Position numbers and translations under genes: made by a program. This document shows, in pieces, positions 1 to 64,000 of a stretch of 64,000 nucleotides of DNA. Origin of the DNA: Flavobacterium indicum GPTSA100-9 = DSM 17447 (GTDB taxonomy: Bacteria; Bacteroidota; Bacteroidia; Flavobacteriales; Flavobacteriaceae). The notes under the pieces are model-generated. The model worked only from the letters and a program-made list of their open reading frames with translations, did not search any database and had not been told where the DNA came from. The DNA is taken from the NCBI RefSeq assembly GCF_000455605.1, contig NC_017025.1, forward strand, positions 310,001 through 374,000, read 5' to 3'. Numbering within the stretch: position 1 is the stretch's first letter; every line of letters starts with the position of its first letter.

Positions 1-304
1 TTTCTGGAATTGAAAAAGTTGCATTTGTTTTTTCTTTAAGTTTTGTAAGCAAAAAATGAGCTTGTTTTTGAAACTCTAAAACGGAAATTCTTATTTCTTC
101 TTCACCGTTTTTTACAATTACTAAATCATTGTCATAACTGAACTCAAAAGTTCCATTAGTTTCATCACGAAGTACTTTGATTATTGGGAAAATCAAAGTT
201 TCTATTTTGTTTAAATTGCTGTCACCTGCAAAAAGTTGTTTGTCAGAAATGACCTTTAAAAGCGTATAAACTTCGCTCCATTCTCCTTTATTTCCTGTTA
301 TCAT
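1..304 (-). CDS. HpaII-like type II restriction endonuclease (N-terminal part, cut by window edge)
   Basis: The reading frame starts at 304 with MITGNKGEWSEVYTLLKV and stays open to the left edge (about 101 residues visible). The opening NKGEWSE...LL..I pattern and the following LNKIETLIFPIIKVLRDE segment are what I know from the HpaII restriction-endonuclease family, which cleaves unmethylated CCGG. The ATG overlaps the TGA of the upstream methyltransferase (ATGA), so the two are translationally coupled. The C-terminal part, including most of any catalytic core, lies outside the window, so activity cannot be judged. It belongs to cassette 14 of the array. Confidence 0.72.
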   Translation of the reverse strand, partial: MITGNKGEWSEVYTLLKVISDKQLFAGDSNLNKIETLIFPIIKVLRDETNGTFEFSYDNDLVIVKNGEEEIRISVLEFQKQAHFLLTKLKEKTNATFSIPE

Positions 305-1569
305 TTCTTAACTTCGATTAGCTTTAATATTTCATTTGCAGTTGCTTGAATAGCTGGAACGGCAACGGAGTTGCCGAATTGTTTATACGCAGATGCGTCA
401 GCAACTGGAATTATAAATTCGTCAGGAAATCCTTGTAATCTTGCCCATTCTCGTGGTGTCATTTTACGAATTCCTTCACGATTTACAGTTCCTTTTATAT
501 GAGTTGTTGGTGTAAAATCTGTAATTCTGTGGTCTAAAACCAAGTTTCTTTCTCTTCCCATCCCTCCACAAACTACAGCATTTGCAATTTCATTGTCAGA
601 AATAATTGCATATCCAAAACCGTTTCCCTTTCCTTCGTGTCGTGCTTTGTGATTAACCAAAGTTTGAACGTATTGAGTAGAAAGAAAATATTTTGTTGCT
701 GGTACTTCCTTTTCTTTGATGTCTGCAAAAGTTATTTTTTTGTCCAAAGGTTTTGGGTAATTAAATTCAGTAACATTTGTACTTGGATGAAATCCAACAA
801 TATAAATTCGTTCTCTATTTTGTGGAACGCCAAAATCTTTTGCGTTAATAATTTGCGGTTCAGGAATAAAATAACCTAAGTCGTTTCGTAAAACATTTAG
901 AATTGTGGCTAAAGTTTTTCCTCCGTTATGGTTTCGTAAACCTTTTACATTTTCAAGAAAAATTGCTTTTGGTTGTTTGCGTTTGATGATTTCGGCAACG
1001 TCAAAAAACAACGTTCCTCTTGTATCTTCAAATCCTCCACGTTTTCCAGCAATTGAAAATGCTTGACACGGAAAACCAGCACAAAGCAAGTCAAAACCGT
1101 CTGGAATAAATGCTTTTGTTTCTTCTTTTGTGATGTCTCCAAAAGGTCTTTCTCCAAAATTGGCTTTATAAGTTCGTTTGGCATCTTTGTCCCACTCACT
1201 TGTGAAAACGCATTTTCCGCCAAGGTTTTGCATTGCCAAACGAAAACCGCCAATTCCAGCAAAAAGGTCAATAAATTTAAATTTAGGATTTTCAACAGGT
1301 GGAAATGGAATGTCAAAAGTGTCAAAAATTCCGTATTGCAATGCTTCTTCCGCAACAATATTTGAAATTTCTTCTTTTGGGTATTCGTATTGTAAAATTT
1401 CTTTTGTGTATTTTACAGCATCTTTTTTGAAAAATTGAGAAACACCATTTTTGCTGTTGTGTAAAAAATGAGTAATAACCGCTTCCTTGTTGCTTTCAAG
1501 TTCAACAAGTTTTACTTTGTATTCTTTTTCAAATACTTTTTCAAGCGATATTTTCTCTTTTAATTTCAT
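301..1569 (-). CDS. DNA (cytosine-5)-methyltransferase of a type II R-M system
   Basis: A 422-aa C5-cytosine methyltransferase that protects host DNA from the coupled HpaII-like nuclease. Motif I (FIDLFAGIGGF) is at 99-109, motif IV with the catalytic Cys (AGFPCQAFS) at 164-172 with Cys168, motif VI (ENV) at 206-208, motif VIII (QNRERIYIVGF) at 250-260, a target-recognition region at about 280-345 with GGMGRERNLV, motif IX (PREWARLQGFP) near 372-382 and motif X (QFGNSVAVPAI) near 397-407. All key residues are present. An extra 95-residue N-terminal segment precedes motif I. Target CCGG is inferred only from the partner nuclease. It is the first gene of cassette 14. Its 120-bp leader back to the attC at 1690 is longer than in the other cassettes. 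Confidence 0.93.
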   Translation of the reverse strand: MKLKEKISLEKVFEKEYKVKLVELESNKEAVITHFLHNSKNGVSQFFKKDAVKYTKEILQYEYPKEEISNIVAEEALQYGIFDTFDIPFPPVENPKFKFIDLFAGIGGFRLAMQNLGGKCVFTSEWDKDAKRTYKANFGERPFGDITKEETKAFIPDGFDLLCAGFPCQAFSIAGKRGGFEDTRGTLFFDVAEIIKRKQPKAIFLENVKGLRNHNGGKTLATILNVLRNDLGYFIPEPQIINAKDFGVPQNRERIYIVGFHPSTNVTEFNYPKPLDKKITFADIKEKEVPATKYFLSTQYVQTLVNHKARHEGKGNGFGYAIISDNEIANAVVCGGMGRERNLVLDHRITDFTPTTHIKGTVNREGIRKMTPREWARLQGFPDEFIIPVADASAYKQFGNSVAVPAIQATANEILKLIEVKK

Positions 1570-1689
1570 TATGATTTTTCAAATTATTTTAAGATGCTAA
1601 AATACAAAAATTATTAGAAATGATTTTCGTCTATACCTGATTTTGTTGTCAGCTCAATGTTTGCGGTCAGTTCGGTTAGGGTGTCGCAC

Positions 1690-1813
1690 AACGTTCCGGC
1701 GCTTGGCGAGGTTGCGAACTTCGGAACCGATTATTTTCTATCAAAGATAAAATTTCTTGCGAGAAATAAACGTGAATTTACTACAAAATTCGCAATCTTG
1801 CCAAACGCCTGTT
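1690..1813 (-). repeat. attC-like site 1 (type A), attC of cassette 13
   Basis: Plus-strand ends are AACGTTCC and TGTT. Arms GGCGCTTGGCGAGGTTGCG (1698-1716) and CGCAATCTTGCCAAACGCC (1791-1809) pair over 19 bp with one mismatch and two G.T wobbles. The outer flank GTTGGCAGA (1811-1819) is the exact complement of TCTGCCAAC (2451-2459) at the other end of cassette 13. The loop contains TATCTTTG on the minus strand (1749-1742). Confidence 0.87.
1742..1749 (-). promoter_or_regulatory. Possible -7 box (TATCTTTG) inside attC site 1
   Basis: The minus strand reads TATCTTTG, an exact match to the Bacteroidota -7 consensus TAnnTTTG, 173 bp upstream of the methyltransferase start. I see no convincing TTG at the -33 distance, so this is a weak call that rests on the motif, its orientation and the lack of another candidate. 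Confidence 0.35.
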
Positions 1814-1831
1814 GGCAGATGGTTTTTATTT

Positions 1832-2419
1832 TTAATTAGTTCCGTATTTTATTCCGCAATTTTTAAAAAACTCTTTTAATAAGTCATATTTCTGAGTACA
1901 TTCTTCCCCTAAATTTATTTTATTATCATTTGTTCTATATCCTGAGCATTCAAAACAAATTTCAATAAAACCAATTATTTTATTTTCTGAGTTGTAAAAT
2001 AAAACAGCATTTCTTGGCATATAACAACCAGTTATTGATCTAATATTAGATTCACTTTCATAACCATAATTATAAATTATATCGGTAAGCTTATTAATTT
2101 GTTCAAAGTTTAGAACTTTAATTTCATCAAATTTATTTTCAATTATAGAATCTTTTTTTGCGACAAGTAAGTTTAGATATTTTTGTAAATCTTCACCTAC
2201 TATTCCTTCTTCTTTATTTTTATATGATACAATTTTAATTTGAGAAGTCAAATTATAAGGAAAGTTTGCAAGTCTTTTTTCTAACCTTATGTTTGAGTTT
2301 TTTGCGCAATTTAGTTTTTCAATTTCATTTTTATATTTTTTTTTCTTGGTTTGTGAAAAAGAAACATTACAGGAAAAAATAATAAATACGATTAATAATA
2401 TTCTGTTTATAAGTTTCAT
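1832..2419 (-). CDS. Secreted protein of unknown function (cassette 13)
   Basis: A 195-aa protein starting at MKLINRILL; a longer frame up to 2491 would run into the attC stem and is not used. Residues 1-22 form a signal peptide ending NVSFS-Q, followed by a Lys-rich stretch. The C-terminal half has a conserved-looking core with CYMPRNAVLFYN, then EICFECSGYR and KYDLLKEFF...GIKYG. I recognise this Cys-containing arrangement as a recurring Bacteroidota family without known function. The leader between cassette start and ATG is 39 nt. Likely periplasmic. The cysteines might bind a metal or form a disulfide, which is a guess. Confidence 0.8.
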   Translation of the reverse strand: MKLINRILLIVFIIFSCNVSFSQTKKKKYKNEIEKLNCAKNSNIRLEKRLANFPYNLTSQIKIVSYKNKEEGIVGEDLQKYLNLLVAKKDSIIENKFDEIKVLNFEQINKLTDIIYNYGYESESNIRSITGCYMPRNAVLFYNSENKIIGFIEICFECSGYRTNDNKINLGEECTQKYDLLKEFFKNCGIKYGTN

Positions 2420-2456
2420 ATTTTCTTTCAATTTCGGTTTTTCTAAAATCTCTGCC

Positions 2457-2580
2457 AACGTTCCCTCGCTTGGCGCAGTGGCGAAATCCAAAACGAGTAT
2501 TACAAATATAAATTAAAGTTTGATTAAACCACAAAAATTTCTGATAAAAACTAAACGAGCCATTGCGCCAAACGAGTGTT
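2457..2580 (-). repeat. attC-like site 2 (type B), attC of cassette 12
   Basis: AACGTTCC plus arm CTCGCTTGGCGCAGTGGC pairs with GCCATTGCGCCAAACGAG plus TGTT; the arm sequence differs from type A but the fold, the 5-versus-1-nt spacer asymmetry and the 124-bp length are kept. The outer flank GTTAGAGTAC matches the other end of cassette 12 (GTTATGGTGC as complement) at only 7 of 10 positions, the only poorly matched pair in the array. Confidence 0.82.
2503..2535 (-). promoter_or_regulatory. Bacteroidota-type promoter inside attC site 2
   Basis: On the minus strand TTTG (2535-2532) is followed after 21 bp by TATATTTG (2510-2503). Both elements and the spacing fit the Bacteroidota -33/-7 consensus. 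It points at the cassette 13 gene, whose ATG is 84 bp downstream. This is the best promoter match among the attC loops. Confidence 0.5.
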
Positions 2581-2650
2581 AGAGTACGTAAACCGACATA
2601 CAGTTAAGAACACAAAGTATTTCAATTCCAATTTTCCGATTCTATTTCGC

Positions 2651-2727
2651 ATTTCAGGCCTTAAGATTCTGAAAACGAAAAAATCACATTACCGAGAAAC
2701 GTGATCCGTTGGCTTGCTCAAAGTAAG
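2651..2727 (+). repeat. Direct repeat copy 1 in non-coding cassette 12
   Basis: About 77 bp repeated 144 bp downstream. The shared blocks are CCTTAAGATTCTGAAAACGA, ATTACCGAGAAACGTGAT and GTTGGCTTG, with small differences between them. Confidence 0.8.
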
Positions 2728-2794
2728 TTTTCGGTTTGTTTTTCCGCTTACAATTCGAAAGATTTTCGATTTCGTTATTCTACAACGTAAACAC

Positions 2795-2871
2795 ATTTCA
2801 AGCCTTAAGATTCTGAAAACGAAATACACTCATTACCGAGAAACGTGATAAGTTGGCTTGCGTAAAGTTGC
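2795..2871 (+). repeat. Direct repeat copy 2 in non-coding cassette 12
   Basis: Second copy of the 77-bp unit, in the same orientation. The differences from copy 1 are substitutions clustered after the GAAAACGA block and near the end of the unit. Confidence 0.8.
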
Positions 2872-2968
2872 GTTTCGAGATTCATTTCGGATATAAAATG
2901 TGTTGTGAAAAGGAGAAGTGAATTTAAAGAAATAGTGCTTTAAAAACGTGAATTGGTTTATGCACCAT

Positions 2969-3092
2969 AACGTTCCGGCGCTTGGCGAGGTTGCGAAATT
3001 CGGAATCGAGTATTTTCTGTTAAAGATAATATTTCTTGCGAAATATAAACGTGAATTTACTTCAAAATTCGCAATCTTGCCAAACGCCTGTT
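2969..3092 (-). repeat. attC-like site 3 (type A), attC of cassette 11
   Basis: Near-identical to site 1 in arms and loop. The flank GTTACCAGTA (3090-3099) is complementary to TACTGGTAAC at 7593-7602, 4.5 kb away, which defines one very long cassette. The loop -7-like motif is degenerate here (TATCTTTA on the minus strand). Confidence 0.87.
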
Positions 3093-3243
3093 ACCAGTAG
3101 TACTAATTACTATTTGAGGAATGTTTATTTCTTTCGATCTAATGTTTTTTTGTATATCCTTTTTAAGTAATTTGAAAACATATTTTGGTTTTAGTTAAGT
3201 TAATGAACAAAAATTTTATATTTTTTTTGAATAGTAAAAAAAC

Positions 3244-3280
3244 AAAAAGTAGTTATTGGCGAAGCCAATAACTACTTTTT
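3244..3280 (-). terminator. Rho-independent terminator after the T9SS hydrolase gene
   Basis: A perfect 17-bp stem (AAAAAGTAGTTATTGGC and its complement) around a GAA loop, rich in A/T at its base, 16 bp past the stop codon at 3296. The T-rich arm makes it usable in both directions. Confidence 0.85.
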
Positions 3281-3295
3281 TAAATTTTATTTTTT

Positions 3296-6200
3296 TTATT
3301 CTACAATTATTTGATGACTTTCTACTTGGTTATTGATATATATTTTCAGAACATATATCCCTTCATTTAAATTTCTAACATCAACGGAACCTCTATTGTT
3401 CATAAATTGTACAAAAGCTTTAGATTGCCCCATTAAATCAAAAAGTTCACCAGTAATAATATTACTTGAAGGACTATTGTCATTATCTCTTAAATCAATA
3501 TGAACAACATTATGTGTTGGGTTAGGAAAGACTTTATAATATTTGACAGTTGAATTGTTTGATTGACGAAATAAGTTTAGCCAATCTAATTCAACCATAG
3601 TTGTTCCACAAGCATTTGTTGCATAAGCAAAAACTTTATCAACACTATTTGGATTTGCACGAATAGTAAAGAAACTTCCTGGAGTATCGAAAATAGTAAC
3701 TCCATCTTTTATACCAATAAATTGAGTGCTTGTAATACCTTGTTGGTTAATAGTTAAATTTGGTTGATCACTTACCATTTCTAAAGTAGATTTTACAGGC
3801 TGTGGTTCAAAGTAATTATATTGTAGGTAAAAAGATGGTTTGCCTACCCAAACGTTTTTAGTTACAGTTTGACCATTTTGAAATGTTGCCGTAATTGTAC
3901 CTTGACCATTTGAAACTTGTGAAACTGTAATGGAATAATCTGTAGTTGAAACAATTTGTAAATTAGGAGAAACTGACCAAGTTGCAGAACTAGGTAATTT
4001 ACAAATATCTGAAAAAGTATATGTGACATTAGTATTACATATTAATTCAGCACCAACAAGTAAATTGTCTTGCATTGGAAAACTTGGAGCTTGTGGAATA
4101 CCATCTAATTCTTTAAAAAGCCAATCTATACCTTCTTTTGTAAATGAAGTATGTTCTGTATTACTTGCCGTGCCATAATAGCTATCGAATGGTGTTTGCT
4201 TGTTAGTAGGGCAAGTTAAATTGGTATTTAATGGATTTCCCCAATTTTGATTTGGATTTAAATGACCAATTGCCGAAAATGTTGGGATAAAAGAATGATT
4301 TTCAATATAATCTCTAGTTTCTTGTCTAACACCAGCATCACTCAACCCTTCAGATACGGCTTCTCTAATATATTTTGCAGTTCTAAAATAACCACCAGGA
4401 ACAACGTCCATACTTCCTTTAACACTATTGTTATTAACTTTCAAATTGTATCTTGGATGAGAAAAATCAATATACCAATGATTAAAACCAATATTAAAAG
4501 TGCTATTTTGTCCATCACCTTTAAAAACTGTTCCAGTTTGATATGAAGCTGGCATAAAGTTATCTTGTAAACGTAAAAGTGTAACGGTTGAGTTTTGAAA
4601 TGGCCACAAACCTCTTGCATAGCCTCTCATATACAAGAAAGTTTGCTGTTCTGAAGCATCTTTTTTACCTGTTAAAGAACCATTAACCATTGCAATCTTT
4701 CTAAAACTAGTATTGGAAACAGGATAACCATTTGAACCTGCTACACCGTTAGAATTTAGGTTATTGTAATAAGTTGTAAAAAAACTATTTCCATTTAAGT
4801 AACCTGTTTCTCTCGCATTTTGAAACTGACTTATAATTTGTTGTTTTCCTGCCACAGAGTTTAATTCTTCATAATATTGAATTTTAGCAGGTTCTTTTCC
4901 TAATCTATCCGCTAAAAACCAAATATTTGCTTGAGCACCTACTGGAATATTTGCTCCCAAATGTGGACTATCTACACTTATCCATAAACGAGCATTGTGT
5001 TTCCATTCTACTAATCCAGTTTCAGCAAATTTTTTCTCCATATAAGCAAGTGCAAAACGAGTAATTTGTCCGCCCATACTTGGGCCAACCAATACTAATT
5101 GTTGATTGCTACCCGCCAATGTTTGATTTGGTTTGACATAATTTTTTATAAATGAAACCAATGTCATTGCATTTCGCTCAATATAATCTGCACCACCATC
5201 AACAGTTACAGATTGCCCAGCTACATTGGTAGAGGTATAAGTAGGATTGTTTATTACTATTACATCATAGCCTTTTGTACGAAGTTCTGAAATTAAATTC
5301 TTTACTTGAGGTAAGCCAGTTGTTGAATTAATAGTATTATAATTCATTAAATCTTCTAGTGATTCGTGTTTTGTAGGATTAAAAACTCCATTATCACCAT
5401 CATCATTGTTTAGCACACAAGTTGGGTCTTGTTCACAATCACAATCTTGTACTTTTCGTTTGTCTTTAGGATCAAAACCATCTACTATAATTATGGGTTT
5501 TACCATTTGTTTTGCAGTATTGTTATAACCATAAAATATAGTATATTCCGTTTTTCCATATATAGGAGAATTTTCTGTATAACCTTGAAATGGTAAGGTA
5601 GATGTAAATGTTCCTTTGTCTTTTAGTAGTTCATAACAAGATGAATTAGTATTGTTTGGAGCTAAAGTTTGTAAATCGGAGTCGTATTTCACATAAATTT
5701 TACCATAGGTTTCCAGAGTGGTATTATCAGAATAGGTAATAGTGAATTTTAGTGATTTCATACCGCTATCTGTATAATTTACTGTTTTTGTTGGTACTAC
5801 AATTGTACTATTAGAAATAATAGTAACAGGACTACTACCGTCAATAAAATCAACAACTAATGTTTTTATAGTTGTTGTTGTATTATTCAGGATTAGATTA
5901 TTTTTAAAATTAAATTGAAATGCACTTCCAGTAATAAATTCTTTTAGAGGTGACATAATACTTATTTTTTTACCTATAAAGGAAGGTTGTCCCACTACAG
6001 CTACAAATTTTCCTGTACTTTGATTGAAAGTTACTCCTCCTGCACTAGGATTTTCTTCATTAAAATTGAGTTTATGAAAAGTAGTATTAATAATTCCTAC
6101 ATCAACAGAATTATTTGAAGTTGTAGTAGCAGTTCTGTTTTTTAGTTCAGTTAAACTAATAAACTTTGTTTGGTCTGATGCACGATATAATTCACTTAAT

Positions 6201-6439
6201 GCTTGTGCAAAGTGATTGCTGTTAGATATATTACTGTCGAAAGTGTTATAGTTTATTATGTTAGCAAATGTGGTTACTTTGTCTATCAATACACCCGAAG
6301 TTATTTGTGTGGTGTTTAAGTTGGAAAGCATAACAGGCCAATTAGGCAAATTTTCTGTTTCTTGAATGGTTTGATTTTCTTGTGCCACTATATGAGATAG
6401 TTGAATACAAAAAATAAATGTAAAAAGAATTTTTTTCAT
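3296..6439 (-). CDS. T9SS-exported alpha/beta-hydrolase (lipase-like), type A sorting domain
   Basis: A 1047-aa secreted protein. Residues 1-19 are a signal peptide (MKKILFTFIFCIQLSHIVAQ). The middle has an alpha/beta-hydrolase core: PIIIVDGFDPKDK near 305-320, then the nucleophile elbow LVGPSMGGQITRF (GxSxG) around 445-460 and SVDSPHLGANIP about 35 residues later, as in PGAP1/lipase-type hydrolases. A domain of beta-rich repeats follows (VTYTFSDIC..., NVWVGKPSF), and the last 80 residues are a Por-type (type A) sorting domain starting YYKVFPNPTHN, which directs export by the type IX system. The substrate is unknown. It is the largest gene of cassette 11; a terminator follows it, unusual for a cassette ORF. 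Confidence 0.85.
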   Translation of the reverse strand: MKKILFTFIFCIQLSHIVAQENQTIQETENLPNWPVMLSNLNTTQITSGVLIDKVTTFANIINYNTFDSNISNSNHFAQALSELYRASDQTKFISLTELKNRTATTTSNNSVDVGIINTTFHKLNFNEENPSAGGVTFNQSTGKFVAVVGQPSFIGKKISIMSPLKEFITGSAFQFNFKNNLILNNTTTTIKTLVVDFIDGSSPVTIISNSTIVVPTKTVNYTDSGMKSLKFTITYSDNTTLETYGKIYVKYDSDLQTLAPNNTNSSCYELLKDKGTFTSTLPFQGYTENSPIYGKTEYTIFYGYNNTAKQMVKPIIIVDGFDPKDKRKVQDCDCEQDPTCVLNNDDGDNGVFNPTKHESLEDLMNYNTINSTTGLPQVKNLISELRTKGYDVIVINNPTYTSTNVAGQSVTVDGGADYIERNAMTLVSFIKNYVKPNQTLAGSNQQLVLVGPSMGGQITRFALAYMEKKFAETGLVEWKHNARLWISVDSPHLGANIPVGAQANIWFLADRLGKEPAKIQYYEELNSVAGKQQIISQFQNARETGYLNGNSFFTTYYNNLNSNGVAGSNGYPVSNTSFRKIAMVNGSLTGKKDASEQQTFLYMRGYARGLWPFQNSTVTLLRLQDNFMPASYQTGTVFKGDGQNSTFNIGFNHWYIDFSHPRYNLKVNNNSVKGSMDVVPGGYFRTAKYIREAVSEGLSDAGVRQETRDYIENHSFIPTFSAIGHLNPNQNWGNPLNTNLTCPTNKQTPFDSYYGTASNTEHTSFTKEGIDWLFKELDGIPQAPSFPMQDNLLVGAELICNTNVTYTFSDICKLPSSATWSVSPNLQIVSTTDYSITVSQVSNGQGTITATFQNGQTVTKNVWVGKPSFYLQYNYFEPQPVKSTLEMVSDQPNLTINQQGITSTQFIGIKDGVTIFDTPGSFFTIRANPNSVDKVFAYATNACGTTMVELDWLNLFRQSNNSTVKYYKVFPNPTHNVVHIDLRDNDNSPSSNIITGELFDLMGQSKAFVQFMNNRGSVDVRNLNEGIYVLKIYINNQVESHQIIVE

Positions 6440-6494
6440 AATTTTGAATTGAGTTAGAATTTAGTTGTGAATAATTATTTTTAATTCGTTTTTG

Positions 6495-6518
6495 AAGAGG
6501 CAATTGCAGTTGCCTCTT
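6495..6518. terminator. Hairpin between cassette 11 genes, possible terminator
   Basis: AAGAGGCAA, 6-nt loop, TTGCCTCTT, followed by a T run on the plus strand. For the minus-strand genes here the downstream side is not T-rich, so termination in the gene direction is uncertain. Confidence 0.4.
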
Positions 6519-6528
6519 TTTTTATCTA

Positions 6529-6882
6529 TTATTTATTATATTCCCAGTTGCTAAATGAATTTAGAAAGGTAAGAGTTGCAATGATAAATATTGGAGGCAT
6601 CACAAGAGCAGCTGTTTTTCCCAAACTGAATTTATTGATTTTTATAATATCGTTTTTATTGATATTTAATTCTTTATTTAGATAAAAACCTTTGATATTT
6701 TCATCTGTTTCACTAATAAATTTAAAATGTCTAATAGTGCCTAAATTTTTAGTTTTGATAATGTATAATTTATTTTCTTTTAAAACGGAATAATCTTGTT
6801 TGTTGGTAGAATTTACTTTTGTTGTAATACAAGAATTTAGCATAAGTAAACAGAGCAAACAATATAAAATTGTATTTTTCAT
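6529..6882 (-). CDS. Small putative lipoprotein with C-terminal membrane helix
   Basis: 117 aa. The N-terminus MKNTILYCLLCLLMLNSC carries a lipobox (LNSC), so Cys18 is the likely lipidated residue. The middle (KLYIIKTKNLGTIRHFKFISETDENIKG) is beta-rich, and residues about 90-108 (TAALVMPPIFIIATLTFL) form a hydrophobic helix. I do not recognise the family. It lies 14 bp downstream of the 205-aa lipoprotein gene in cassette 11 and is probably cotranscribed with it. Confidence 0.65.
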   Translation of the reverse strand: MKNTILYCLLCLLMLNSCITTKVNSTNKQDYSVLKENKLYIIKTKNLGTIRHFKFISETDENIKGFYLNKELNINKNDIIKINKFSLGKTAALVMPPIFIIATLTFLNSFSNWEYNK

Positions 6883-6896
6883 AATATATTTAGTTT

Positions 6897-7514
6897 TTAA
6901 GGGAATGGATGGTTTGGCAATGTATTTAAATTTAAATCAAACCTACCATCGGTTATAGTTATAAAATCATTTGGATTATTGTAGCGAACAAACTTTCCTG
7001 AAAAATTACCTGATAATATCCAATTTTGGGTTAGGCTACCTTGGAATTTAAATACATTAATAATTCCTTGATCTTCAACAGAACCGTAATATGCATAATT
7101 ATTAATATTACCGTCCCAAATTTTAAAATAGATATGATTATTTGGAGTACTGTCAATTTGATTGTGAAAATTACTTTGTTTTAAGTTGTATTGTGAAGTG
7201 CCAATGCTTTGTAAATTTTGTAAATGTATAATCATCTGGAAACCAGTATTACTTGCGCCATCTACAACTTCAATTTCATTCCAAGATACATTGTCAGGTG
7301 CGCCCCAAAAAATCATACCTTTTGCCGTAGGTCCCACACTAACACCAGTGGGGTCTCGTGGAATATATACTTTTCCATTTATGGTCACACCAAAAGTATT
7401 AGCTCCTGTTTGTGTTTCTGGAGGTAATGAAAATGTTGGATCTTTTGTTGTGTTATCGTCTTTATCACAAGCTGTAAATGTAATAAAGGATAAAATGTAG
7501 ATAAGTGTTTTCAT
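6897..7514 (-). CDS. Putative lipoprotein of unknown function (cassette 11)
   Basis: 205 aa with lipoprotein signal MKTLIYILSFITFTAC (lipobox FTAC, Cys16) followed by an acidic linker DKDDNTTKD. The mature part begins NTFGVTINGKVYIPRD, a pattern common in Bacteroidota surface lipoproteins (it resembles DUF6252-type proteins, from memory), and is predicted to be beta-sandwich-like throughout. First gene of cassette 11; its start is 87 nt from the cassette boundary, longer than for single-gene cassettes. It probably sits in the outer membrane or on the surface, together with the T9SS hydrolase downstream. Confidence 0.72.
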   Translation of the reverse strand: MKTLIYILSFITFTACDKDDNTTKDPTFSLPPETQTGANTFGVTINGKVYIPRDPTGVSVGPTAKGMIFWGAPDNVSWNEIEVVDGASNTGFQMIIHLQNLQSIGTSQYNLKQSNFHNQIDSTPNNHIYFKIWDGNINNYAYYGSVEDQGIINVFKFQGSLTQNWILSGNFSGKFVRYNNPNDFITITDGRFDLNLNTLPNHPFP

Positions 7515-7599
7515 AGTTTGTTGTTTTTTATTGTTTTCAATTATAGTAATATTTTGTTATGAATTAATATTTATGCGCAATTTTGGAGGTATTACTGGT

Positions 7600-7723
7600 A
7601 ACGTTTTGCAGCTACCCGAAGGGCGGGACTTTTACAACAAAACTTGATTTGAAAAACTAATGTTTGATTAACCACCAAACTGTCTTTGGAACACGAAGCC
7701 CCGCCTTTTGGGTAGGTGCTGTT
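7600..7723 (-). repeat. attC-like site 4 (type B), attC of cassette 10
   Basis: AACGTTTT plus arm GCAGCTACCCGAAGGGCGGG pairs with CCCGCCTTTTGGGTAGGTGC (17 of 20 positions), then TGTT. The flank GTTATATGCT (7721-7730) is exactly complementary to AGCATATAAC (8154-8163), and matching continues to 14 of 15. The stop codon of the cassette 10 gene lies in this site. Confidence 0.85.
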
Positions 7724-8135
7724 ATATGCTGTGTTTCTCATTCTTTGGTCTTGTTTTATATATTGTCCAGTCAATGACAAAAATTATGGTCGTCACAATT
7801 CCAGTCAAGATGTATGATGTAGCTGCATTCATATAGTCCTTTTCACCACCATGATAACTATTAAAGTCGTCAATTATGTATTCTTTAATGTATAGAAAGA
7901 CAAGTAAGTTGTAGCATAAAAACACAAGTCCCCAAGTCAATTTGGAATTGATTAGCAAGTGTAATGTCAAGGCTATTGTCGGGGGCCAGAATAGATATGC
8001 GTATTGAATTCCAACAGCACTTTCTAAGAATGGGTAAGCAGTTGCATCATGAAATAATGCCAATGTCCAAATTAAGAGTCCACATATGTAAAAACCCTTG
8101 ATGAAAATCTTATTGTCAAATAGCTTTCTTAACAT
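7722..8135 (-). CDS. Small membrane protein of unknown function (cassette 10)
   Basis: 137 aa, four hydrophobic segments: about 12-30 (GFYICGLLIWTLALF), 42-60 (IQYAYLFWPPTIALTLHLL), 66-84 (LTWGLVFLCYNLLVFLYI) and 107-124 (ILTGIVTTIIFVIDW), with a Lys-rich cytosolic tail. No family recognised. The start ATG is 27 nt from the cassette boundary. The TAA stop is formed by the R box of its own attC, so the reading frame has been tailored to the cassette end. Confidence 0.75.
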   Translation of the reverse strand: MLRKLFDNKIFIKGFYICGLLIWTLALFHDATAYPFLESAVGIQYAYLFWPPTIALTLHLLINSKLTWGLVFLCYNLLVFLYIKEYIIDDFNSYHGGEKDYMNAATSYILTGIVTTIIFVIDWTIYKTRPKNEKHSI

Positions 8136-8160
8136 TTACAGTGTCTTTAACATAGCATAT

Positions 8161-8285
8161 AACGTTTTGCGGCTACAAGTAGTGGCGAAAACCATTACCA
8201 AGCCATAACAAATATAAACTTATTTTAGAAAATTCGGAGAATTTTCGGAATATTCCTGAACTAGCCATTACTTGTAACCGCTGTT
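8161..8285 (-). repeat. attC-like site 5 (type B), attC of cassette 9
   Basis: AACGTTTT plus arm GCGGCTACAAGTAGTGGC pairs with GCCATTACTTGTAACCGC (two wobble/mismatch positions), then TGTT; 125 bp in all. The flank GTTATGTGCT (8283-8292) is complementary to AGCACATAAC (9036-9045), extending to 14 of 15 positions. Confidence 0.84.
8209..8216 (-). promoter_or_regulatory. Possible -7 box (TATATTTG) inside attC site 5
   Basis: The minus strand reads TATATTTG, an exact TAnnTTTG match, 74 bp upstream of the cassette 10 start codon. No clear -33 TTG is seen at the expected spacing. Confidence 0.38.
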
Positions 8286-8302
8286 ATGTGCTGCTTTTAT
8301 TA

Positions 8303-9013
8303 TCATTTATAATAATAATACCAATTACTTTCATAATTTTTATCAAAGTTTTCTTTACTATCTAAGAGAATATTGAACTTTTCTCTTTTGAAATACCCAA
8401 ACTCATTATAAGTTTCTAATATATCAAAATATTTGTCAGCCCAAACTTTTATAGTTTCACTGTTTTCGTAACTTTTGACTTGTTCGTCTGTGTATAAAAA
8501 GAAAGTAGTTCCTGAAAAGCATTTTGAAATTTCCCAAAGGTCTTCACAATTTAATTCTGCCTTAAGTTGCTCAATTTGGTCTTGTGTAATGTTTTGATTT
8601 GCTTCATTTTTTGCAATCGGCTCAAATGCACTAAAATAGACTAATATTTTGTCCGTTTGATATTTACTTTTTTCGGATTTAGTCCATAAATCAAAAAGTC
8701 TTTTATTTTTAATAAGACCTTGCTCGTTAATTGACTGCTTGAATTTATCCGCAATTAACTTCTGTTTCTTGCTGTCAAAATTCACATGACCATTGTTTTC
8801 GTTGAAGCTTTGCTTTTCGTGATAATGTTCAAAATAAATTCCAATTCTTGGTCTTGTCCCTCTATCAATTGTGTCATACACAATATTGATTGTCCTAACT
8901 CCAAATGTTTTATCAATAAAGTCAGCAAGAGGTTTGAATTCTGGATTCAAATTCTCTTTTCCAAGCATAATTTGTTTCGTTTGTCTATATTCTTTGTCAG
9001 AAGGACTTATCAT
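8303..9013 (-). CDS. Unknown cytosolic protein (cassette 9)
   Basis: 236 aa, no signal peptide and no membrane segment. Mixed alpha/beta composition, rich in Lys, Asn and aromatic residues, ending NWYYYYK. Visible segments such as FGVRTINIVYDTIDRGTRPR and TDKILVYFSAFEP suggest a beta-sheet core. I recognise no catalytic motif and no family. It could be a conserved Bacteroidota hypothetical or an immunity-type protein; both are guesses. ATG is 31 nt from the cassette boundary. Confidence 0.75.
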   Translation of the reverse strand: MISPSDKEYRQTKQIMLGKENLNPEFKPLADFIDKTFGVRTINIVYDTIDRGTRPRIGIYFEHYHEKQSFNENNGHVNFDSKKQKLIADKFKQSINEQGLIKNKRLFDLWTKSEKSKYQTDKILVYFSAFEPIAKNEANQNITQDQIEQLKAELNCEDLWEISKCFSGTTFFLYTDEQVKSYENSETIKVWADKYFDILETYNEFGYFKREKFNILLDSKENFDKNYESNWYYYYK

Positions 9014-9042
9014 TTTGTTTCTGTCGTTTTAAAGTAGCACAT

Positions 9043-9166
9043 AACGTTTTTGGGCTTTGCGTTCGGGCGGGTTTTGAAGCACAAAACTGTCAACCAGCAC
9101 TGAACTTGAATTGAAGCACAAAGCTCCAAGTTTGCACGTCAGCCCGCCTGACGCAAAACCCATGTT
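9043..9166 (-). repeat. attC-like site 6 (type B), attC of cassette 8
   Basis: AACGTTTT plus TGGGCTTTGCGTTCGGGCGGG-like arm pairs with CCCGCCTGACGCAAAACCCA, then TGTT. The flank GTTAGCGGTG (9164-9173) is complementary to CACCGCTAAC (9895-9904) and continues to 14 of 15. The loop shares TTGACAGTTTTGTGCT (minus strand) with site 13, although the stems differ. Confidence 0.84.
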
Positions 9167-9189
9167 AGCGGTGGTTTTTTCTTTTATGT

Positions 9190-9852
9190 TCATACTGTCA
9201 AAGTTAATAAATGTCCAACGTGGTCGCTTAATTTTTTGTTTGTGTTCCAAGTTTCAATTTCTATATGCTTGTTCTCTATAAAGTCGTTGCTTAAAATAAT
9301 ATGGTCAACTGTGTCGGCAATGTTTGCGGTTGTATTTGTTAGTCCGTAAGTTGTAAATGCGTCCAAAAGTATTTGTCGAGCCTTATTACTTGGCCAAGGT
9401 CGTCCCGAAAATGTTACGTTCAAGTCGCCTGCAATACAAACCTGTCTGCCGGGAAATATCTTTTCAAAGTCTGCAAGTTGTCCGTTGAGGTCGTTATCGA
9501 AACGTGGTTGTCGGTTTGCAAAAACTCCAATAATTGAACCGTAAACTGTCAAAAGTCCAATCGGAGTTTCAATGTCTGTGCAAACAGTCGTGTAACTGTC
9601 AAAAGTTTTGTGTTGAGTTGCCGCCTTATACTTTGTCAAAATACTAACTCTGTTTTCGCCAACGTTATATTTTATGCCGTCAAATTCGGTCGGCAAAAGG
9701 TCTGTTGAAATGCAACTGTAATTATCAAGTTGAATTAATGAATTTGTTTCTGTCAGCACTAAAATGTCAGCATTTATGTCAACCAACTTGTCAAGAATGA
9801 GTTGATTTTTTCTCTTGTCGAGTCGCTCTAAATTCCATGTTGCTATTCTCAT
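9190..9852 (-). CDS. Endonuclease/exonuclease/phosphatase (EEP) superfamily enzyme
   Basis: 220 aa. It opens MRIATWNLERLD, carrying the metal-site Asn (N7) of the EEP fold, then LVLTETN with the metal-ligand Glu (E35), AGDLN near 142-146, DTVDHIIL near 184-191 and a terminal SDHVGHL with the catalytic Asp-His pair (about 210-211). All landmark residues of a functional DNase-I-like/exonuclease III-like hydrolase are present. No signal peptide, so it is probably cytosolic, acting on nucleic acid or a phosphoester. The substrate is unknown. GC content looks higher than in neighbouring cassettes, which suggests a separate origin. A single-gene cassette (8) with a 51-nt leader. Confidence 0.85.
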   Translation of the reverse strand: MRIATWNLERLDKRKNQLILDKLVDINADILVLTETNSLIQLDNYSCISTDLLPTEFDGIKYNVGENRVSILTKYKAATQHKTFDSYTTVCTDIETPIGLLTVYGSIIGVFANRQPRFDNDLNGQLADFEKIFPGRQVCIAGDLNVTFSGRPWPSNKARQILLDAFTTYGLTNTTANIADTVDHIILSNDFIENKHIEIETWNTNKKLSDHVGHLLTLTV

Positions 9853-9901
9853 TTTTGTCAGTCAATTGTCTATGCTTACCGTGTCTCGTAAAATCACCGC
9901 T

Positions 9902-10025
9902 AACGTTCCGGCGCTTGGCGAGGTTGCGAGTTTCGGAACCGATTATTTTCTGTTAAAAATAAAATTTCTTGCGAGAAATAAACGTGAATTTACTACAAAA
10001 TTCGCAATCTTGCCAAACGCCTGTT
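9902..10025 (-). repeat. attC-like site 7 (type A), attC of cassette 7
   Basis: Arms identical to site 1. The flank GTTATAAGCA (10023-10032) is complementary to TGCTTATAAC (11041-11050). The loop motif is TATTTTTA, a poor -7 match. Confidence 0.87.
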
Positions 10026-10037
10026 ATAAGCAGCCTA

Positions 10038-11036
10038 CTAATTTAGTTTCATTTCTTCCTCAAATAGATAACTATTTTTATCAATTTTTATTTTTTCAAC
10101 ATAGCTATCAAATTTTGGGTTTGGATTTTTTATTATTGCAATGTAAAGATTCCTCGAAAGAGTTTCTTTTCTAAACTTATTTTTCACTTTAATTGTTTTG
10201 TCAAATAAATCAAAAGTTTCCTTTTCGTCAGGGAAAAAAGTCAAAGTTTTGAATATTATTCTCCATTTTGGATAATTGTAATATTTATCTTTCCATTCTT
10301 TTTTGAAAACTTTAACTACTAAATTATATAAACTACTATCTGGAAATTTTTGAATTGCTAATAAACCATAAGTTTCCGTATCTTCATTTTCAAAATAACT
10401 CAAGATTATACTTAAATCATTTTTGTTTTGATACTTGGCAAGTTTTATCAATGATTCAGGGAACTTTTTTTCGGTTGCAATTTTTCTAATTAATTCATAA
10501 TTATCGATATTTTCTTCTAGTTCTTTTATTAGACCATTTTTATAACAAGAATTTGAATTAACATCATGTAAAATTAGTTTTTCAATATATTCAACAAACT
10601 CAGTTAAATTTTCTGAATTGCTTTTTCTTAATTTTGCTATTAAAATAGGAATGTATGCATCGCCCAATTTAGTTATGTAAAAATCATCAAAATTAAATTC
10701 TATTGGAGTTTGATTATTTAAATTATCCAGTAATATTTTTTTTCCATCTGATATGTTCAGTTCGCATAATAAATAGAAAGAAGTTAAAGCAACTGAATTC
10801 GAATTATTTTCAAGTTTTTCAATTAAAGTACTTTTATAAAGTGTCGAATTAATCTTTTTAAGATTTGTAATATTACTTAGATTTACAACACTATCTAAGA
10901 TTTTTATGTAATCGATTTCTATTTTCTTATTTACTTCAATTTGTTTTGAGATTTTCTCAATTTCAAAATCTAAATTTTGAGCAAAATTCAATTGAAAAAA
11001 TAATAAAAGAAGAAGTTTATAGTACGCTTTTCTCAT
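10038..11036 (-). CDS. Secreted, possibly HEAT-like helical protein (cassette 7)
   Basis: 332 aa with a signal peptide (MRKAYYKLLLLLFFQLNFAQ, cleavage after FA-Q). The mature part is strongly helical with repeated 30-40-residue units (for example LTSFYLLCELNISDGKKILL, DAYIPILIAKLRKSN, SLIKLAKYQNKNDLSIIL, AIQKFPDSSLYNLVVKVFK), reminiscent of HEAT repeats in a periplasmic protein. No catalytic motif recognised. The ATG is only 13 nt from the cassette boundary, so any promoter must lie in the preceding attC. Confidence 0.75.
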   Translation of the reverse strand: MRKAYYKLLLLLFFQLNFAQNLDFEIEKISKQIEVNKKIEIDYIKILDSVVNLSNITNLKKINSTLYKSTLIEKLENNSNSVALTSFYLLCELNISDGKKILLDNLNNQTPIEFNFDDFYITKLGDAYIPILIAKLRKSNSENLTEFVEYIEKLILHDVNSNSCYKNGLIKELEENIDNYELIRKIATEKKFPESLIKLAKYQNKNDLSIILSYFENEDTETYGLLAIQKFPDSSLYNLVVKVFKKEWKDKYYNYPKWRIIFKTLTFFPDEKETFDLFDKTIKVKNKFRKETLSRNLYIAIIKNPNPKFDSYVEKIKIDKNSYLFEEEMKLN

Positions 11037-11047
11037 AGGTTGCTTAT

Positions 11048-11171
11048 AACGTTCCGGCGCTTGGCGAGGTTGCGAGCTACGGAACCGATTATTTTCTGCT
11101 AAAGATAAAATTTCTTGCGAAATATAAACTTGAATTTACTACAAAATTCGCAATCTTGCCAAACGCCTGTT
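11048..11171 (-). repeat. attC-like site 8 (type A), attC of cassette 6
   Basis: Arms as in type A; the loop differs by a few substitutions (CTGCTAAAGATA). The flank GTTAGCGG (11169-11176) is complementary to CCGCTAAC (11558-11565), with a mismatch at position 9. Confidence 0.87.
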
Positions 11172-11182
11172 AGCGGAAGTTT

Positions 11183-11521
11183 TTATTTTTCGATATCAAT
11201 TAAAACTATTTTGTAGCCAAATTTTATTGCCGCTAAATCGTAAATTACAGCATTTTCTATGTCAGCCTTAATCAGAATTGAATCATTTTTTATATACAGA
11301 CTGTCAGTTCCTGCTCCCCAATCAGCTTCATAAATTCTTTCTGTTTTGTTCCATCGTTTATTAGTAATATCACAAAATCTATGACCACTTGTAATTGTAC
11401 TTATTGTGTAACGTTCAATTTTGATATCTTTATTTTCAGTTACTTTTATTTTCAACTTTTCGTCACAGGAAGAAAATAATATCATGATAATAATCAAAGG
11501 AATATAAATTTTTAGTTTCAT
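11183..11521 (-). CDS. Small putative lipoprotein (cassette 6)
   Basis: 112 aa with lipoprotein signal MKLKIYIPLIIIMILFSSC (lipobox FSSC, Cys19). The mature domain is about 90 residues of beta-rich sequence (IKIERYTISTITSGHRFCDI, DSLYIKNDSILIKADIEN). It has one Cys in GHRFC. No family recognised. Likely anchored in the inner leaflet of the outer membrane. Leader of 43 nt. Confidence 0.7.
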   Translation of the reverse strand: MKLKIYIPLIIIMILFSSCDEKLKIKVTENKDIKIERYTISTITSGHRFCDITNKRWNKTERIYEADWGAGTDSLYIKNDSILIKADIENAVIYDLAAIKFGYKIVLIDIEK

Positions 11522-11562
11522 AGTATTTTCTTTTTTCAGAAGTGTCTCTTAAAATTACCGCT

Positions 11563-11685
11563 AACGTTCCGGCGCTTGGCGAGGTTGCGAGTTACGGAAC
11601 CGATTATTTTCTATCAAAGATAAATTTTTTGCGAAATGTAAACGTGAATTTACTACAAAATTCGCAATCTTGCCAAACGCCTGTT
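11563..11685 (-). repeat. attC-like site 9 (type A), attC of cassette 5
   Basis: Type A arms; one base shorter in the loop (123 bp). The flank GTTAGCCGTT (11683-11692) is complementary to AACGGCTAAC (12550-12559). It contains the stop codon of the cassette 5 gene. Confidence 0.87.
11615..11622 (-). promoter_or_regulatory. Possible -7 box (TATCTTTG) inside attC site 9
   Basis: Exact TAnnTTTG match on the minus strand, 94 bp upstream of the cassette 6 lipoprotein start. The -33 element is not evident. Confidence 0.35.
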
Positions 11686-12526
11686 AGCCGTTGTATTTAT
11701 ACTCTTTTAGAGGAATTAGTTTGTTGTTTTTCCAAGTTTCTATTTTGTCAATTCTTCCATCTTCTTTGTAAAAATAGTGTTTTTCAATTGGTTTGTCATT
11801 TTTGAACTTACCTTCATATTTTACATTTCCATTTTCATAGTATTCTCTGTAAACTTCATTTTTAGAATTGTTAATTAGAGTTTTTTCAATTTTTAAAAAG
11901 CCGTTTTGATAATACTCTTTATAATATTCAGTTTCAATATCATTCTCTTCTTCGATAATTCTATTTTCTATTTTCAAATCTCCATTTTCATAAAATTCTT
12001 TATGAAGTGTCGTTTTATAATTCCGAGTTTTTTTGAAATTATATTCTATGTTTTCGGTTTCTTGAATAATTCCAAGTTCATTATAATATTGAGAAGATTT
12101 AAGTTTGTCTTCAAAGTAAAACTCTTGAGTTTCTATAATTCCATTTTCATAATAAACATAAAAGTTTCCTTGTCGTAAGCCGCAGTGAAAATTTGAAACG
12201 CTTTTCAATTTTCCATTTTCGTAATATGTTTTAAGTTTTCCATGTCTTGTTCCCAAAGTTAAGCTATCCGTTTTTTGTCCAACTCCGCAACCAGCATGAT
12301 AAATTTTGGTTCTGTTAGTTTCATACTTACAATCTTTGTAAAACCCTTCAACTTTTATATTTCCATTTTTGTAATATTCTCTGTAAATACTATCAAGTAC
12401 ATTGTTTTTTGCGTATCCTTCAAATTTTAGATTACCGTTTTCATATTTTTCAATGACCTTTTCTTGCGAATATATTTCACAATAATTTAGTAAAATTAGT
12501 AATATGAATATTTTCGGAAAATTCAT
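11684..12526 (-). CDS. Secreted YwqK-like (MORN_2) repeat protein (cassette 5)
   Basis: 280 aa. The signal peptide MNFPKIFILLILLNYCEIYS is followed by at least eight copies of a 22-25-residue motif of the type YYENGNLKFEGxYKDxK (for example YKNGNIKVEGFYK, YYENGKLKSVSNF, YENGDLKIENR, YYENGNVKYEGKFKND). These are the MORN-variant repeats of the YwqK family, often annotated as antitoxin components, although the biochemical role is not established. Here the protein is exported, so a classic antitoxin role in the cytosol is unlikely. The stop codon TAA is supplied by the attC R box. Confidence 0.82.
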   Translation of the reverse strand: MNFPKIFILLILLNYCEIYSQEKVIEKYENGNLKFEGYAKNNVLDSIYREYYKNGNIKVEGFYKDCKYETNRTKIYHAGCGVGQKTDSLTLGTRHGKLKTYYENGKLKSVSNFHCGLRQGNFYVYYENGIIETQEFYFEDKLKSSQYYNELGIIQETENIEYNFKKTRNYKTTLHKEFYENGDLKIENRIIEEENDIETEYYKEYYQNGFLKIEKTLINNSKNEVYREYYENGNVKYEGKFKNDKPIEKHYFYKEDGRIDKIETWKNNKLIPLKEYKYNG

Positions 12527-12556
12527 TTTTTGCAGATTTTTCGTAATATAACGGCT

Positions 12557-12680
12557 AACGTTCCGGCGCTTGGCGAGGTTGCGAGCTTCGGGACCGATTA
12601 TTTTCTGTTAAAGATAAAATTTCTTGCGAGAAATAAATGTGTATTTACTACAAAATTCGCAATCTTGCCAAACGCTTGTT
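12557..12680 (-). repeat. attC-like site 10 (type A), attC of cassette 4
   Basis: Type A with one arm substitution (AACGCTTGTT instead of AACGCCTGTT). The flank GTTACCAGCA (12678-12687) is complementary to TGCTGGTAAC (13223-13232), extending to 14 of 15. Confidence 0.87.
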
Positions 12681-12688
12681 ACCAGCAG

Positions 12689-13219
12689 TTATTTTTGTTT
12701 AGCTTTTCTTTTCTCTTTGATTATTTTTTTTCTTTCACTTACTGATTTTAAGTCAAAAATTGGTTTCCATTCAATATTAGCGTCGCTTTTTAACCATTCG
12801 TTATATTTTGCTTGAAACTTTTCAATTCCGTCACTCTTTATAAAATCTACATAATATTCTATGAAGTTCATATTCTTTTCGCAAAATGTAGCTAAACAAT
12901 TTTGTATTCCAGTGATTTGCGCATAAGGCATTCCTTCAATTCTGTCGGCTAAGATTATTGCAATTTCACCTTTAGTTAAGTTTCGGCCAACACATTCCGA
13001 CTTCACATTAGTTTCGGTTTTGTCAGTAAAAAATTCAGATAATTTCGGCAATAATTTCCAGCCATATCCAATAATTTTTTTTCCTTCGTTCGTATTGATG
13101 ATTTCTTTCGAGTTTTCGATTTTTGCAATTTCATTCAGCAATGAATCAATTTCTACATTGGTTTGTGATAAACCAAAGTTGAAAGTAAAAATTAATATTA
13201 TTAGATGCAGTTTTTTCAT
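12689..13219 (-). CDS. Secreted protein of unknown function (cassette 4)
   Basis: 176 aa with signal peptide MKKLHLIILIFTFNFGLSQ. The mature part is mainly helical: IDSLLNEIAKIEN, GWKLLPKLSEFFTD, a conserved-looking segment CVGRNLTKGEIAIILADRIEGMPYAQITG, and NCLATFCEKNMNFIEYYVDFI with paired cysteines. The basic tail is KKIIKEKRKAKQK. No recognised family. The start codon is just 12 nt from the cassette boundary, the shortest leader in the array. Confidence 0.75.
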   Translation of the reverse strand: MKKLHLIILIFTFNFGLSQTNVEIDSLLNEIAKIENSKEIINTNEGKKIIGYGWKLLPKLSEFFTDKTETNVKSECVGRNLTKGEIAIILADRIEGMPYAQITGIQNCLATFCEKNMNFIEYYVDFIKSDGIEKFQAKYNEWLKSDANIEWKPIFDLKSVSERKKIIKEKRKAKQK

Positions 13220-13229
13220 AATTGCTGGT

Positions 13230-13353
13230 AACGTTCCGGCGCTTGGCGAGGTTGCGAAGTTCGGAACCGATTATTTTCTGTTAAAGATAAAATTTCTTGC
13301 GAGAAATAAACGTGAATTTACTACAAAATTCGCAATCTTGCCAAACGCCTGTT
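13230..13353 (-). repeat. attC-like site 11 (type A), attC of cassette 3
   Basis: Type A arms and loop. The flank GTTAACTGC (13351-13359) is complementary to GCAGTTAAC (13800-13808). Confidence 0.87.
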
Positions 13354-13364
13354 AACTGCTGGCT

Positions 13365-13758
13365 TTATAATTCGGCTCTAATTTTTTCTTTTTCAAGCCA
13401 AATAATTAATTCCTTTCTGATGTCATTTTTTTCAGAGATAAGCATTTCGGTATTATTTGGTAGCGACCATTTATTTAAAGAATCAAAATAAATAAGTATG
13501 TCGAATTGACTCACTCCAGAAATTTCGAATTCAATTTCACATAATCTTTCTTTTTCAACGTAATAAATTGTTCCAGATCGTCCATCTGGCTTAATAATGA
13601 AGCCTTCTTTTTTTGAGAATTTCTGTGACTTTATTTTTTTTCCACCGTTGAACTTTCCATTCGTCTATATGCTTTTGTGGAATATGAGTTACATATAGAT
13701 TTTCTGAAATTTTTGTTTCAGTCCAACCTTCAGGAAGTTTATGATTTTCGTTATCCAT
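13365..13758 (-). pseudogene. Frameshifted cassette ORF, unknown function (cassette 3)
   Basis: The minus strand opens with MDNENHKLPEGWTETK and runs about 40 codons to YVTHIPQKHI. The reading then makes sense only in another frame (TNGKFNGGKKIKSQ, then KPDGRSGTIYYVEKERLCE and a terminal EKEKIRAEL) and ends in TAA at 13367-13365. In the first frame a stop comes 55 codons in. A one-base gain or two-base loss near 13650 (at CATATAGACGAATGG) would restore a protein of about 130 aa. Either the cassette gene is dead or there is a sequencing error. No family recognised; cytosolic. Confidence 0.6.
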
Positions 13759-13805
13759 ATTTAATAATTCGATTGGTTTAAGCGCAAAGATTGTAGCTTG
13801 CAGTT

Positions 13806-13929
13806 AACGGAACGGGTATTGCCGAAGGTGGGGATTAATTGCACTAAAGTTTAATAGAATTACTGCTAATGAACCTTGCACAAATGCTTAATCGAAACCG
13901 TTCAGCCCCGCTTTTGGCAATACCTTGTT
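13806..13929 (-). repeat. attC-like site 12 (type B), attC of cassette 2
   Basis: AACGGAAC plus GGGTATTGCCGAAGGTGGGG pairs with CCCCGCTTTTGGCAATACC, then TTGTT. This is the only site whose spacer is not GTTYY. The flank GTTAACGGCA (13927-13936) is complementary to TGCCGTTAAC (16634-16643). Confidence 0.84.
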
Positions 13930-13940
13930 AACGGCAGTGT

Positions 13941-16607
13941 TTATTGTTTAATCCAACTTGTAGCTTTCGTTGCATAAATAACCTTAGAACTCAATTCTTT
14001 TCCATCAAAGAAATTTATTCCCATAAGTTTAACTAACTCTTTCACTTTAATTTTTGGATTGGAATCTAAAGTCTTTTTTAGGATTTTGAATTTTTTATAC
14101 TCAAGACATTTATTTCTTAAAATACTTTTTGTTTCGTCCGGATCTTTTATTTGAATTAGTTTTTTTCCGAAATCAGTTAGTTTCTTAGTGTTGTCAATTA
14201 TTTCTAAAAAGAGAAGGTCTTTATTGAATTTACTATTAATAACACTTTCATCCAATTCAAAAAGAGGTAATATTTCTATCATTTCCTTGATTGAAGTCCT
14301 AGGTAAAAAAGTGTCTTTTTCAGATTCATTAAAATTTAGTGTACTTATTCCACCTCTTCCTTTTTTTGGTTCAATTAGTTTTTCTTTTATTGATAAATTA
14401 GATAAGTTAAACCAACTTATTAGGTTTTTTGCATAAGCGTCCCAAGTATTATCTTGAAACTCTTGTTTGAAAATTTGCTTTAAAATGATAATTATATCTT
14501 CTTTATCAATTTTTGACTTTTTGATTTTCCTCAATGCAATATATGGAGTGTAATTAGAAAACTTAGTACTAATGAATTCAACAAATCCTTCCTTACTGAT
14601 TTCAATGTCTTTTTCAGCATAATAATTTTCCTCATTTTTATTAATCAAGCCTATATTTCTCAGTTCAATCAAAATATTGTTTAAAGTATCTTGACTAATT
14701 CCTTTTGGATGTTTTTCTGTTAAAGAACTAATTGATTCACTTTTGTCATTTTCAAATAGTAGGAATACCTCCAAACACAAATTTACTCCTTGTCGCAATA
14801 AATAACTTTCTCCAATAATAGGTATTTCTCCCGTTACCAAATAATCTCTATAAATATCCCAATAAATATTATATATAGCTCCTGATCTAATAATTAATCT
14901 CTTATGAAGTAATGAGCTAATTATGTTTCCAGGAATTAGTTCCCCAACTTCAGTTTCTTCAAAAGAATTACCTTCATATGCTCTTTTTGCAATTAATTTC
15001 AAAGCTCTTAATTCATCACTTTGCAATCTTTCATCATCTTTTTTAAATAAGTCGAGAATATTTAGATTTGATTCTAACAACTCTTCTCTTTTTAAGCCAG
15101 ATTGAATTTGGTCATAAATATGAATACATAATTTTTTTGTTAACCAAGGAAGTCCTTGTGAACTTTCCTTAATTCTATCTTTTATACTTTTAGGAACAAT
15201 TCCTATAGAACCTTCTAATTGTTTTATAATACCGTCTATTTCTCTTTCTCCAAATTCACTTACTGTAAATTCTTTTGCTTGTTCTTTTGCTTGTTGCCAA
15301 ATATGATAGGATGAATCATCGCTTTGTATTAAAAAATCTGATTTCCAAGAAAAACCAATAATGAGATTTGGTTTCAAGTCTGTAACATCTGAAAGAAATT
15401 TATAAAATGTTTTGAAAAAATCTTTTTTCCTAAAAACATCTTCAAATTGGTCAAAAATTAGAACTAGATATTTTTTTTCAACTTCTAATAAATTCAAGAG
15501 TTCTTTTATACTTTCGGAAGAAAGAAGGTCAACATTTGATGTGAATTCCAAATCTTTTGTAAAGATGCTTTTGTGTATGAAATTTTGCTCATAAGCCTCT
15601 TTAATAATCTTATTAAAAGATAGTGCTACAAAATTATCTGAATTAGCACTTCTTGTATCTATGGCAACTGTAAAAAATCTATTTTTATAATGTTTGTTTT
15701 GGCTTCTACCTTTAATCTCTAAAACTAAGGAACTTTTTCCCCAACCAGATTTTCCATTTAAATAGAAAATATGCTTGTCAGTTTTTTTGTCTTCAATCTC
15801 TTTAAAAAAAGATAGAACATCTCGTCTGATTTCATCACGTCCAACGAAATGATTTCTTGAAGAAGATGCAGGAAGATAATCATACCAATTTTCACTTTCT
15901 TGAACCTCTGAAATAGATTCAATCTGAATATTTATATCTACTTTTTCTTTATAGTCAGCTTTATTGGAAGAAAGTTCAATGAATTCTAAGTTTTGAATCT
16001 CCAAAATGCTATTTTTTAAATTTTGAAGAACTTCTTTGTTTATTTGAACTTTGTTATCGTTTGCATTTATTACAATAAACTTTGTAGGAAGGGCATTAGA
16101 CTCATTTATTAAGTAGATTAAAAAATCTCCAAAATATGTTACTGCTAGAGTTCTTTTTGAAATTAGATAATTTTTTAATTCTGAAGTTGGCTCAAAAATC
16201 ATTTTGCCATCGGACAAAATTTTGATAATTTCAGATGGTTCAAAAAACGTTAGATTTTTGTATTCTGGTCTTGTCTTAATTTCGGAAAGTAAAGCTCCTG
16301 CTTGGCTTTCCAATTCTTGAGTTCTAAAGAAATATCCTTTGTCAATTTTTTTAAAGCCTACATTAAAAGAAAATTTAGACAATTCGTCTGACGAAACTTT
16401 TTCTTTTGCTTTACATTCTACATAAAGGGTTTCTTTATTGTGTTTATGTTCGGCAACAAGATCAATTTCCATTCCTGAATAGTTGATATTTCCTCTAATA
16501 TCATATTGGTGTAAAGCCAAAAGGTTTCGAATTAAACTTTCAAAGCAATTTCCTTTTGCTTTGTTTGAAGAACCTTCTTCTAGAATTATTTTTATTTCTG
16601 ACTTCAT
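13941..16607 (-). CDS. Mrr-like PD-(D/E)XK nuclease fused to a STAND-type NTPase, candidate antiphage protein
   Basis: 888 aa from MKSEIKIILE; the longer frame to 16727 crosses the attC and is rejected. Residues 15-130 are a restriction-endonuclease-like domain: GNCFESLIRNLL (E23), MEIDLVAEH (D49) and YVECKAK (E64, K66), a complete PD-(D/E)XK set of the Mrr type. A P-loop NTPase follows: VGRDEI near 255, Walker A NGKSGWGKSS (284-293), Walker B YLVLIFDQFED (380-390), the DQFE signature seen in nSTAND ATPases. The C-terminal third looks helical with winged-helix-like segments and shows no obvious TPRs. Nuclease-STAND fusions are known antiphage sensors (Avs-like). That this one is such a system is inference. 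Single gene of cassette 2, leader 35 nt. Confidence 0.82.
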   Translation of the reverse strand: MKSEIKIILEEGSSNKAKGNCFESLIRNLLALHQYDIRGNINYSGMEIDLVAEHKHNKETLYVECKAKEKVSSDELSKFSFNVGFKKIDKGYFFRTQELESQAGALLSEIKTRPEYKNLTFFEPSEIIKILSDGKMIFEPTSELKNYLISKRTLAVTYFGDFLIYLINESNALPTKFIVINANDNKVQINKEVLQNLKNSILEIQNLEFIELSSNKADYKEKVDINIQIESISEVQESENWYDYLPASSSRNHFVGRDEIRRDVLSFFKEIEDKKTDKHIFYLNGKSGWGKSSLVLEIKGRSQNKHYKNRFFTVAIDTRSANSDNFVALSFNKIIKEAYEQNFIHKSIFTKDLEFTSNVDLLSSESIKELLNLLEVEKKYLVLIFDQFEDVFRKKDFFKTFYKFLSDVTDLKPNLIIGFSWKSDFLIQSDDSSYHIWQQAKEQAKEFTVSEFGEREIDGIIKQLEGSIGIVPKSIKDRIKESSQGLPWLTKKLCIHIYDQIQSGLKREELLESNLNILDLFKKDDERLQSDELRALKLIAKRAYEGNSFEETEVGELIPGNIISSLLHKRLIIRSGAIYNIYWDIYRDYLVTGEIPIIGESYLLRQGVNLCLEVFLLFENDKSESISSLTEKHPKGISQDTLNNILIELRNIGLINKNEENYYAEKDIEISKEGFVEFISTKFSNYTPYIALRKIKKSKIDKEDIIIILKQIFKQEFQDNTWDAYAKNLISWFNLSNLSIKEKLIEPKKGRGGISTLNFNESEKDTFLPRTSIKEMIEILPLFELDESVINSKFNKDLLFLEIIDNTKKLTDFGKKLIQIKDPDETKSILRNKCLEYKKFKILKKTLDSNPKIKVKELVKLMGINFFDGKELSSKVIYATKATSWIKQ

Positions 16608-16640
16608 TATTAGGGTAGTCGTTTCTTTAACATTGCCGTT

Positions 16641-16764
16641 AACGTTTTGGCGCTTGGCGCAGTGGCGGATTTCGGAGCACAAAACTGTCAATACACCACA
16701 AAAGTTGATGCGAGGTAGAATGTTCAATTAACCACGTCACCCGCCATTGAGCCAAACGCCTGTT
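16641..16764 (-). repeat. attC-like site 13 (type B), attC of cassette 1
   Basis: AACGTTTT plus GGCGCTTGGCGCAGTGGCGG pairs with CCGCCATTGAGCCAAACGCC, then TGTT. Stem intermediate between types A and B; loop related to sites 4 and 6. The flank GTTACCTGC (16762-16770) is complementary to GCAGGTAAC (19841-19849), beside the recombinase. Confidence 0.86.
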
Positions 16765-16776
16765 ACCTGCTGGGCT

Positions 16777-17256
16777 TTATTTTGTTTTCATTTTTCCTAT
16801 CAGTCTTTGTTTGTTAAACCCTGCTATTTGAATAATTCTGTCTCGCTTGTTTCTTTCAACAAAGTTTGTGTACAAGTACCTCTTAATGTATTCTCTTAAA
16901 ATGCACTGAGCCAAATAATTGTCCTTAACATCTTCAAACAATTTTTCTAATTCTTTTGTGTCAATTTTATCATAAAACGTTTTAATAGCAAATGTTACTA
17001 TTTTGGATGCTGTTGTGTCTATGTTTACATTAACTCTGTCAAATAATTCATTTTGTCCTTTTGTTCCAACTGCAAACATTAGATTAGTCATACTGTCTAC
17101 ACAAATACGCCACGAAATAAATTGAAGTATATTTCTTACTGTCTTTTCTATTAGCTTAACATCTATATCGCCACGTTTACTTTTCTTTTCTTCTTCCTTT
17201 TTCTTTATATCCTCAACTATTGCTTCAATAAGTAATTCTTTGTCTTTTTCTAGCAT
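16777..17256 (-). CDS. Small helical partner of the metallophosphoesterase-STAND protein
   Basis: 159 aa, no signal peptide. The highly charged helical N-terminus (IEAIVEDIKKKEEEKKSKRGD, likely coiled coil) is followed by a helical domain (LQFISWRICVDSMTNLMFAVG, IVTFAIKTFYDKI, QCILREYIKRYLYTNFVERNKRDR). I do not recognise the family. It lies 36 bp downstream of the STAND gene in the same two-gene cassette, so it is probably cotranscribed and functionally linked, for instance as an effector, adaptor or regulator. That link is inferred from context only. Confidence 0.72.
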   Translation of the reverse strand: MLEKDKELLIEAIVEDIKKKEEEKKSKRGDIDVKLIEKTVRNILQFISWRICVDSMTNLMFAVGTKGQNELFDRVNVNIDTTASKIVTFAIKTFYDKIDTKELEKLFEDVKDNYLAQCILREYIKRYLYTNFVERNKRDRIIQIAGFNKQRLIGKMKTK

Positions 17257-17292
17257 ACCTGAATAGAAGCCAAGAAATCTAAAAATGGTGTT

Positions 17293-19809
17293 CTAGGCTG
17301 CTTCAACAAGCTTGATAAGTTTTTCCTTTTCAAAGTCACCACTTTGATTCTTTACAATCTGACCGATGATTTTAACTGTTCTAAAGGCTTGATTCATTTC
17401 GATTGCCTCAGAAGGTAATATACCGTCTTCATTATCGTTATCTGTATCAACTCTATTCCTTCTCTCAATGGCATCTTTTTTCTTGAGTTCCTTTTTTACT
17501 TCTTCTTTTGGGTTTCTATCTTCAATTATTTCATCTTTGATTTCATTGGTGAACTCAGTGATAAATTGCACAAACGTGTCATCCTTACTTAATGTTAGTG
17601 GATTAGCTTTCTCAAAAGGAATTTCACTAGTGAAAACGATACTATCTATAAGAATTTGTGCCTTTGAATGGTGAGAAAGAAAAATCAAAATATTGGCATT
17701 TATCTCTAAATGAATATTGTTACATAAGTTATATATAAGATCTTGATAGCTTTCTATGTCTGTTGAAATTTTTTGGGCTATTAGGAAGTAGTATATGTAT
17801 TTGTAAGAAAAAGTGTAGTATTCATCATCATATTTCAAAATATTAGAGTTGCAAAGTACACTAAGAATTTTATCACTTGTTAATGATTTGTGACGAAAAT
17901 ATTTAGCTGAATATTCTAAAATAAAACTGTCAAAATCTTCTCTATTAAAAGGGCTTTTCTTCTTGCCGTACATATAAAAAGCAAGTTCTTTGAGAATATT
18001 CAATAAACTCGTCAAAACTGAATCTTTGATTCCTTCTTTAATGAGACCTGCTTTAATTAAAACTAGGTAGATATTAGCATATGATGTTTGCGAAAAATTT
18101 TGAAGATTTTCATCAAGACTTTGTAAAAGAGTCAATATAAAAATTGGGTATGAAGGCATCAACCTATTGCCAATTAATGAATTGATTTCATTAAATCTTG
18201 ATTTTACAGTATTTAATATTACTTCTTCTTGAATCGTCAACTTATTTTCGCCAATCAAGAGCCATTGTTCAATTAATTCACTTCTCTTTTCGTGACCAAG
18301 CGGTAAAAGCTTATATTTAAAATAGTCCTTAAAGCTCGTAGCTTCCTCAGTTACATTTTTTGAACTGTAGGTGTTGTCAGATGTAACAATTATTACTTCA
18401 AAATTATTGTTGAATGATTCAACTAATCGTTTTTTATATTTTGAATTAAGACTTGATTTATGGAAGTTGTCAAGTAAAAGTACTTTCTTGTCAAGTTGGA
18501 AAAATAAATCTACATTTTCACTATCGTATTGCTCCTTTAAAACCTTTTTTACTAATTTCTTGACATCTGTTTCATTACAATATTTACCTCTCAAATAAAT
18601 TGGAGTAAGCCCCATTTCATAATACCTTTTGTAAAGAACATAGAGCAATGATGTTTTACCTGATTGGTCAGCCCCCTCAATTAATATATTTACATTGTTT
18701 TCATTTTTAACTTGTTTAATTAATTCAGAGGAGTTTGGATATTGAGCTACGTAATTTTCTTCTTCAAGCAATGGCTCTAGGTCTGGATATACGAATATAT
18801 CGGATAAAATTAATTTTGGTTTTTTTGAGTGTTTTAATGGGATGCTTAATTCTGTGATTTTTGTTTCAAATTCTTTATTTAAAATAAATTCTCGTTTAAC
18901 TTTTTCAATTATCCGATGTTTGTCCTCTGTCTCAACTAAATACGTTTCACCATCAAAATTGAAAGTTTTAATATTTATTGACTTGTCAGTTAGGTCTATT
19001 TCATAAAGACAAAACCCTGTTTCAGTAATAATATTTTTATCGAAAGCTTTGCCACCGCAAAAAACTACATTATTGTTTTTTTGAAGTACAGCCTTAGGAT
19101 TTCCTTTGTCGTGTTCGTGGCCATAAATTACAAGATTTGAGCTATTTATTAAATGCTCTTCAAATCGTTGTTTATTATTTCTTTTTGTATTTGCAGAAAG
19201 CCATTCTACAGGATGATGAAAAACAGAGATTACATATTCGCCATTTTCATTTTCAATAAATTTATTTTCTGGAATTATAAGTGACCCTTGTTTTTCGTTT
19301 ATTTCAGTAAGCCAACTTGTATTGTAACAGTGAAAAGTCACCTTAAAATCTAAATGCGGTCTGAATTCATATTTGTAAGATACTAAATTTCTATCCGATA
19401 ATTCTGTTACCTCATTTGTAAAATCCCAAAAATCAGATTGAACAGCCATAGCGTCTATGAAATAATCTTCTTCATCAATTATATCTGTTTTACAATCATT
19501 TAAAATTGATTTTCGAGTTTTCTTTTCATTGTCAAAACAACAATCGTGATTTCCCGGAACTGCAACGATTTTAATATTCAACAACTTCCATTTTTCTTTT
19601 AATCTATCTGTTAGTCCTACAACAAAGATTTTAGCTTTTTCAAATTCAGATTTCCTACCAAAATTTACTATGTCACCTGAGAAAACTAAATATAGGTGTG
19701 AAATTTGTTTAATGTCATATTCTACAGATTTAACAAGGTTTTCAATTCTATTTGTTAAGTCGTCTTCTTGAATATGTAAGTCGCTTAAATGTAATATTCC
19801 AATTTTCAT
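17293..19809 (-). CDS. Calcineurin-like metallophosphoesterase fused to a STAND/AAA-type ATPase, candidate defence protein
   Basis: 838 aa. Residues 1-235 are a metallophosphoesterase: LSDLH (8-12), SGDIVNFG (44-51), PGNHD (85-89), FHHP (197-200) and GHEHD (230-234), the full metal-ligand set. After a linker comes a P-loop ATPase: Walker A GADQSGKTS (379-387), Walker B KVLLLDNFH (442-450), then a helical region to the end with an acidic stretch (DTDNDNEDG). The order enzyme-ATPase-helical sensor is the STAND layout used by several phage-sensing systems. Substrate and trigger unknown. It is the cassette next to the recombinase, which in integrons is the newest position, and has a 39-nt leader. 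Confidence 0.8.
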   Translation of the reverse strand: MKIGILHLSDLHIQEDDLTNRIENLVKSVEYDIKQISHLYLVFSGDIVNFGRKSEFEKAKIFVVGLTDRLKEKWKLLNIKIVAVPGNHDCCFDNEKKTRKSILNDCKTDIIDEEDYFIDAMAVQSDFWDFTNEVTELSDRNLVSYKYEFRPHLDFKVTFHCYNTSWLTEINEKQGSLIIPENKFIENENGEYVISVFHHPVEWLSANTKRNNKQRFEEHLINSSNLVIYGHEHDKGNPKAVLQKNNNVVFCGGKAFDKNIITETGFCLYEIDLTDKSINIKTFNFDGETYLVETEDKHRIIEKVKREFILNKEFETKITELSIPLKHSKKPKLILSDIFVYPDLEPLLEEENYVAQYPNSSELIKQVKNENNVNILIEGADQSGKTSLLYVLYKRYYEMGLTPIYLRGKYCNETDVKKLVKKVLKEQYDSENVDLFFQLDKKVLLLDNFHKSSLNSKYKKRLVESFNNNFEVIIVTSDNTYSSKNVTEEATSFKDYFKYKLLPLGHEKRSELIEQWLLIGENKLTIQEEVILNTVKSRFNEINSLIGNRLMPSYPIFILTLLQSLDENLQNFSQTSYANIYLVLIKAGLIKEGIKDSVLTSLLNILKELAFYMYGKKKSPFNREDFDSFILEYSAKYFRHKSLTSDKILSVLCNSNILKYDDEYYTFSYKYIYYFLIAQKISTDIESYQDLIYNLCNNIHLEINANILIFLSHHSKAQILIDSIVFTSEIPFEKANPLTLSKDDTFVQFITEFTNEIKDEIIEDRNPKEEVKKELKKKDAIERRNRVDTDNDNEDGILPSEAIEMNQAFRTVKIIGQIVKNQSGDFEKEKLIKLVEAA

Positions 19810-19846
19810 ATTTTATTGTTTCTGTCGGTTTTTTAGCCTTGCAGGT

Positions 19847-19941
19847 AACTAGTTTATATGCGAAATAAATCTACACCTTTTATTCCATTTTGGCAAGATA
19901 GGCGAAGTTTTTTATGGTTTTTATTGCGCATAGTTTTAGTT
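19847..19941 (-). other. attI-like terminal site between the array and the recombinase gene
   Basis: AACTAGTTTATATGCG (19847-19862) and CGCATAGTTTTAGTT (19927-19941) form an imperfect inverted repeat about 95 bp long, unlike any attC in sequence. The last cassette end (GCAGGTAAC) joins exactly at its AAC, so the exchange point G|TT is shared. Inside, TTTTGGCAAGATAGGCGAAG (19888-19907) resembles a type A attC left arm. It lies 27 bp from the recombinase stop codon. Position and structure suggest a primary insertion site; function not shown. Confidence 0.6.
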
Positions 19942-19968
19942 GTTCTTTTTCAAAAATACAATAAAATC

Positions 19969-21006
19969 TTATATATCAAACGGATTGGTGATTTTTTTTA
20001 AACTGTCGTTACTAACATGGGTGTAAATCATAGTAGTCTTTGGGCTACTATGACCTAATAAGTCCTGAATGTAACGTAAATCGGTGCCGTTTTCTAATAA
20101 ATGGGTAGCAAAACTGTGTCGTAAGGTGTGTAAAGTAATGTCTTTTTGAATACCTGCTTTTTTGGCTGCATTTTTTAAAACGAGTTGGGCACTTCTGCTT
20201 GCATACATGGATCTAAAATGCCCGTAAAATAAATAATCTGTTGGTTTGTAAACCAAATAATATTCACGCAATAAAACCAATACTTTGTCTGATAATAAAG
20301 TGTAACGGTCTTTTTTGCCCTTGGCATTTTTTACATGAATTAACATACGTTCACTGTCAATATCGGTTAATTTCATGTTTAAGGCTTCACTTATTCGCAA
20401 TCCTGCCGAATAGATTAAGGCCAATAAGGTTTTGTGTTTTAAATTTTCGGTAGCATCTATAATTTTAAACACTTCTTCTTTACTCAATACTTTTGGTAAT
20501 TTTTTTTCGCGCTTAGGACGATGTATTCGGTCTATTTGTATGCTTTTTTCTTGTACAATCTTAAAAAATAATTTTATGGCATTCACAACCTGATTTTGAT
20601 ACGATGACGAATACTTGTTTTTTAAAATGTGTTCGTTGTTAAAGGTTATAACATCCTCATTAGTAATGTCTTTAATTGATTTTGTGTTGAAAAAAGTTAA
20701 AAAAGCGCGTAAGGCATCGGTATAGGTTTCTATTGTATTTTGACTGTATCTTTTGGAAAATAAATAGCGTTTAAAAGTTGCAATACCATCCATCCCTTCT
20801 TTATTGGGAAGTAGGGTATGGGCTAATGGAAGTTTAAATTTGATTCGGTTTTCATTGGTGTCCGCAACATGCCAACATGTTTTTGTTACACTCCAGCGGG
20901 CGCTTGGGAATTTTTTAATTCGAGCAATTAAATCGGGATTTTTCTCAAAATAAATAGCAATTCGTGCTTCCCCTTTGTGGGATATTAATTGGGCTTTCCA
21001 TTTCAT
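19969..21006 (-). CDS. Tyrosine recombinase (XerC/D-like) next to the cassette array, candidate cassette integrase
   Basis: 345 aa. An N-terminal domain of about 70 residues (MKWKAQLISHKGEARIAIYF...SARWSVTKTCWHV), common in Bacteroidota integrases, precedes the SAM-like core-binding domain (72-160) and the catalytic domain (172-345). Catalytic residues: R204 (AGLRISEA), a Lys in the KGKKDR hairpin (229-232), H293 and R296 (HTLRHSFATH), H319 (LLGHSS) and Y328 (MIYTH). The C-terminus KKITNPFDI recalls the SPLD tail of IntI enzymes, but only about 60 residues lie between the KGKKDR loop and HxxR, so the extra IntI-specific segment is missing. Coded on the same strand as the cassettes, with the array directly at its 3' end, as in the Treponema denticola integron arrangement. 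Its role in cassette exchange is inferred. Confidence 0.85.
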   Translation of the reverse strand: MKWKAQLISHKGEARIAIYFEKNPDLIARIKKFPSARWSVTKTCWHVADTNENRIKFKLPLAHTLLPNKEGMDGIATFKRYLFSKRYSQNTIETYTDALRAFLTFFNTKSIKDITNEDVITFNNEHILKNKYSSSYQNQVVNAIKLFFKIVQEKSIQIDRIHRPKREKKLPKVLSKEEVFKIIDATENLKHKTLLALIYSAGLRISEALNMKLTDIDSERMLIHVKNAKGKKDRYTLLSDKVLVLLREYYLVYKPTDYLFYGHFRSMYASRSAQLVLKNAAKKAGIQKDITLHTLRHSFATHLLENGTDLRYIQDLLGHSSPKTTMIYTHVSNDSLKKITNPFDI

Positions 21007-21067
21007 TTTTAAGGCGTATAAAAAAGTAAATGTATTAATTTTCTTTTAAAAACGCAAATAGGAAGTT

Positions 21068-21097
21068 TAGCCCCGGGTGAAGTGGCATCCTTTTTTT
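21068..21097 (-). repeat. Truncated copy of a Flavobacterium-type interspersed repeat
   Basis: TAGCCCCGG...GTGGCATCC plus a T run. Its first 29 bases match, inverted and with one mismatch, the end of the full element at 22457-22485. The pair brackets queD and the dioxygenase gene. Confidence 0.75.
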
Positions 21098-21224
21098 GTT
21101 GAAAAAATTAGTTACTATTTCTATTCTGGTTTGTAAAGAATTGATGTGTTCTCTAAGTCTTAAAACAAAAAAAGATACAACGTAACACGGGAAGTGGGTT
21201 GTTTAAAAACGGGAATAGGTGCTC

Positions 21225-21674
21225 CTAATTATCACTCGCATACCATTCGGCAAACGAAGTCTCAGTTTCTTGTAGTTTCAAGGAATGCAATTGAATGCTG
21301 TGTGGTAATCGGGCCGAAATTTTGGCTGCAAAATCAATTACCATATTTTCACTCGTGGGTTGGTAGTCTACTAAAATAACATGGTGGCCACGATCTTGTA
21401 ATTCTTTAGCCAATTCTATGTGCGGTGTATTTTTATTAAAAACGGTGGCATGGTCAAAAATATCAACCACTTCTTCTTTTACAATTTTTTTTAAATCGCC
21501 AAAGTCAATTACCATTCCAAATTTTACATTTTCAGTGTTGGTAATAGGTTCACCAATGACTGTCACAGATAATTTATAGCTGTGTCCGTGTACGTTTTTA
21601 CATTTACCATCATAACCATACAAGGCGTGTCCGGTTTCAAAGTTGAACTGTTTGGTGATTCTAATCTTACTCAT
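21225..21674 (-). CDS. queD: 6-carboxy-tetrahydropterin synthase QueD
   Basis: 149 aa, the usual size for the 6-pyruvoyl-tetrahydropterin synthase/QueD family. It converts dihydroneopterin triphosphate to 6-carboxy-tetrahydropterin in queuosine/7-deazaguanine synthesis. Zinc ligands are His16 (ETGHAL) and the HGH pair at 29 and 31 (KNVHGHSY), with the catalytic Cys25 (GKCKNVHGH) in the QueD-type CxxxHGH motif. Later landmarks are the DFGDLK segment (58-63), DHATVFN (75-81) and a C-terminal ETETSFAEW with the substrate-binding Glu. Convergent with the recombinase side, divergent from the dioxygenase gene. No other queuosine genes lie nearby. Cytosolic. Confidence 0.9.
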   Translation of the reverse strand: MSKIRITKQFNFETGHALYGYDGKCKNVHGHSYKLSVTVIGEPITNTENVKFGMVIDFGDLKKIVKEEVVDIFDHATVFNKNTPHIELAKELQDRGHHVILVDYQPTSENMVIDFAAKISARLPHSIQLHSLKLQETETSFAEWYASDN

Positions 21675-21727
21675 TTTAATTGGAATTGAAATGCAAAAAT
21701 AGGAAATAATTTAGCTCAAAATTCATT

Positions 21728-21735
21728 TATCTTTG
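21728..21735 (+). promoter_or_regulatory. -7 promoter box (TATCTTTG) of the dioxygenase gene
   Basis: TATCTTTG, an exact TAnnTTTG match, 18 bp before the start codon at 21754. A short leader is typical of flavobacterial promoters. The -33 element is unclear. Confidence 0.55.
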
Positions 21736-21753
21736 CATTAAAATTGGAAAGGC

Positions 21754-22356
21754 ATGGAACGTAACGAAACGTTTGAATTAATTATTGACGATGTGGTTAA
21801 TCAGCAATACGCTGTTATGGATAATTTTTTTACTACAGCAGAAGTAGATGTGCTAAAAAAAGGATTGCTTGATGCGTTTGAAACCAATCAATTTAAAAAA
21901 TCGGCTATTGGAAATCGTGCCGATGAAAAGGTAATGGATGCCATCCGGGGCGATTATATTTTTTGGTTAGACGAGCAAGATACATCTGCTGCAGCCCAAT
22001 TGTTTTTTGCCAAAATCAATGAATTTATTACCTATATCAATGCTACGTGTTATTTAGGTATTAATGAAAAAGAGTTTCATTATGCGGTGTATCCCGAAGG
22101 GACGTTTTACAAACGCCATTTAGATGTTTTTCAGAACGATAAGCGCCGTCGATTGTCGTTAGTCTGTTATTTAAACGATGAAAATTGGTTGCCGGAATAT
22201 GGGGGCGAATTGGTCATCTACAAAGATTCAGGCGATGTAGTAGTCTATCCAGAAAAAGGCAGAGTAGTGATTTTTGATAGCCAAACCTTGGAGCACGAAG
22301 TCAAACCGGTGCAGCAAAAAAGATACAGTATTACTGGTTGGTTAAAAACCAGATAG
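21754..22356 (+). CDS. 2-oxoglutarate/Fe(II)-dependent oxygenase (prolyl 4-hydroxylase-like)
   Basis: 200 aa, about the size of SM-20/prolyl-hydroxylase-like bacterial proteins. It carries the iron-binding triad HxD...H: FYKRHLDVF (His and Asp near 126-128) and LEHEVKPV (His near 179), plus RYSITGW with the Arg that holds 2-oxoglutarate (near 191). RRLSLVCYLN and GGELVIY are the standard jelly-roll strands. The substrate is unknown; a cytosolic protein or amino acid would fit the family. Transcribed divergently from queD with its own promoter. Confidence 0.88.
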   Translation: MERNETFELIIDDVVNQQYAVMDNFFTTAEVDVLKKGLLDAFETNQFKKSAIGNRADEKVMDAIRGDYIFWLDEQDTSAAAQLFFAKINEFITYINATCYLGINEKEFHYAVYPEGTFYKRHLDVFQNDKRRRLSLVCYLNDENWLPEYGGELVIYKDSGDVVVYPEKGRVVIFDSQTLEHEVKPVQQKRYSITGWLKTR

Positions 22357-22375
22357 GAGCAGGCGCTTAGTTTTT

Positions 22376-22486
22376 CAGGTGCTAACCGGTCCCGTTTTCC
22401 GTTCTATCTTTTTTGGTGGCTCGTATTTTTTAAGATTGACGTTTCGTTTTGCCACCAAAAAAGGATGCCACTTCAACCGGGGCTAT
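22376..22486 (-). repeat. Interspersed palindromic repeat (Flavobacterium type)
   Basis: An element with a perfect 12-bp stem TTTTTTGGTGGC (22409-22420) / GCCACCAAAAAA (22451-22462) around a 30-nt loop, flanked by CCCGTTTTCCGTTCTATC on one side and GGATGCCACTTCAACCGGGG on the other. From memory, elements of this pattern (TAGCCCCG...GGCATCC, hairpin, GATA...CGGGA) are scattered through Flavobacterium intergenic regions. It lies between two convergent genes and could also act as a bidirectional terminator. Confidence 0.7.
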
Positions 22487-22514
22487 AAGTGGCATTTTGT
22501 ATTTTTAAAGTCGT

Positions 22515-23261
22515 TTATTTTTTAAACTTGGCTAAGGCGTTTTTGGTAAAATCAGACAACACCAAAGTACCCGATATTTCTGCTCGTTCATACAATAAAG
22601 TACTCCAGTTATCGGTGTTTTGCCACAACACTTTTTTCATTTGTGCTAAGGCTTCTGGGTTGTAACTGGCTAATTGGGTAGCAAAAGTTTCTGTAGTTTC
22701 ATTTAAAGCTTCTAATGGAACTAATTGGGCATACAAGCCTTTTTCAAATGCCCATTGTGCCGATTTCCAATTACTGGCATCTAAGGTTAATTCGGCCATT
22801 GCGGTAGCGCCAATTTTTCTGCTTACTGCAGGTTCAATTACAAAGGGTCCAATACCTATGGTTAATTCTGATAATTTAATGTCGGCTTTTTCGGTTCCTA
22901 TCGCATAATCCGCCGCCGAAATAATACCAACACCACCACCCACAGCTTTACCTTGAACTTTAGCTATAATCAATTTTGAGCATTTTCGCATAGCGTTGAT
23001 GACATTCGCAAAACCAGAAAAAAATTGTTTGCCGTCTACTAAATTATCAATAGCAACTAATTCATCAAAAGAAGCACCTGCACAAAAAGAATTGCCTTCA
23101 CTTTGTAATACAATCACGCTAACCGCGCTGTTTTGGTCTAATTCGTTTAGGGTGTCTACTAATTTTTGTAATTGCACACCCGGAAATGAATTTCCGGCTG
23201 GGTGAAAAAAGGTGATTATTCCTAGGTTGTCTTTTACTTCTGAGGTTACAAAAGCTTCCAT
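22515..23261 (-). CDS. Enoyl-CoA hydratase/isomerase family protein
   Basis: 248 aa crotonase-fold enzyme. The two oxyanion-hole segments are visible: NSFCAGASFDEL (56-67) and KAVGGGVGIISAADYAIGTEKADIKLSE (about 104-131). The segment SELTIGIGPFVIEPAVSRKIG carries the position of the usual catalytic Glu (about 131). Likely hydrates or isomerises an enoyl-CoA in fatty-acid or branched-chain amino-acid breakdown; exact substrate cannot be read from sequence. Its ATG is separated by 1 bp from the stop of the upstream T9SS type B gene, probably a chance operon. Cytosolic. Confidence 0.87.
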   Translation of the reverse strand: MEAFVTSEVKDNLGIITFFHPAGNSFPGVQLQKLVDTLNELDQNSAVSVIVLQSEGNSFCAGASFDELVAIDNLVDGKQFFSGFANVINAMRKCSKLIIAKVQGKAVGGGVGIISAADYAIGTEKADIKLSELTIGIGPFVIEPAVSRKIGATAMAELTLDASNWKSAQWAFEKGLYAQLVPLEALNETTETFATQLASYNPEALAQMKKVLWQNTDNWSTLLYERAEISGTLVLSDFTKNALAKFKK

Positions 23262-23262
23262 A

Positions 23263-26200
23263 TTATCTCTTTAAACTAAAATGCGATTTAAATTCTTTGT
23301 TTTCTCCGTTTTGTTTGTATTCAATTCTAAACCAATAATCGGTTGAAGGCATTAAATTGCCATTAAAGGTTCCGTCCCATCCATTTGAACTGTATGGGTT
23401 AATTTGTTTTATTAATTTTCCAAATCGGTCAAATATGTAAATTTTGGCTTCAAATTCTGGCGTTAAACCAATAATGTTCCAAGTGTCGTTATACCCATCG
23501 CCATTAGGCGTAAAATAGTTAGGGTAAGAAATGGTCTGTATTGCGTTTGAATTTACCTCACCACATCCGTTTTTATCTCTAGCGTAAACAATGTAAGTGC
23601 CGTTTTCTAAATTATTAAAAACAGGGCTATTTTGCCAAAATATGCCGTCAATACTGTATTCATAATCGCCAAAACCGCCTAAAGCAATAGCTTGTATGCT
23701 TGATAAACCGGGCGAAAATGCTTCGTTAATTAATTGAGCAGAAACAGCAACGGGTGCTGAGGATATTTTTACTTCTATTTGGTCTTGTCGAACACAACCA
23801 GTAGCCGTATTTGTAACAGTTACACTATAAATGCCGTTTTGAGAGGCATTAAATACCGCCGGATTGGAATTGGAATTTGCCGGATTCCAAACATAAGTAT
23901 AGGTTCCTGGTGTGTTAGGTTCGGCATTAATAATAGAGGTGCCAGCTCCTGTAGCAGGGTCAACACATAAAACGACTTCTTGTGGTAAATCGAAATCTGG
24001 TAATGGATTAACTCGTAATGTAACATATGGCCCTAATCCTACACAGTCGTTGTTTAAATTGCTATCAATTCGAACCCAAATTGTTTGTTGATTTGGAATT
24101 GTATTTCTAAAATCAGTAGTGGTGTCAATTGCATTTTGTTCTGCTAATGCATCTGCTTGGCTTTGATAATAGGTAACAATTAAGTTGACACTGCTTGGGA
24201 AAATGGCTAAAATACCATCTACAGGGTCGTTGGTAGCCGTATTTAAATCAAAATAAGCATAACCATCGGCATCTGGATCTGTGGCATTAATGTAGTCGTC
24301 ACATTCTTCTATTAAGTATGGAACAAAAGTACTTGGTACTTGCGTAGCCGAAACGATTAAATTAACTTTTGCTACTCTAAAACAGCCAAATTGATTTTCT
24401 ACTCTTGCCCATACGGTTCCATTACTTGAGGTGTATTGATTAGCATTGGAAATAGGGCTAATGTTATTTTGAGCATTGCTACTTGAAGTGAAATAAGTAA
24501 AGGTTAAATTCGGTTGATTCGAAATCAACAAATTAGCTTCGTTTAAATTAAAATCAGAAATAGCGTCGGTGTCATTATCACATTGTTTTAAAGTCACTTC
24601 ATTCACTACAGTAGGTTTTGCATTCACTTTAACATCAAAAGAAGTAGTTGAAAAACATCCGGTTGTGTTGTTCGTTAAGCGTACATAAATTGTTGTAGTG
24701 CCACCATAATAGGTAGTAATAGGTGAGCTATTAGCTATTGCGTTGCTGTTACTAATATGATAAGTAACCGTGATTCCTGTTTGTCCGCCTAAAATTTCAG
24801 CTGTTTTTGAATTTAAATTAAATACAACTTGTCCGTTCGTGTCATTTCCATCATTGGAGTCGTCACATAACTCAAATGTAGAAATTGTGTTTAACTGTGG
24901 CAAGGGAAAATTGTTAACCACAACCGTTGAGGACAAGGCAGGACAAACACCATTTGCAGGAATAGTGTACGTATAAGTTCCTGATGGATCTACTGCAGGG
25001 TTATAAATACCAGTTCCACTCGCTAATGCTGGGCTCCATGTTCCAGTAGTGGTTACTCCTGTACCTAAAAGAGGAAACAAATCAAAACTAGCTTGATTAA
25101 CACAAGTGTTTTTTATTGTATTAGTTCCTACGTTATCCGCTTGTTGTACCGTCACATTTACTTTAACCGAGATGGTAGTTAATGAAGTATTACAATCTTT
25201 AGTGAAAGTATAAATATATTCCCCAGGAAGATTGATGGCAGGATTGTAGATATTTCCACTTAAAGGTGGACTCCCAGCTGGAACAGACCAAGTGCCGCCA
25301 GTTCCAGGATTTCCTTCAATCGCATCAAATAAATCTTTTGTAGTTGAAGAACAAACGGTAACATCCGTATCTTGTGGCGCACTTCCAAAACCAGAATAGT
25401 AACCTGCATATCCTGCGGCTCCACTTGCTCCAAAAACACCAACGGCTAATGGACCTGTAGATACAACATTTACATTTCCAGAATATCCAGAAATTCTGTA
25501 CGTTACCCAATCAGTATTGCCTAAAACAGGTTCTGCTAAAGCGGTATTTATTGGTGTGCCATTTACCGTTAAAGTAGAAGTAGAATAAGTTAAAACCATT
25601 AATTCTGCATTGTAAAAGGTGCTTCCAATTTCATTAATAGCAGGTAAGTAAACTGAATTCTGGAAAAAACAACTCAATGGAGGTATAAAATTTAAACCAG
25701 AAGTAGCATTACTAGGAGCACCTCCAATAATCTGATAGGCAAAAACCGGTTTAGAGGTTTCTACATATATGTTTTTATTATTAATCCCTTGATAATTGTT
25801 GTTGGGAACTAAGTAATATTCACCAGCGTTTAAAGTTGTTACTGCTATGGGATTACCGTTGACAAAAACTTGAGTGTTATCTTCGTTAGCTATTATTAAA
25901 GGTAATTCTACATCTTCACTTCCATTTCCTTCGATAAAGATATATTGTGTTCCAATTTGAGAAGCTGAAACAATTTGATCTAATGTAAAATCTTGGCCAT
26001 CTTCGGTAATAGTCATACCGGCTAAAGCATTTCCAGTATTGACCGCAATTGGTTTGTTAGAGGTTAATAAGGCTCCAATTATTCCAGATAAATTAGCTGA
26101 AGTATCCGCATAACCACTAAATACTATGGATTGACCAGCATTTAAATTAAAAGTCTGACTGTCCGCAGTAATATTACCTGAGTCGGAAGCAAATACTACG

Positions 26201-26730
26201 CTTGTATCATAGTCTGATAAATTAATGGTTGTACCGTTTTCAGTTGCCATAACACTTGCAACAAAATTTCGAGGAGCACCTCCTGATGTCTGCGGTAAGC
26301 CACCAAGTCTAAAACTGGTTCCTATACCAGGGCGTCCTTTTGATATTAATGTTTCAGCATGATTGTTGGAACGCATTCTAAAACTTACATAAAAATCTTT
26401 TGTTCCTTCTAATATTAATCCTTTGTCTGATTCTACTGTATTAACATCAGTTAAGTCTAAAAACATTTTGGAAGGTTGACTGTTCCCAATTGTTACTGTT
26501 ACTGGGTTCGTTTGTGAAACAGTAAATGGCGACCCAGGGATTGGCGTTCCATTGCCATAGGTAACATTAACTTGAAATGGAGTAGTTTCTGCTGTAGATA
26601 TATATAAATAATGATCTGACACTACATTTGCTTGTCTGGCATGTAATGGTGGAATCCAATGTTTGTTACTCAATTGAGCATAGGAAAATAGACAAACAAA
26701 AAAACAGAAGATTAAATATGATTTATTCAT
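23263..26730 (-). CDS. T9SS type B sorting-domain cell-surface protein
   Basis: 1155 aa. Signal peptide MNKSYLIFCFFVCLFSYAQ. The first 450 residues contain an IgGFc-binding-like N-terminal domain (HWIPPLHARQANVVSDHYLYIST..., FYVSFRMRSNNHAETLISKG). Several Bacteroidota repeat segments with paired cysteines follow (ELCDDSNDGNDTNGQVVFNL, LKQCDNDTDAISDFNLNEA, EECDDYINATDPDADGYAYFDL), and then a C-terminal gliding-motility-associated (CHU_C, type B) sorting domain: YFTPNGDGYNDTWNI, IYIFDRFGKLIKQ, GWDGTFNG, DYWFRIEYK. Such proteins are exported by the type IX system and held at the cell surface, often as adhesins. Ligand unknown. Confidence 0.9.
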   Translation of the reverse strand: MNKSYLIFCFFVCLFSYAQLSNKHWIPPLHARQANVVSDHYLYISTAETTPFQVNVTYGNGTPIPGSPFTVSQTNPVTVTIGNSQPSKMFLDLTDVNTVESDKGLILEGTKDFYVSFRMRSNNHAETLISKGRPGIGTSFRLGGLPQTSGGAPRNFVASVMATENGTTINLSDYDTSVVFASDSGNITADSQTFNLNAGQSIVFSGYADTSANLSGIIGALLTSNKPIAVNTGNALAGMTITEDGQDFTLDQIVSASQIGTQYIFIEGNGSEDVELPLIIANEDNTQVFVNGNPIAVTTLNAGEYYLVPNNNYQGINNKNIYVETSKPVFAYQIIGGAPSNATSGLNFIPPLSCFFQNSVYLPAINEIGSTFYNAELMVLTYSTSTLTVNGTPINTALAEPVLGNTDWVTYRISGYSGNVNVVSTGPLAVGVFGASGAAGYAGYYSGFGSAPQDTDVTVCSSTTKDLFDAIEGNPGTGGTWSVPAGSPPLSGNIYNPAINLPGEYIYTFTKDCNTSLTTISVKVNVTVQQADNVGTNTIKNTCVNQASFDLFPLLGTGVTTTGTWSPALASGTGIYNPAVDPSGTYTYTIPANGVCPALSSTVVVNNFPLPQLNTISTFELCDDSNDGNDTNGQVVFNLNSKTAEILGGQTGITVTYHISNSNAIANSSPITTYYGGTTTIYVRLTNNTTGCFSTTSFDVKVNAKPTVVNEVTLKQCDNDTDAISDFNLNEANLLISNQPNLTFTYFTSSSNAQNNISPISNANQYTSSNGTVWARVENQFGCFRVAKVNLIVSATQVPSTFVPYLIEECDDYINATDPDADGYAYFDLNTATNDPVDGILAIFPSSVNLIVTYYQSQADALAEQNAIDTTTDFRNTIPNQQTIWVRIDSNLNNDCVGLGPYVTLRVNPLPDFDLPQEVVLCVDPATGAGTSIINAEPNTPGTYTYVWNPANSNSNPAVFNASQNGIYSVTVTNTATGCVRQDQIEVKISSAPVAVSAQLINEAFSPGLSSIQAIALGGFGDYEYSIDGIFWQNSPVFNNLENGTYIVYARDKNGCGEVNSNAIQTISYPNYFTPNGDGYNDTWNIIGLTPEFEAKIYIFDRFGKLIKQINPYSSNGWDGTFNGNLMPSTDYWFRIEYKQNGENKEFKSHFSLKR

Positions 26731-26780
26731 TTAATTAGTGATAATTTTCGCAAATGTACTTTTTTTAGCTTATAGAAATA

Positions 26781-26807
26781 AAAAAAGGCACTAAAGGTGC
26801 CTTTTTT
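26781..26807 (-). terminator. Rho-independent terminator of the Omp28-like gene
   Basis: AAAAAAGGCAC, loop TAAAG, GTGCCTTTTTT; the flanking A and T runs make it bidirectional. It lies 21 bp past the stop at 26828. Confidence 0.85.
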
Positions 26808-26827
26808 TAACATAAAATTATGTAAGA

Positions 26828-27658
26828 TTAAAGATTTTCTTCAAATGTTTGATTCACATTTGGAGCAGCAGATCTTACATTTATAGCTTTTCCTGATGAA
26901 TCAATAACAAATGCAACAAATGACATATTAGCTGAGTTTGTAATATTACTAGGAATAGCTAAATTGAAATTTTTTGTAACAGTTGCACCGTCTGTAGTGC
27001 CTGTTAAATCATCACCATCAACTAAATTAGTTAAACATGCTCTTAAAACATGGTCATGTTCAAAATTGGTTAACGTACTTGCTCCTCCAAAGTATGATGT
27101 ATAGTTAGTCTGATTTTGAATAAGGTTGTCCTCTAAAACATATACAACTAATTTTAATCCTGTTAAATTTGCATCAAATTTTATATTAACATCAAGATTT
27201 ATATTACCTCCAGAAACTGTTGAATTTAAAGCTAAACCTAAGTCTGAATTTAGTTTTATTAAATTTTTTGGTTCATTAATCGAGGTCTCGTTAATCCAAT
27301 CAATTTTACGGTTCAATTTAGCTGTAGGATATCCCGTTAAACCAATGTAAGATTCTAACGCACTTGCTTCATAATTAAAGGGATCATAACCTGAAGAGCT
27401 TGGATTTGTACTTCCACGGTGAATAGCTACTGGAATTGCCGCTAATCCTTCGTTTTCAACTTTTTGAATTCCAAAAGCAACACGTGGACAATACCCACAC
27501 CATGTTCCAGTGAAATCTTCAATTAAAACATTTTTTTTGAATTTACCTGCAATCGGTGTTTCAGTTTGATTGTTGTTTGAAGAACCAGAATTAGAATCTT
27601 CGTCATTGCTGCATGCAAGTAATGAAATTGCAATTGCAGAAAAAAGTAGTTTTTTCAT
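26828..27658 (-). CDS. Omp28-like outer-membrane lipoprotein with thioredoxin-type CxxC
   Basis: 276 aa. Lipoprotein signal MKKLLFSAIAISLLAC with lipobox LLAC (Cys16), then an acidic/Ser/Asn linker. A thioredoxin-like domain carries GTWCGYCPRVAFG (CxxC near 52-55) and the Gly-Tyr-Pro turn (IGLTGYPTAKLN, with the cis-Pro), as in the Omp28 family. The C-terminal half is a beta-sandwich. Likely a thiol-disulfide protein on the periplasmic face of the outer membrane. Divergent from the TlpA-like gene 102 bp away, which also encodes a thioredoxin-fold protein, so the two probably share a redox role. Confidence 0.85.
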   Translation of the reverse strand: MKKLLFSAIAISLLACSNDEDSNSGSSNNNQTETPIAGKFKKNVLIEDFTGTWCGYCPRVAFGIQKVENEGLAAIPVAIHRGSTNPSSSGYDPFNYEASALESYIGLTGYPTAKLNRKIDWINETSINEPKNLIKLNSDLGLALNSTVSGGNINLDVNIKFDANLTGLKLVVYVLEDNLIQNQTNYTSYFGGASTLTNFEHDHVLRACLTNLVDGDDLTGTTDGATVTKNFNLAIPSNITNSANMSFVAFVIDSSGKAINVRSAAPNVNQTFEENL

Positions 27659-27760
27659 AAATTATTGTTTTTTAGTAGTTTGGTTTACAAATAAACAATA
27701 AAATTTTTATTAAAAAAAAAAAAATCTTTTATTTGCCTCAATTTTAAACAACCTACTATT

Positions 27761-28243
27761 ATGAAAAATTTAACAATGCTTGTATTACTAATGCTTGGAG
27801 CGTTTTGTAATGCACAAAAAAAATTACCTAATCTATCACTTTCTAATTTAGAAGGTAAAAATGTAAGTCTTGAAAAAGATTTTGCTGAAAAAGATAAATT
27901 GTATGTTTTTGCTTTTTGGGCAACTTGGTGCGCACCGTGTATTGAAGAACTTAATGAAATTGAAAATGTTTATGCCGATTGGAAAAGTGAATTAAACGTT
28001 GAAGTTGTTGCTGTTTCAATAGATGATTCTAGAACTGTGAAACGTGTTAAACCTTTAGTTAATGGTAAGGGCTGGGAATATGTAGTTTTGTATGATTCAA
28101 ATCAGGACTTTAAAAGAGCTTTAGGAATTTCAAATCCGCCTTACATTGCTGTTGTGAAAAATGGTGAAATTATATATACTCAAAATGGTCATACACCTGG
28201 CAGTGAAGTGGAATTATTTGAAAAATTAAAGACTTTGAAATAA
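27761..28243 (+). CDS. TlpA-like periplasmic thiol-disulfide oxidoreductase
   Basis: 160 aa. Signal peptide MKNLTMLVLLMLGAFCNAQ, then a TlpA/ResA-type thioredoxin domain: LPNLSLSNLEGKNVSLE at the start, active site FWATWCAPCIEEL (CxxC near 54-57), VVAVSIDDS and the cis-Pro loop ISNPPYIAV. Reduces or maintains disulfides in the periplasm. The TAATG overlap with the DUF6029 gene indicates translational coupling. Confidence 0.9.
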   Translation: MKNLTMLVLLMLGAFCNAQKKLPNLSLSNLEGKNVSLEKDFAEKDKLYVFAFWATWCAPCIEELNEIENVYADWKSELNVEVVAVSIDDSRTVKRVKPLVNGKGWEYVVLYDSNQDFKRALGISNPPYIAVVKNGEIIYTQNGHTPGSEVELFEKLKTLK

Positions 28244-29988
28244 TGAAAAAATTATTTTTAGCTTTAATTCTTGTAAATACAACACTAGTTGTTGGACAAG
28301 AACAAGATACCATTAAAAACAAACTTAAATTCTTCGGAGGGTATGAACATAATGGTCAATGGTATACGAATGATGTAAATCGAAAAATTCAACATGATTC
28401 TGTGCCACTTAGATCTAATAATTATTTGTCTTTAAATCTAAATTATGGAAAATTTACTGTAGGAACTCAAGTAGAATCTTATGTAAATGAAGCACTCTTA
28501 AATTTTAATCCAGAATATAGAAAGACCAATATTGGAACTTTTTATGCTAATTATAAATCGAATAAATTAGATGTAACTCTTGGTCATTTTTATGAACAGT
28601 TTGGAAGTGGATTAGCTTTGCGAACTTGGGAAGATCGCTCTCTTGGAATTAACAATGCTCTTAGAGGTGCACGAATTAAATACGCACCTATTGAAGGATT
28701 AGAATTGAGAGGTTTGTACGGAAGACAAAGAACTGGGTTTGCTATTTCCGCTGGACATATTTTCGGTTTAAATTTGGAGGCGCAATTGGCAACTCTTTTT
28801 AATTGGCAAAATTTCAATTTCAACTATGGGTTTAGTTATGTAGGTAGAAATGAAACTTTTCCAGAAGAAGTACTTACAAAAGCGGATGAGTTGACTTCAG
28901 TTTTTTCAAATCGACTTGAGTTTAATAGAAAAGGATTTTATTTTAATACAGAATATGTTTTCAAAACTGAAGACGTGATTTATAATTTAGCATCTTTAAA
29001 ATATGATTTTGTAAAACCTGGAAATGCATTATTGTTGAATTTTGGTTTTGCAAAAAAAGGATTTGGAATAGATGTAAATTTGAGAAGGATAGAAAATATG
29101 ATGCTTTTATCTGAAAGAAAGCCAACAGCTTACCCTGCTTTACAAAGTTCAAGCTTAAATTATAATGATAAATTTTTGAATTTTATACCTAGTTTAACAA
29201 AACAACATCATTCAAATTTGGCAAATATATACGTGTATCAGTCACAAAGTCAATTGGTTATGAATGAATCAACAAATACTAATAAGTTTGGAGAAATAGG
29301 TGGGCAAGTTGATGTGTTCTATGAATTTAAAAAAGGATCTAATTTAGGTGGAAAGTATGGTACTAAGATTGCATTAAATCTTGCTTCATGGTATAATTTA
29401 AAGGCAAAATTTGCTTATTATGACGCGTTTGGTAATTCCAAATTAGATTATAAAACAGATTTTTCAGGTTCTAAAGAAAAGTATTTTTCAGATTATAATA
29501 TTGAAATATCTAAAAAGTTAACTCCTAAAATAAAATCATCTATTGCTTATATTAATCAATATTACAATAATCAACAAATTCAAGGTATTTTTCAAGATTA
29601 TTTAGTTAAAACAAATATCTTGTTTGTGGAATCTACTTTTATCTTACCTAAATCAAAAGCAATTACGGTTTCTGCTGAACACATGTGGGCAAATAATGAT
29701 CGTAAAAATTGGTTAGGTGGTTCAATTGAGTATAATCATAATGCAAATTGGTCCATTTTTGCAATGGATATGTTTAATTATGGATATGATGAATCCATTC
29801 ATCCAATAAACTCAATAGACTTATTTGATATACATTTTTATAATTTTGGTACTGCTTATAAAAAAGGAAGTACAAGAATTGCATTGAATTATGGACGTCA
29901 ACGTGGTGGTTTAGTTTGTGCTGGTGGTGTTTGTCGTTTTGTTCCTCCTAGTACCGGACTTGGTCTACAAATTACAACTTCATTTTAA
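28243..29988 (+). CDS. DUF6029-type outer-membrane beta-barrel protein
   Basis: 581 aa with signal peptide MKKLFLALILVNTTLVVGQ. The rest is a series of amphipathic beta-strands with alternating aromatic residues (LSLNLNYGKFTVGTQVESY, RLEFNRKGFYFNTEYVFK, GSTRIALNYGRQRGG), closing with GLGLQITTSF, a terminal aromatic that fits outer-membrane insertion. I know this family as DUF6029 in flavobacteria; its function is undetermined. Conserved linkage to TlpA-like and Omp28-like thiol proteins hints that it depends on or serves disulfide chemistry at the outer membrane. Confidence 0.82.
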   Translation: MKKLFLALILVNTTLVVGQEQDTIKNKLKFFGGYEHNGQWYTNDVNRKIQHDSVPLRSNNYLSLNLNYGKFTVGTQVESYVNEALLNFNPEYRKTNIGTFYANYKSNKLDVTLGHFYEQFGSGLALRTWEDRSLGINNALRGARIKYAPIEGLELRGLYGRQRTGFAISAGHIFGLNLEAQLATLFNWQNFNFNYGFSYVGRNETFPEEVLTKADELTSVFSNRLEFNRKGFYFNTEYVFKTEDVIYNLASLKYDFVKPGNALLLNFGFAKKGFGIDVNLRRIENMMLLSERKPTAYPALQSSSLNYNDKFLNFIPSLTKQHHSNLANIYVYQSQSQLVMNESTNTNKFGEIGGQVDVFYEFKKGSNLGGKYGTKIALNLASWYNLKAKFAYYDAFGNSKLDYKTDFSGSKEKYFSDYNIEISKKLTPKIKSSIAYINQYYNNQQIQGIFQDYLVKTNILFVESTFILPKSKAITVSAEHMWANNDRKNWLGGSIEYNHNANWSIFAMDMFNYGYDESIHPINSIDLFDIHFYNFGTAYKKGSTRIALNYGRQRGGLVCAGGVCRFVPPSTGLGLQITTSF

Positions 29989-29991
29989 TAT

Positions 29992-30015
29992 AAAGTCCTG
30001 ATTATTCAGGACTTT
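29992..30015. terminator. Bidirectional terminator between convergent genes
   Basis: AAAGTCCTGA, loop TTAT, TCAGGACTTT followed by TTCTTT. It sits in the 31-bp gap between the DUF6029 gene and the large outer-membrane gene. Confidence 0.85.
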
Positions 30016-30019
30016 TTCT

Positions 30020-33000
30020 TTAAAAAAATGCTCGTAATTGAACCGTGCCTGTATGAATAGTTTTGCTCGTTTCAGATTTTCTTCCCTGATAATTAATGGC
30101 TATGTCTAAAAACTGAGTAATGTTTTTTTGTAAGCTTAAAAGCCAAGTCATGTTTTTGCCCGCTTGCAGTCCTTCTAACAATTGAAATCCAACAGGTGAA
30201 CTTGCATTACCTTCAAATTTGTTGTTGTAGTAACTAAAGTTTCCATTACTTGTAAAGCCTTTTTCCGTATTCCAAATAAAAGAAGTTCCCCATTGGTTTT
30301 GTTTTAAATTTTCCAATGAGCCTAAGGTGTTCTCTTTTGAACTGATTTTGTAAAATACTTCCCAACTGGCATTTTTAGAAAATAAATAAGCGATTTTTGG
30401 ATTAATTTCAATAGATTTTATTGTGAAATTTCTACTTGCATAATTATCTGAAATACTTTCTAAATTAGATGTTGTTGCCATCCATTGGAATAGCCAATAT
30501 TTTTTTACCAAATGTGCAAATTGCAATTGATGGGAAACTAAAGTGTTTTCTTGGCTGCCAAAATTCAATAAGTTTTTAATTGAAGTAGTTGTAAAGTTGT
30601 AAGTAGCCGAATAATGTTGCTTACCTTTATTAAAGAACAAGCTATTGCGGAGGGTTTTGTTTAAACCTATTAATTCATTTTCATTATAGGTAAAAGGATT
30701 CCATTCAAAATTATTGGAATCACGTTTTATTTTTTTATCAATAATTAATGAAGTTTGATTGTACAATTTGGAAAGTACTTTTTTAAATCCAGTAGCATTC
30801 TGCCAAACCGAACCATTGAAAGTTAAGGATTGACTCAATTTGTTTTGAAAGGTTCGAACGAAAATCTGATTGGGTAGAAATACTTTCACATATTTTGCCA
30901 AATCCGGGAAGGTGGCTACTTCAAATTCTTGTAATTCTTGAATGCCATTAGCATTGTAATCGTTCCACATATACACACCACGTCCTGGTTCTACTTCTAA
31001 ATACGTAAATTCTTGTTGGGCAATGGTACCCGAAGAGGTTTCATAAAATGTGTTGGTTTGTACTAATTGACCAAAATAACTATCCGAATAATTTAAACGA
31101 CTGTTAAGAGTAGGTTGATTAGCTCTGCCATCCGTAAATTTTAAATTTCTGTAATTGATAAAAACACTCAGGTTTTGATCGTCTTTTTTTAAGATTTGCG
31201 ATTTTAAATAGGTCGAAAAAGACTGATTTACTCGTTGTAATACTCCGTTTTGAATACTGTCGTTGTTTCGAATTAAATAACCAATTTCAGTAAATACTTT
31301 GGTGGAATCGCCACGACCGATGAAATTACCATATTCAGTAAATCGTTGACTAATATTGGTTAAATTTTGTGTGCTAGTACTGAATTCTTTGTTGTTTTCA
31401 TGACGGAAACTTCCGCCAATATAATTTTTCTTGTAATGGTATTTTGCTATAGTTTGGTTTCTTAAAAAGTCGGATTTGCTTAATTCTCCCGAACTTTTCA
31501 TGTAACTGCCTTGGGTTTGAACTAAAAAGTTATTTCGCTTCGCTAACATTTGAAATACCTGTTTACTTCCCGAAAAATTGTTGGAATAATCTAGTTTTTC
31601 AAATTGGTATTTACCGTTCAATAGCCATTGAATACTATCTGTTTTGGTTGTAAAAAATTCAAATCCACCAATAACTAACGATTGATTCCCCGTAGGATTT
31701 AAAATATTCCAATCTCTATTAAATTCAATGTTGTACAAACGTTCAATGGGTTTGAAGTTTTCTTGCACATAATTGACAGTAGCAAATGTATTTATTTTTA
31801 AATTTTTAGTGTTAAATTTTTGTTTTCCATTCAACTTGGCAGCTATACCTTGGTTGTTGCTGTCGTCTAAGGTTGAATATAAATTTCGGTCGTTATTACT
31901 GATGGCAATTTCCGATTCAATATTCGTTTTTTCAGTAGGGCTGTAACTGCTCACTACTGTGGCGATTTGTAATTTTACCGGCGCAAATAACTGAACAATG
32001 GGTTCGTAATTACCTTGTGGTACACCACCAACTGGTGCAATGTATTCGTAAATTTTGCCAATGGCATTGGAGCTTGACAAAATGTAATTTCCTTGATTGG
32101 CACCCACCAAAGTGAACTTCACTTGATATAAAGTTTGGGTTTCATCGGTGGAAAATTCAAATACCTCGGTACTGCCTACCAACACTTTTTGATACAGAAT
32201 TTTATTTTCAGAATACGAATCTACATAGGCGGAAGAGGCTTGCATTAATGTGGAGTCGTCTCCTGCGTTTTGCAACACCTGAATTTGTTGTTCCGATAAC
32301 GATTGTTGTAACGGTTGGTTTTTAACATCATTTTCAGAATATACATAAGCCCCAATTTTAAATTTTTCGCGCTCCTGTTGCACACCACCATAGGTTAAAA
32401 AGCGAGTAAAATTGCGGTCCGAAAATTGGTATTCTACCACAATTCGCATTTCTGAAGTAATGGGTTTTGTGGCATTGAAAATAATTTCACCGGCATTGTA
32501 ATCAATAATGTAATCCTTGTTTTCGCCGCGTTCTTGTAAAATTCCATTTATATACACACGTTCCGAACCAGATATGACCAATACATACAATTCGCCGTTG
32601 GTTCCCTTTAATTTATACGGACCTTGATTGCCTTCTTGACCTGTAAACGTACTTCTGGAATATTGCCCACGAACCAAAGATGCCGCAACAAAAACATCGG
32701 TTTTGTGGTTGGTATTTCCCCAATTGATGTGGGTGTTTAATCCTTGTACTTTTTTATTAAAGTTTAAAAAGGAGGTGTTTCGGTTTTCTAAAAATAAATC
32801 TCCTGCCCGAATGTTCCAATTTTTAGAAGCCAATTCAATAAAAATTTGATCAAATTCATCCAGTTTTTGGGAATAACCTCCTTGTTGTAATGGAATATTA
32901 CTATCCTGAATAGAAGCTTTTAACGTAATGTTTTCCGATAGTTTTCCGGATACTTGTAAATCTAAATTGGAATTTAAAACGGTGTTTTGATTATTTCCAA

Positions 33001-33430
33001 CGGTTACGGCTCTTGAAATACTTCCGTTAGTTTGTAAACCATTGAAAAGTGTTGACGTTTTTTTGTTTGATTTGTCTTGAAAAGTAATGAGTTGACCAGC
33101 TTCATTGGGTACAATTTTTTTTGGGTCGTAAATGGTATATGTTTTGGTTAAAAAATTTGGTAAACGTTGATAAGCAATGACAATTGTATCGGTGATTTCT
33201 TTTGTGAAAGTGATTTTTTTTGTAGCCGCATTATACTTGTAGTAAGTAGTATCTAAAACTTGGTTTTTAGTTTGAATTTTTAACGTATTCGGATTAATGG
33301 CTATGGAATCAATTAAAATTCCAGAATTGGTATATACAACTTTCTTTTGTTGGTAAGCTGTTAGTTCTTCCTGACCCCATGCGGCTGAAAAACTAAACAA
33401 GAGAAACAATAAAAGTAGCTGTTTATACAT
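30020..33430 (-). CDS. Large outer-membrane beta-barrel protein of unknown function
   Basis: 1136 aa. Signal peptide MYKQLLLLFLLFSFSAAWGQ. About 100 residues of N-terminal beta-domain (YQRLPNFLTKTYTIYDPKKI) are followed by many transmembrane-like strands (for example LQVSGKLSENITLKASIQD, HKTDVFVAASLVRGQYS, QSLTFNGSVWQNATGF) and a final Phe (LRAFF), typical of outer-membrane barrels. It is far larger than ordinary porins and has periplasmic inserts, such as PYKLKGTNGELYVLVISGSERVYING. The early segment is reminiscent of SprA-type sequences, but no assignment is justified. Single gene, convergent with DUF6029. Confidence 0.75.
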   Translation of the reverse strand: MYKQLLLLFLLFSFSAAWGQEELTAYQQKKVVYTNSGILIDSIAINPNTLKIQTKNQVLDTTYYKYNAATKKITFTKEITDTIVIAYQRLPNFLTKTYTIYDPKKIVPNEAGQLITFQDKSNKKTSTLFNGLQTNGSISRAVTVGNNQNTVLNSNLDLQVSGKLSENITLKASIQDSNIPLQQGGYSQKLDEFDQIFIELASKNWNIRAGDLFLENRNTSFLNFNKKVQGLNTHINWGNTNHKTDVFVAASLVRGQYSRSTFTGQEGNQGPYKLKGTNGELYVLVISGSERVYINGILQERGENKDYIIDYNAGEIIFNATKPITSEMRIVVEYQFSDRNFTRFLTYGGVQQEREKFKIGAYVYSENDVKNQPLQQSLSEQQIQVLQNAGDDSTLMQASSAYVDSYSENKILYQKVLVGSTEVFEFSTDETQTLYQVKFTLVGANQGNYILSSSNAIGKIYEYIAPVGGVPQGNYEPIVQLFAPVKLQIATVVSSYSPTEKTNIESEIAISNNDRNLYSTLDDSNNQGIAAKLNGKQKFNTKNLKINTFATVNYVQENFKPIERLYNIEFNRDWNILNPTGNQSLVIGGFEFFTTKTDSIQWLLNGKYQFEKLDYSNNFSGSKQVFQMLAKRNNFLVQTQGSYMKSSGELSKSDFLRNQTIAKYHYKKNYIGGSFRHENNKEFSTSTQNLTNISQRFTEYGNFIGRGDSTKVFTEIGYLIRNNDSIQNGVLQRVNQSFSTYLKSQILKKDDQNLSVFINYRNLKFTDGRANQPTLNSRLNYSDSYFGQLVQTNTFYETSSGTIAQQEFTYLEVEPGRGVYMWNDYNANGIQELQEFEVATFPDLAKYVKVFLPNQIFVRTFQNKLSQSLTFNGSVWQNATGFKKVLSKLYNQTSLIIDKKIKRDSNNFEWNPFTYNENELIGLNKTLRNSLFFNKGKQHYSATYNFTTTSIKNLLNFGSQENTLVSHQLQFAHLVKKYWLFQWMATTSNLESISDNYASRNFTIKSIEINPKIAYLFSKNASWEVFYKISSKENTLGSLENLKQNQWGTSFIWNTEKGFTSNGNFSYYNNKFEGNASSPVGFQLLEGLQAGKNMTWLLSLQKNITQFLDIAINYQGRKSETSKTIHTGTVQLRAFF

Positions 33431-33720
33431 GTTTCAAAAATAGTGATAAAAGTATAAACGTGGAAATGTTCTGATATTGTGTGTTGAATTTTAATTGGCG
33501 AAGATTTTTTAATCCATAAACAATTTTTATTTTTGTAAAAAAATACGTTATTAAAATTGGTTTAGTGAACAGTAGCTGTTTCAATTTTCTTTACACTTTT
33601 GAGTAATTTACTAGAAGTAAAGATTGTAATGTAACCTCCTCAATAAAAGAGTGAAATAAATGGACTAATTTTATTAATGTTATAATTTGCTAAAATCTTT
33701 TGGATACTTTTTTTAAACTT

Positions 33721-34614
33721 ATGGATAGAAATAAAAATAATTGGATTTTAGTAGTGTCATTAATTTTGATACTACTGTTTTTTATTTTAGGTGTTTTTGT
33801 ATATCCATTTGAAGAAATTGAAAATAATAGAGCAAGTATTGATACTAATTTTTTTGTTTATTTGATTCTTGCAGTGCTTGTAGCACCTGTACTTGAGGAA
33901 ATTACTTTTAGAGGTTTTTTTGCTACCAATAAAAAAGTGAAAAATTTTAGTAAAATATTGCTTTATTTGTCGTTGTGTTTATTACTGTTTAATGGATTTC
34001 CTTATTTATTTGTTGCTTTTTTCTCTTTAGGAATAACTTTACTTTTTTCTAATAAAATCAATCCAAAGGTTGCCGTACCAGTTTATATTGTACTTTCCGC
34101 TTCAATTTTTTCATTAGTTCATCAGAAATATGCTGATGTAGTAGTATTCAAAAACTCTTATTTCGTATTGCTACATCTAGCTGGTGGTTTGATGTTGGCT
34201 TGGATTGCTTTGAATTTTGGGATAAAAAAATCAATTTACACCCATGCAGTGTATAATTTAATTCTGATATTGATTACGTTTTATGGAATACAATTTAATG
34301 TAGCAAAAAGTACAAGTTTTGAAACGGATAGTTGTAAAGTTGTGTATTATGGAAACCCTTATCTTGAAAGCAATAAATCGATTATTTCTAAAGATAGTAA
34401 TGTCATAGAATTTAAAAACTCAACATTAAATAATATGGTTAAATATGCTGTTATATACTATCCTGATATAAAAACATTAAATTCAAAAATGCCTTTTTCC
34501 AAATATACTTTAAAGATTGTAAAGAAAGATGGTTCGGTGTTAAAAGAGGATGAAGTTAAAACAGCAATGTTGAAAACAAAATTGTTTTTTGAAAACAAGA
34601 GTAATGCTAAATAA
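33721..34614 (+). CDS. CPBP-family intramembrane protease
   Basis: 297 aa from ATG at 33721 (an upstream TTG at 33700 is less likely). Several hydrophobic segments; the CPBP motif 1 EEITFRGFF is near 56-64 and the second conserved position FSLVHQKY near 132-139, with a third His in YTHAVYNL near 175. CPBP (Abi/Rce1-like) proteins are membrane metalloproteases or related proteins that process prenylated or peptide substrates. The last 90 residues form a soluble domain (DSCKVVYYGNPYLESNKS...), unusual for the minimal family. Convergent with, and overlapping, the GHMP kinase gene by 8 bp. Confidence 0.82.
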   Translation: MDRNKNNWILVVSLILILLFFILGVFVYPFEEIENNRASIDTNFFVYLILAVLVAPVLEEITFRGFFATNKKVKNFSKILLYLSLCLLLFNGFPYLFVAFFSLGITLLFSNKINPKVAVPVYIVLSASIFSLVHQKYADVVVFKNSYFVLLHLAGGLMLAWIALNFGIKKSIYTHAVYNLILILITFYGIQFNVAKSTSFETDSCKVVYYGNPYLESNKSIISKDSNVIEFKNSTLNNMVKYAVIYYPDIKTLNSKMPFSKYTLKIVKKDGSVLKEDEVKTAMLKTKLFFENKSNAK

Positions 34615-35524
34615 TCATCTCCTCGTACTTCAAAATAGTTTCATAACCTTTGTTTTTGAAATAAGAAGTTGGGTCGCTTTCTGCAAGTACTAATACAAAA
34701 TCGCCACCCCAAGCGCCAAGACTTTTTATGGTGCCTTTAAAATCGGGGAACAAGCGTTCTTTAACGGTTTCTAATTCTAAGATGTTGCTTAAAATGATTT
34801 CGTGTTTTTCTAATAAATGATTTGTAATTTCCAATTGGTTAACAGCAATGAGTTCATCTGTAATTGCTGATATTTTGCTAGTTTCGGGTTTTAAAAACTG
34901 TTGCTTGTTCATGTAGTTTTGTATAGCATGACGGCTGTTTTGTTTTTTGTTTAAATACACAAAATACAAGTTGTCTTTAAAGCGTGGTGAAAACAACACG
35001 GGTTCTACTTTGGGTAACTCATTTTCTAATTGGTAAATAATAGCGGTATCGTTTTGGGCACAAGCTATGTCGTAACCACTACCGCCAAAACTTTCACGCA
35101 ACAACTGAAAAGCATCAATTTGTAACCATTGTGCAATGTTGTTAATTAAAGTTGAGGAAGTACCTAATCCCCAATTTCTAGGAAAGGTCAATTCGGTTTG
35201 AATAGCAAAACCGTTAGCGGCTAAAAAATTTGGGTTCTGTTTATATGCCTGATGTAAAATCTCCACTAAAGTGTTTTTAATAGGGTCTTCTTCTTCAAAA
35301 TCTGTATTTGCTATAATGTCATTAAAATGCAATTCGGTTGCAAACCATGGGCTTCCATCATGATCAAAACTTTGCCAAGTAATTTGTTGTTGTTCTATTG
35401 GTGATATATGTAAGGATTGTCCAAATTTAGTGGGCAAAGCCAAGGCGCGGGCACCATTAAGAACTACGTATTCGCCTGTGATTAATAATTTTCCGTTGGA
35501 ATAGAAGGATTGTTTGTTATCCAT
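34607..35524 (-). CDS. GYDIA-family GHMP kinase (mevalonate pathway)
   Basis: 305 aa. It opens SNGKLLITGEYVVLNGARALALPTKFGQ, the GHMP-kinase N-terminus; the ATP-binding loop NWGLGTSSTLINN lies near 116-128 and FGGSGYDIACAQ, the signature that names the flavobacterial GYDIA family, near 144-155. The C-terminal motif GAWGGDFVLVLAES (near 271-284) closes the fold. Probably phosphorylates mevalonate or phosphomevalonate for isoprenoid synthesis. It lies 36 bp downstream of HMG-CoA reductase on the same strand, consistent with that role. Confidence 0.88.
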   Translation of the reverse strand: MDNKQSFYSNGKLLITGEYVVLNGARALALPTKFGQSLHISPIEQQQITWQSFDHDGSPWFATELHFNDIIANTDFEEEDPIKNTLVEILHQAYKQNPNFLAANGFAIQTELTFPRNWGLGTSSTLINNIAQWLQIDAFQLLRESFGGSGYDIACAQNDTAIIYQLENELPKVEPVLFSPRFKDNLYFVYLNKKQNSRHAIQNYMNKQQFLKPETSKISAITDELIAVNQLEITNHLLEKHEIILSNILELETVKERLFPDFKGTIKSLGAWGGDFVLVLAESDPTSYFKNKGYETILKYEEMII

Positions 35525-35560
35525 AAAGCTTATTCTAATATGACTTATATGTTTACATTT

Positions 35561-36877
35561 TCACCCTTTTCTCAAGCTTTCTAAATAATCTACTACTAAA
35601 TTGTGCGAAACAGTTTGTTCAGCAAAGTAAGCCAATACTTTTTCCTTTTCTTCTTTAGTCGCTTTATGTTGATTCAAGATGTTATTTAAGTGCATTTTCA
35701 TGTGTCCTTGTTGAATACCAGAAGTAGTCAACGAACGCAAAGCAGCAAAATTTTGAGCTAAACCGGCAACGGCAATCACTTCCATTAATTCTTGAGCCGA
35801 TGGATTGCCTAACATTTCCATAGAAAATTTAACTAAAGGATGTAAACTAGTTAATCCGCCTACAGTTCCTAAAGCTAAAGGAACATCTAACCAAAAAGTG
35901 AAAATACCGTTTTCAATTTTAGCATGAGACAAACTTGAGTATTTGCCATTTCGGCTTGCATAGGCATGAACGCCGGCTTCTACTGCTCTAAAATCGTTTC
36001 CTGTAGCAATCACAACCGCATCGATTCCGTTCATAATTCCTTTGTTGTGTGTAACCGCACGGTAAGGTTCAATTTCAGCTATTTTAACTGCAGTTACGAA
36101 TTTTTCGGCAAATAATTCGGGTGTAATATTTTTATCTTCATTTAATTCTGAAACCGGGCAAGAAACTTCAGCACGTACTACACAATTAGGAACAAAATTA
36201 CTCAGAATGCTCATGATAATTAAGATGTTGCTTTCATCTTTATTAAAAGCTTCAAACGAAGATGCATTATCTTTAAAGGTTTTGGCAAATTGTTCTAAAC
36301 ATGAGTTGATAAAATTCGCACCCATGCTATCTTTCGTTTCAAAAGTAGCATGGATTTGATAATAATTTTCTAATTCAGTAGTTTTATCTACTAATGTTAA
36401 CGAGGTAATACCACCACCTCTTTTTTGCATGTTTTTAGTGATGCTATCGGTGTCTGCCAACAAAGTTGGTTTTATGAAATCAAAATACTGTTGTAATTTG
36501 GTTGTATCACCTTGGTATAAGAAATGAACTTGTCCAATTTTTTCGGTTCCTAAAATGGTAGTTTTAAATCCGCCACGTGCACCCCAAAATTTGGCTGCTT
36601 TACTCGCTGCTGCTACAACCGAACTTTCTTCAATTGCAAAAGGAATGGTGTAGTTTTTACCGTTAATTGTGAAATTAGGCGCTACTCCTAAAGGCAAATA
36701 AAAATTGGTAATTGTGTTTTCAATGAATTCGTCGTGTAATTTTTGTATTTCAAGATTAGAATTCCAATATTGTAAAAGTATGTTTTTGGCTTCAGCTGGA
36801 TTTGAAAAATAAGTTTCAGCAATCCAATTGATTTTTTCTTCTTTTGATAGTTTTGAAAACCCGGTTTTATGTTGCAT
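35561..36877 (-). CDS. Hydroxymethylglutaryl-CoA reductase, class II (mevalonate synthesis)
   Basis: 438 aa, typical of class II enzymes. Reduces HMG-CoA to mevalonate. Landmarks are EESSVVAAAS (82-91, catalytic Glu), DSMGANFINSCLEQ (about 183-196), THNKGIMNGIDAV (catalytic Lys, about 272-284), an Asp-containing MNGIDAVVIATGND, GTVGG (337-341) and HMKMH (about 396-400, the catalytic His). Annotated in this group as degradative type, but next to a GHMP kinase it most likely works in the biosynthetic direction. Cytosolic. Confidence 0.9.
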   Translation of the reverse strand: MQHKTGFSKLSKEEKINWIAETYFSNPAEAKNILLQYWNSNLEIQKLHDEFIENTITNFYLPLGVAPNFTINGKNYTIPFAIEESSVVAAASKAAKFWGARGGFKTTILGTEKIGQVHFLYQGDTTKLQQYFDFIKPTLLADTDSITKNMQKRGGGITSLTLVDKTTELENYYQIHATFETKDSMGANFINSCLEQFAKTFKDNASSFEAFNKDESNILIIMSILSNFVPNCVVRAEVSCPVSELNEDKNITPELFAEKFVTAVKIAEIEPYRAVTHNKGIMNGIDAVVIATGNDFRAVEAGVHAYASRNGKYSSLSHAKIENGIFTFWLDVPLALGTVGGLTSLHPLVKFSMEMLGNPSAQELMEVIAVAGLAQNFAALRSLTTSGIQQGHMKMHLNNILNQHKATKEEKEKVLAYFAEQTVSHNLVVDYLESLRKG

Positions 36878-36921
36878 TTTTTCTTTTTCTTAGTGAAAAG
36901 CAAAGGTATAAAATTATACTT

Positions 36922-39900
36922 TTAAATGGCTTTTATCCATTTTAATAATTTTTGTTCAAAAATGTCCTTATTTAATGGCTTGATTAAGAAATCGACCATT
37001 CCCATTTCTAAACATTTTTCTTTTTCACCAGTGAAAATACCTGCTGTTAAAGCGATAATGGTTGCTTTTGGATTCACTTTAAAAATCTCTTCTGTAGCTT
37101 CATAACCGTTCATAACTGGCATTTGAATATCCATTAATGTGATATGTGGACTGTGTTGTTTGTACATTTCTAATCCGTCTAAGCCATTTTCGGCTTCATA
37201 GATTTCTACATTCGAAATTTTATTTTTAATTAATGTTTTGGATAACAGTAAATTAACCTTGTTGTCCTCTATGATTAAAATTTTAATTTTTCCTGAAGGG
37301 GCAGGGCTTTCCATTTGAATTGTATGTGATAATTCATCGACCTTTTTATTGTCTGCAATAGCATTAATTTCTTTTTGAAGCGTCGGTACCTTAATGGGTT
37401 TAATAAGGATTTTAACTTTGTTGTTTAGATAACTATCAATGTTTTTTGTTATGGACTGTTGTAAAATGAAAAGATAAAATCCTTTTTCACGTTGAAACTT
37501 AATGATGTTGTCAAATTCTATTTTACTAACCGAGTTATAATCTAAAAATAGAATGTCAAATGTGCTTTCTATGTAATTGAAGTTTTTTGTTTGTAATGTG
37601 GTTTCAAATTGGAAAGATTCCAATATGTTTTGAAGTACCAATCCAGAAATAGGATTTTTTTCAATAATAAGCGCTTTTTTGATTAAATCGTGATTGATTT
37701 TACGATGTGTTTTGCAATATTTAGCCTGTAAAACAAGATCAAAACTGAAACAACTTCCTTTGTCGGGACTACTTTCTATCTTTAATTGACTGTTCATTAA
37801 TTTCAATAAACTATTCGTAATAGAAAGTCCAAGACCTGTGCCGCCATAATTCCTTGTGGTTGAGGTGTCTTCTTGAGAAAAAGCTTCTAATATTTTTTGT
37901 GAATTTTCTGGTTTAATACCAATACCGGTGTCCATTACCTCAAATCGTATATGAGTTTCGTTGGTTATTTGATCGTGTTGAAGTAATGAAACATTTAGTA
38001 AAATTTGACCTTCATGTGTGAACTTCACTGCATTACTTAATAAGTTGATTAAGATTTGTTTTAGGCGGATATCGTCAATATTTATGGAACATGGAACGTT
38101 TTTATGCACGTTTACGATTAATTCGATGTTCTTTTGGCTGGCATTAAATTTAATTAAATCCATAGCTTGATAAATAATTTTATACAAGTTGATTTCTCTT
38201 GGATCTAAAGTTAATTTGCCAGCTTCAATTTTTGATATGTCTAAGATGTCGTTGACAATATCTAGTAGCGATTCGGCCGATTGATTAACGGTTAAAATAT
38301 ATTCTTTCTGAATTAAATCAACATCGGTGTTGAGTAACAATTGACTAAATCCGATGATTCCATTTAATGGTGTTCTAATTTCGTGCGACATATTGGCTAA
38401 GAAATCAGATTTTGATTTGTTAGAGGCTTCTGCAAGTTCTTTTTCTAACAATGCTTTTTCGGCATTTTTTCGTTCAGTAATATCAATTAATACACCTTCA
38501 ATGTATTCAACTTTGTTGTCTTTTAAAATACCTTCGCCGTATTCTTCAATCCATACTACATCGCCATTTTTCTTAATGATGCGACAAGTAATTTTATAAG
38601 GAGTATTTTTTTCTAAAGCGGTTTGAATGGTTTTTAATGCAATTTCTCTGTCTTCAGGATGGTAAAGATTGTGAACTTTGAAATTATTGTCAAGAATTTC
38701 ATTTCTAGAATAGCCGGTTAATTTTTCAACTTCGTCATTTAAAAAAACGATGTTTCTGGTTTCGTCAAATTTGATAAGATATACTGTAGCAGGAATATTG
38801 TTGGCTAATAATTTGAATTTTTCTTCACTTTCTTTTAATACTTTTTCGTTTTCAATACGCACTAAAGTTGAAGAAATATTGTTAGCCAATATTTGTAAGG
38901 AATTGATTTCTTCATCGGTCCAAACGCGTTCTTTCTTATTGTCATCAAAACCAATCAACCCTACAAATACATCTTTTTTAAAAATTGGTAATATTAATTT
39001 TGATTGAATGCCGTATTCTTCGAAAAAGTCAGCCAAGGCGCCTTTTTTTACATTTGATTTTGTAACAATAAAAGGTTTATTGTCTAATAAAATCTCAATA
39101 AATTCAGGATAATAACTGTGTGGGACATTCTGAAACGCAGGATTGTTTGTAGTAACTTTGTTGTCAGAAGCTTTCCATTCAAAACGATGGCTTAAAGTGT
39201 TGTTTTTGTTTTCATAAAAATAAAACCTATCTGCTTTTATGGTATTACCAATAAAGGAGTTGGCATTACTAAAAATTTCACTTAAATCGTTACTAACTAA
39301 TAAGCGTTCAGTAATTTTTGCAATTTCTAAAAGTATTTGTGTTTGATAAATCGCTTGTTTTTCAACTGTTTTTCTTTTAAAACTTTCAATAGAAATAGTG
39401 ATGATGTCCGATATAGTTCTAGCAAAATTTATTTCATCATCGTTCCAGTCGTGTTCAGAAGATTTTGTTTCAAGGCAAACAATACCTTCAAGTTTTCCGT
39501 GTAAATAAATAGGAAAATCTAATAATGATTTTACATTAAAAAGATTGACATAGTTTTTAATAAAAAATGAATCTGGATTATAATTTTTAAACGTGTTGAT
39601 TTCAATATAGGTTTGTTCATTTAAAGCATTGAAATAATCTTTAGAGTCAATTTTTAGAAATTCAAAACCTTTTTTTGGAGTAGTTTCATTATGGTCATAA
39701 TCTAAAATACATTCTAGCGTTATTTTATCATCATAATTTTTCCAATAACTAAGCGTATCTACTCTAATACTGTTATAGGCTTCTTTAAAAATATCTTTAA
39801 TAATATCTTCTATTGTGTTGTAATTGTTGAAATTTTTAGAAGATAAAGCATTTAGAGTAATGTTGTATTTTTCTAAATTTTGTTTTCTTTCATTTTCTAT

Positions 39901-41244
39901 TTCGGCTATTTCTTTAGTTTTGGTAATATCTCTTACTATAGCCGAAAAACCGATGATTTTGTTTTTTTCATCACGTTTAATAGTTGTTTTTTGAGATAGC
40001 CAGATTTTTTTTCCAAACTTGTCTAAAATTGGGAATTCAATAGTTTCAAAATCAGTTTGTTCTGGGTTTATGTTTTCAAAAAAACGGATTACTTTTTCTT
40101 TGTAATCGTCTGTAATAAAAGTTGTAAATGGTTGGCCAATAATTTCATTTTCATTATAACCTAATATTTTAACTGCAAATGGATTGATAAATGTAAAAAC
40201 GCCAAATTTATCTGTTTCAAAAATGATGTCTGAAGCATATTGAATTAGGTTTTCGTATTTTTTTTCAACTTCTATTTTTTGTGTAATATCGTGTCCAGTT
40301 GCTATATAAAGATTTTCAGAGTATTTGTAATCATTCCATTGAATGTATTTGTATTCTCCATTTTTTGTTTTTAGTTTTCTTACATAGACAGAATTAGGTT
40401 GGTAAACAATGTTGTAGTCTTTTTGAGTAAATTCACGGTCTTCGGTCAGTTCCCAAAATTTTTTGCCTAATACTTCATCTGATCTATATCCTAAAATTTT
40501 ATTAATAGAATCACTGCAAAACATCACTTCTCCTAAATTGGTGCAAGCTATGGTAAGTGTGTTAGAGTGATTGATAATGTTGTTGCTAAATATTAATTGA
40601 TCACTGGTGTTGATTACCGAAATCCTACGTGTAATGTTAATGATTAAAATAATGACATTGGCGTTAATAAAATTGATGTAGATGTCTTTGTTTGCATCAA
40701 TAAATACAAACATGGTGATAAAAACAATACAACTGAAAATAGAAAAGAAAATATAATTTTTAAATCGTTCAAAAATATTATAAGAAAAGAATAATAAAAT
40801 AATTAATTCAGATATGGTAATAATGCTGATTATTGGTTGTGTAATTCTATAAAAATAAGTTAATATGATGCCAATAAATAAAACTATAAAAATGGATTTA
40901 AGATGTTTTTTTACCATCTTATTTTTATGGGTAAAAAACAAAATAAGTAAAAACGTTCCAAAGGTAAATTTCTGAATTAGATTAATTGTTGAGGTTAAGT
41001 GCATTTTGAAATAAATAATTTCAGTAATGAATAAAACCAATGAAAAATACAGTAGATTATTTTTTTTATACACCGAAACAATCCTGTTTTTGGATAATGT
41101 TTTGATAATTTCTTTGTTACTTATAAGTGATTTTTGGAAAATAATGAAAATACAATAAGTCAACAAAACTGCCATAGCGGTAATAAACCACCATGAAGTA
41201 TAGGATATATCTACAGACAAACTTAAGTAATCTTCTAAATTCAA
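36922..41244 (-). CDS. Hybrid sensor histidine kinase/response regulator with PAS and GAF domains
   Basis: 1440 aa. Six to seven membrane segments fill residues 18-205. PAS domains follow (about 225-330, 335-455), then two GAF-like domains (about 470-625 and 640-800, with YEYGIQSKLILPIFKKD), another PAS/PAC (815-935), HisKA with the phospho-His (NMSHEIRTPLNGIIGF, about 962-977), HATPase_c (NAVKFTHEG, DTGIGIKPE, GGTGLGLSI), a degenerate receiver lacking the usual Asp cluster (ALIIEKNPISG...) and an intact receiver (LIIEDNKVNLLLS, MDIQMPVMNGYEAT with the phospho-Asp). The signal is unknown. Single gene with no adjacent regulator, in line with a phosphorelay to a separate Hpt. Confidence 0.92.
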   Translation of the reverse strand: MNLEDYLSLSVDISYTSWWFITAMAVLLTYCIFIIFQKSLISNKEIIKTLSKNRIVSVYKKNNLLYFSLVLFITEIIYFKMHLTSTINLIQKFTFGTFLLILFFTHKNKMVKKHLKSIFIVLFIGIILTYFYRITQPIISIITISELIILLFFSYNIFERFKNYIFFSIFSCIVFITMFVFIDANKDIYINFINANVIILIINITRRISVINTSDQLIFSNNIINHSNTLTIACTNLGEVMFCSDSINKILGYRSDEVLGKKFWELTEDREFTQKDYNIVYQPNSVYVRKLKTKNGEYKYIQWNDYKYSENLYIATGHDITQKIEVEKKYENLIQYASDIIFETDKFGVFTFINPFAVKILGYNENEIIGQPFTTFITDDYKEKVIRFFENINPEQTDFETIEFPILDKFGKKIWLSQKTTIKRDEKNKIIGFSAIVRDITKTKEIAEIENERKQNLEKYNITLNALSSKNFNNYNTIEDIIKDIFKEAYNSIRVDTLSYWKNYDDKITLECILDYDHNETTPKKGFEFLKIDSKDYFNALNEQTYIEINTFKNYNPDSFFIKNYVNLFNVKSLLDFPIYLHGKLEGIVCLETKSSEHDWNDDEINFARTISDIITISIESFKRKTVEKQAIYQTQILLEIAKITERLLVSNDLSEIFSNANSFIGNTIKADRFYFYENKNNTLSHRFEWKASDNKVTTNNPAFQNVPHSYYPEFIEILLDNKPFIVTKSNVKKGALADFFEEYGIQSKLILPIFKKDVFVGLIGFDDNKKERVWTDEEINSLQILANNISSTLVRIENEKVLKESEEKFKLLANNIPATVYLIKFDETRNIVFLNDEVEKLTGYSRNEILDNNFKVHNLYHPEDREIALKTIQTALEKNTPYKITCRIIKKNGDVVWIEEYGEGILKDNKVEYIEGVLIDITERKNAEKALLEKELAEASNKSKSDFLANMSHEIRTPLNGIIGFSQLLLNTDVDLIQKEYILTVNQSAESLLDIVNDILDISKIEAGKLTLDPREINLYKIIYQAMDLIKFNASQKNIELIVNVHKNVPCSINIDDIRLKQILINLLSNAVKFTHEGQILLNVSLLQHDQITNETHIRFEVMDTGIGIKPENSQKILEAFSQEDTSTTRNYGGTGLGLSITNSLLKLMNSQLKIESSPDKGSCFSFDLVLQAKYCKTHRKINHDLIKKALIIEKNPISGLVLQNILESFQFETTLQTKNFNYIESTFDILFLDYNSVSKIEFDNIIKFQREKGFYLFILQQSITKNIDSYLNNKVKILIKPIKVPTLQKEINAIADNKKVDELSHTIQMESPAPSGKIKILIIEDNKVNLLLSKTLIKNKISNVEIYEAENGLDGLEMYKQHSPHITLMDIQMPVMNGYEATEEIFKVNPKATIIALTAGIFTGEKEKCLEMGMVDFLIKPLNKDIFEQKLLKWIKAI

Positions 41245-41482
41245 AATATAAATTGTTTATCGTTTTTTTGTTGTAATTGTTTTGAATTAGTATTGCCTTA
41301 ACATGAGAAGGCAAAAAAAAAACAACAATATAATTAATTTTTTTAGAATATTTCAATATTTGAGTTAAAATAACAATTTGTTAAAAATAGTCAAAAATGT
41401 AACAAAATTCAAAAGTTCATTTTTTTTCATGGTAATCTCATAAATTTTCACTAAAATTGGGGGTTTTTTACATAAATAAATC

Positions 41483-43654
41483 ATGAAATCATTAATTAAA
41501 ATTTTAGTTTTACTAATCTTTTCTTCACTAAGTGTTGTTGCTCAACAGAAAATTACGTTAGAAGAAATTTGGTCGGGTGCATTTAGAACAAAAGGCATGG
41601 ATGAATTAAATGCCATGAAAAATACAAATCAATACACTATTTTGAATTTTGACCGAGCTTCAAGAACCATGCAAATTGATTTGTATGATTATGCGACATT
41701 AAATAAAGTATCGACTTTAATCGACACAAAAAATCATCCCGAATTAAAGTCAATTGATAGTTATACTTTTGATAAAAGTGAAAAAAAATTATTAATTGCT
41801 ACCAATTCAAATCCAATCTTTAGACATTCATTCACAGCAGATTATTTTGTGTATGATTTGTCTACAAAAAAACTAACAAAATTCACGGATAAAGCCATTC
41901 AAGAACCTACATTTTCTCCTGATGGGAATTCAATAGCTTATGTATTTGAAAATAATATGTACAGTACCAATTTAAATACAGGTACTACTATTCAAATTAC
42001 TCAAGATGGAAAGAAAAATGCGATTATTAATGGTATTACAGACTGGGTGTATGAAGAAGAATTTTCTTTTGTAAAAGCATTTGATTGGAACGCAGATGGG
42101 TCGAAAATTGCTTTCATTAAGTTTGATGAAACAAATGTTCCAGAATTTTCAATGGATATGTATAACGAAGGTTTATATCCTACACAAAATGTGTTTAAAT
42201 ACCCTAAAGCAGGTGAAAAAAATGCTGAGGTTTCGCTTCATATTTTTGATGTAAAAACCAACAAGACAGCTAAAATTGATTTAGGAAAGTATACAGATTT
42301 TTATATTCCACGAATCAAATGGACCAACGATGCTCAAACGTTAAGTGCACAAGTTTTAAACAGACATCAAAATAATTTAGACTTACATTTTATTGATGCT
42401 TTAACGGGTAAAACGAGAATTGTGTTGAATGAAAAAGATGCTGCTTATGTTGATGTTACAGATAATTTAACATTCTTAAAAGACAACAGTTTTATTTGGA
42501 CTTCAGAAAAAGACGGTTACAATCATATTTACCATTATGATCAAAACGGTAAATTAAAAAAGCAAGTTACAAAAGGTAATTGGGAGGTTACTGCTTATTA
42601 TGGTTTCGATGAAAAAAATAAAACGATTTATTATCAATCAGTAGAAAACGGGTCTATCAATAGAGATGTTTATGCTATTAAAATTGATGGAAAAGATAAA
42701 GTAAGATTGTCTTCAAAATCTGGAACAAACAATGCGGTTTTTAGTCCTAATTTCCAGTATTTTATCAATACATATTCTAGTGCAACAGCTGCGCCATATT
42801 ATTCTTTAAATGAATCAAAAACAGGTAAAGAAATAAAGAAAATTCAATCGAACGAAAGTGTTGAAGAAAAATTGGCAAAGTATAATGTTAGTCCAAAAGA
42901 ATTTTTTGTTTTAACTACTGAAAAAGGACACAGCTTAAATGCGTGGATGATTAAACCTAAAGATTTTACAGCTTCAAAAAAATACCCGGTATTAATGTTC
43001 CAATATTCAGGTCCAGGCTCACAACAAGTAGCTAATACTTGGAATGGAACCAATGATTATTGGTATTTTATGTTAGCTCAAAAGGGCTATATTGTAGTTT
43101 GTGTTGATGGAAGAGGAACCGGATTTAAAGGAGCTGCATTTAAAAAATGTACCTACAAAGAGTTAGGTAAGTATGAAGTTGAGGATCAAATTGATGCAGC
43201 TAAAGTAATAGGTAAATATGCGTATGTAGATGCATCACGAATTGGAATTTGGGGTTGGAGTTATGGTGGTTTTATGTCATCTAACTGTATTTTCCAAGGG
43301 GCAGATGTGTTTAAAACAGCTATTGCGGTTGCACCAGTAACTTCATGGAGGTATTATGATAGTATTTACACAGAAAGATACATGCAAACACCACAAGAGA
43401 ATGCTAGCGGCTATGATAACAATTCTCCAATTAATCATGTAAGTAAATTAAAAGGAAACTTTTTATTAGTTCATGGAACGGCTGATGATAATGTTCATGT
43501 TCAAAATACGATGAAAATGATCGAAGCATTAGTACAAGCTAATAAACAATTCGATTGGGCCATTTATCCAGATAAAAATCACGGTATTTTTGGAGGAAAA
43601 ACAAGATTACAATTGTATACCAAAATGACAAATTTTATATTAGAAAAATTATAA
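41483..43654 (+). CDS. S9 family dipeptidyl peptidase (DPP IV-like)
   Basis: 723 aa. Signal peptide MKSLIKILVLLIFSSLSVVAQ. The N-terminal beta-propeller (about 40-480) contains the DPP IV landmark DWVYEEEF (near 190) for N-terminus recognition. The alpha/beta-hydrolase domain has GWSYGGFMS (nucleophile Ser near 596), ADDNVHVQN (Asp near 672) and KNHGIFGG (His near 704). Cleaves X-Pro/X-Ala dipeptides from peptide N-termini in the periplasm or at the surface. It is directly followed by three POT peptide transporters, so together they form a peptide-scavenging locus. Confidence 0.93.
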   Translation: MKSLIKILVLLIFSSLSVVAQQKITLEEIWSGAFRTKGMDELNAMKNTNQYTILNFDRASRTMQIDLYDYATLNKVSTLIDTKNHPELKSIDSYTFDKSEKKLLIATNSNPIFRHSFTADYFVYDLSTKKLTKFTDKAIQEPTFSPDGNSIAYVFENNMYSTNLNTGTTIQITQDGKKNAIINGITDWVYEEEFSFVKAFDWNADGSKIAFIKFDETNVPEFSMDMYNEGLYPTQNVFKYPKAGEKNAEVSLHIFDVKTNKTAKIDLGKYTDFYIPRIKWTNDAQTLSAQVLNRHQNNLDLHFIDALTGKTRIVLNEKDAAYVDVTDNLTFLKDNSFIWTSEKDGYNHIYHYDQNGKLKKQVTKGNWEVTAYYGFDEKNKTIYYQSVENGSINRDVYAIKIDGKDKVRLSSKSGTNNAVFSPNFQYFINTYSSATAAPYYSLNESKTGKEIKKIQSNESVEEKLAKYNVSPKEFFVLTTEKGHSLNAWMIKPKDFTASKKYPVLMFQYSGPGSQQVANTWNGTNDYWYFMLAQKGYIVVCVDGRGTGFKGAAFKKCTYKELGKYEVEDQIDAAKVIGKYAYVDASRIGIWGWSYGGFMSSNCIFQGADVFKTAIAVAPVTSWRYYDSIYTERYMQTPQENASGYDNNSPINHVSKLKGNFLLVHGTADDNVHVQNTMKMIEALVQANKQFDWAIYPDKNHGIFGGKTRLQLYTKMTNFILEKL

Positions 43655-43691
43655 AAACTAAAACTATTAACTAATCAATAAAACTAATTAA

Positions 43692-45410
43692 ATGAGCGAA
43701 ACAACAGCAAAACAAGGACATCCTAAAGGATTGTGGGTGTTATTTGGAACTGAAATGTGGGAGCGTTTCAACTTCTATGGAATGAGAGCCATTCTTACAT
43801 TGTTCATGGTGAATTCATTATTAATAAAAGAAGCAGACGCCGCAATTATCTATGGTGGTTTCCTTGCCTTATGTTATTTAACTCCTCTTTTAGGAGGGTT
43901 TATCTCTGATAAATATATTGGGAATAGATACAGTATTATGTTGGGAGGTACTTTAATGGCAGTAGGTCAGTTTTTACTATTCATTAGTGCTTCTACTTTT
44001 GATTCTAGTATAGACAGTTCTAAAATGTTTATGTGGATTGCGCTATTCATTATCATTTTTGGAAATGGCTTCTTTAAACCTAATATTTCTTCAATGGTAG
44101 GAAGTTTGTATCCAAAACAAGACAAAGATAAATTAGATTCTGCATTTACAATCTTCTACATGGGTATTAACATTGGAGCTTTCTTAGGGCAGTTTATTTG
44201 TCCTTACGTAGGTGATGTTAAAGACGCTACTACTGGAGTTCGAGATATATTTGCTTTTAAATGGGGATTCTTAGCTGCCTCAATTGCTATGATTATTGGT
44301 ACAGTAACTTTCTTTATTTTGAAAAATAAATATGTTGTTACACCGGAAGGAAGACCAATTGGAGGATTGCCAAAAAATAATGTTAATGATGATTTTGAAG
44401 AAGGAGAAGCACAAACTGCAAAATTCAGTGGTAAAGCTATAGGTATTGCCTTTGGAATTTTTGCAGCACTTTTCTTTGTATTTCGATATTTATTAGTTGG
44501 AGAGTTTGGGTTCTCTTCAGTTGAAATGGGACAATTAATAAAAGGAATTATTTATCCGTTTATTTATTCTGCAGGTATTGCTTTAGCTTATTTAATTTTA
44601 AGTTCTGCTGAAAATAAAGTAGAAAGACAAAGAATTTGGGTTATTTATATTGTATCATTCTTTATTATATTCTTCTGGGCAGCTTTTGAGCAAGCAGGTT
44701 CTTCCTTAACGTTTATTGCAGATAATCAAACGGATAGAAATATTTTTGGATGGAATATGCCCCCTTCAATGGTTCAGATTTTTAATGGTATTTTCGTAGT
44801 AATGATGGCATTACCATTCAGTTTGTTATGGGATAAATTAAGAGCACAAGGAAAAGAGCCTGTGTCACCTTTAAAACAAGCCATTGGTTTAGCTTTAATT
44901 GCATTAAGTTACTTTATTATTGCTCATAACGTTAAAGATCTAGGAAATTCGGGCTTATTGGCTATAAAATGGTTAATGTTGTTGTACTTTATTCAAACTA
45001 TGGGTGAATTATGTTTATCGCCAATTGGATTGTCTTTAGTAGGTAAATTGGCTCCAAAACGTTTTGCTTCGTTACTTTATGGTGTTTTCTTCATTTCAAA
45101 TGCAGCAGGATATGCTTTAGCAGGTTCTCTAGGGGCAATTATCCCGGCTACTGGAGATAAATTCCAAAAAGCTGAAAAATTAGGCGTGAATTTACAAGAT
45201 GTATTAGACAAGAAAGTAACGTTAACGGCTGAGCAAATTGCACTTTTTGAAAAAGAACAAATTCCTGTTGCAAATACGTCTTTTGCAGGATTTGAAATCC
45301 ATAATTTATATGAATTCTTTATGGTATTTGTAGTGTTGTGTGGTATTGCAGCAATAATTTTAGCTCTTTTATCACCAAGATTAAAGAAAATGATGCACGG
45401 AATCAAATAA
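43692..45410 (+). CDS. Peptide MFS transporter, POT/PTR family (first of three)
   Basis: 572 aa, about 12-14 membrane helices. POT signatures: ExWERFxFYGMRA (15-27, the proton-coupling motif), GNGFFKPNISSMVG (about 120-133) and FYMGINIGAFLGQF (about 155-168). It imports di- and tripeptides with protons across the inner membrane. Starts 38 bp after the dipeptidyl peptidase stop and ends at a strong terminator, so it is probably cotranscribed with the peptidase. Confidence 0.92.
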   Translation: MSETTAKQGHPKGLWVLFGTEMWERFNFYGMRAILTLFMVNSLLIKEADAAIIYGGFLALCYLTPLLGGFISDKYIGNRYSIMLGGTLMAVGQFLLFISASTFDSSIDSSKMFMWIALFIIIFGNGFFKPNISSMVGSLYPKQDKDKLDSAFTIFYMGINIGAFLGQFICPYVGDVKDATTGVRDIFAFKWGFLAASIAMIIGTVTFFILKNKYVVTPEGRPIGGLPKNNVNDDFEEGEAQTAKFSGKAIGIAFGIFAALFFVFRYLLVGEFGFSSVEMGQLIKGIIYPFIYSAGIALAYLILSSAENKVERQRIWVIYIVSFFIIFFWAAFEQAGSSLTFIADNQTDRNIFGWNMPPSMVQIFNGIFVVMMALPFSLLWDKLRAQGKEPVSPLKQAIGLALIALSYFIIAHNVKDLGNSGLLAIKWLMLLYFIQTMGELCLSPIGLSLVGKLAPKRFASLLYGVFFISNAAGYALAGSLGAIIPATGDKFQKAEKLGVNLQDVLDKKVTLTAEQIALFEKEQIPVANTSFAGFEIHNLYEFFMVFVVLCGIAAIILALLSPRLKKMMHGIK

Positions 45411-45439
45411 TTCTGTTTTAAAATATTTTCATATCTTTC

Positions 45440-45465
45440 AAGCCCAGAAGTTTTATTCTGGGCTT
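45440..45465 (+). terminator. Rho-independent terminator after the first POT gene
   Basis: AAGCCCAGAA, loop GTTTTA, TTCTGGGCTT followed by TTTTA. Confidence 0.87.
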
Positions 45466-45488
45466 TTTTAATTTTTAATTTTTAGAAT

Positions 45489-47147
45489 ATGTGGAAAAAT
45501 CATCCTAAAGCATTGCCTTTTTTGTTTTTGTCTGAAATGTGGGAACGTTTTGGTTATTATTTAATGATTGGAATTTTTACACTTTACTTAAAAGATGTAG
45601 AAACCGGTTTTGCAATGACCGAAAAGGAGGCCTCTGATTTATATGGTACATTCATTGCGTTGGTATTTTTAACGCCTTTTATTGGAGGTTTAGTTGCCGA
45701 TCGCTACTGGGGCTATAAAAAATCAATCATCATTGGAGGTCTTTTAATGGGAGTAGGATACATGATGATGGGGATTCATGATAAATCAATATTGTATGTT
45801 GCCATGACTTTAGTAATTGTGGGTAATGGATTTTTTAAACCCAATATTTCAACGCTGCTTGGTAATTTTTATTCTGAAGAAAAGTATAAAGATCAAAAAG
45901 ATGAAGGGTATAACATATTCTACATGGGAATCAATGTTGGCGCTTTCATTTGTAATTTCTTTGGAGCCGTTTTTGAAAATTTATTTGGATGGACGGCTGC
46001 TTTTATGGTGGCGGGTGTAGGAATGTTTATTGGTGTTTTGGTTTTTGTTTTAGGAACAAAACATTACGGCGATAAAACAGATAAAAAAGGAACGCAACCT
46101 GGTGATATGCCTTTTTCTAAAATAGTGCTATTTATTTTATTGCCTTCAGTAGTTTTTGGAATTATTGGTTGGTTAATCAAAGGGGTTGCATCCGATGCGA
46201 ATCCGGAAGCTTTCATTTTTGGTTCGGACAGTACCGATGCTTTTATATTTGCTTGTATTCCTGTTGTATTGTTTTATTCGAGTTTGTACTTCCGTGCTAA
46301 AGATGATGAGAAACGACCTATTGGTGCGTTGTTGGCTATTTTTGCTGTAGTTATCTTGTTTTGGGCAGTGTTTAAATTAAATGGTTCTGCTTTAAATAAC
46401 TGGGGTGATAAATACACTGATAGAGAAGTTTCGGGCTTAGCCAAAGATGTAACAGATAATATTAAATTAACTAAAGAATTAGAGTATAAAAAAGATTCAG
46501 TAGCAGTTTATGATAATGCATTCCGAATTCAAAAAGTGAATGGAGAAGTAGTTAAAGAAGTGAATTATCCTCTATATTTTAGAAATGTTGCGCCAGAAAA
46601 AATGCCAAAAGAAGGAGAGAAAATATCGGTTTGGGCATCGAATTTAACTCAGTCTATTAATCCTTTTTGGGTAATTGTGTTAACACCATTAGTTGTAGCT
46701 TTCTTTACTTTTTTGAGAAGTCGTAAAAAAGAACCGTCTACGCCAACAAAAATTGCATTCGGATTATTGATTTCTGCCTTATCTGTATTGGTTATGGTTT
46801 TAGCCGTTAAAGCAGGAAGTAATGGTTCAGAAAAAGTAAGTGTGTTGTGGTTGTTTGCGAATTACGGTGTAATTACGATAGGAGAACTTTTATTATCACC
46901 AATGGGATTATCGGTAGTTTCAAAATTAAGTCCGGTTAACATTACCTCTTTAATGATGGGTGGTTGGTTTTTAGCAACATCAATTGGAAATAAAATGTCG
47001 GGTGTTTTAGCTTCGATGTGGGATAGTTATGATAACAAAGCCGATTTCTTCTGGGTAAACTTTGGATTATTACTGTTTGCCACGTTTTTAATGTTTGCCT
47101 TATTAAAAAAATTAAACGCTGTAATGCGTGAAAAAGGAATCAACTAA
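45489..47147 (+). CDS. Peptide MFS transporter, POT/PTR family (second of three)
   Basis: 552 aa. EMWERFGYYLMIGIFTLYL (11-29) carries the ExWERF element but YLM in place of YGM; GNGFFKPNISTLLGNF (about 116-131) and NIFYMGINVGAFICNF (about 143-158) are intact. A longer soluble insert sits in the middle (SGLAKDVTDNIKLTKELEYKKDSV, about 316-340), unlike its neighbours. Its stop overlaps the start of the third transporter by one base (TAATG), so the two are coupled. Confidence 0.92.
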   Translation: MWKNHPKALPFLFLSEMWERFGYYLMIGIFTLYLKDVETGFAMTEKEASDLYGTFIALVFLTPFIGGLVADRYWGYKKSIIIGGLLMGVGYMMMGIHDKSILYVAMTLVIVGNGFFKPNISTLLGNFYSEEKYKDQKDEGYNIFYMGINVGAFICNFFGAVFENLFGWTAAFMVAGVGMFIGVLVFVLGTKHYGDKTDKKGTQPGDMPFSKIVLFILLPSVVFGIIGWLIKGVASDANPEAFIFGSDSTDAFIFACIPVVLFYSSLYFRAKDDEKRPIGALLAIFAVVILFWAVFKLNGSALNNWGDKYTDREVSGLAKDVTDNIKLTKELEYKKDSVAVYDNAFRIQKVNGEVVKEVNYPLYFRNVAPEKMPKEGEKISVWASNLTQSINPFWVIVLTPLVVAFFTFLRSRKKEPSTPTKIAFGLLISALSVLVMVLAVKAGSNGSEKVSVLWLFANYGVITIGELLLSPMGLSVVSKLSPVNITSLMMGGWFLATSIGNKMSGVLASMWDSYDNKADFFWVNFGLLLFATFLMFALLKKLNAVMREKGIN

Positions 47148-48658
47148 TGAACGAAGTAATTACAACAGAAGAAATCCAAAATTTTAAAGGAAAATACCCT
47201 AAACAATTGTGGTATTTATTCTTTAGTGAAATGTGGGAGCGATTTAGTTTCTATGGCATGCGCGGTATGTTGGCTGTTTTCATGGTAAGCCAATTGGCAA
47301 TGGATGAAAAAACAGCGAATTTGCAATATGGTGCTACACAGGCTTGGGTGTATGCGTTTACTTTTATTGGAGGGCTTTTTGCTGATAAAATATTAGGCTT
47401 AAGAAAATCTCTTTTTTGGGGTGGAATTTTAATGATAGTAGGAAGTGTCATTTTAGCACTTGATCCCAAGAACTTTTTCTTTATTGGTATTGGTTTTACT
47501 ATTGTAGGAACTGGTTTTTTTAAACCCAATATTTCCTCTATGGTTGGCCAATTATATAAAGACGGTGATACAAGGAGAGATGCCGGATTTTCGTTGTTTT
47601 ATGCAGGAGTAAATTTAGGTGCTTTAATTGGAGGTTATATTTGTATTGCAGTTGCAAATGGTAACATGTGGTCTTCATTTGTGCCCGAAAATTTACGTTG
47701 GAATTATGCTTTCGGATTCGCTGCTGTTGTGATGATTATTAGTTTATTAACTTTTACACAAACACAAAAAAGTTTAGGAGCAATTGGATTGAGTCCATTA
47801 GCTCATTTGGAATATTCTAAAAGAAAAACATTTGAAGTTTTAACTTTCATTGGCTCATTAGCAATTGTTCCAGCTATCATTTTGATGGTTGAAAACACAA
47901 CTTATACAGATTGGTTTATGATGATCATTGGGCCAGCTTCTATTTTGTATTTGTTTTATGAAATGAAGAATTTTTCTAAAACCGAAAATTTAAAGCTACT
48001 CGCTGCATTAGTCTTTATAATTTTTTCAATTTTCTTTTGGGCATTCTTCGAACAAAGTGGTGGGTCATTAAGTTTATTCGCAGCTAATAACTTAAAAAAT
48101 ACAGTTTTAGGAATAACTTTAGATCCTAATGGAGTGAACAATTCTGCCAATTCTTTATTTGTAATCATTTTTGCAGCTCTAATTGGAATGGTTTGGATTT
48201 GGATGGCAAAAAAGAAAATAGAGCCTAATACGGTGGTTAAATTTGGTTTGGCGTTTTTGTTTTTAGCTGGAGGTTTTTGGGTGTTTTATTATACTCAATT
48301 TTTTGCTGATGCTTCAGGGAAAACCTCTTTAGATTTATTTACTTTTGGTTGGTTTGTAATAACATTTGGAGAATTGTGTTTGTCACCAATCGGAATGAGT
48401 GCAATGACTAAATTATCTCCCCAAAAAACACAAGCGGTTATCATGGGAATGTGGTTTTTAGCCAGTGCCTACGGACAATATTTTGCCGGTTTATTAGGTG
48501 CGGGTATCGCCGAAGCTTCTGAAAATGCAAATAATTTAGAGAAATTGAAAACCTATGCTGATGGTTATTTACAATTAGCCGTTTATGCCCTAATTGCTGG
48601 AGTTATTTTAATTGCTATTGCTCCATTGATAAAAAAATTAATGCAAGATGTTAAATAG
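47147..48658 (+). CDS. Peptide MFS transporter, POT/PTR family (third of three)
   Basis: 503 aa. SEMWERFSFYGMRGMLAVFM (28-47), GTGFFKPNISSMVGQL (about 121-136) and FYAGVNLGALIGGYIC (about 150-165) identify the POT family. Shorter than the other two, without their central insert. Translationally coupled to the second transporter. Confidence 0.92.
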   Translation: MNEVITTEEIQNFKGKYPKQLWYLFFSEMWERFSFYGMRGMLAVFMVSQLAMDEKTANLQYGATQAWVYAFTFIGGLFADKILGLRKSLFWGGILMIVGSVILALDPKNFFFIGIGFTIVGTGFFKPNISSMVGQLYKDGDTRRDAGFSLFYAGVNLGALIGGYICIAVANGNMWSSFVPENLRWNYAFGFAAVVMIISLLTFTQTQKSLGAIGLSPLAHLEYSKRKTFEVLTFIGSLAIVPAIILMVENTTYTDWFMMIIGPASILYLFYEMKNFSKTENLKLLAALVFIIFSIFFWAFFEQSGGSLSLFAANNLKNTVLGITLDPNGVNNSANSLFVIIFAALIGMVWIWMAKKKIEPNTVVKFGLAFLFLAGGFWVFYYTQFFADASGKTSLDLFTFGWFVITFGELCLSPIGMSAMTKLSPQKTQAVIMGMWFLASAYGQYFAGLLGAGIAEASENANNLEKLKTYADGYLQLAVYALIAGVILIAIAPLIKKLMQDVK

Positions 48659-48684
48659 GTTGCAAAAATTGGTCTAACATTTGT

Positions 48685-48692
48685 TATCTTTG
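48685..48692 (+). promoter_or_regulatory. -7 promoter box (TATCTTTG) of the thioredoxin-like gene
   Basis: TATCTTTG lies 18 bp before the start codon at 48711; a TTG at 48660-48662 sits 22 bp upstream, close to -33 spacing, and overlaps the end of the preceding gene. Confidence 0.55.
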
Positions 48693-48710
48693 AATTATAA
48701 TTTATTGAAT

Positions 48711-49175
48711 ATGAAGAAATTTATCTTACTTACGATTTTATTTTTTGGAATTTCTGTTAATGCACAAGAACTAACTTGGCATACTGATATGACTAAAGCA
48801 ACTGAAATTGCTATTAAAGAAAAAAAGCCATTATTGTTGTTTTTTACTGGATCTGATTGGTGTGGATGGTGTATTCGTTTGCAAAAAGAAGTGTTAAAGA
48901 CACCTGAGTTTGCTAAATGGGCAAATGAAAATGTGGTTTTAGTGGAATTGGATTTTCCAAGAAGAACTCCTCAAGATGAAGCATTAAAAATACAAAATTC
49001 ACAATTGGCTCAAAGTTTTGGTGTACAAGGTTTTCCGACCTTATATTTTGTCACACCTACAAAAAATGCAGAGAATAAGGTGAATTTAAATAATTTTGGG
49101 TCACAAGGTTATGTGGCTGGAGGACCTACAAAATGGTTAGAAGGTGCTAATCAAATCATGAAAAATAAATCATAA
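48711..49175 (+). CDS. Periplasmic thioredoxin-family protein (CGWC)
   Basis: 154 aa from the ATG at 48711, which gives a clean signal peptide MKKFILLTILFFGISVNAQ and sits just after a -7 box; the frame is open 10 codons further upstream. Thioredoxin_7/DUF255-like: KKPLLLFFTGSDWCGWCIRLQ with CxxC near 46-49, and the cis-Pro loop VQGFPTLYF. Probably a periplasmic disulfide reductase or isomerase. It lies downstream of the POT genes but with its own promoter. Confidence 0.85.
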   Translation: MKKFILLTILFFGISVNAQELTWHTDMTKATEIAIKEKKPLLLFFTGSDWCGWCIRLQKEVLKTPEFAKWANENVVLVELDFPRRTPQDEALKIQNSQLAQSFGVQGFPTLYFVTPTKNAENKVNLNNFGSQGYVAGGPTKWLEGANQIMKNKS

Positions 49176-49181
49176 TTAAGT

Positions 49182-51194
49182 TTACTTAATCTGAATTAAT
49201 CCCTTTTCTGTTGTGGCATGAAAAGGGATTTTTTGTTTTTCACAGGTTGCTTTCCATAGCTTTATATACGATTTATAATTAGAGCCATCTGCTATTATTT
49301 GTTTGGGTTGATGTATTTGAATTAATCGTTCTAAATTTATTTTTGGAGATTGAGTTAAAAGAATAATTTTCGGACTCATTTTTGTTTTATAAATTCCATT
49401 TGAATCTATACAAAGTATTCTTTCTTGAAAATAAATGCTGTTTTTTAAAGGAATTTCTTTTTTGTTTACTATGAAATTATTTCTACAATAATTGGTAATT
49501 AATTGTTTGTTTTTTTTGAAATCTGTTGAATAAAAAGTCGCTTCTTTATTGCGCTTTAATACAAGTATAGAATTTTTATAACTATTGAAAACAAGTAATT
49601 CTGAATGTTCATTTTTATTTACAAAAATAGCTAAATAAGCAATTTGAAATGAAAGTATCGAAATTAATACCCAAGTAACTTTTTTTATTTTAGGATTTGA
49701 AAAATAATTAAGTAAACTCCAAATAATTCCAAATAAAAAAACTACTAATAGTTCATGAAAGGCTATGTTTTTAATTATGAAGCTATCAAATTGTCCTATC
49801 CAAAATGTAAATTGATTCATTTTATCAATTAAATATTCAATTATTATCCCAACATATTGACCAATTGATGGGAGTATTAAATTAAGCGGAATTATTGCTA
49901 ATCCAAGGATTAAAATTAAACTAGATAATGGAATTACTATTACATTGGATATTAAAAACAAAATTGGAAATTGGCCAAAATAATATAGTGTTAAAGGTAA
50001 AACCCCTAATTGTGCTACTAATGTAATTAAAAGTGTCTCTTTAGTTTTTAAAACAAGCCATTTTTTAGAATACGAATATTTGTTTACAACAGGTTGAAAT
50101 GCAATGATTGCAATAACAGCACAATAACTTAATTGAAAACCAATATCAAAGAGGTAATTTGGGTTCCAAAGCAGTAGGAGTAATGCTGAAGTTGCCAAAG
50201 AGTTATAGATATTTACTTGTTTGTTTACTAAAGTGCCATATGCAATAATAGTAAACATCACTACAGCTCTTACAACAGATGCTGACATGCCTGTCAATAA
50301 TGCATAAATCCACAATGTACTTATAGAAAGAAGAAATAGGTATAACTTACCATTTCTGTATTTTTTTAACGGATTTGAACACCATAAAATGAGTCCATAG
50401 AATAAAGCAATATGTAAACCCGAAATGGCTAAAATATGAACTACACCAGTATTGGTGTAATTATCTGTTAATTCTTTAGATAAAGTAGTTCTTTCTCCAA
50501 AAAGAAGGGCCATTAATAAATTGTAATTGTCTTCTTTAAGGTGTAAATAAGTGAAGCTAGAAATTAATTTTTCTTTTAATTGATTAATATAAAACTTCCA
50601 ATTTTTACAATTTGTAATCGCTATTTTATCTTCTTTTTTATAATGAATGTCATAATAAATATTTTGATTGTTAAGGTATTGCGTGTAGTTAAATTGATAA
50701 GGATTGGTAATAGGATCAATGTATTTAATTTCGGAAAATAATCGAATTTCAGTCCCTATTGTAAGTTTACTAATTCTTGTTTTTGGAAGATAAATTAATA
50801 TTTTACCTTTTGCAAATTGTTTATTTATTTGTGAAACATCAAGAATATATTTATCATAAAAACTTGTAGATTTAAGTTTTTCATTTACAAAACCAACAAT
50901 TATATTGTTCTCATCTTTTAAATAATTTGAAAAATGATTTTTTGAATTTAAGTCGGAATGTAAATTTTTATTAATTGCTCCTAAAATGAAAAAACTAATT
51001 AAAATTGAAATCCCTAAACTAATTGGATTGTTTTTTTCTTTCTTTGAATATAAATAAAGAATGAAGCAGCTCAAAGCAGCTATTATAATGCTAATGGAAA
51101 GTCCTTTTAAATTGCTATTTGTGAAATGTTCATATAGTATACCAAATATAAAGGCTAATAATAAAGGAATTATCGGGAACTTGACGTATTTCAT
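49182..51194 (-). CDS. ComEC/Rec2-like inner-membrane DNA-uptake protein
   Basis: 670 aa. An N-terminal membrane pair and a DUF4131-type soluble domain (about 90-215) are followed by the Competence domain with many helices; the signature GVVHILAISGLHIALFYGLI is near 248-267 and ALLTGMSASVVRAVVMF near 297-313. ComEC forms the channel for single-stranded DNA import. The last 150 residues look like a worn metallo-beta-lactamase domain (LLTQSPKINLERLIQIHQPKQIIADGSNY) without the HxHxDH metal motif. Next to lpxB, a common Bacteroidota order. Confidence 0.85.
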   Translation of the reverse strand: MKYVKFPIIPLLLAFIFGILYEHFTNSNLKGLSISIIIAALSCFILYLYSKKEKNNPISLGISILISFFILGAINKNLHSDLNSKNHFSNYLKDENNIIVGFVNEKLKSTSFYDKYILDVSQINKQFAKGKILIYLPKTRISKLTIGTEIRLFSEIKYIDPITNPYQFNYTQYLNNQNIYYDIHYKKEDKIAITNCKNWKFYINQLKEKLISSFTYLHLKEDNYNLLMALLFGERTTLSKELTDNYTNTGVVHILAISGLHIALFYGLILWCSNPLKKYRNGKLYLFLLSISTLWIYALLTGMSASVVRAVVMFTIIAYGTLVNKQVNIYNSLATSALLLLLWNPNYLFDIGFQLSYCAVIAIIAFQPVVNKYSYSKKWLVLKTKETLLITLVAQLGVLPLTLYYFGQFPILFLISNVIVIPLSSLILILGLAIIPLNLILPSIGQYVGIIIEYLIDKMNQFTFWIGQFDSFIIKNIAFHELLVVFLFGIIWSLLNYFSNPKIKKVTWVLISILSFQIAYLAIFVNKNEHSELLVFNSYKNSILVLKRNKEATFYSTDFKKNKQLITNYCRNNFIVNKKEIPLKNSIYFQERILCIDSNGIYKTKMSPKIILLTQSPKINLERLIQIHQPKQIIADGSNYKSYIKLWKATCEKQKIPFHATTEKGLIQIK

Positions 51195-51232
51195 GTAGTA
51201 AATGGTTTATTTTTACTACAAAAATAAATTTA

Positions 51233-52345
51233 TTATTGAAATTTACTACAAATTAATTGTGCTGTTTTTTTACTAGCTCCTGTACCACCTAATTTTTGTT
51301 CTAAAAGATTGTATTCCTCTAAAATTTGAATTCTACTTTCCCCTTGTATGATTTTATTCAATTCAATTTTTAAATTTTTGGAATTTAAATCCTCTTGAAT
51401 TAACTCTTTCACCACTTCTTTGTCCATAATTAAATTGACTAAAGAAATGAACTTAAGGGTGATTATTCGTTTGGCAATTTGATAGGAAATCCAACTTCCT
51501 TTGTAACATACCACTTGGGGAACTTTAAACAATGCCGTTTCTAAGGTAGCCGTGCCTGATGTCACTAATGCGGCATGGGCAACACTCAATAAATCATAAG
51601 TTTTATTGGAGATAAACTTTACATTTTGAGTGGTTAAAAATTGCTGGTAAAATGCGAAATCTTGACTTGGTGCACCAGCAATTACAAATTGGTATTCCTT
51701 GAAATCATCAACTACCGATAACATTATGGATAGCATTTTGGCAATTTCTTGTTTTCTACTTCCTGGTAATAATGCAATGATGGGTTTGTCGTCCAATTCA
51801 TTTTCTGCCTTAAAGGTTTCCAATGATTTTTTTGATCTTCCAGCAATAGCGTCAATCAAAGGATGTCCAACGAATGTTACTGGAAATTGGTGTTTCTTTT
51901 CGTAAAAATCTTTTTCAAATGGAAGAATGACATACATGTAGTCAACATCGCGTTTAATGGCTTTTATTCTACCTTCTTTCCAAGCCCAAATTTGAGGAGA
52001 AATATAGTAGTGATTTTGATACCCCAATTTCTTTGCCCATTCTGCAATACGCATATTAAATCCTGGGTAATCAATATAAATAATCACATCGGGTTGAAAG
52101 TTAAGTATGTCTGCTTTGCAAATTTTAATGTTATTTAAAATCGTTTTTAAATTCAAAACTACTTCTACAAATCCCATAAAAGCCAAGTCACGATAGTGCT
52201 TTACTAGTGTTCCACCTACTCCTTGCATTAAATCGCCACCCCAAAAACGAATGTCTGCTGAAGCATCTTCTTGGTAGATTGCTTTCATTAAATTGGAACC
52301 GTGTAAATCGCCCGAAGCTTCTCCGGCTATGATGTAGTATTTCAT
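51233..52345 (-). CDS. lpxB: Lipid-A-disaccharide synthase LpxB
   Basis: 370 aa, normal length. Glycosyltransferase family 19: joins lipid X and UDP-diacylglucosamine to lipid A disaccharide at the inner membrane. AGEASGDLHGSNLM (7-20) is the LpxB N-terminal signature; YYISPQIWAWKEGRIK (113-128) and ALLPGSRKQEI (about 192-202) bind lipid and UDP-sugar; TSGTATLETALF (about 262-273) is the family C-terminal motif. Confidence 0.94.
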   Translation of the reverse strand: MKYYIIAGEASGDLHGSNLMKAIYQEDASADIRFWGGDLMQGVGGTLVKHYRDLAFMGFVEVVLNLKTILNNIKICKADILNFQPDVIIYIDYPGFNMRIAEWAKKLGYQNHYYISPQIWAWKEGRIKAIKRDVDYMYVILPFEKDFYEKKHQFPVTFVGHPLIDAIAGRSKKSLETFKAENELDDKPIIALLPGSRKQEIAKMLSIMLSVVDDFKEYQFVIAGAPSQDFAFYQQFLTTQNVKFISNKTYDLLSVAHAALVTSGTATLETALFKVPQVVCYKGSWISYQIAKRIITLKFISLVNLIMDKEVVKELIQEDLNSKNLKIELNKIIQGESRIQILEEYNLLEQKLGGTGASKKTAQLICSKFQ

Positions 52346-52365
52346 TCTAAATCTATTTAAAAAAA

Positions 52366-52393
52366 GAAAACCTTCCTAAAAAGGAAAGTTTTC
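52366..52393 (-). terminator. Rho-independent terminator of the serine hydrolase gene
   Basis: On the minus strand a hairpin with GAAAAC...TTTCC paired to GGAAGG...TTTTC is followed by a run of seven T. It lies 33 bp past the stop at 52427. Confidence 0.75.
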
Positions 52394-52426
52394 AAAGTTA
52401 GTTTTTTTTCGAAAGCGAATCAAAAA

Positions 52427-53737
52427 TTAATTCTTGGTATACCTATATTTTGCTCCTGCTTGTTTTAAAACAAAGGAGTCTACACCAAAGGTAATTTCAA
52501 CCCCTGCACTTTGAAAAACAAATGTAGTGTCTTTAAAATAAGTCAATGGGAACGGGGGCTGTCCTGTGGCTTGAGCTATTAATTCACCATTTTTTTCTGT
52601 AACAACAATTTGTAAGGGTAAATCGTTTGAACTGTATACGCCTAACAAAGGTCTAATTTCTTCGGGATCTAATTTGGTGAATTCCGGAAACGGGTAGGGC
52701 ATTTTGTAATACATGCTTAAAATACCTAACATAATGTCGTTTTGGTTGTATACATCGGCATTAGAAATAAGGGCAATGCTCAATTTTTCTTTTGGATAAT
52801 ATCCCACAACGGCATTGAAATTTTCAATTTTTCCATTGTGACCAAAAAAGCGTCGTTCCCCAAATGGGAATTGCATCAACCCCATACCGTACCCGTCTTT
52901 TATTTTTTTCATTTGATCAACACTCGATTTGGTAACTAATTTTCCGTCGAATAAACTCGAAATAAAAAGAGTCAAATCATCTGGTGTTGAAGTGATTCCT
53001 CCCGAAGCAAAAGCAATGGAATTATCCCATTCAGGAAATTGTTCCCAATTGGTTCCGTTATACAAATACGAATAACTTTCACGCTTCGAAACATCGGTTT
53101 TTTCAGTGGAGTAATAGGTGTTTTTTAAACCAATTTTATCCACGATTAATTCTTTCAAGTTTTCGGCATACGATTTTTTGGTGATGTTTTCAATAATGCA
53201 ACCCAATAAGTAATAATTTGTATTGCTATACATGTGTTTAGTTCCTGGTTCAAAAATAGCTTCATAATCCGCTATTCTTTCTAATAAATCTTCACGAGAT
53301 TCTCCAGTTATTAGTTTCTCTTTAAAGGTTTCATCTGCATTTACATAATCCATGATTCCAGAACGTTGTTGTAATAAATCATTAACGGAAATGTAATTAG
53401 CCATTGCAATTTTTGGAAAAAAGCGACTAATTTTCGTCTCTAATCGAAGTTTTTTGGCTTCCACTAATTGCATAATCATGGTAGCTGTAAAAGTTTTAGT
53501 AACTGAACCAATTTTGTACTTGGTATTTCCATTGGAACGCAATCCTCTATTGGCCTCGTAAAAGCCATAAGCGTTTTTAAAAACAATGGTGTCTCCTTTT
53601 CTTATCACTAACGACCCCATGAATTTGTCGTTTTCAAATAAATAATTTAAAAATTCATCAATTTTTGCAATGCTCTCCTCTTGACTAAAGGATAGAGAAG
53701 CAGTTAAAAGTGTAAAAATTAAAAGAAGTTTTTTCAT
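52427..53737 (-). CDS. Serine hydrolase, class C beta-lactamase/penicillin-binding fold
   Basis: 436 aa. Signal peptide MKKLLLIFTLLTASLSFSQ. Beta-lactamase-family landmarks: SxxK at IGSVTKTFTATM (near 77-88), YxN at HMYSNTNYYLLG (near 163-174), and HNG at FFGHNGKIENF (near 300) in place of KTG. A C-terminal domain of about 90 residues follows (GVYSSNDLPLQIVVTEKNG). The family covers peptidases and esterases acting on D-amino-acid peptides; antibiotic hydrolysis cannot be assumed. Periplasmic. Confidence 0.87.
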   Translation of the reverse strand: MKKLLLIFTLLTASLSFSQEESIAKIDEFLNYLFENDKFMGSLVIRKGDTIVFKNAYGFYEANRGLRSNGNTKYKIGSVTKTFTATMIMQLVEAKKLRLETKISRFFPKIAMANYISVNDLLQQRSGIMDYVNADETFKEKLITGESREDLLERIADYEAIFEPGTKHMYSNTNYYLLGCIIENITKKSYAENLKELIVDKIGLKNTYYSTEKTDVSKRESYSYLYNGTNWEQFPEWDNSIAFASGGITSTPDDLTLFISSLFDGKLVTKSSVDQMKKIKDGYGMGLMQFPFGERRFFGHNGKIENFNAVVGYYPKEKLSIALISNADVYNQNDIMLGILSMYYKMPYPFPEFTKLDPEEIRPLLGVYSSNDLPLQIVVTEKNGELIAQATGQPPFPLTYFKDTTFVFQSAGVEITFGVDSFVLKQAGAKYRYTKN

Positions 53738-53744
53738 TTTTTTG

Positions 53745-54851
53745 TTATTTAAAATTATATGGGAAAGTACTGTTTTTGTAAGGTTTTAATTTTTCAAATG
53801 GAATTAAAAAGGGTTCTTGACAAGCTCTTGCGGCTCTGTAGAAATAAGGAGTTATGGTTATTCCTTTTTCTGTGAAACTCCATTCAACAAAATTCCATAG
53901 TTCTAAATCGGTAAAATCACAATAATCATCTTCATCTTTTGGTTTTTCAAAATGTTGTTCATCATTAATCAATTCATATATTTTGGGCGCAAAATAATTC
54001 GACTTATACTCTGCATACGCTTCAAATCCACCCACTTGTTCGGTAGTAACACTTGAGTCAAAAGCTATGATTTCGTCCAATTCAAAAAATTTACCAGTGT
54101 TTAAATCAATCAAATTACCTTCACTGCCAAAATCGGGATGGGCGCCACCACAATACCAAGAAGAACTAACGTCAAACCCTAATAAATTAGTATCTAAGTA
54201 ACTAATTTTAACATAATATTCAATGCCGTTTCCATTAGAATAGTTATTAAAATCGGAACAACTTAATTGTGATAGAGCCATTTCGACCTGTTTTTTTTCT
54301 AATTTTCTATTGATGAAATTTTGTGTTCGTGAGTTAAAAGTCTTTCCTAAACGTAAAAATGGGGTTGCTCCGTGAAGTTCTGTTAGCCATTCAAATTCAT
54401 GTGTTTTAAAGGTTGAAGTTGAGTCTGTTTTAAATTGTAAAAAGGCCATTTTTACCAAATCCATTTCGTTGCTAATATTTATAAAATAGGTGTTCTTATA
54501 AGTTGAAATGTCTAATTTTTTTAATACAATTGCTAAATTTTTCCCTTTATTGTTTGTCCAAAATCCTTTGTAATCAGTACCTTTTTTTTCAAATTCGAAT
54601 TTTTCTGTAAAATTTTTTAAATCATATAAATTGCCAAAAGTCAATACGTATTTGTTTTTAATTTTTTTGCCAGATAGCGGAATGTCTTTCAATGATTTTT
54701 CATAAAAATAAACGCCCCCAATTTCATTGTTTTCATAGGTTTCAATGGAAAGATACATTTTCGAATTACCAATAGTGCCTTCAAAATATTCTGTTGCACT
54801 TTTACTATTGGTAAAAATTAATAACGTTATAAAAAGGAAAAATTGTTTCAT
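53745..54851 (-). CDS. Secreted DUF3298-containing protein
   Basis: 368 aa with signal peptide MKQFFLFITLLIFTNSKSA. The C-terminal half has GGAHPDFGSEGNLIDLNTGKFFELDEI and FTEKGITITPYFYRAARACQEPFLIPFEKLKPY, matching the DUF3298 (RsiV-like) module. The N-terminal half is an unknown beta-rich domain (IGNSKMYLSIETYENNEIGGVYFYEK). Function unknown. It lies 7 bp upstream of the serine hydrolase gene in the same orientation, suggesting an envelope operon. Confidence 0.8.
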   Translation of the reverse strand: MKQFFLFITLLIFTNSKSATEYFEGTIGNSKMYLSIETYENNEIGGVYFYEKSLKDIPLSGKKIKNKYVLTFGNLYDLKNFTEKFEFEKKGTDYKGFWTNNKGKNLAIVLKKLDISTYKNTYFINISNEMDLVKMAFLQFKTDSTSTFKTHEFEWLTELHGATPFLRLGKTFNSRTQNFINRKLEKKQVEMALSQLSCSDFNNYSNGNGIEYYVKISYLDTNLLGFDVSSSWYCGGAHPDFGSEGNLIDLNTGKFFELDEIIAFDSSVTTEQVGGFEAYAEYKSNYFAPKIYELINDEQHFEKPKDEDDYCDFTDLELWNFVEWSFTEKGITITPYFYRAARACQEPFLIPFEKLKPYKNSTFPYNFK

Positions 54852-54861
54852 GGATTTTAAT

Positions 54862-55593
54862 TTATTTTGGGGTTTGTGTTGTTTTTTTATCGTCGTTCCA
54901 AGTGATGTAACCTAAAATGGCATTCACAAAATAAAAAGAATATTTCATAACATTGGCCCAGTTCATTTGCAGTACATTTTGAATCAATTTAGTGATGTTG
55001 TAAATTTGCCATAAGAACCAATTGTCTGGATACATTCGGGCGTTATTAAAAGTGCCACCAAAGGTAATACCGGCAGGAATTGCAATGGCAAAATACAATT
55101 GCCAGTTAATAGGTGTTGTGCTCAAATATTTGAAACCTAAATAATTTAAACAAAAAGATAATAAAAAACCTAGAGCTAAATTGCGATAAAATATAGAATC
55201 AATACTTCGGAGCTGTTTACTTTTTTTCCAAAACCTAAATGTGATGTAATTGCCAAAAAATGAAACGGGATAGGTAAGAACAGCAGCTACATTGCCTAAA
55301 AGATAGTCTATAGCGCCACTTACTAGGGTGTTGCACGTACTGATGAAATTGCCTATATTATTTTTTTTAGTTACTAAACGTGTTGCAATCATAGAAAAAC
55401 CAACATTAATGATAGAAACTATGCCTAAATGGAAGGTGTATTCGATGTGGTTCCATTTAAAATCATAAGTGGTTTTATGATAGTCTAATGAAACAGATCC
55501 AATCAAGACTATTGCTAATCCAATCCAATCTAAATATTGACTATTCGTGATGGTTTTTATTTTTTGTAAAGTTGGAGATTTCAAAAGTGTCAT
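54862..55593 (-). CDS. PnuC-like nicotinamide riboside transporter (probable)
   Basis: 243 aa, seven or eight hydrophobic segments. The distal part (YPDNWFLWQIYNITKLIQNVLQMNW, then MKYSFYFVNAILGYITWNDD) carries the aromatic-rich WxxWxxxN helix and the NxxxGYxxW tail typical of PnuC transporters, which take up nicotinamide riboside for NAD. The N-terminal segments match less clearly, so the substrate is uncertain. 10 bp upstream of the DUF3298 gene on the same strand. Confidence 0.7.
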   Translation of the reverse strand: MTLLKSPTLQKIKTITNSQYLDWIGLAIVLIGSVSLDYHKTTYDFKWNHIEYTFHLGIVSIINVGFSMIATRLVTKKNNIGNFISTCNTLVSGAIDYLLGNVAAVLTYPVSFFGNYITFRFWKKSKQLRSIDSIFYRNLALGFLLSFCLNYLGFKYLSTTPINWQLYFAIAIPAGITFGGTFNNARMYPDNWFLWQIYNITKLIQNVLQMNWANVMKYSFYFVNAILGYITWNDDKKTTQTPK

Positions 55594-55648
55594 TACTTAA
55601 ATGTAAATAAAAGTAAATTTAAAAAAATATGGTTATAAAACAATAAAA

Positions 55649-55674
55649 CCTGTAAAGTTCAACTGCTTTACAGG
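55649..55674 (-). terminator. Rho-independent terminator of polA
   Basis: CCTGTAAAG, 8-nt loop, CTTTACAGG, with T-rich sequence on both sides. 26 bp past the polA stop. Confidence 0.82.
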
Positions 55675-55700
55675 CTTTTTTGTGTTTATAAAATTATTTT

Positions 55701-58547
55701 TTAATGTGCTGCTAACCAATCTTTACCTAAGCCAATCTCTACTTCCAAGGGAACCGCCATTATAAATGCGTTTTCCATTTCGTGTTTAATCATAGGTTGG
55801 ATTTTTTCTAATTCGCTGTTGTGTACATCAAAAACCAATTCATCATGTACTTGTAATAACATTTTAGATTGCCAGTTTTCTTGTTTTAATCGTTTGTGGA
55901 TGTTAATCATCGCTATTTTGATTATATCTGCTGCGCTACCTTGTATAGGTGCATTTACGGCATTACGTTCCGCACCACCACGTACAATTGCATTGGCAGA
56001 ATTAATGTCTTTCAAATAACGTCTTCTTCCCGAAATGGTTTCTACGTATCCATGTTCTCTAGCAAAATCAACTTGATGGCTCATGAATGATTTTAACTTA
56101 GGATAATTTTGATAGTACGCTTCAATTAATTCAGCACTTTCTTTTCTAGATAAATTCGTTTGGTTACTTAATCCAAATGCAGAAACACCATAAATAATTC
56201 CGAAGTTTACAGTTTTAGCATGACTACGTTGTTCTTTCGTTACTTCTTCTAATGGTACGTTGAAAACCTTTGCAGCGGTACTTTTATGAATATCTTCGTG
56301 ATTTTGGAAGGCTTTAATCATGTTCTCTTCACCAGAAAGTGCAGCAATAATTCGCAATTCTATTTGAGAGTAATCAGCTGAAACTAAAGTGTAATTTTCG
56401 TCACGTGCAATAAAAGCTTTTCTAATTTGTCTTCCTCTTTCAGTTCGAATTGGGATATTTTGTAAATTAGGATTATTTGAACTTAAACGCCCCGTTGCTG
56501 CTACAGTTTGCATGTAATCAGTGTGCACACGTTGGGTTTTAGCATCTACTTGGTTGGGTAAAGCATCAATATAAGTGCTTTGTAATTTTACCATTTGGCG
56601 CCATTCTAAAATATTACGGACAATTTCATGGTCATTAGCTAAGTAACTTAATATTTCTTCTCCGGTTGCATACTGTCCCGTTTTCGTTTTCTTTTGTTTG
56701 GCACCGCCAATTTTTAATTTATCAAATAAAATATCGCCTAATTGTTTTGGAGAAGCTAAATTGAATGTTTCACCCGCAGTTTCATATATTTTTTGTTCCA
56801 ATAATTGGATTTCAATAGCCATTTCTTTTGACATTTCTTTTAAAAAATCAACATCTAATCGAATGCCTTCGGCTTCCATATCGGCTAAAACTTGAACTAA
56901 AGGGATTTCAATTTCATCGAACAATTTTTTAGTACCCACTTTTTCTAAAATAGGCTGGAAATTTTCTTTTAATTGCAGGGTAATGTCTGCGTCTTCAGCT
57001 GCATATTCTTTTATATCTTCTAAAGCCACGTCACGCATCGATTTTTGCCCTTTCCCTTTTTTGCCTATCAAGGTTTCAATAGATTTTGGACTGTATTTCA
57101 AATAGGTTTCAGCCAATACATCCATATTATGGCGCATGTCTGGGTTGATTAAATAGTGGGCAATCATGGTGTCAAACAACGATCCTTTCACTTCAAGACC
57201 GTAGTTGCGTAATACTTTTAAATCGTATTTCATGTTTTGGCCAATTTTTTCAATGGCTTCATTTTCGAAAAACGGTTTAAATTTATTGGCTAGTTGTTGT
57301 GCTTCTTCTTGATTTTCTGGAAAAGGGACATAAAAAGCTTTTCCTTTTTCCCAGGAGAATGACATACCTACTAATTCAGCATTTAAAGCGTCAATTCCAG
57401 TAGTTTCTGTGTCAAAACAAACTGATTTTTGAGTCATTAAATTTTGAATTAACAATCGAGTTGGTATTTCCCCTTGTACTATTTGATAAAAATGATTTGT
57501 AGTTTCTAAAGTAGCATAGAAAGAATGTCCTTTGGGTTCGTCACTTTCATCGTCTGAAAAACCAAACAAATCCATTTGATTTTCAGGCGCTTTTTTAATG
57601 GGTGCTTTTTTAGTTATAAGGTTTGTATCCGTTCCATTTGTATCTATTTCATCATATTCTTTTCCTGAGCCAAAAAGTTTGTCAAATTGTGCTTTCATTT
57701 GACGAAATTCTAATTCTTGGAAAATAGCATCTGTTTTTTCTACATCAGGTTTAGATAATTCGTAATCGGTTTCATTAAAAGTCACCGGGCAATCTAATAG
57801 TATTGTGGCTAATTTTTTGGAAAGAATTCCTTTTTCCTTATTGGCTTCTATTTTTTCTTTTAGTGCACCTTTCAATTTATCAGTGTTTTCTAAAAGATTT
57901 TCCATGGAACCAAATTCGGCCAATAGTTTTTTGGCTGTTTTTTCACCCACACCTGGTAGTCCTGGAATATTATCTACCGCATCTCCCATCATGCCAAGAA
58001 AATCAATTACTTGTAATGGATGTTCTACTTCAAATTTAGCTTTTACTTCATCAACACCCCAAATTTCAATATCATTGCCCATTCGAGCTGGGCGGTACAT
58101 AAAAATATTTTCGGAGACTAATTGACCAAAATCTTTATCAGGCGTAACCATGAATACTTTGTAACCTTGTTTTTCAGCTTGTTTAGCTAAAGTTCCAATT
58201 AAATCATCTGCCTCATAACCTGCTTCTTCAATAATTGGAATATGCATGGCGCGTAATAATTCTTGAATGTAAGGAACGGCAATTTTAATAGCTTCTGGCG
58301 TTTCATCGCGATTAGCTTTGTATTCCGTAAACATTTCTAATCGATAATCACTTCCGCCTTTGTCAAATGCCACAGCTAAATGATCGGGTTTTTCTCTTCT
58401 GATAACATCCATTAAAGAGTTCATAAACCCCATAATAGCAGAAGTGTCCATTCCTTTAGAATTGATTCTTGGGTTTTTAATAAATGCGTAATATCCTCTA
58501 AAAATTAGAGCGTAGGCGTCAAGTAAAAATAATCGTTTTTGTGACAT
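55701..58547 (-). CDS. polA: DNA polymerase I
   Basis: 948 aa, three-domain PolA. The 5'-3' exonuclease occupies 1-290 (FLLDAYALIFRGYYAF, AVAFDKGGSDYR, GDAVDNIPGLPGVGEKTA). The 3'-5' exonuclease retains its acidic residues (SVCFDTETTGIDALN), so proofreading should work. Polymerase motifs: A (LVSADYSQIELRI), B (RSHAKTVNFGIIYGVSAFGL) and C (LLQVHDELVFDV). Fills gaps in repair and removes RNA primers. Confidence 0.95.
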   Translation of the reverse strand: MSQKRLFLLDAYALIFRGYYAFIKNPRINSKGMDTSAIMGFMNSLMDVIRREKPDHLAVAFDKGGSDYRLEMFTEYKANRDETPEAIKIAVPYIQELLRAMHIPIIEEAGYEADDLIGTLAKQAEKQGYKVFMVTPDKDFGQLVSENIFMYRPARMGNDIEIWGVDEVKAKFEVEHPLQVIDFLGMMGDAVDNIPGLPGVGEKTAKKLLAEFGSMENLLENTDKLKGALKEKIEANKEKGILSKKLATILLDCPVTFNETDYELSKPDVEKTDAIFQELEFRQMKAQFDKLFGSGKEYDEIDTNGTDTNLITKKAPIKKAPENQMDLFGFSDDESDEPKGHSFYATLETTNHFYQIVQGEIPTRLLIQNLMTQKSVCFDTETTGIDALNAELVGMSFSWEKGKAFYVPFPENQEEAQQLANKFKPFFENEAIEKIGQNMKYDLKVLRNYGLEVKGSLFDTMIAHYLINPDMRHNMDVLAETYLKYSPKSIETLIGKKGKGQKSMRDVALEDIKEYAAEDADITLQLKENFQPILEKVGTKKLFDEIEIPLVQVLADMEAEGIRLDVDFLKEMSKEMAIEIQLLEQKIYETAGETFNLASPKQLGDILFDKLKIGGAKQKKTKTGQYATGEEILSYLANDHEIVRNILEWRQMVKLQSTYIDALPNQVDAKTQRVHTDYMQTVAATGRLSSNNPNLQNIPIRTERGRQIRKAFIARDENYTLVSADYSQIELRIIAALSGEENMIKAFQNHEDIHKSTAAKVFNVPLEEVTKEQRSHAKTVNFGIIYGVSAFGLSNQTNLSRKESAELIEAYYQNYPKLKSFMSHQVDFAREHGYVETISGRRRYLKDINSANAIVRGGAERNAVNAPIQGSAADIIKIAMINIHKRLKQENWQSKMLLQVHDELVFDVHNSELEKIQPMIKHEMENAFIMAVPLEVEIGLGKDWLAAH

Positions 58548-58665
58548 TTGTTTTGTTTTAAAAAGTAAAAATACAATTCTTTGTTTAATTAACTATTGTT
58601 AAAATTGATTTAATAGATAGGTGTTAATTAAATTAAGTTCTATTACTTTGCATAAAAATTAGATT

Positions 58666-59892
58666 ATGAGAGGTTTGTTACCTATTTTGATATTATTAAT
58701 CATTGAAATATATTCCTTCCAAGTTGTTAAGACTATTTCTAGAAACAAGTGGGTGTTGCTTATTTATTTGATTGTATCTGCGGTATTGTTTTTTTATTTA
58801 ATCTATTCATTTTCAACTTTTGATAGAAGTAAAGGGCAAAATAAATATACGTTATTTGTTATTGGTTTGTTTTTGTTGGTTTATGTTCCTAAGTTATTTG
58901 CATCATTAATTTTAATATTAGAAGATATTTTTAGAGTATTTGAAGGCGCAATAAAGTATTTTGTTGATGAACACAAAGGTGCTTTCTTGCCAGAAAGGCG
59001 AAAGTTTGTTAGTCAGATTGCTTTAGGGTTAGCGGCAATACCTTTTTCTTCCTTACTTTATGGAATTACTATTGGTAAATATAATTTTAAAGTTATTAAA
59101 CAGACGTTGTCTTTTGATGACTTACCTGAAGATTTTGATGGAGTAAAAATTACACATATTTCGGATGTTCATAGTGGAAGTTTTGATAATCCTGAAAAAA
59201 TACAGTATGCAATAGATTTGATAAATCAACAAAATTCTGATATCGTTTTGTTTACGGGTGATATAGTAAATACCCATGCTGCTGAAATGCATCCTTGGAT
59301 TGAAACCTTTAAAAAAATTCATAACCCTAATTTGGGTAAGTTTTCTGTTTTAGGGAATCATGATTATGGTGAATACGTGAGTTGGCCAACTAAGGCAGAA
59401 AAACAACAAAACTTTGAGGATATTAAAGATTTACATCGTCAAATTGATTTCAAATTGTTGTTAAATGAACATGTGAAAATTAAAAAAGGGGCAAGTGAAA
59501 TTGCCCTAGTAGGTGTTGAAAATTGGGGTGTGAAATTTAAGCAAGCAGGTGATTTGAAAAAAGCTTCAGAAGGATTAAGTAAAAATGATTTTAAAATATT
59601 AATGAGTCATGATCCAAGCCATTGGGAATATGAAGTTAAAGAGCATCCTAATCATTATCATTTAACTTTATCAGGGCATACACATGGATTGCAGTTTGGA
59701 ATTGAAATCCCAGGTGTAATAAAATGGAGTCCGGTGCAATATATTTACAAGCAGTGGGCAGGTTTGTATGAAAACATGGGTAGGTTTATTTATGTAAATC
59801 GTGGTTTTGGTTTTCATGCCTATCCAGGAAGAGTGGGAATTATGCCTGAAATTACCGTAATTGAGTTAAAAAAATCTAAAAAATTAACTTAA
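58666..59892 (+). CDS. Membrane-anchored metallophosphoesterase (YkuE-like)
   Basis: 408 aa. Four hydrophobic segments fill residues 1-140 (LPILILLIIEIYSF, WVLLIYLIVSAVLFFYLIY, YTLFVIGLFLLVYVPKLFASLI, FVSQIALGLAAIPFSSLLYG). The C-terminal calcineurin-like domain has HISDVHSG (about 164-171), FTGDIVN (about 194-200), GNHDYGE (about 227-233), SHDPSHW and SGHTHGLQFG, the complete metal site. Family members hydrolyse phosphoesters at the membrane; the substrate is unknown. Confidence 0.87.
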   Translation: MRGLLPILILLIIEIYSFQVVKTISRNKWVLLIYLIVSAVLFFYLIYSFSTFDRSKGQNKYTLFVIGLFLLVYVPKLFASLILILEDIFRVFEGAIKYFVDEHKGAFLPERRKFVSQIALGLAAIPFSSLLYGITIGKYNFKVIKQTLSFDDLPEDFDGVKITHISDVHSGSFDNPEKIQYAIDLINQQNSDIVLFTGDIVNTHAAEMHPWIETFKKIHNPNLGKFSVLGNHDYGEYVSWPTKAEKQQNFEDIKDLHRQIDFKLLLNEHVKIKKGASEIALVGVENWGVKFKQAGDLKKASEGLSKNDFKILMSHDPSHWEYEVKEHPNHYHLTLSGHTHGLQFGIEIPGVIKWSPVQYIYKQWAGLYENMGRFIYVNRGFGFHAYPGRVGIMPEITVIELKKSKKLT

Positions 59893-59906
59893 ACTATTAA
59901 AAATAA

Positions 59907-59914
59907 TACCTTTG
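59907..59914 (+). promoter_or_regulatory. -7 promoter box (TACCTTTG) of the thioredoxin-fold gene
   Basis: TACCTTTG fits TAnnTTTG, 53 bp before the start at 59968. -33 element not clear. Confidence 0.5.
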
Positions 59915-59967
59915 TATGTATATTTTATAAAAAATTATATACATTTGTTTATTAAATACTTCAATTT

Positions 59968-60264
59968 ATGTCAAAATTTGGAGAACTTATCGATGCTCAA
60001 GTGCCTGTTCTAATTGATTTTTTTACAGAATGGCATGAGCAATCTATTTCAATGAACGAAACCATTCGTCACGTTGCTGCTGCTTTAGGTGATAAAGCAA
60101 GAGTAATCAAAATTGATGTAGATAAAAATAAGGAATTAGCCGAAGCATTAAGAATTAAAGGCTTGCCTACTTTTATGATTTACAAAAATGGTCAAATGGT
60201 ATGGCGACAAAGTGGTGAATTTGATGCGAATACTTTAATCACAATTATTCAGGAACAAGCTTAA
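59968..60264 (+). CDS. Thioredoxin-fold protein lacking the CxxC active site
   Basis: 98 aa, the size of a thioredoxin. The fold is plain (VPVLIDFFTEWHEQS, ARVIKIDVDKNKELAEALRIKGLPTFMIYKNGQMVWRQSG with the cis-Pro), but where WCGPC should be there is WHEQSI, so both redox cysteines are absent. It cannot act as a classical disulfide reductase; a chaperone or regulatory role is possible. No signal peptide. The stop overlaps the convergent deacetylase gene by 4 bp. Confidence 0.85.
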   Translation: MSKFGELIDAQVPVLIDFFTEWHEQSISMNETIRHVAAALGDKARVIKIDVDKNKELAEALRIKGLPTFMIYKNGQMVWRQSGEFDANTLITIIQEQA

Positions 60265-60884
60265 CTTAATTTTTTAAAAGTAAAGCCTTTTGCCTTTAGC
60301 GCTTGAATAACTTTTGGTAGACTTTTTAGTACGTTTTGTTGTGCTTTTAAGCTGTCATGAAAAACTATTATGCTTCCTGAGCTTGTGTTTTTAACTACAT
60401 TGTCAAAACATTTTTGTGCATTTATTTTGCAATCGTAATCTTTACTTAGTACATCCCACATTATTATTTTATATCCTTTCTTTCTTAAGAAACGTGATTG
60501 TTTAATAGATATTTTGCCGTAAGGTGGTCGAAACAGACGCGAGTTAATATTTAGTTGTTCTAATTCTTGTTGGCATAAATCGACATTGGAAACATATTCT
60601 TGTAATTTTGTGTTCCATCCTTTTAAATGGTTGAAAGTATGATTCCCAATCGCATGTTTTGCTTGTATGATTTTTAGAAAGATATCGGGGTGTTTTTTTA
60701 TGTTGTCGCCTATGCAAAAAAAAGTAGCTTTAACTTTTTCTTGTTCTAGTATTTTTAAAATTTCTTCTGTAACATAGGGTATTGGGCCATCATCAAAAGT
60801 TAAATACACAGCATTTTCATCATTTTTGATGTTCCAAATTTGATGTTTAAATAAGCGTTGGATGTATTTAGGTACTTTAATCAT
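60261..60884 (-). CDS. Polysaccharide deacetylase (NodB domain)
   Basis: 207 aa. NodB catalytic motifs: YLTFDDGPIP (motif 1, with catalytic and metal-binding Asp, about 27-36), IGNHTFNHLKGW (motif 2, metal His pair, about 77-88), RLFRPPYGKIS (motif 3, about 115-125), a conserved Trp-Asp (MWDVLSKDYD) and SIIVFHDSLKAQ (motif 5 His). Removes N-acetyl groups from sugar polymers such as peptidoglycan or surface polysaccharide. No obvious signal peptide. Next to a DUF2723 membrane protein. Confidence 0.88.
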   Translation of the reverse strand: MIKVPKYIQRLFKHQIWNIKNDENAVYLTFDDGPIPYVTEEILKILEQEKVKATFFCIGDNIKKHPDIFLKIIQAKHAIGNHTFNHLKGWNTKLQEYVSNVDLCQQELEQLNINSRLFRPPYGKISIKQSRFLRKKGYKIIMWDVLSKDYDCKINAQKCFDNVVKNTSSGSIIVFHDSLKAQQNVLKSLPKVIQALKAKGFTFKKLS

Positions 60885-60891
60885 AGTAAAA

Positions 60892-60919
60892 AAGCCATTT
60901 AGAATTAACTAAATGGCTT
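60892..60919 (-). terminator. Rho-independent terminator of the DUF2723 gene
   Basis: On the minus strand AAGCCATTTAG, loop TTAATT, CTAAATGGCTT followed by TTTT. It begins 7 bp past the stop. Confidence 0.85.
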
Positions 60920-60925
60920 GTAAAT

Positions 60926-63900
60926 TTATTCATTTTCTCTTTTATAATGTCCCATTGATTCATTATAGTTGTTGAACTTTACACGTTGTTCATTGTAATA
61001 TTCAATATCTTCGTTGTCTTTTGCAATGTACAATAAGGATCTATACAATTCAATTTCTCTAAGGATTTCATTTCTATAGAAAGATTTTTGTTTTTCACTC
61101 TGTGACTTAAAGAATTTTAATTTTTCTTGTCTCTTTTTAATTAACTGATTTAAAATAGATCTTGCTTCTGTCTTTTTATTCATTTTGTAATAGCCATCAG
61201 CAAAAGGTTCTACAGTAGTGTAATATTCAAAATAATTGATTGGCATGTTTTTCATGGCTATGTCAATTATTTTTTGGGCTTTATCAAATTTTTTCTCTTC
61301 AATTAAAGCTTTCGTTAATCTTGATAAATTACCTCTGTAAGAAAGTGCATTTTTACGCGTTTCAGGGTCGTGATAAATTTTGTCACTACCTGAATTGCCC
61401 CAATACCACTTCATCACGTTGTTGTACATCTTATCTGTATCGATATAGCCTAATTCGTATGGGTTTTCTTCGTTAATTGGGGTTTTAATAGGTACTAATT
61501 TGTACACCATTCCATCCAATTGAAGGTATTCTTTCATCCAAATATAATCGTCCGCTCCAAAACTTCCTGGGGAAAAATAGATTGGTCTCTTCCAGTTGTT
61601 TTCATTAAAAATGTCTAACATCATTAAACGATTCTTATATAATGCTCCTCCTTTTAATCTTAAATTGATTTCAGGTACAATTGAGTCGTAATATTTAGGA
61701 TTTACAACTTTATTTTTAATGATAGTTGCTCGGTCTATTTTGACTTTAATATTGTCACTCGGATAATAATGTACAAACTGTCCGTTTTTCATTTCTTGTT
61801 TAGAACGTTCGTCTTTTAAGAAATCCAACATTTCACTTAATAATAAAGTGTCTTTTGTTCTTTCTATAAATAATGAATAATTTCGTTTGTCTCCTACGTA
61901 ATCATTATGATTAAATGAAATTGGTAACGGTTCAGACTCGTTAGATTTCATCTTCATTTCGTCAATATACCAATCGGTCGCTAATAAACTTGTATTGACA
62001 ATTCTTACGTCTGTTCTGTAGCCTTCAATTTCTTGTAAATACCAAAGCGGGAAGGTGTCATTATCTCCAATAGTAAATAATATGGCGTTTTTATCGCATG
62101 AATCTAAATAGGCTTTAGCCATGGCAACAGCTGTGTATTTTCCACTTCTATCGTGATCGTCCCAGTTTTGGTTTGCTAATAAAATTGGAGATGCTAATAA
62201 ACTAACACCCAATACAACAGGAAAAGCAGTTTTAGGGGATAAATATCTTAAAGCAGATTGGTAAATTCCATAAACTCCTACGCCAATCCACATAGCAAAT
62301 ACATAGAATGAACCAACTAGGGCATAATCTCTTTCTCTTGGTTCAAATGGTCTTTCATTTAGGTAAATCTTTAACGCTAAACCAGTAAATAAGAATAATG
62401 CTAATAATACATAGAATGATTTCCATTCATATTTAGCGTGAAAATACATTCCAATTAATGCAAGAATAAAAGGTAAAAAGAAATATGTATTTCTTGCTTT
62501 GTTGTTTTTCATGTCCTCGGTTAACTCGCTCTGATTGTCTAAAAGCATATTATCGATGAACGGAATGCCACTTAGCCAATTGCCTTCTAAACTTTCGTAA
62601 TTACCTTGTAAATCATTTTGTCTACCTACAAAGTTCCACATTAAATATCTAAAATACATATAGCCAAATTGGTATTCAAACATAAATTTGATATTGTCTG
62701 AGAAAGAGGGTTTTTCAATAATTAAATAATCACCATATGTTTTAAGGAATTCATCATACATGTCTAAATCAATTTTGCCTGCTGCAAATTGTTTTCTGAA
62801 ATCAGATGCAATTTCAGTCATTTGACCCATTTGCGCTTCATTCAATTCACCAGTTTCTTCATCTACAAATGCATCTGGGTTAATTCTGAATTCTAATGGT
62901 TTTGTAAACGTCATGTAATTTTTAGCGTGTTCTTCACTCCATAATCTAGGTAAAAAGGCACTGTGTTTAGAATCGTAATTCTGTTTTGCATTTTTGTAGT
63001 TATTTGTGATGATGTATTTGCCTGATTTTGGATCTCTTTCGTAATTTGGTTTGTCATCAACATAAGGGGTTTCTTCGTCTAAACCTGAATACATTACTGA
63101 AAATTGCGAACCATAAAATAATTTTTGCTCACCATATTGTTCACGATTATAGTAGGCCAAAACTTCGGCAGCATCACTTGGCTTGTTTTCGTTAATATTA
63201 ATGTTTGAATTAGCTCTTATAGGAAGCATTATCCAAGTAGAAAACCCTATTAATACAAATAACACGCATAATAGTAGTGTGTTGTATTGTACAAGGCCTT
63301 TTTTCTTCGTGTAGTTTAATCCAAAATAGAAAAAAGCAATAATCAATAAGAATGAAAATATAGTTCCCGAATTAAAAGGCAATCCAAGTGAGTTTACCAT
63401 AAAAATTTCTGTTTTTGCAAAAAAAGCAAGAGTATAGGGTAAAAGAAATTTGAAGATAAACAATAAAATAGCAACAATAATAATATTAGCAATGATAAAA
63501 CTCTTTACTGTAATGGTTTTATATTTCTTAAAGAAATAAAGTAATCCAATAGACGGTATAGCTAAAATTGATAAAAAGTGTACACCAAAACAAAGTCCAA
63601 TTACTAAAGAAATCAATACTAACCATTTGTTTCCTCTAGATGTGTCTAATTCTTCTTCCCATTTTAAACCAAGCCAAACTAATACAGCAATAAATAATGA
63701 ACCCATTGCGTATACTTCAGCCTCTACTGCATTGTACCAAAAACTATCGGTAAAAGTAAAACTTAGCGCGGCAATCATAGCGCTACCTAAAGTTATTTTC
63801 GCTTGATTATCATCCCATTCTGTTACATGATTTGAAATTTTACGGATAATTTTTGTCATTGACCAATACATAAACAAAATAGTAAATGCACTTGAAAACA

Positions 63901-64000
63901 CTGACATCATGTTAACCATTAAGGCAATATTTTCTTTGTTTGAAGCAAACATGGCAAAAAATGCGCCTATCATTTGAAATAAAGGAGCACCTGGTGGATG
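60926..64000 (-). CDS. DUF2723 membrane protein (N-terminus beyond window)
   Basis: The frame is open to the right edge; 9 codons (HPPGAPLFQ) precede the first internal Met at 63973, so the real start is outside and about 1024 residues are visible. HPPGAPLFQMIGAFF is the DUF2723 signature; about ten membrane helices follow, then a large periplasmic part (SLLATDWYIDEMKMKSNESEP, TIGDNDTFPLWYLQE) and a C-terminal helical tail with TPR-like repeats (KALIEEKKFDKAQKIIDIAM). The layout resembles GT-C/O-mannosyltransferase-like proteins; a role in surface glycosylation is plausible but unproven. Confidence 0.87.
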   Translation of the reverse strand, partial: HPPGAPLFQMIGAFFAMFASNKENIALMVNMMSVFSSAFTILFMYWSMTKIIRKISNHVTEWDDNQAKITLGSAMIAALSFTFTDSFWYNAVEAEVYAMGSLFIAVLVWLGLKWEEELDTSRGNKWLVLISLVIGLCFGVHFLSILAIPSIGLLYFFKKYKTITVKSFIIANIIIVAILLFIFKFLLPYTLAFFAKTEIFMVNSLGLPFNSGTIFSFLLIIAFFYFGLNYTKKKGLVQYNTLLLCVLFVLIGFSTWIMLPIRANSNININENKPSDAAEVLAYYNREQYGEQKLFYGSQFSVMYSGLDEETPYVDDKPNYERDPKSGKYIITNNYKNAKQNYDSKHSAFLPRLWSEEHAKNYMTFTKPLEFRINPDAFVDEETGELNEAQMGQMTEIASDFRKQFAAGKIDLDMYDEFLKTYGDYLIIEKPSFSDNIKFMFEYQFGYMYFRYLMWNFVGRQNDLQGNYESLEGNWLSGIPFIDNMLLDNQSELTEDMKNNKARNTYFFLPFILALIGMYFHAKYEWKSFYVLLALFLFTGLALKIYLNERPFEPRERDYALVGSFYVFAMWIGVGVYGIYQSALRYLSPKTAFPVVLGVSLLASPILLANQNWDDHDRSGKYTAVAMAKAYLDSCDKNAILFTIGDNDTFPLWYLQEIEGYRTDVRIVNTSLLATDWYIDEMKMKSNESEPLPISFNHNDYVGDKRNYSLFIERTKDTLLLSEMLDFLKDERSKQEMKNGQFVHYYPSDNIKVKIDRATIIKNKVVNPKYYDSIVPEINLRLKGGALYKNRLMMLDIFNENNWKRPIYFSPGSFGADDYIWMKEYLQLDGMVYKLVPIKTPINEENPYELGYIDTDKMYNNVMKWYWGNSGSDKIYHDPETRKNALSYRGNLSRLTKALIEEKKFDKAQKIIDIAMKNMPINYFEYYTTVEPFADGYYKMNKKTEARSILNQLIKKRQEKLKFFKSQSEKQKSFYRNEILREIELYRSLLYIAKDNEDIEYYNEQRVKFNNYNESMGHYKRENE

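What the first reader, a model, noticed from the sequence alone, without database searches (positions are those of the whole stretch)
1..19942. A large integron-like cassette array in a flavobacterium, apparently without an IntI-type integrase
Thirteen attC-like elements of 123-125 bp alternate with 13 complete gene units plus a partial one. Nearly all ORFs point the same way, and each unit has its own complementary ends. Every structural hallmark of integron cassettes is present (single ORF plus recombination site, TT at the cassette start, G|TT junction, R-box pairing across the cassette), but the only recombinase in the window is Xer-like. This may be a parallel cassette system in Bacteroidota rather than a standard integron.
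Basis: partly seen in the sequence, partly recalled or inferred. Interest (0 to 1): 0.95.

Follow-up and report, generated by a model that had tools for sequence, protein, structure and literature searches.

The report
Integron with a Xer-like integrase
This flavobacterium stores genes as exactly bounded cassettes, identical copies of which sit at several places in its chromosome, and they are likely moved by a Xer-like recombinase that lacks the protein piece that defines integron integrases, so cassette capture may be older and commoner than current search tools show.

Summary
Thirteen attC-like sites lie in the window and five more below it. A second array of 31 sites and three lone cassettes lie elsewhere in the complete 2.99 Mb chromosome. 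Twelve of 13 units in the window have complementary ends. Six cassettes occur in 2-5 identical copies in different neighbourhoods, with breakpoints at AAC|G: they move as units. The site hairpin covaries (94.8% of cells paired; 560 double changes, 186 in shuffles).
TIGR02249 finds no canonical IntI over its cut-off in 149 family genomes. A Xer-like recombinase with all catalytic residues (19969-21006) sits beside an attI-type junction. It lacks 42 residues that 119 of 120 IntI homologues have. Arrays of one polarity flank its relatives in 45 of 81 and 35 of 40 fetched loci (seven shared). In the tree they are sister to IntI.
Six attI-like sites, one beside the recombinase, carry cassettes; two further genomes also have remote ones.
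Best reading: an integron variant with an I2-less integrase, common in Flavobacteriaceae and seen in other Bacteroidota. Recombination itself is untested.

The parts
19969..21006 (-). Xer-like tyrosine recombinase, 345 aa, likely cassette integrase; catalytic R204, K229, H293, R296, H319, Y328; no IntI-specific insert; extra N-terminal domain, about residues 1-60
19849..19968 (-). attI-type region; core TTCGCATATAAACTA|GTT at 19847-19864, crossover taken as G|TT, first cassette starts here; related sequence at five remote places
16641..19848 (-). cassette 1 (attI-proximal; unit borders here and below to within 2 nt): attC 16641-16764, genes 16777-17256 and 17293-19809 (metallophosphatase-STAND NTPase, PADLOC PDC-S60)
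13806..16640 (-). cassette 2: attC 13806-13929, gene 13941 to about 16607 (Mrr nuclease-STAND NTPase)
13230..13805 (-). cassette 3: attC 13230-13353, 456-bp body without a long intact ORF; identical body present 4 more times in array 2
12557..13229 (-). cassette 4: attC 12557-12680, gene 12689-13219; identical body twice in array 2
11563..12556 (-). cassette 5: attC 11563-11685, gene 11684-12526
11048..11562 (-). cassette 6: attC 11048-11171, gene 11183-11521; identical body twice in array 2
9902..11047 (-). cassette 7: attC 9902-10025, gene 10038-11036
9043..9901 (-). cassette 8: attC 9043-9166, gene 9190-9852 (endonuclease/exonuclease/phosphatase family)
8161..9042 (-). cassette 9: attC 8161-8285, gene 8303-9013; identical body once in array 2
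7600..8160 (-). cassette 10: attC 7600-7723, gene 7722-8135
2969..7599 (-). cassette 11: attC 2969-3092, three ORFs 3296-6439 (C-terminal sorting domain), 6529-6882, 6897-7514
2457..2968 (-). unit 12: attC 2457-2580, ORF-less body with an internal 84-bp repeat; the only unit in the window whose ends do not match
1690..2456 (-). cassette 13: attC 1690-1813, gene 1832 to about 2419
1..1689 (-). partial cassette: C5 cytosine methyltransferase 301-1569 plus sequence running out of the window; the cassette ends at the attC at G000 309077-309201

Best explanation
The window holds an integron-type cassette array whose attC-type sites are predicted to fold into hairpins and whose cassettes are likely excised and reinserted by the adjacent Xer-like tyrosine recombinase, which lacks the domain that defines integron integrases. 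Shown by sequence: the mobile unit runs from TT at the gene's 5' side to the end of the attC on its 3' side, identical copies of it lie in different neighbourhoods, and breakpoints fall in AAC|G. Shown: cassettes abut an attI-type core (TTCGCATATAAACTA|GTT) beside the recombinase and related cores at five remote places. Inferred: the recombinase cleaves one strand of the folded attC (probably the bottom strand, judged from conserved G.T wobbles) and joins it to double-stranded attI; it serves the remote attI-like sites in trans. Inferred: another part of the protein, perhaps the extra N-terminal domain, does the job of the I2 helix; relatives with the array upstream lack that domain, which speaks against it as the general answer.
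For: Precise mobility: 17 copies of 6 cassettes with 100% identical bodies. In all 19 pairs identity also runs through the 3' attC to the AAC at its outer edge; on the other side it ends within 7 nt of the TAA of the neighbouring attC in 14 pairs and 25-29 nt into that attC in 5. Units of two other genomes (L074, L077) are copied with the same borders on both sides, L076 on one side. Hairpin: 15 of 24 pairs with compensatory changes in 12 sites; 93 sites: 94.8% of cells paired, 560 double changes against 186.2 in shuffles, slid controls 34-51%. attI junction: own cassette end (8 nt or more) within 450 bp of the recombinase stop in 44 of 49 distinct loci, control 8 of 2318 pairs. Co-occurrence: 98 of 129 site-bearing against 4 of 20 site-less genomes carry the recombinase, nominal Fisher p 2e-6, relatedness not corrected. 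No IntI over cut-off; positive control 71. Insert absent: 29-30 residues in the Bacteroidota rows against 71 in 119 of 120 IntI homologues. Remote attI-like sites.
Against: No recombination was observed; the link to this recombinase is by position and co-occurrence. 31 of 129 site-bearing genomes gave no array-type recombinase at E 1e-60, so cassettes persist without it or other enzymes act. Five of 40 loci had no site (L039, L040, L043, L051, L075; three of them, L039, L040 and L075, with 11 kb or more on the expected side). Of 36 no-hit loci among the 81, 24 end within about 2 kb downstream of the gene, but seven Bacteroidota loci do not (L109, L118, L145, L147, L151, L152, L156); L152 later gave one weak upstream site. 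The bottom strand is the more stable one in 76 of 91 sites, not in 15. Five of 49 loci lack the junction within 450 bp, and the core motif is missing in 6 of 36. One protein over the TIGR02249 cut-off, L162, has only 49 residues at the insert, so the insert varies even in IntI. The sixth attI-like place has matching ends but no attC that the model finds. R2 was built mostly from sites found beside these recombinases.
Confidence: 0.87

Rival explanations
1. CALIN-like remnant: the arrays were built by a canonical IntI that has been lost or sits on an unsequenced plasmid; the Xer-like recombinase is a neighbour without a role.
For: Array 2 and three lone cassettes have no recombinase near; 31 of 129 site-bearing genomes lack the recombinase at E 1e-60; clusters of attC without integrase are known (passages of PMC9024848).
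Against: 0 of 149 family genomes hold a TIGR02249 match over the cut-off, yet 129 of 149 hold sites. The recombinase lies at the array's attI end with one polarity in 45 of 81 and 35 of 40 loci. Cassette copies are identical, so movement is recent.
Confidence: 0.06
2. The host XerC/XerD pair, or another tyrosine recombinase of the genome, moves the cassettes, with attI as a dif-like site.
For: The genome holds five other tyrosine recombinase matches, and a phage (CTXphi) that integrates through XerC is described (passage of PMC7790495).
Against: R2 finds nothing at E 0.01 around the other five matches (loci of about 3.5 kb); the attI junction lies beside relatives of this recombinase in 44 of 49 loci. 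I did not locate dif in this genome, so the dif comparison is untested.
Confidence: 0.05
3. Homologous recombination between near-identical 124-bp repeats shuffles the units; the repeats are intergenic hairpins such as terminators.
For: Eight of the 13 sites of the window are 79-nt close copies or partial copies of each other, so some borders cannot be told apart (5 of 19 pairs).
Against: Breakpoints recur at AAC|G where the flanking sites differ right after it; end complementarity across units, attI-type cores at the starts of arrays and lone cassettes and covariation with little sequence conservation are not expected of terminators.
Confidence: 0.02

Closest known systems
Sedentary chromosomal integron with IntI (as in Vibrio; IntI4 structure 2A3V)
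   Different: Integrase lacks about 42 residues with the IntI-specific domain; scores 211.8 against the 265 cut-off of TIGR02249; integrase gene points the same way as the cassettes; six attI-like sites per chromosome
CALIN (cluster of attC sites lacking an integron integrase)
   Same: Array 2 and the lone cassettes have no recombinase near
   Different: They start at an attI-like core, and array 2 shares identical cassettes with array 1, so they look like remote platforms in use rather than debris
XerA/XerC/XerD resolvases
   Same: Over the NCBIfam cut-off for NF040815 (recomb_XerA_Arch, 240.8 against 220); best PDB sequence match XerA 5HXY
   Different: In the tree the array-associated proteins group with IntI apart from XerA and XerC/D (100/98); they sit beside cassette arrays; most have an extra N-terminal domain
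Complete integron of Salinibacter ruber (Bacteroidetes), from IntegronFinder 2.0
   Same: A phylum-level relative with an integron (passage of PMC9024848)
   Different: Found by a program that looks for IntI profiles; I expect the present recombinase to be missed by them (not run)

Membership tests
Integron (canonical, IntI-based) | Array of cassettes, each a gene plus an attC site, in one orientation | tested here: met
   13 sites in the window and 18 in array 1; 43 of 45 longest ORFs in one direction
Integron (canonical, IntI-based) | attC folds into an imperfect hairpin with AAC/GTT triplets | tested here: met
   Covariation in 93 sites; each letter of AAC and GTT in 92 or 93 of 93
Integron (canonical, IntI-based) | Cassette ends complementary in the circular form | tested here: met
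   12 of 13 units of the window
Integron (canonical, IntI-based) | attI beside the integrase gene as insertion point | tested here: met
   44 of 49 loci, control 8 of 2318; core motif in 30 of 36
Integron (canonical, IntI-based) | Integrase with the IntI-specific additional domain (patch III, I2 helix) | tested here: not met
   29-30 residues where 119 of 120 IntI homologues have 71 and one has 124; 21 against 64 in 2A3V. L162, over the IntI cut-off, has 49
Integron (canonical, IntI-based) | Integrase over the curated integron-integrase cut-offs (TIGR02249, NF011946) | tested here: not met
   211.8 against 265 and 139.7 against 435
Integron (canonical, IntI-based) | Single-strand attC x attI recombination by the integrase | not testable with these tools
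   Needs an assay
Integron (canonical, IntI-based) | Extrahelical bases in attC that set strand choice | tested here: inconclusive
   A 1x1 mismatch (model positions 14/117), a 4-nt one-sided bulge and two conserved G.T wobbles are seen; no clear bulged base
Integron (canonical, IntI-based) | Cassette promoter Pc | not tested
   Not scanned
CALIN | attC cluster without a nearby integron integrase | tested here: met
   Array 2 by IntI and by recombinase search
Xer tyrosine recombinase | Catalytic R-K-H-R-H-Y residues | tested here: met
   79 of 79 rows for R and K, 77 of 79 for H, R, H, Y with the other 2 gapped
Xer tyrosine recombinase | Acts at dif in chromosome dimer resolution | not tested
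   dif was not located; other Xer-like proteins exist in the genome

The most novel reading that the evidence does not exclude
A second great class of integrons exists, common in Flavobacteriaceae and present in other Bacteroidota: its integrase is the I2-less sister of IntI, so folded-DNA cassette capture came before the I2 helix; and one integrase serves several attI platforms scattered over the chromosome, a distributed integron.
Probability: 0.62. Interest if true: 0.96.

Novelty: new variant of a known kind. Interest (0 to 1): 0.93.

Why it matters
A published pipeline recognises integrases by the IntI-specific domain (passage of PMC9668308), and one large survey names a single complete integron in Bacteroidetes proper (passage of PMC9024848). 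Here 129 of 149 genomes of one Bacteroidota family hold sites of this kind. If the recombinase is the integrase, a large cassette reservoir, in this genome with restriction and STAND-NTPase genes among its cargo, has been overlooked. It also tests the idea that IntI gained single-strand recombination by acquiring the I2 helix (abstract and passages of PMC7790495): here a sister lineage without that helix sits beside attC-type arrays.

Tried and rejected
Rfam: no attC-type family rang in the window at E 1 or in three loci at gathering score; the weak MIR9481 match (E 0.23) is chance.

Canonical IntI by TIGR02249: rejected. The E 1e-60 limit also silenced the 14 control genomes, so I ran three genomes with canonical IntI as positive control.

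Trees: L161, L164, L158 and L151 were left out as long branches; in the first tree (quick) L161 and L164, which have no array found, joined IntI with support 83, and L150 joins IntI on a long branch. So sisterhood to IntI rests on a sample drawn with this recombinase as query.

A seventh unit shared by the two arrays is only partly alike (99.8% over 1229 of 1697 bp) and was not counted. In one search the attI-proximal junction was given wrong coordinates and shows no match; one search has it right.

Full report
What is there. The window is G000:C1:310001-374000 of a complete 2,993,089-bp chromosome. Thirteen attC-like sites of 123-125 bp (AAC to GTT) lie at 1690-16764, all in one orientation. 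Read on the minus strand, each unit starts TT, carries a gene pointing the same way (except the ORF-less units), and ends with the attC. Over both arrays the longest ORF is on that strand in 43 of 45 units (3 of the array-2 units were dropped for want of a site end), and for the 39 with an ORF of 80 aa or more the median distance from cassette start to ATG is 39 bp and from stop to attC 15 bp. The array goes on below the window (sites at G000 304295, 306112, 306682, 308326, 309077) and makes 18 sites in all.

Cassette hallmark. In an integron the two ends of one cassette, not the two ends of one linear attC, are complementary (recalled). That is what is seen: cassette mates match for 8-10 nt, GTT included, in 11 of 13 as first scored and 12 of 13 after the site at 13806 is placed correctly, against a mean of 4.0 for all other pairs; 0 of 10,000 permutations reach the total. 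The failing unit, 2581-2968, has no ORF. Of the five units between the sites below the window two do not match (the two that border the degenerate site 306112).

Folded site. In 12 sites of the window 15 of 24 pairs change on both sides and stay paired in at least one site (site 13806 was left out because it aligned poorly). In 93 sites from this and other genomes 94.8% of cells pair, with 560 double changes against 186.2 in shuffles and 34-51% paired when slid; 2 of the 93 rows are opposite-strand readings of window sites, and the alignment was fitted to the model, which favours its structure. Conserved features: A-A-C and G-T-T, a T-A pair at positions 15/116, a mismatch at 14/117, a one-sided 4-nt bulge next to AACG, and G.T wobbles at 5/122 (87 of 93) and 23/108 (85 of 93). 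A G.T on one strand is a C.A mismatch on the other; the bottom strand folds more stably in 76 of 91 sites and less in 15 (arms only; the 2 opposite-strand rows were dropped).

Cassettes move. A second array of 31 sites lies at G000 1082167-1122353 and three lone sites at 1195557, 1332579 and 1878427 (three further rows at E 0.16-0.96 are taken for chance). Six cassettes occur in 17 copies with identical bodies over the two arrays, the 456-bp one five times. In all 19 pairs identity also covers the attC at the gene's 3' side, up to the AAC at its outer edge. On the other side it ends within 7 nt of the TAA of the next site in 14 pairs, and 25-29 nt into that site in 5, where the two sites are themselves alike. 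So the mobile unit and the crossover are those of an integron. Of 22 loci of other genomes compared, 15 repeat pairs of 97% or more were listed in six: units in L074 and L077 are bounded at GTT or AAC on both sides, L076 on one side, and others (such as L061) are not. The array of the other genome of the genus (L041) shares no cassette ORF with the 44 tested at E 1e-8, while the methyltransferase cassette cut by the window's edge has a relative of 71% identity over 2387 columns in another genus (L061).

Association in other genomes. Eighty named relatives plus a Chryseobacterium plasmid were scanned with model R2: 185 rows, of which 17 are opposite-strand readings of the same sites, leave 168 sites in 45 of 81 loci; 147 lie downstream on the minus strand and 21 upstream on the plus strand, none otherwise. 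Both layouts have the same polarity seen from the recombinase. Of the 36 loci without sites, 24 end within about 2 kb downstream of the gene; of the other 12, five come from other phyla and four of these look like canonical IntI or pieces of it by their sequence. In 40 loci from whole genomes, 276 rows (7 opposite-strand) leave 269 sites in 35 loci, none with wrong polarity; seven of these 40 are contigs already among the 81, so 75 of 114 distinct loci have sites. Control loci (206 kb: other tyrosine recombinases, plain chromosome, canonical IntI neighbourhoods, four relatives) gave one match under 0.01, in relative L152.

attI. The first cassette's end is found again (8 nt or more) within 450 bp of the recombinase stop in 44 of 49 distinct loci, against 8 of 2318 pairs with other loci's ends (exceptions L125, L108, L129, L099, L049). 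In 30 of 36 sequences the junction is preceded by an ATATAAAC-A-like core. In this genome the core TTCGCATATAAACTA|GTT with up to 3 mismatches occurs at 11 places (5 in the reversed-pattern control). Six have a cassette end behind them: beside the recombinase, at the start of array 2, at the three lone cassettes, and at 1312165, where a unit with matching ends but no model-detected attC follows. The 45 bp upstream of these six agree at 19-40 positions, shuffled mean 12.3, maximum 23. The other five places, with 3 mismatches, were not examined. Only one of the six has a recombinase near. G113 has four matches: two perfect, each followed by an array, and two with 3 mismatches without sites. G087 has six: three followed by sites, three not. 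I infer that one integrase serves several attI platforms.

Distribution and descent. 129 of 149 genomes of the family (own included; at most 23 candidates scored in each) hold R2 matches at E 0.01, six of them only at 1e-4 to 1e-6; TIGR02249 gives 0 of 149 over cut-off. The recombinase (profile search, E 1e-60, broken copies included; 14 genomes with only weaker, probably XerC/D-type matches counted as lacking it) is in 98 of 129 with sites and 4 of 20 without; with the single-sequence search the counts are 91 of 129 and 3 of 20. In the tree IntI form a clade (100/100), the array-associated Bacteroidota proteins another (97/86, with four rows inside for which one search found no array), and both together are apart from XerA and XerC/D (100/98); L150 is an exception on a long branch. 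The sample was drawn with this recombinase as query.

Literature. Searches of the open-access library listed, by title and start of abstract, no paper on such a system; preprints and most subscription papers are not held, so this is not proof of novelty. I read passages only of PMC9024848, PMC9668308, PMC7790495, PMC2426708 and PMC8352920; the last names 11 taxon models, none of Bacteroidetes.

Noticed in passing
G000:C1 1123131, 1196304, 1312165, 1331847, 1877413: Remote attI-like sites with related upstream sequence, each followed by a cassette or array and none near a recombinase homologue; G113 and G087 also have such remote sites.
   Followed up: yes
L166 20001-37075 (plasmid of Chryseobacterium sp. 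SNU WT5): A plasmid carries a 54% identical recombinase with six attC-type sites downstream, among them an IS110 transposase, other transposases and a group II intron: a mobile form of the system.
   Followed up: partly
L137-L142, L158: In Sphingobacterium, Empedobacter, Parapedobacter, Avrilella and one MAG the recombinase is shorter (271-283 aa, without the N-terminal extension) and the array lies upstream, the classical divergent layout; the proteins of L141 and L142, from two families, are identical.
   Followed up: partly
window 20827-21006 (residues 1-60 of the recombinase): Extra N-terminal domain with a W-S motif; weak resemblance to HARP and DUF5710.
   Followed up: partly
window 16777-19809 and 13941-16607: Cassette cargo resembling candidate defence genes (PADLOC PDC-S60; Mrr nuclease with STAND NTPase, no PADLOC match); a C5 methyltransferase cassette at 301-1569.
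   Followed up: no
window 21065-21198 and 22384-22488: Two Flavo-1 RNA matches near the recombinase.
   Followed up: no
window 2650-2877: Two copies (85%) of an 84-bp repeat inside the ORF-less unit with unmatched ends.
   Followed up: no
G100:C1: Ten recombinase matches in one genome, eight of them at 196-197 bits, so likely a multiplied element with a Xer-type recombinase.
   Followed up: no
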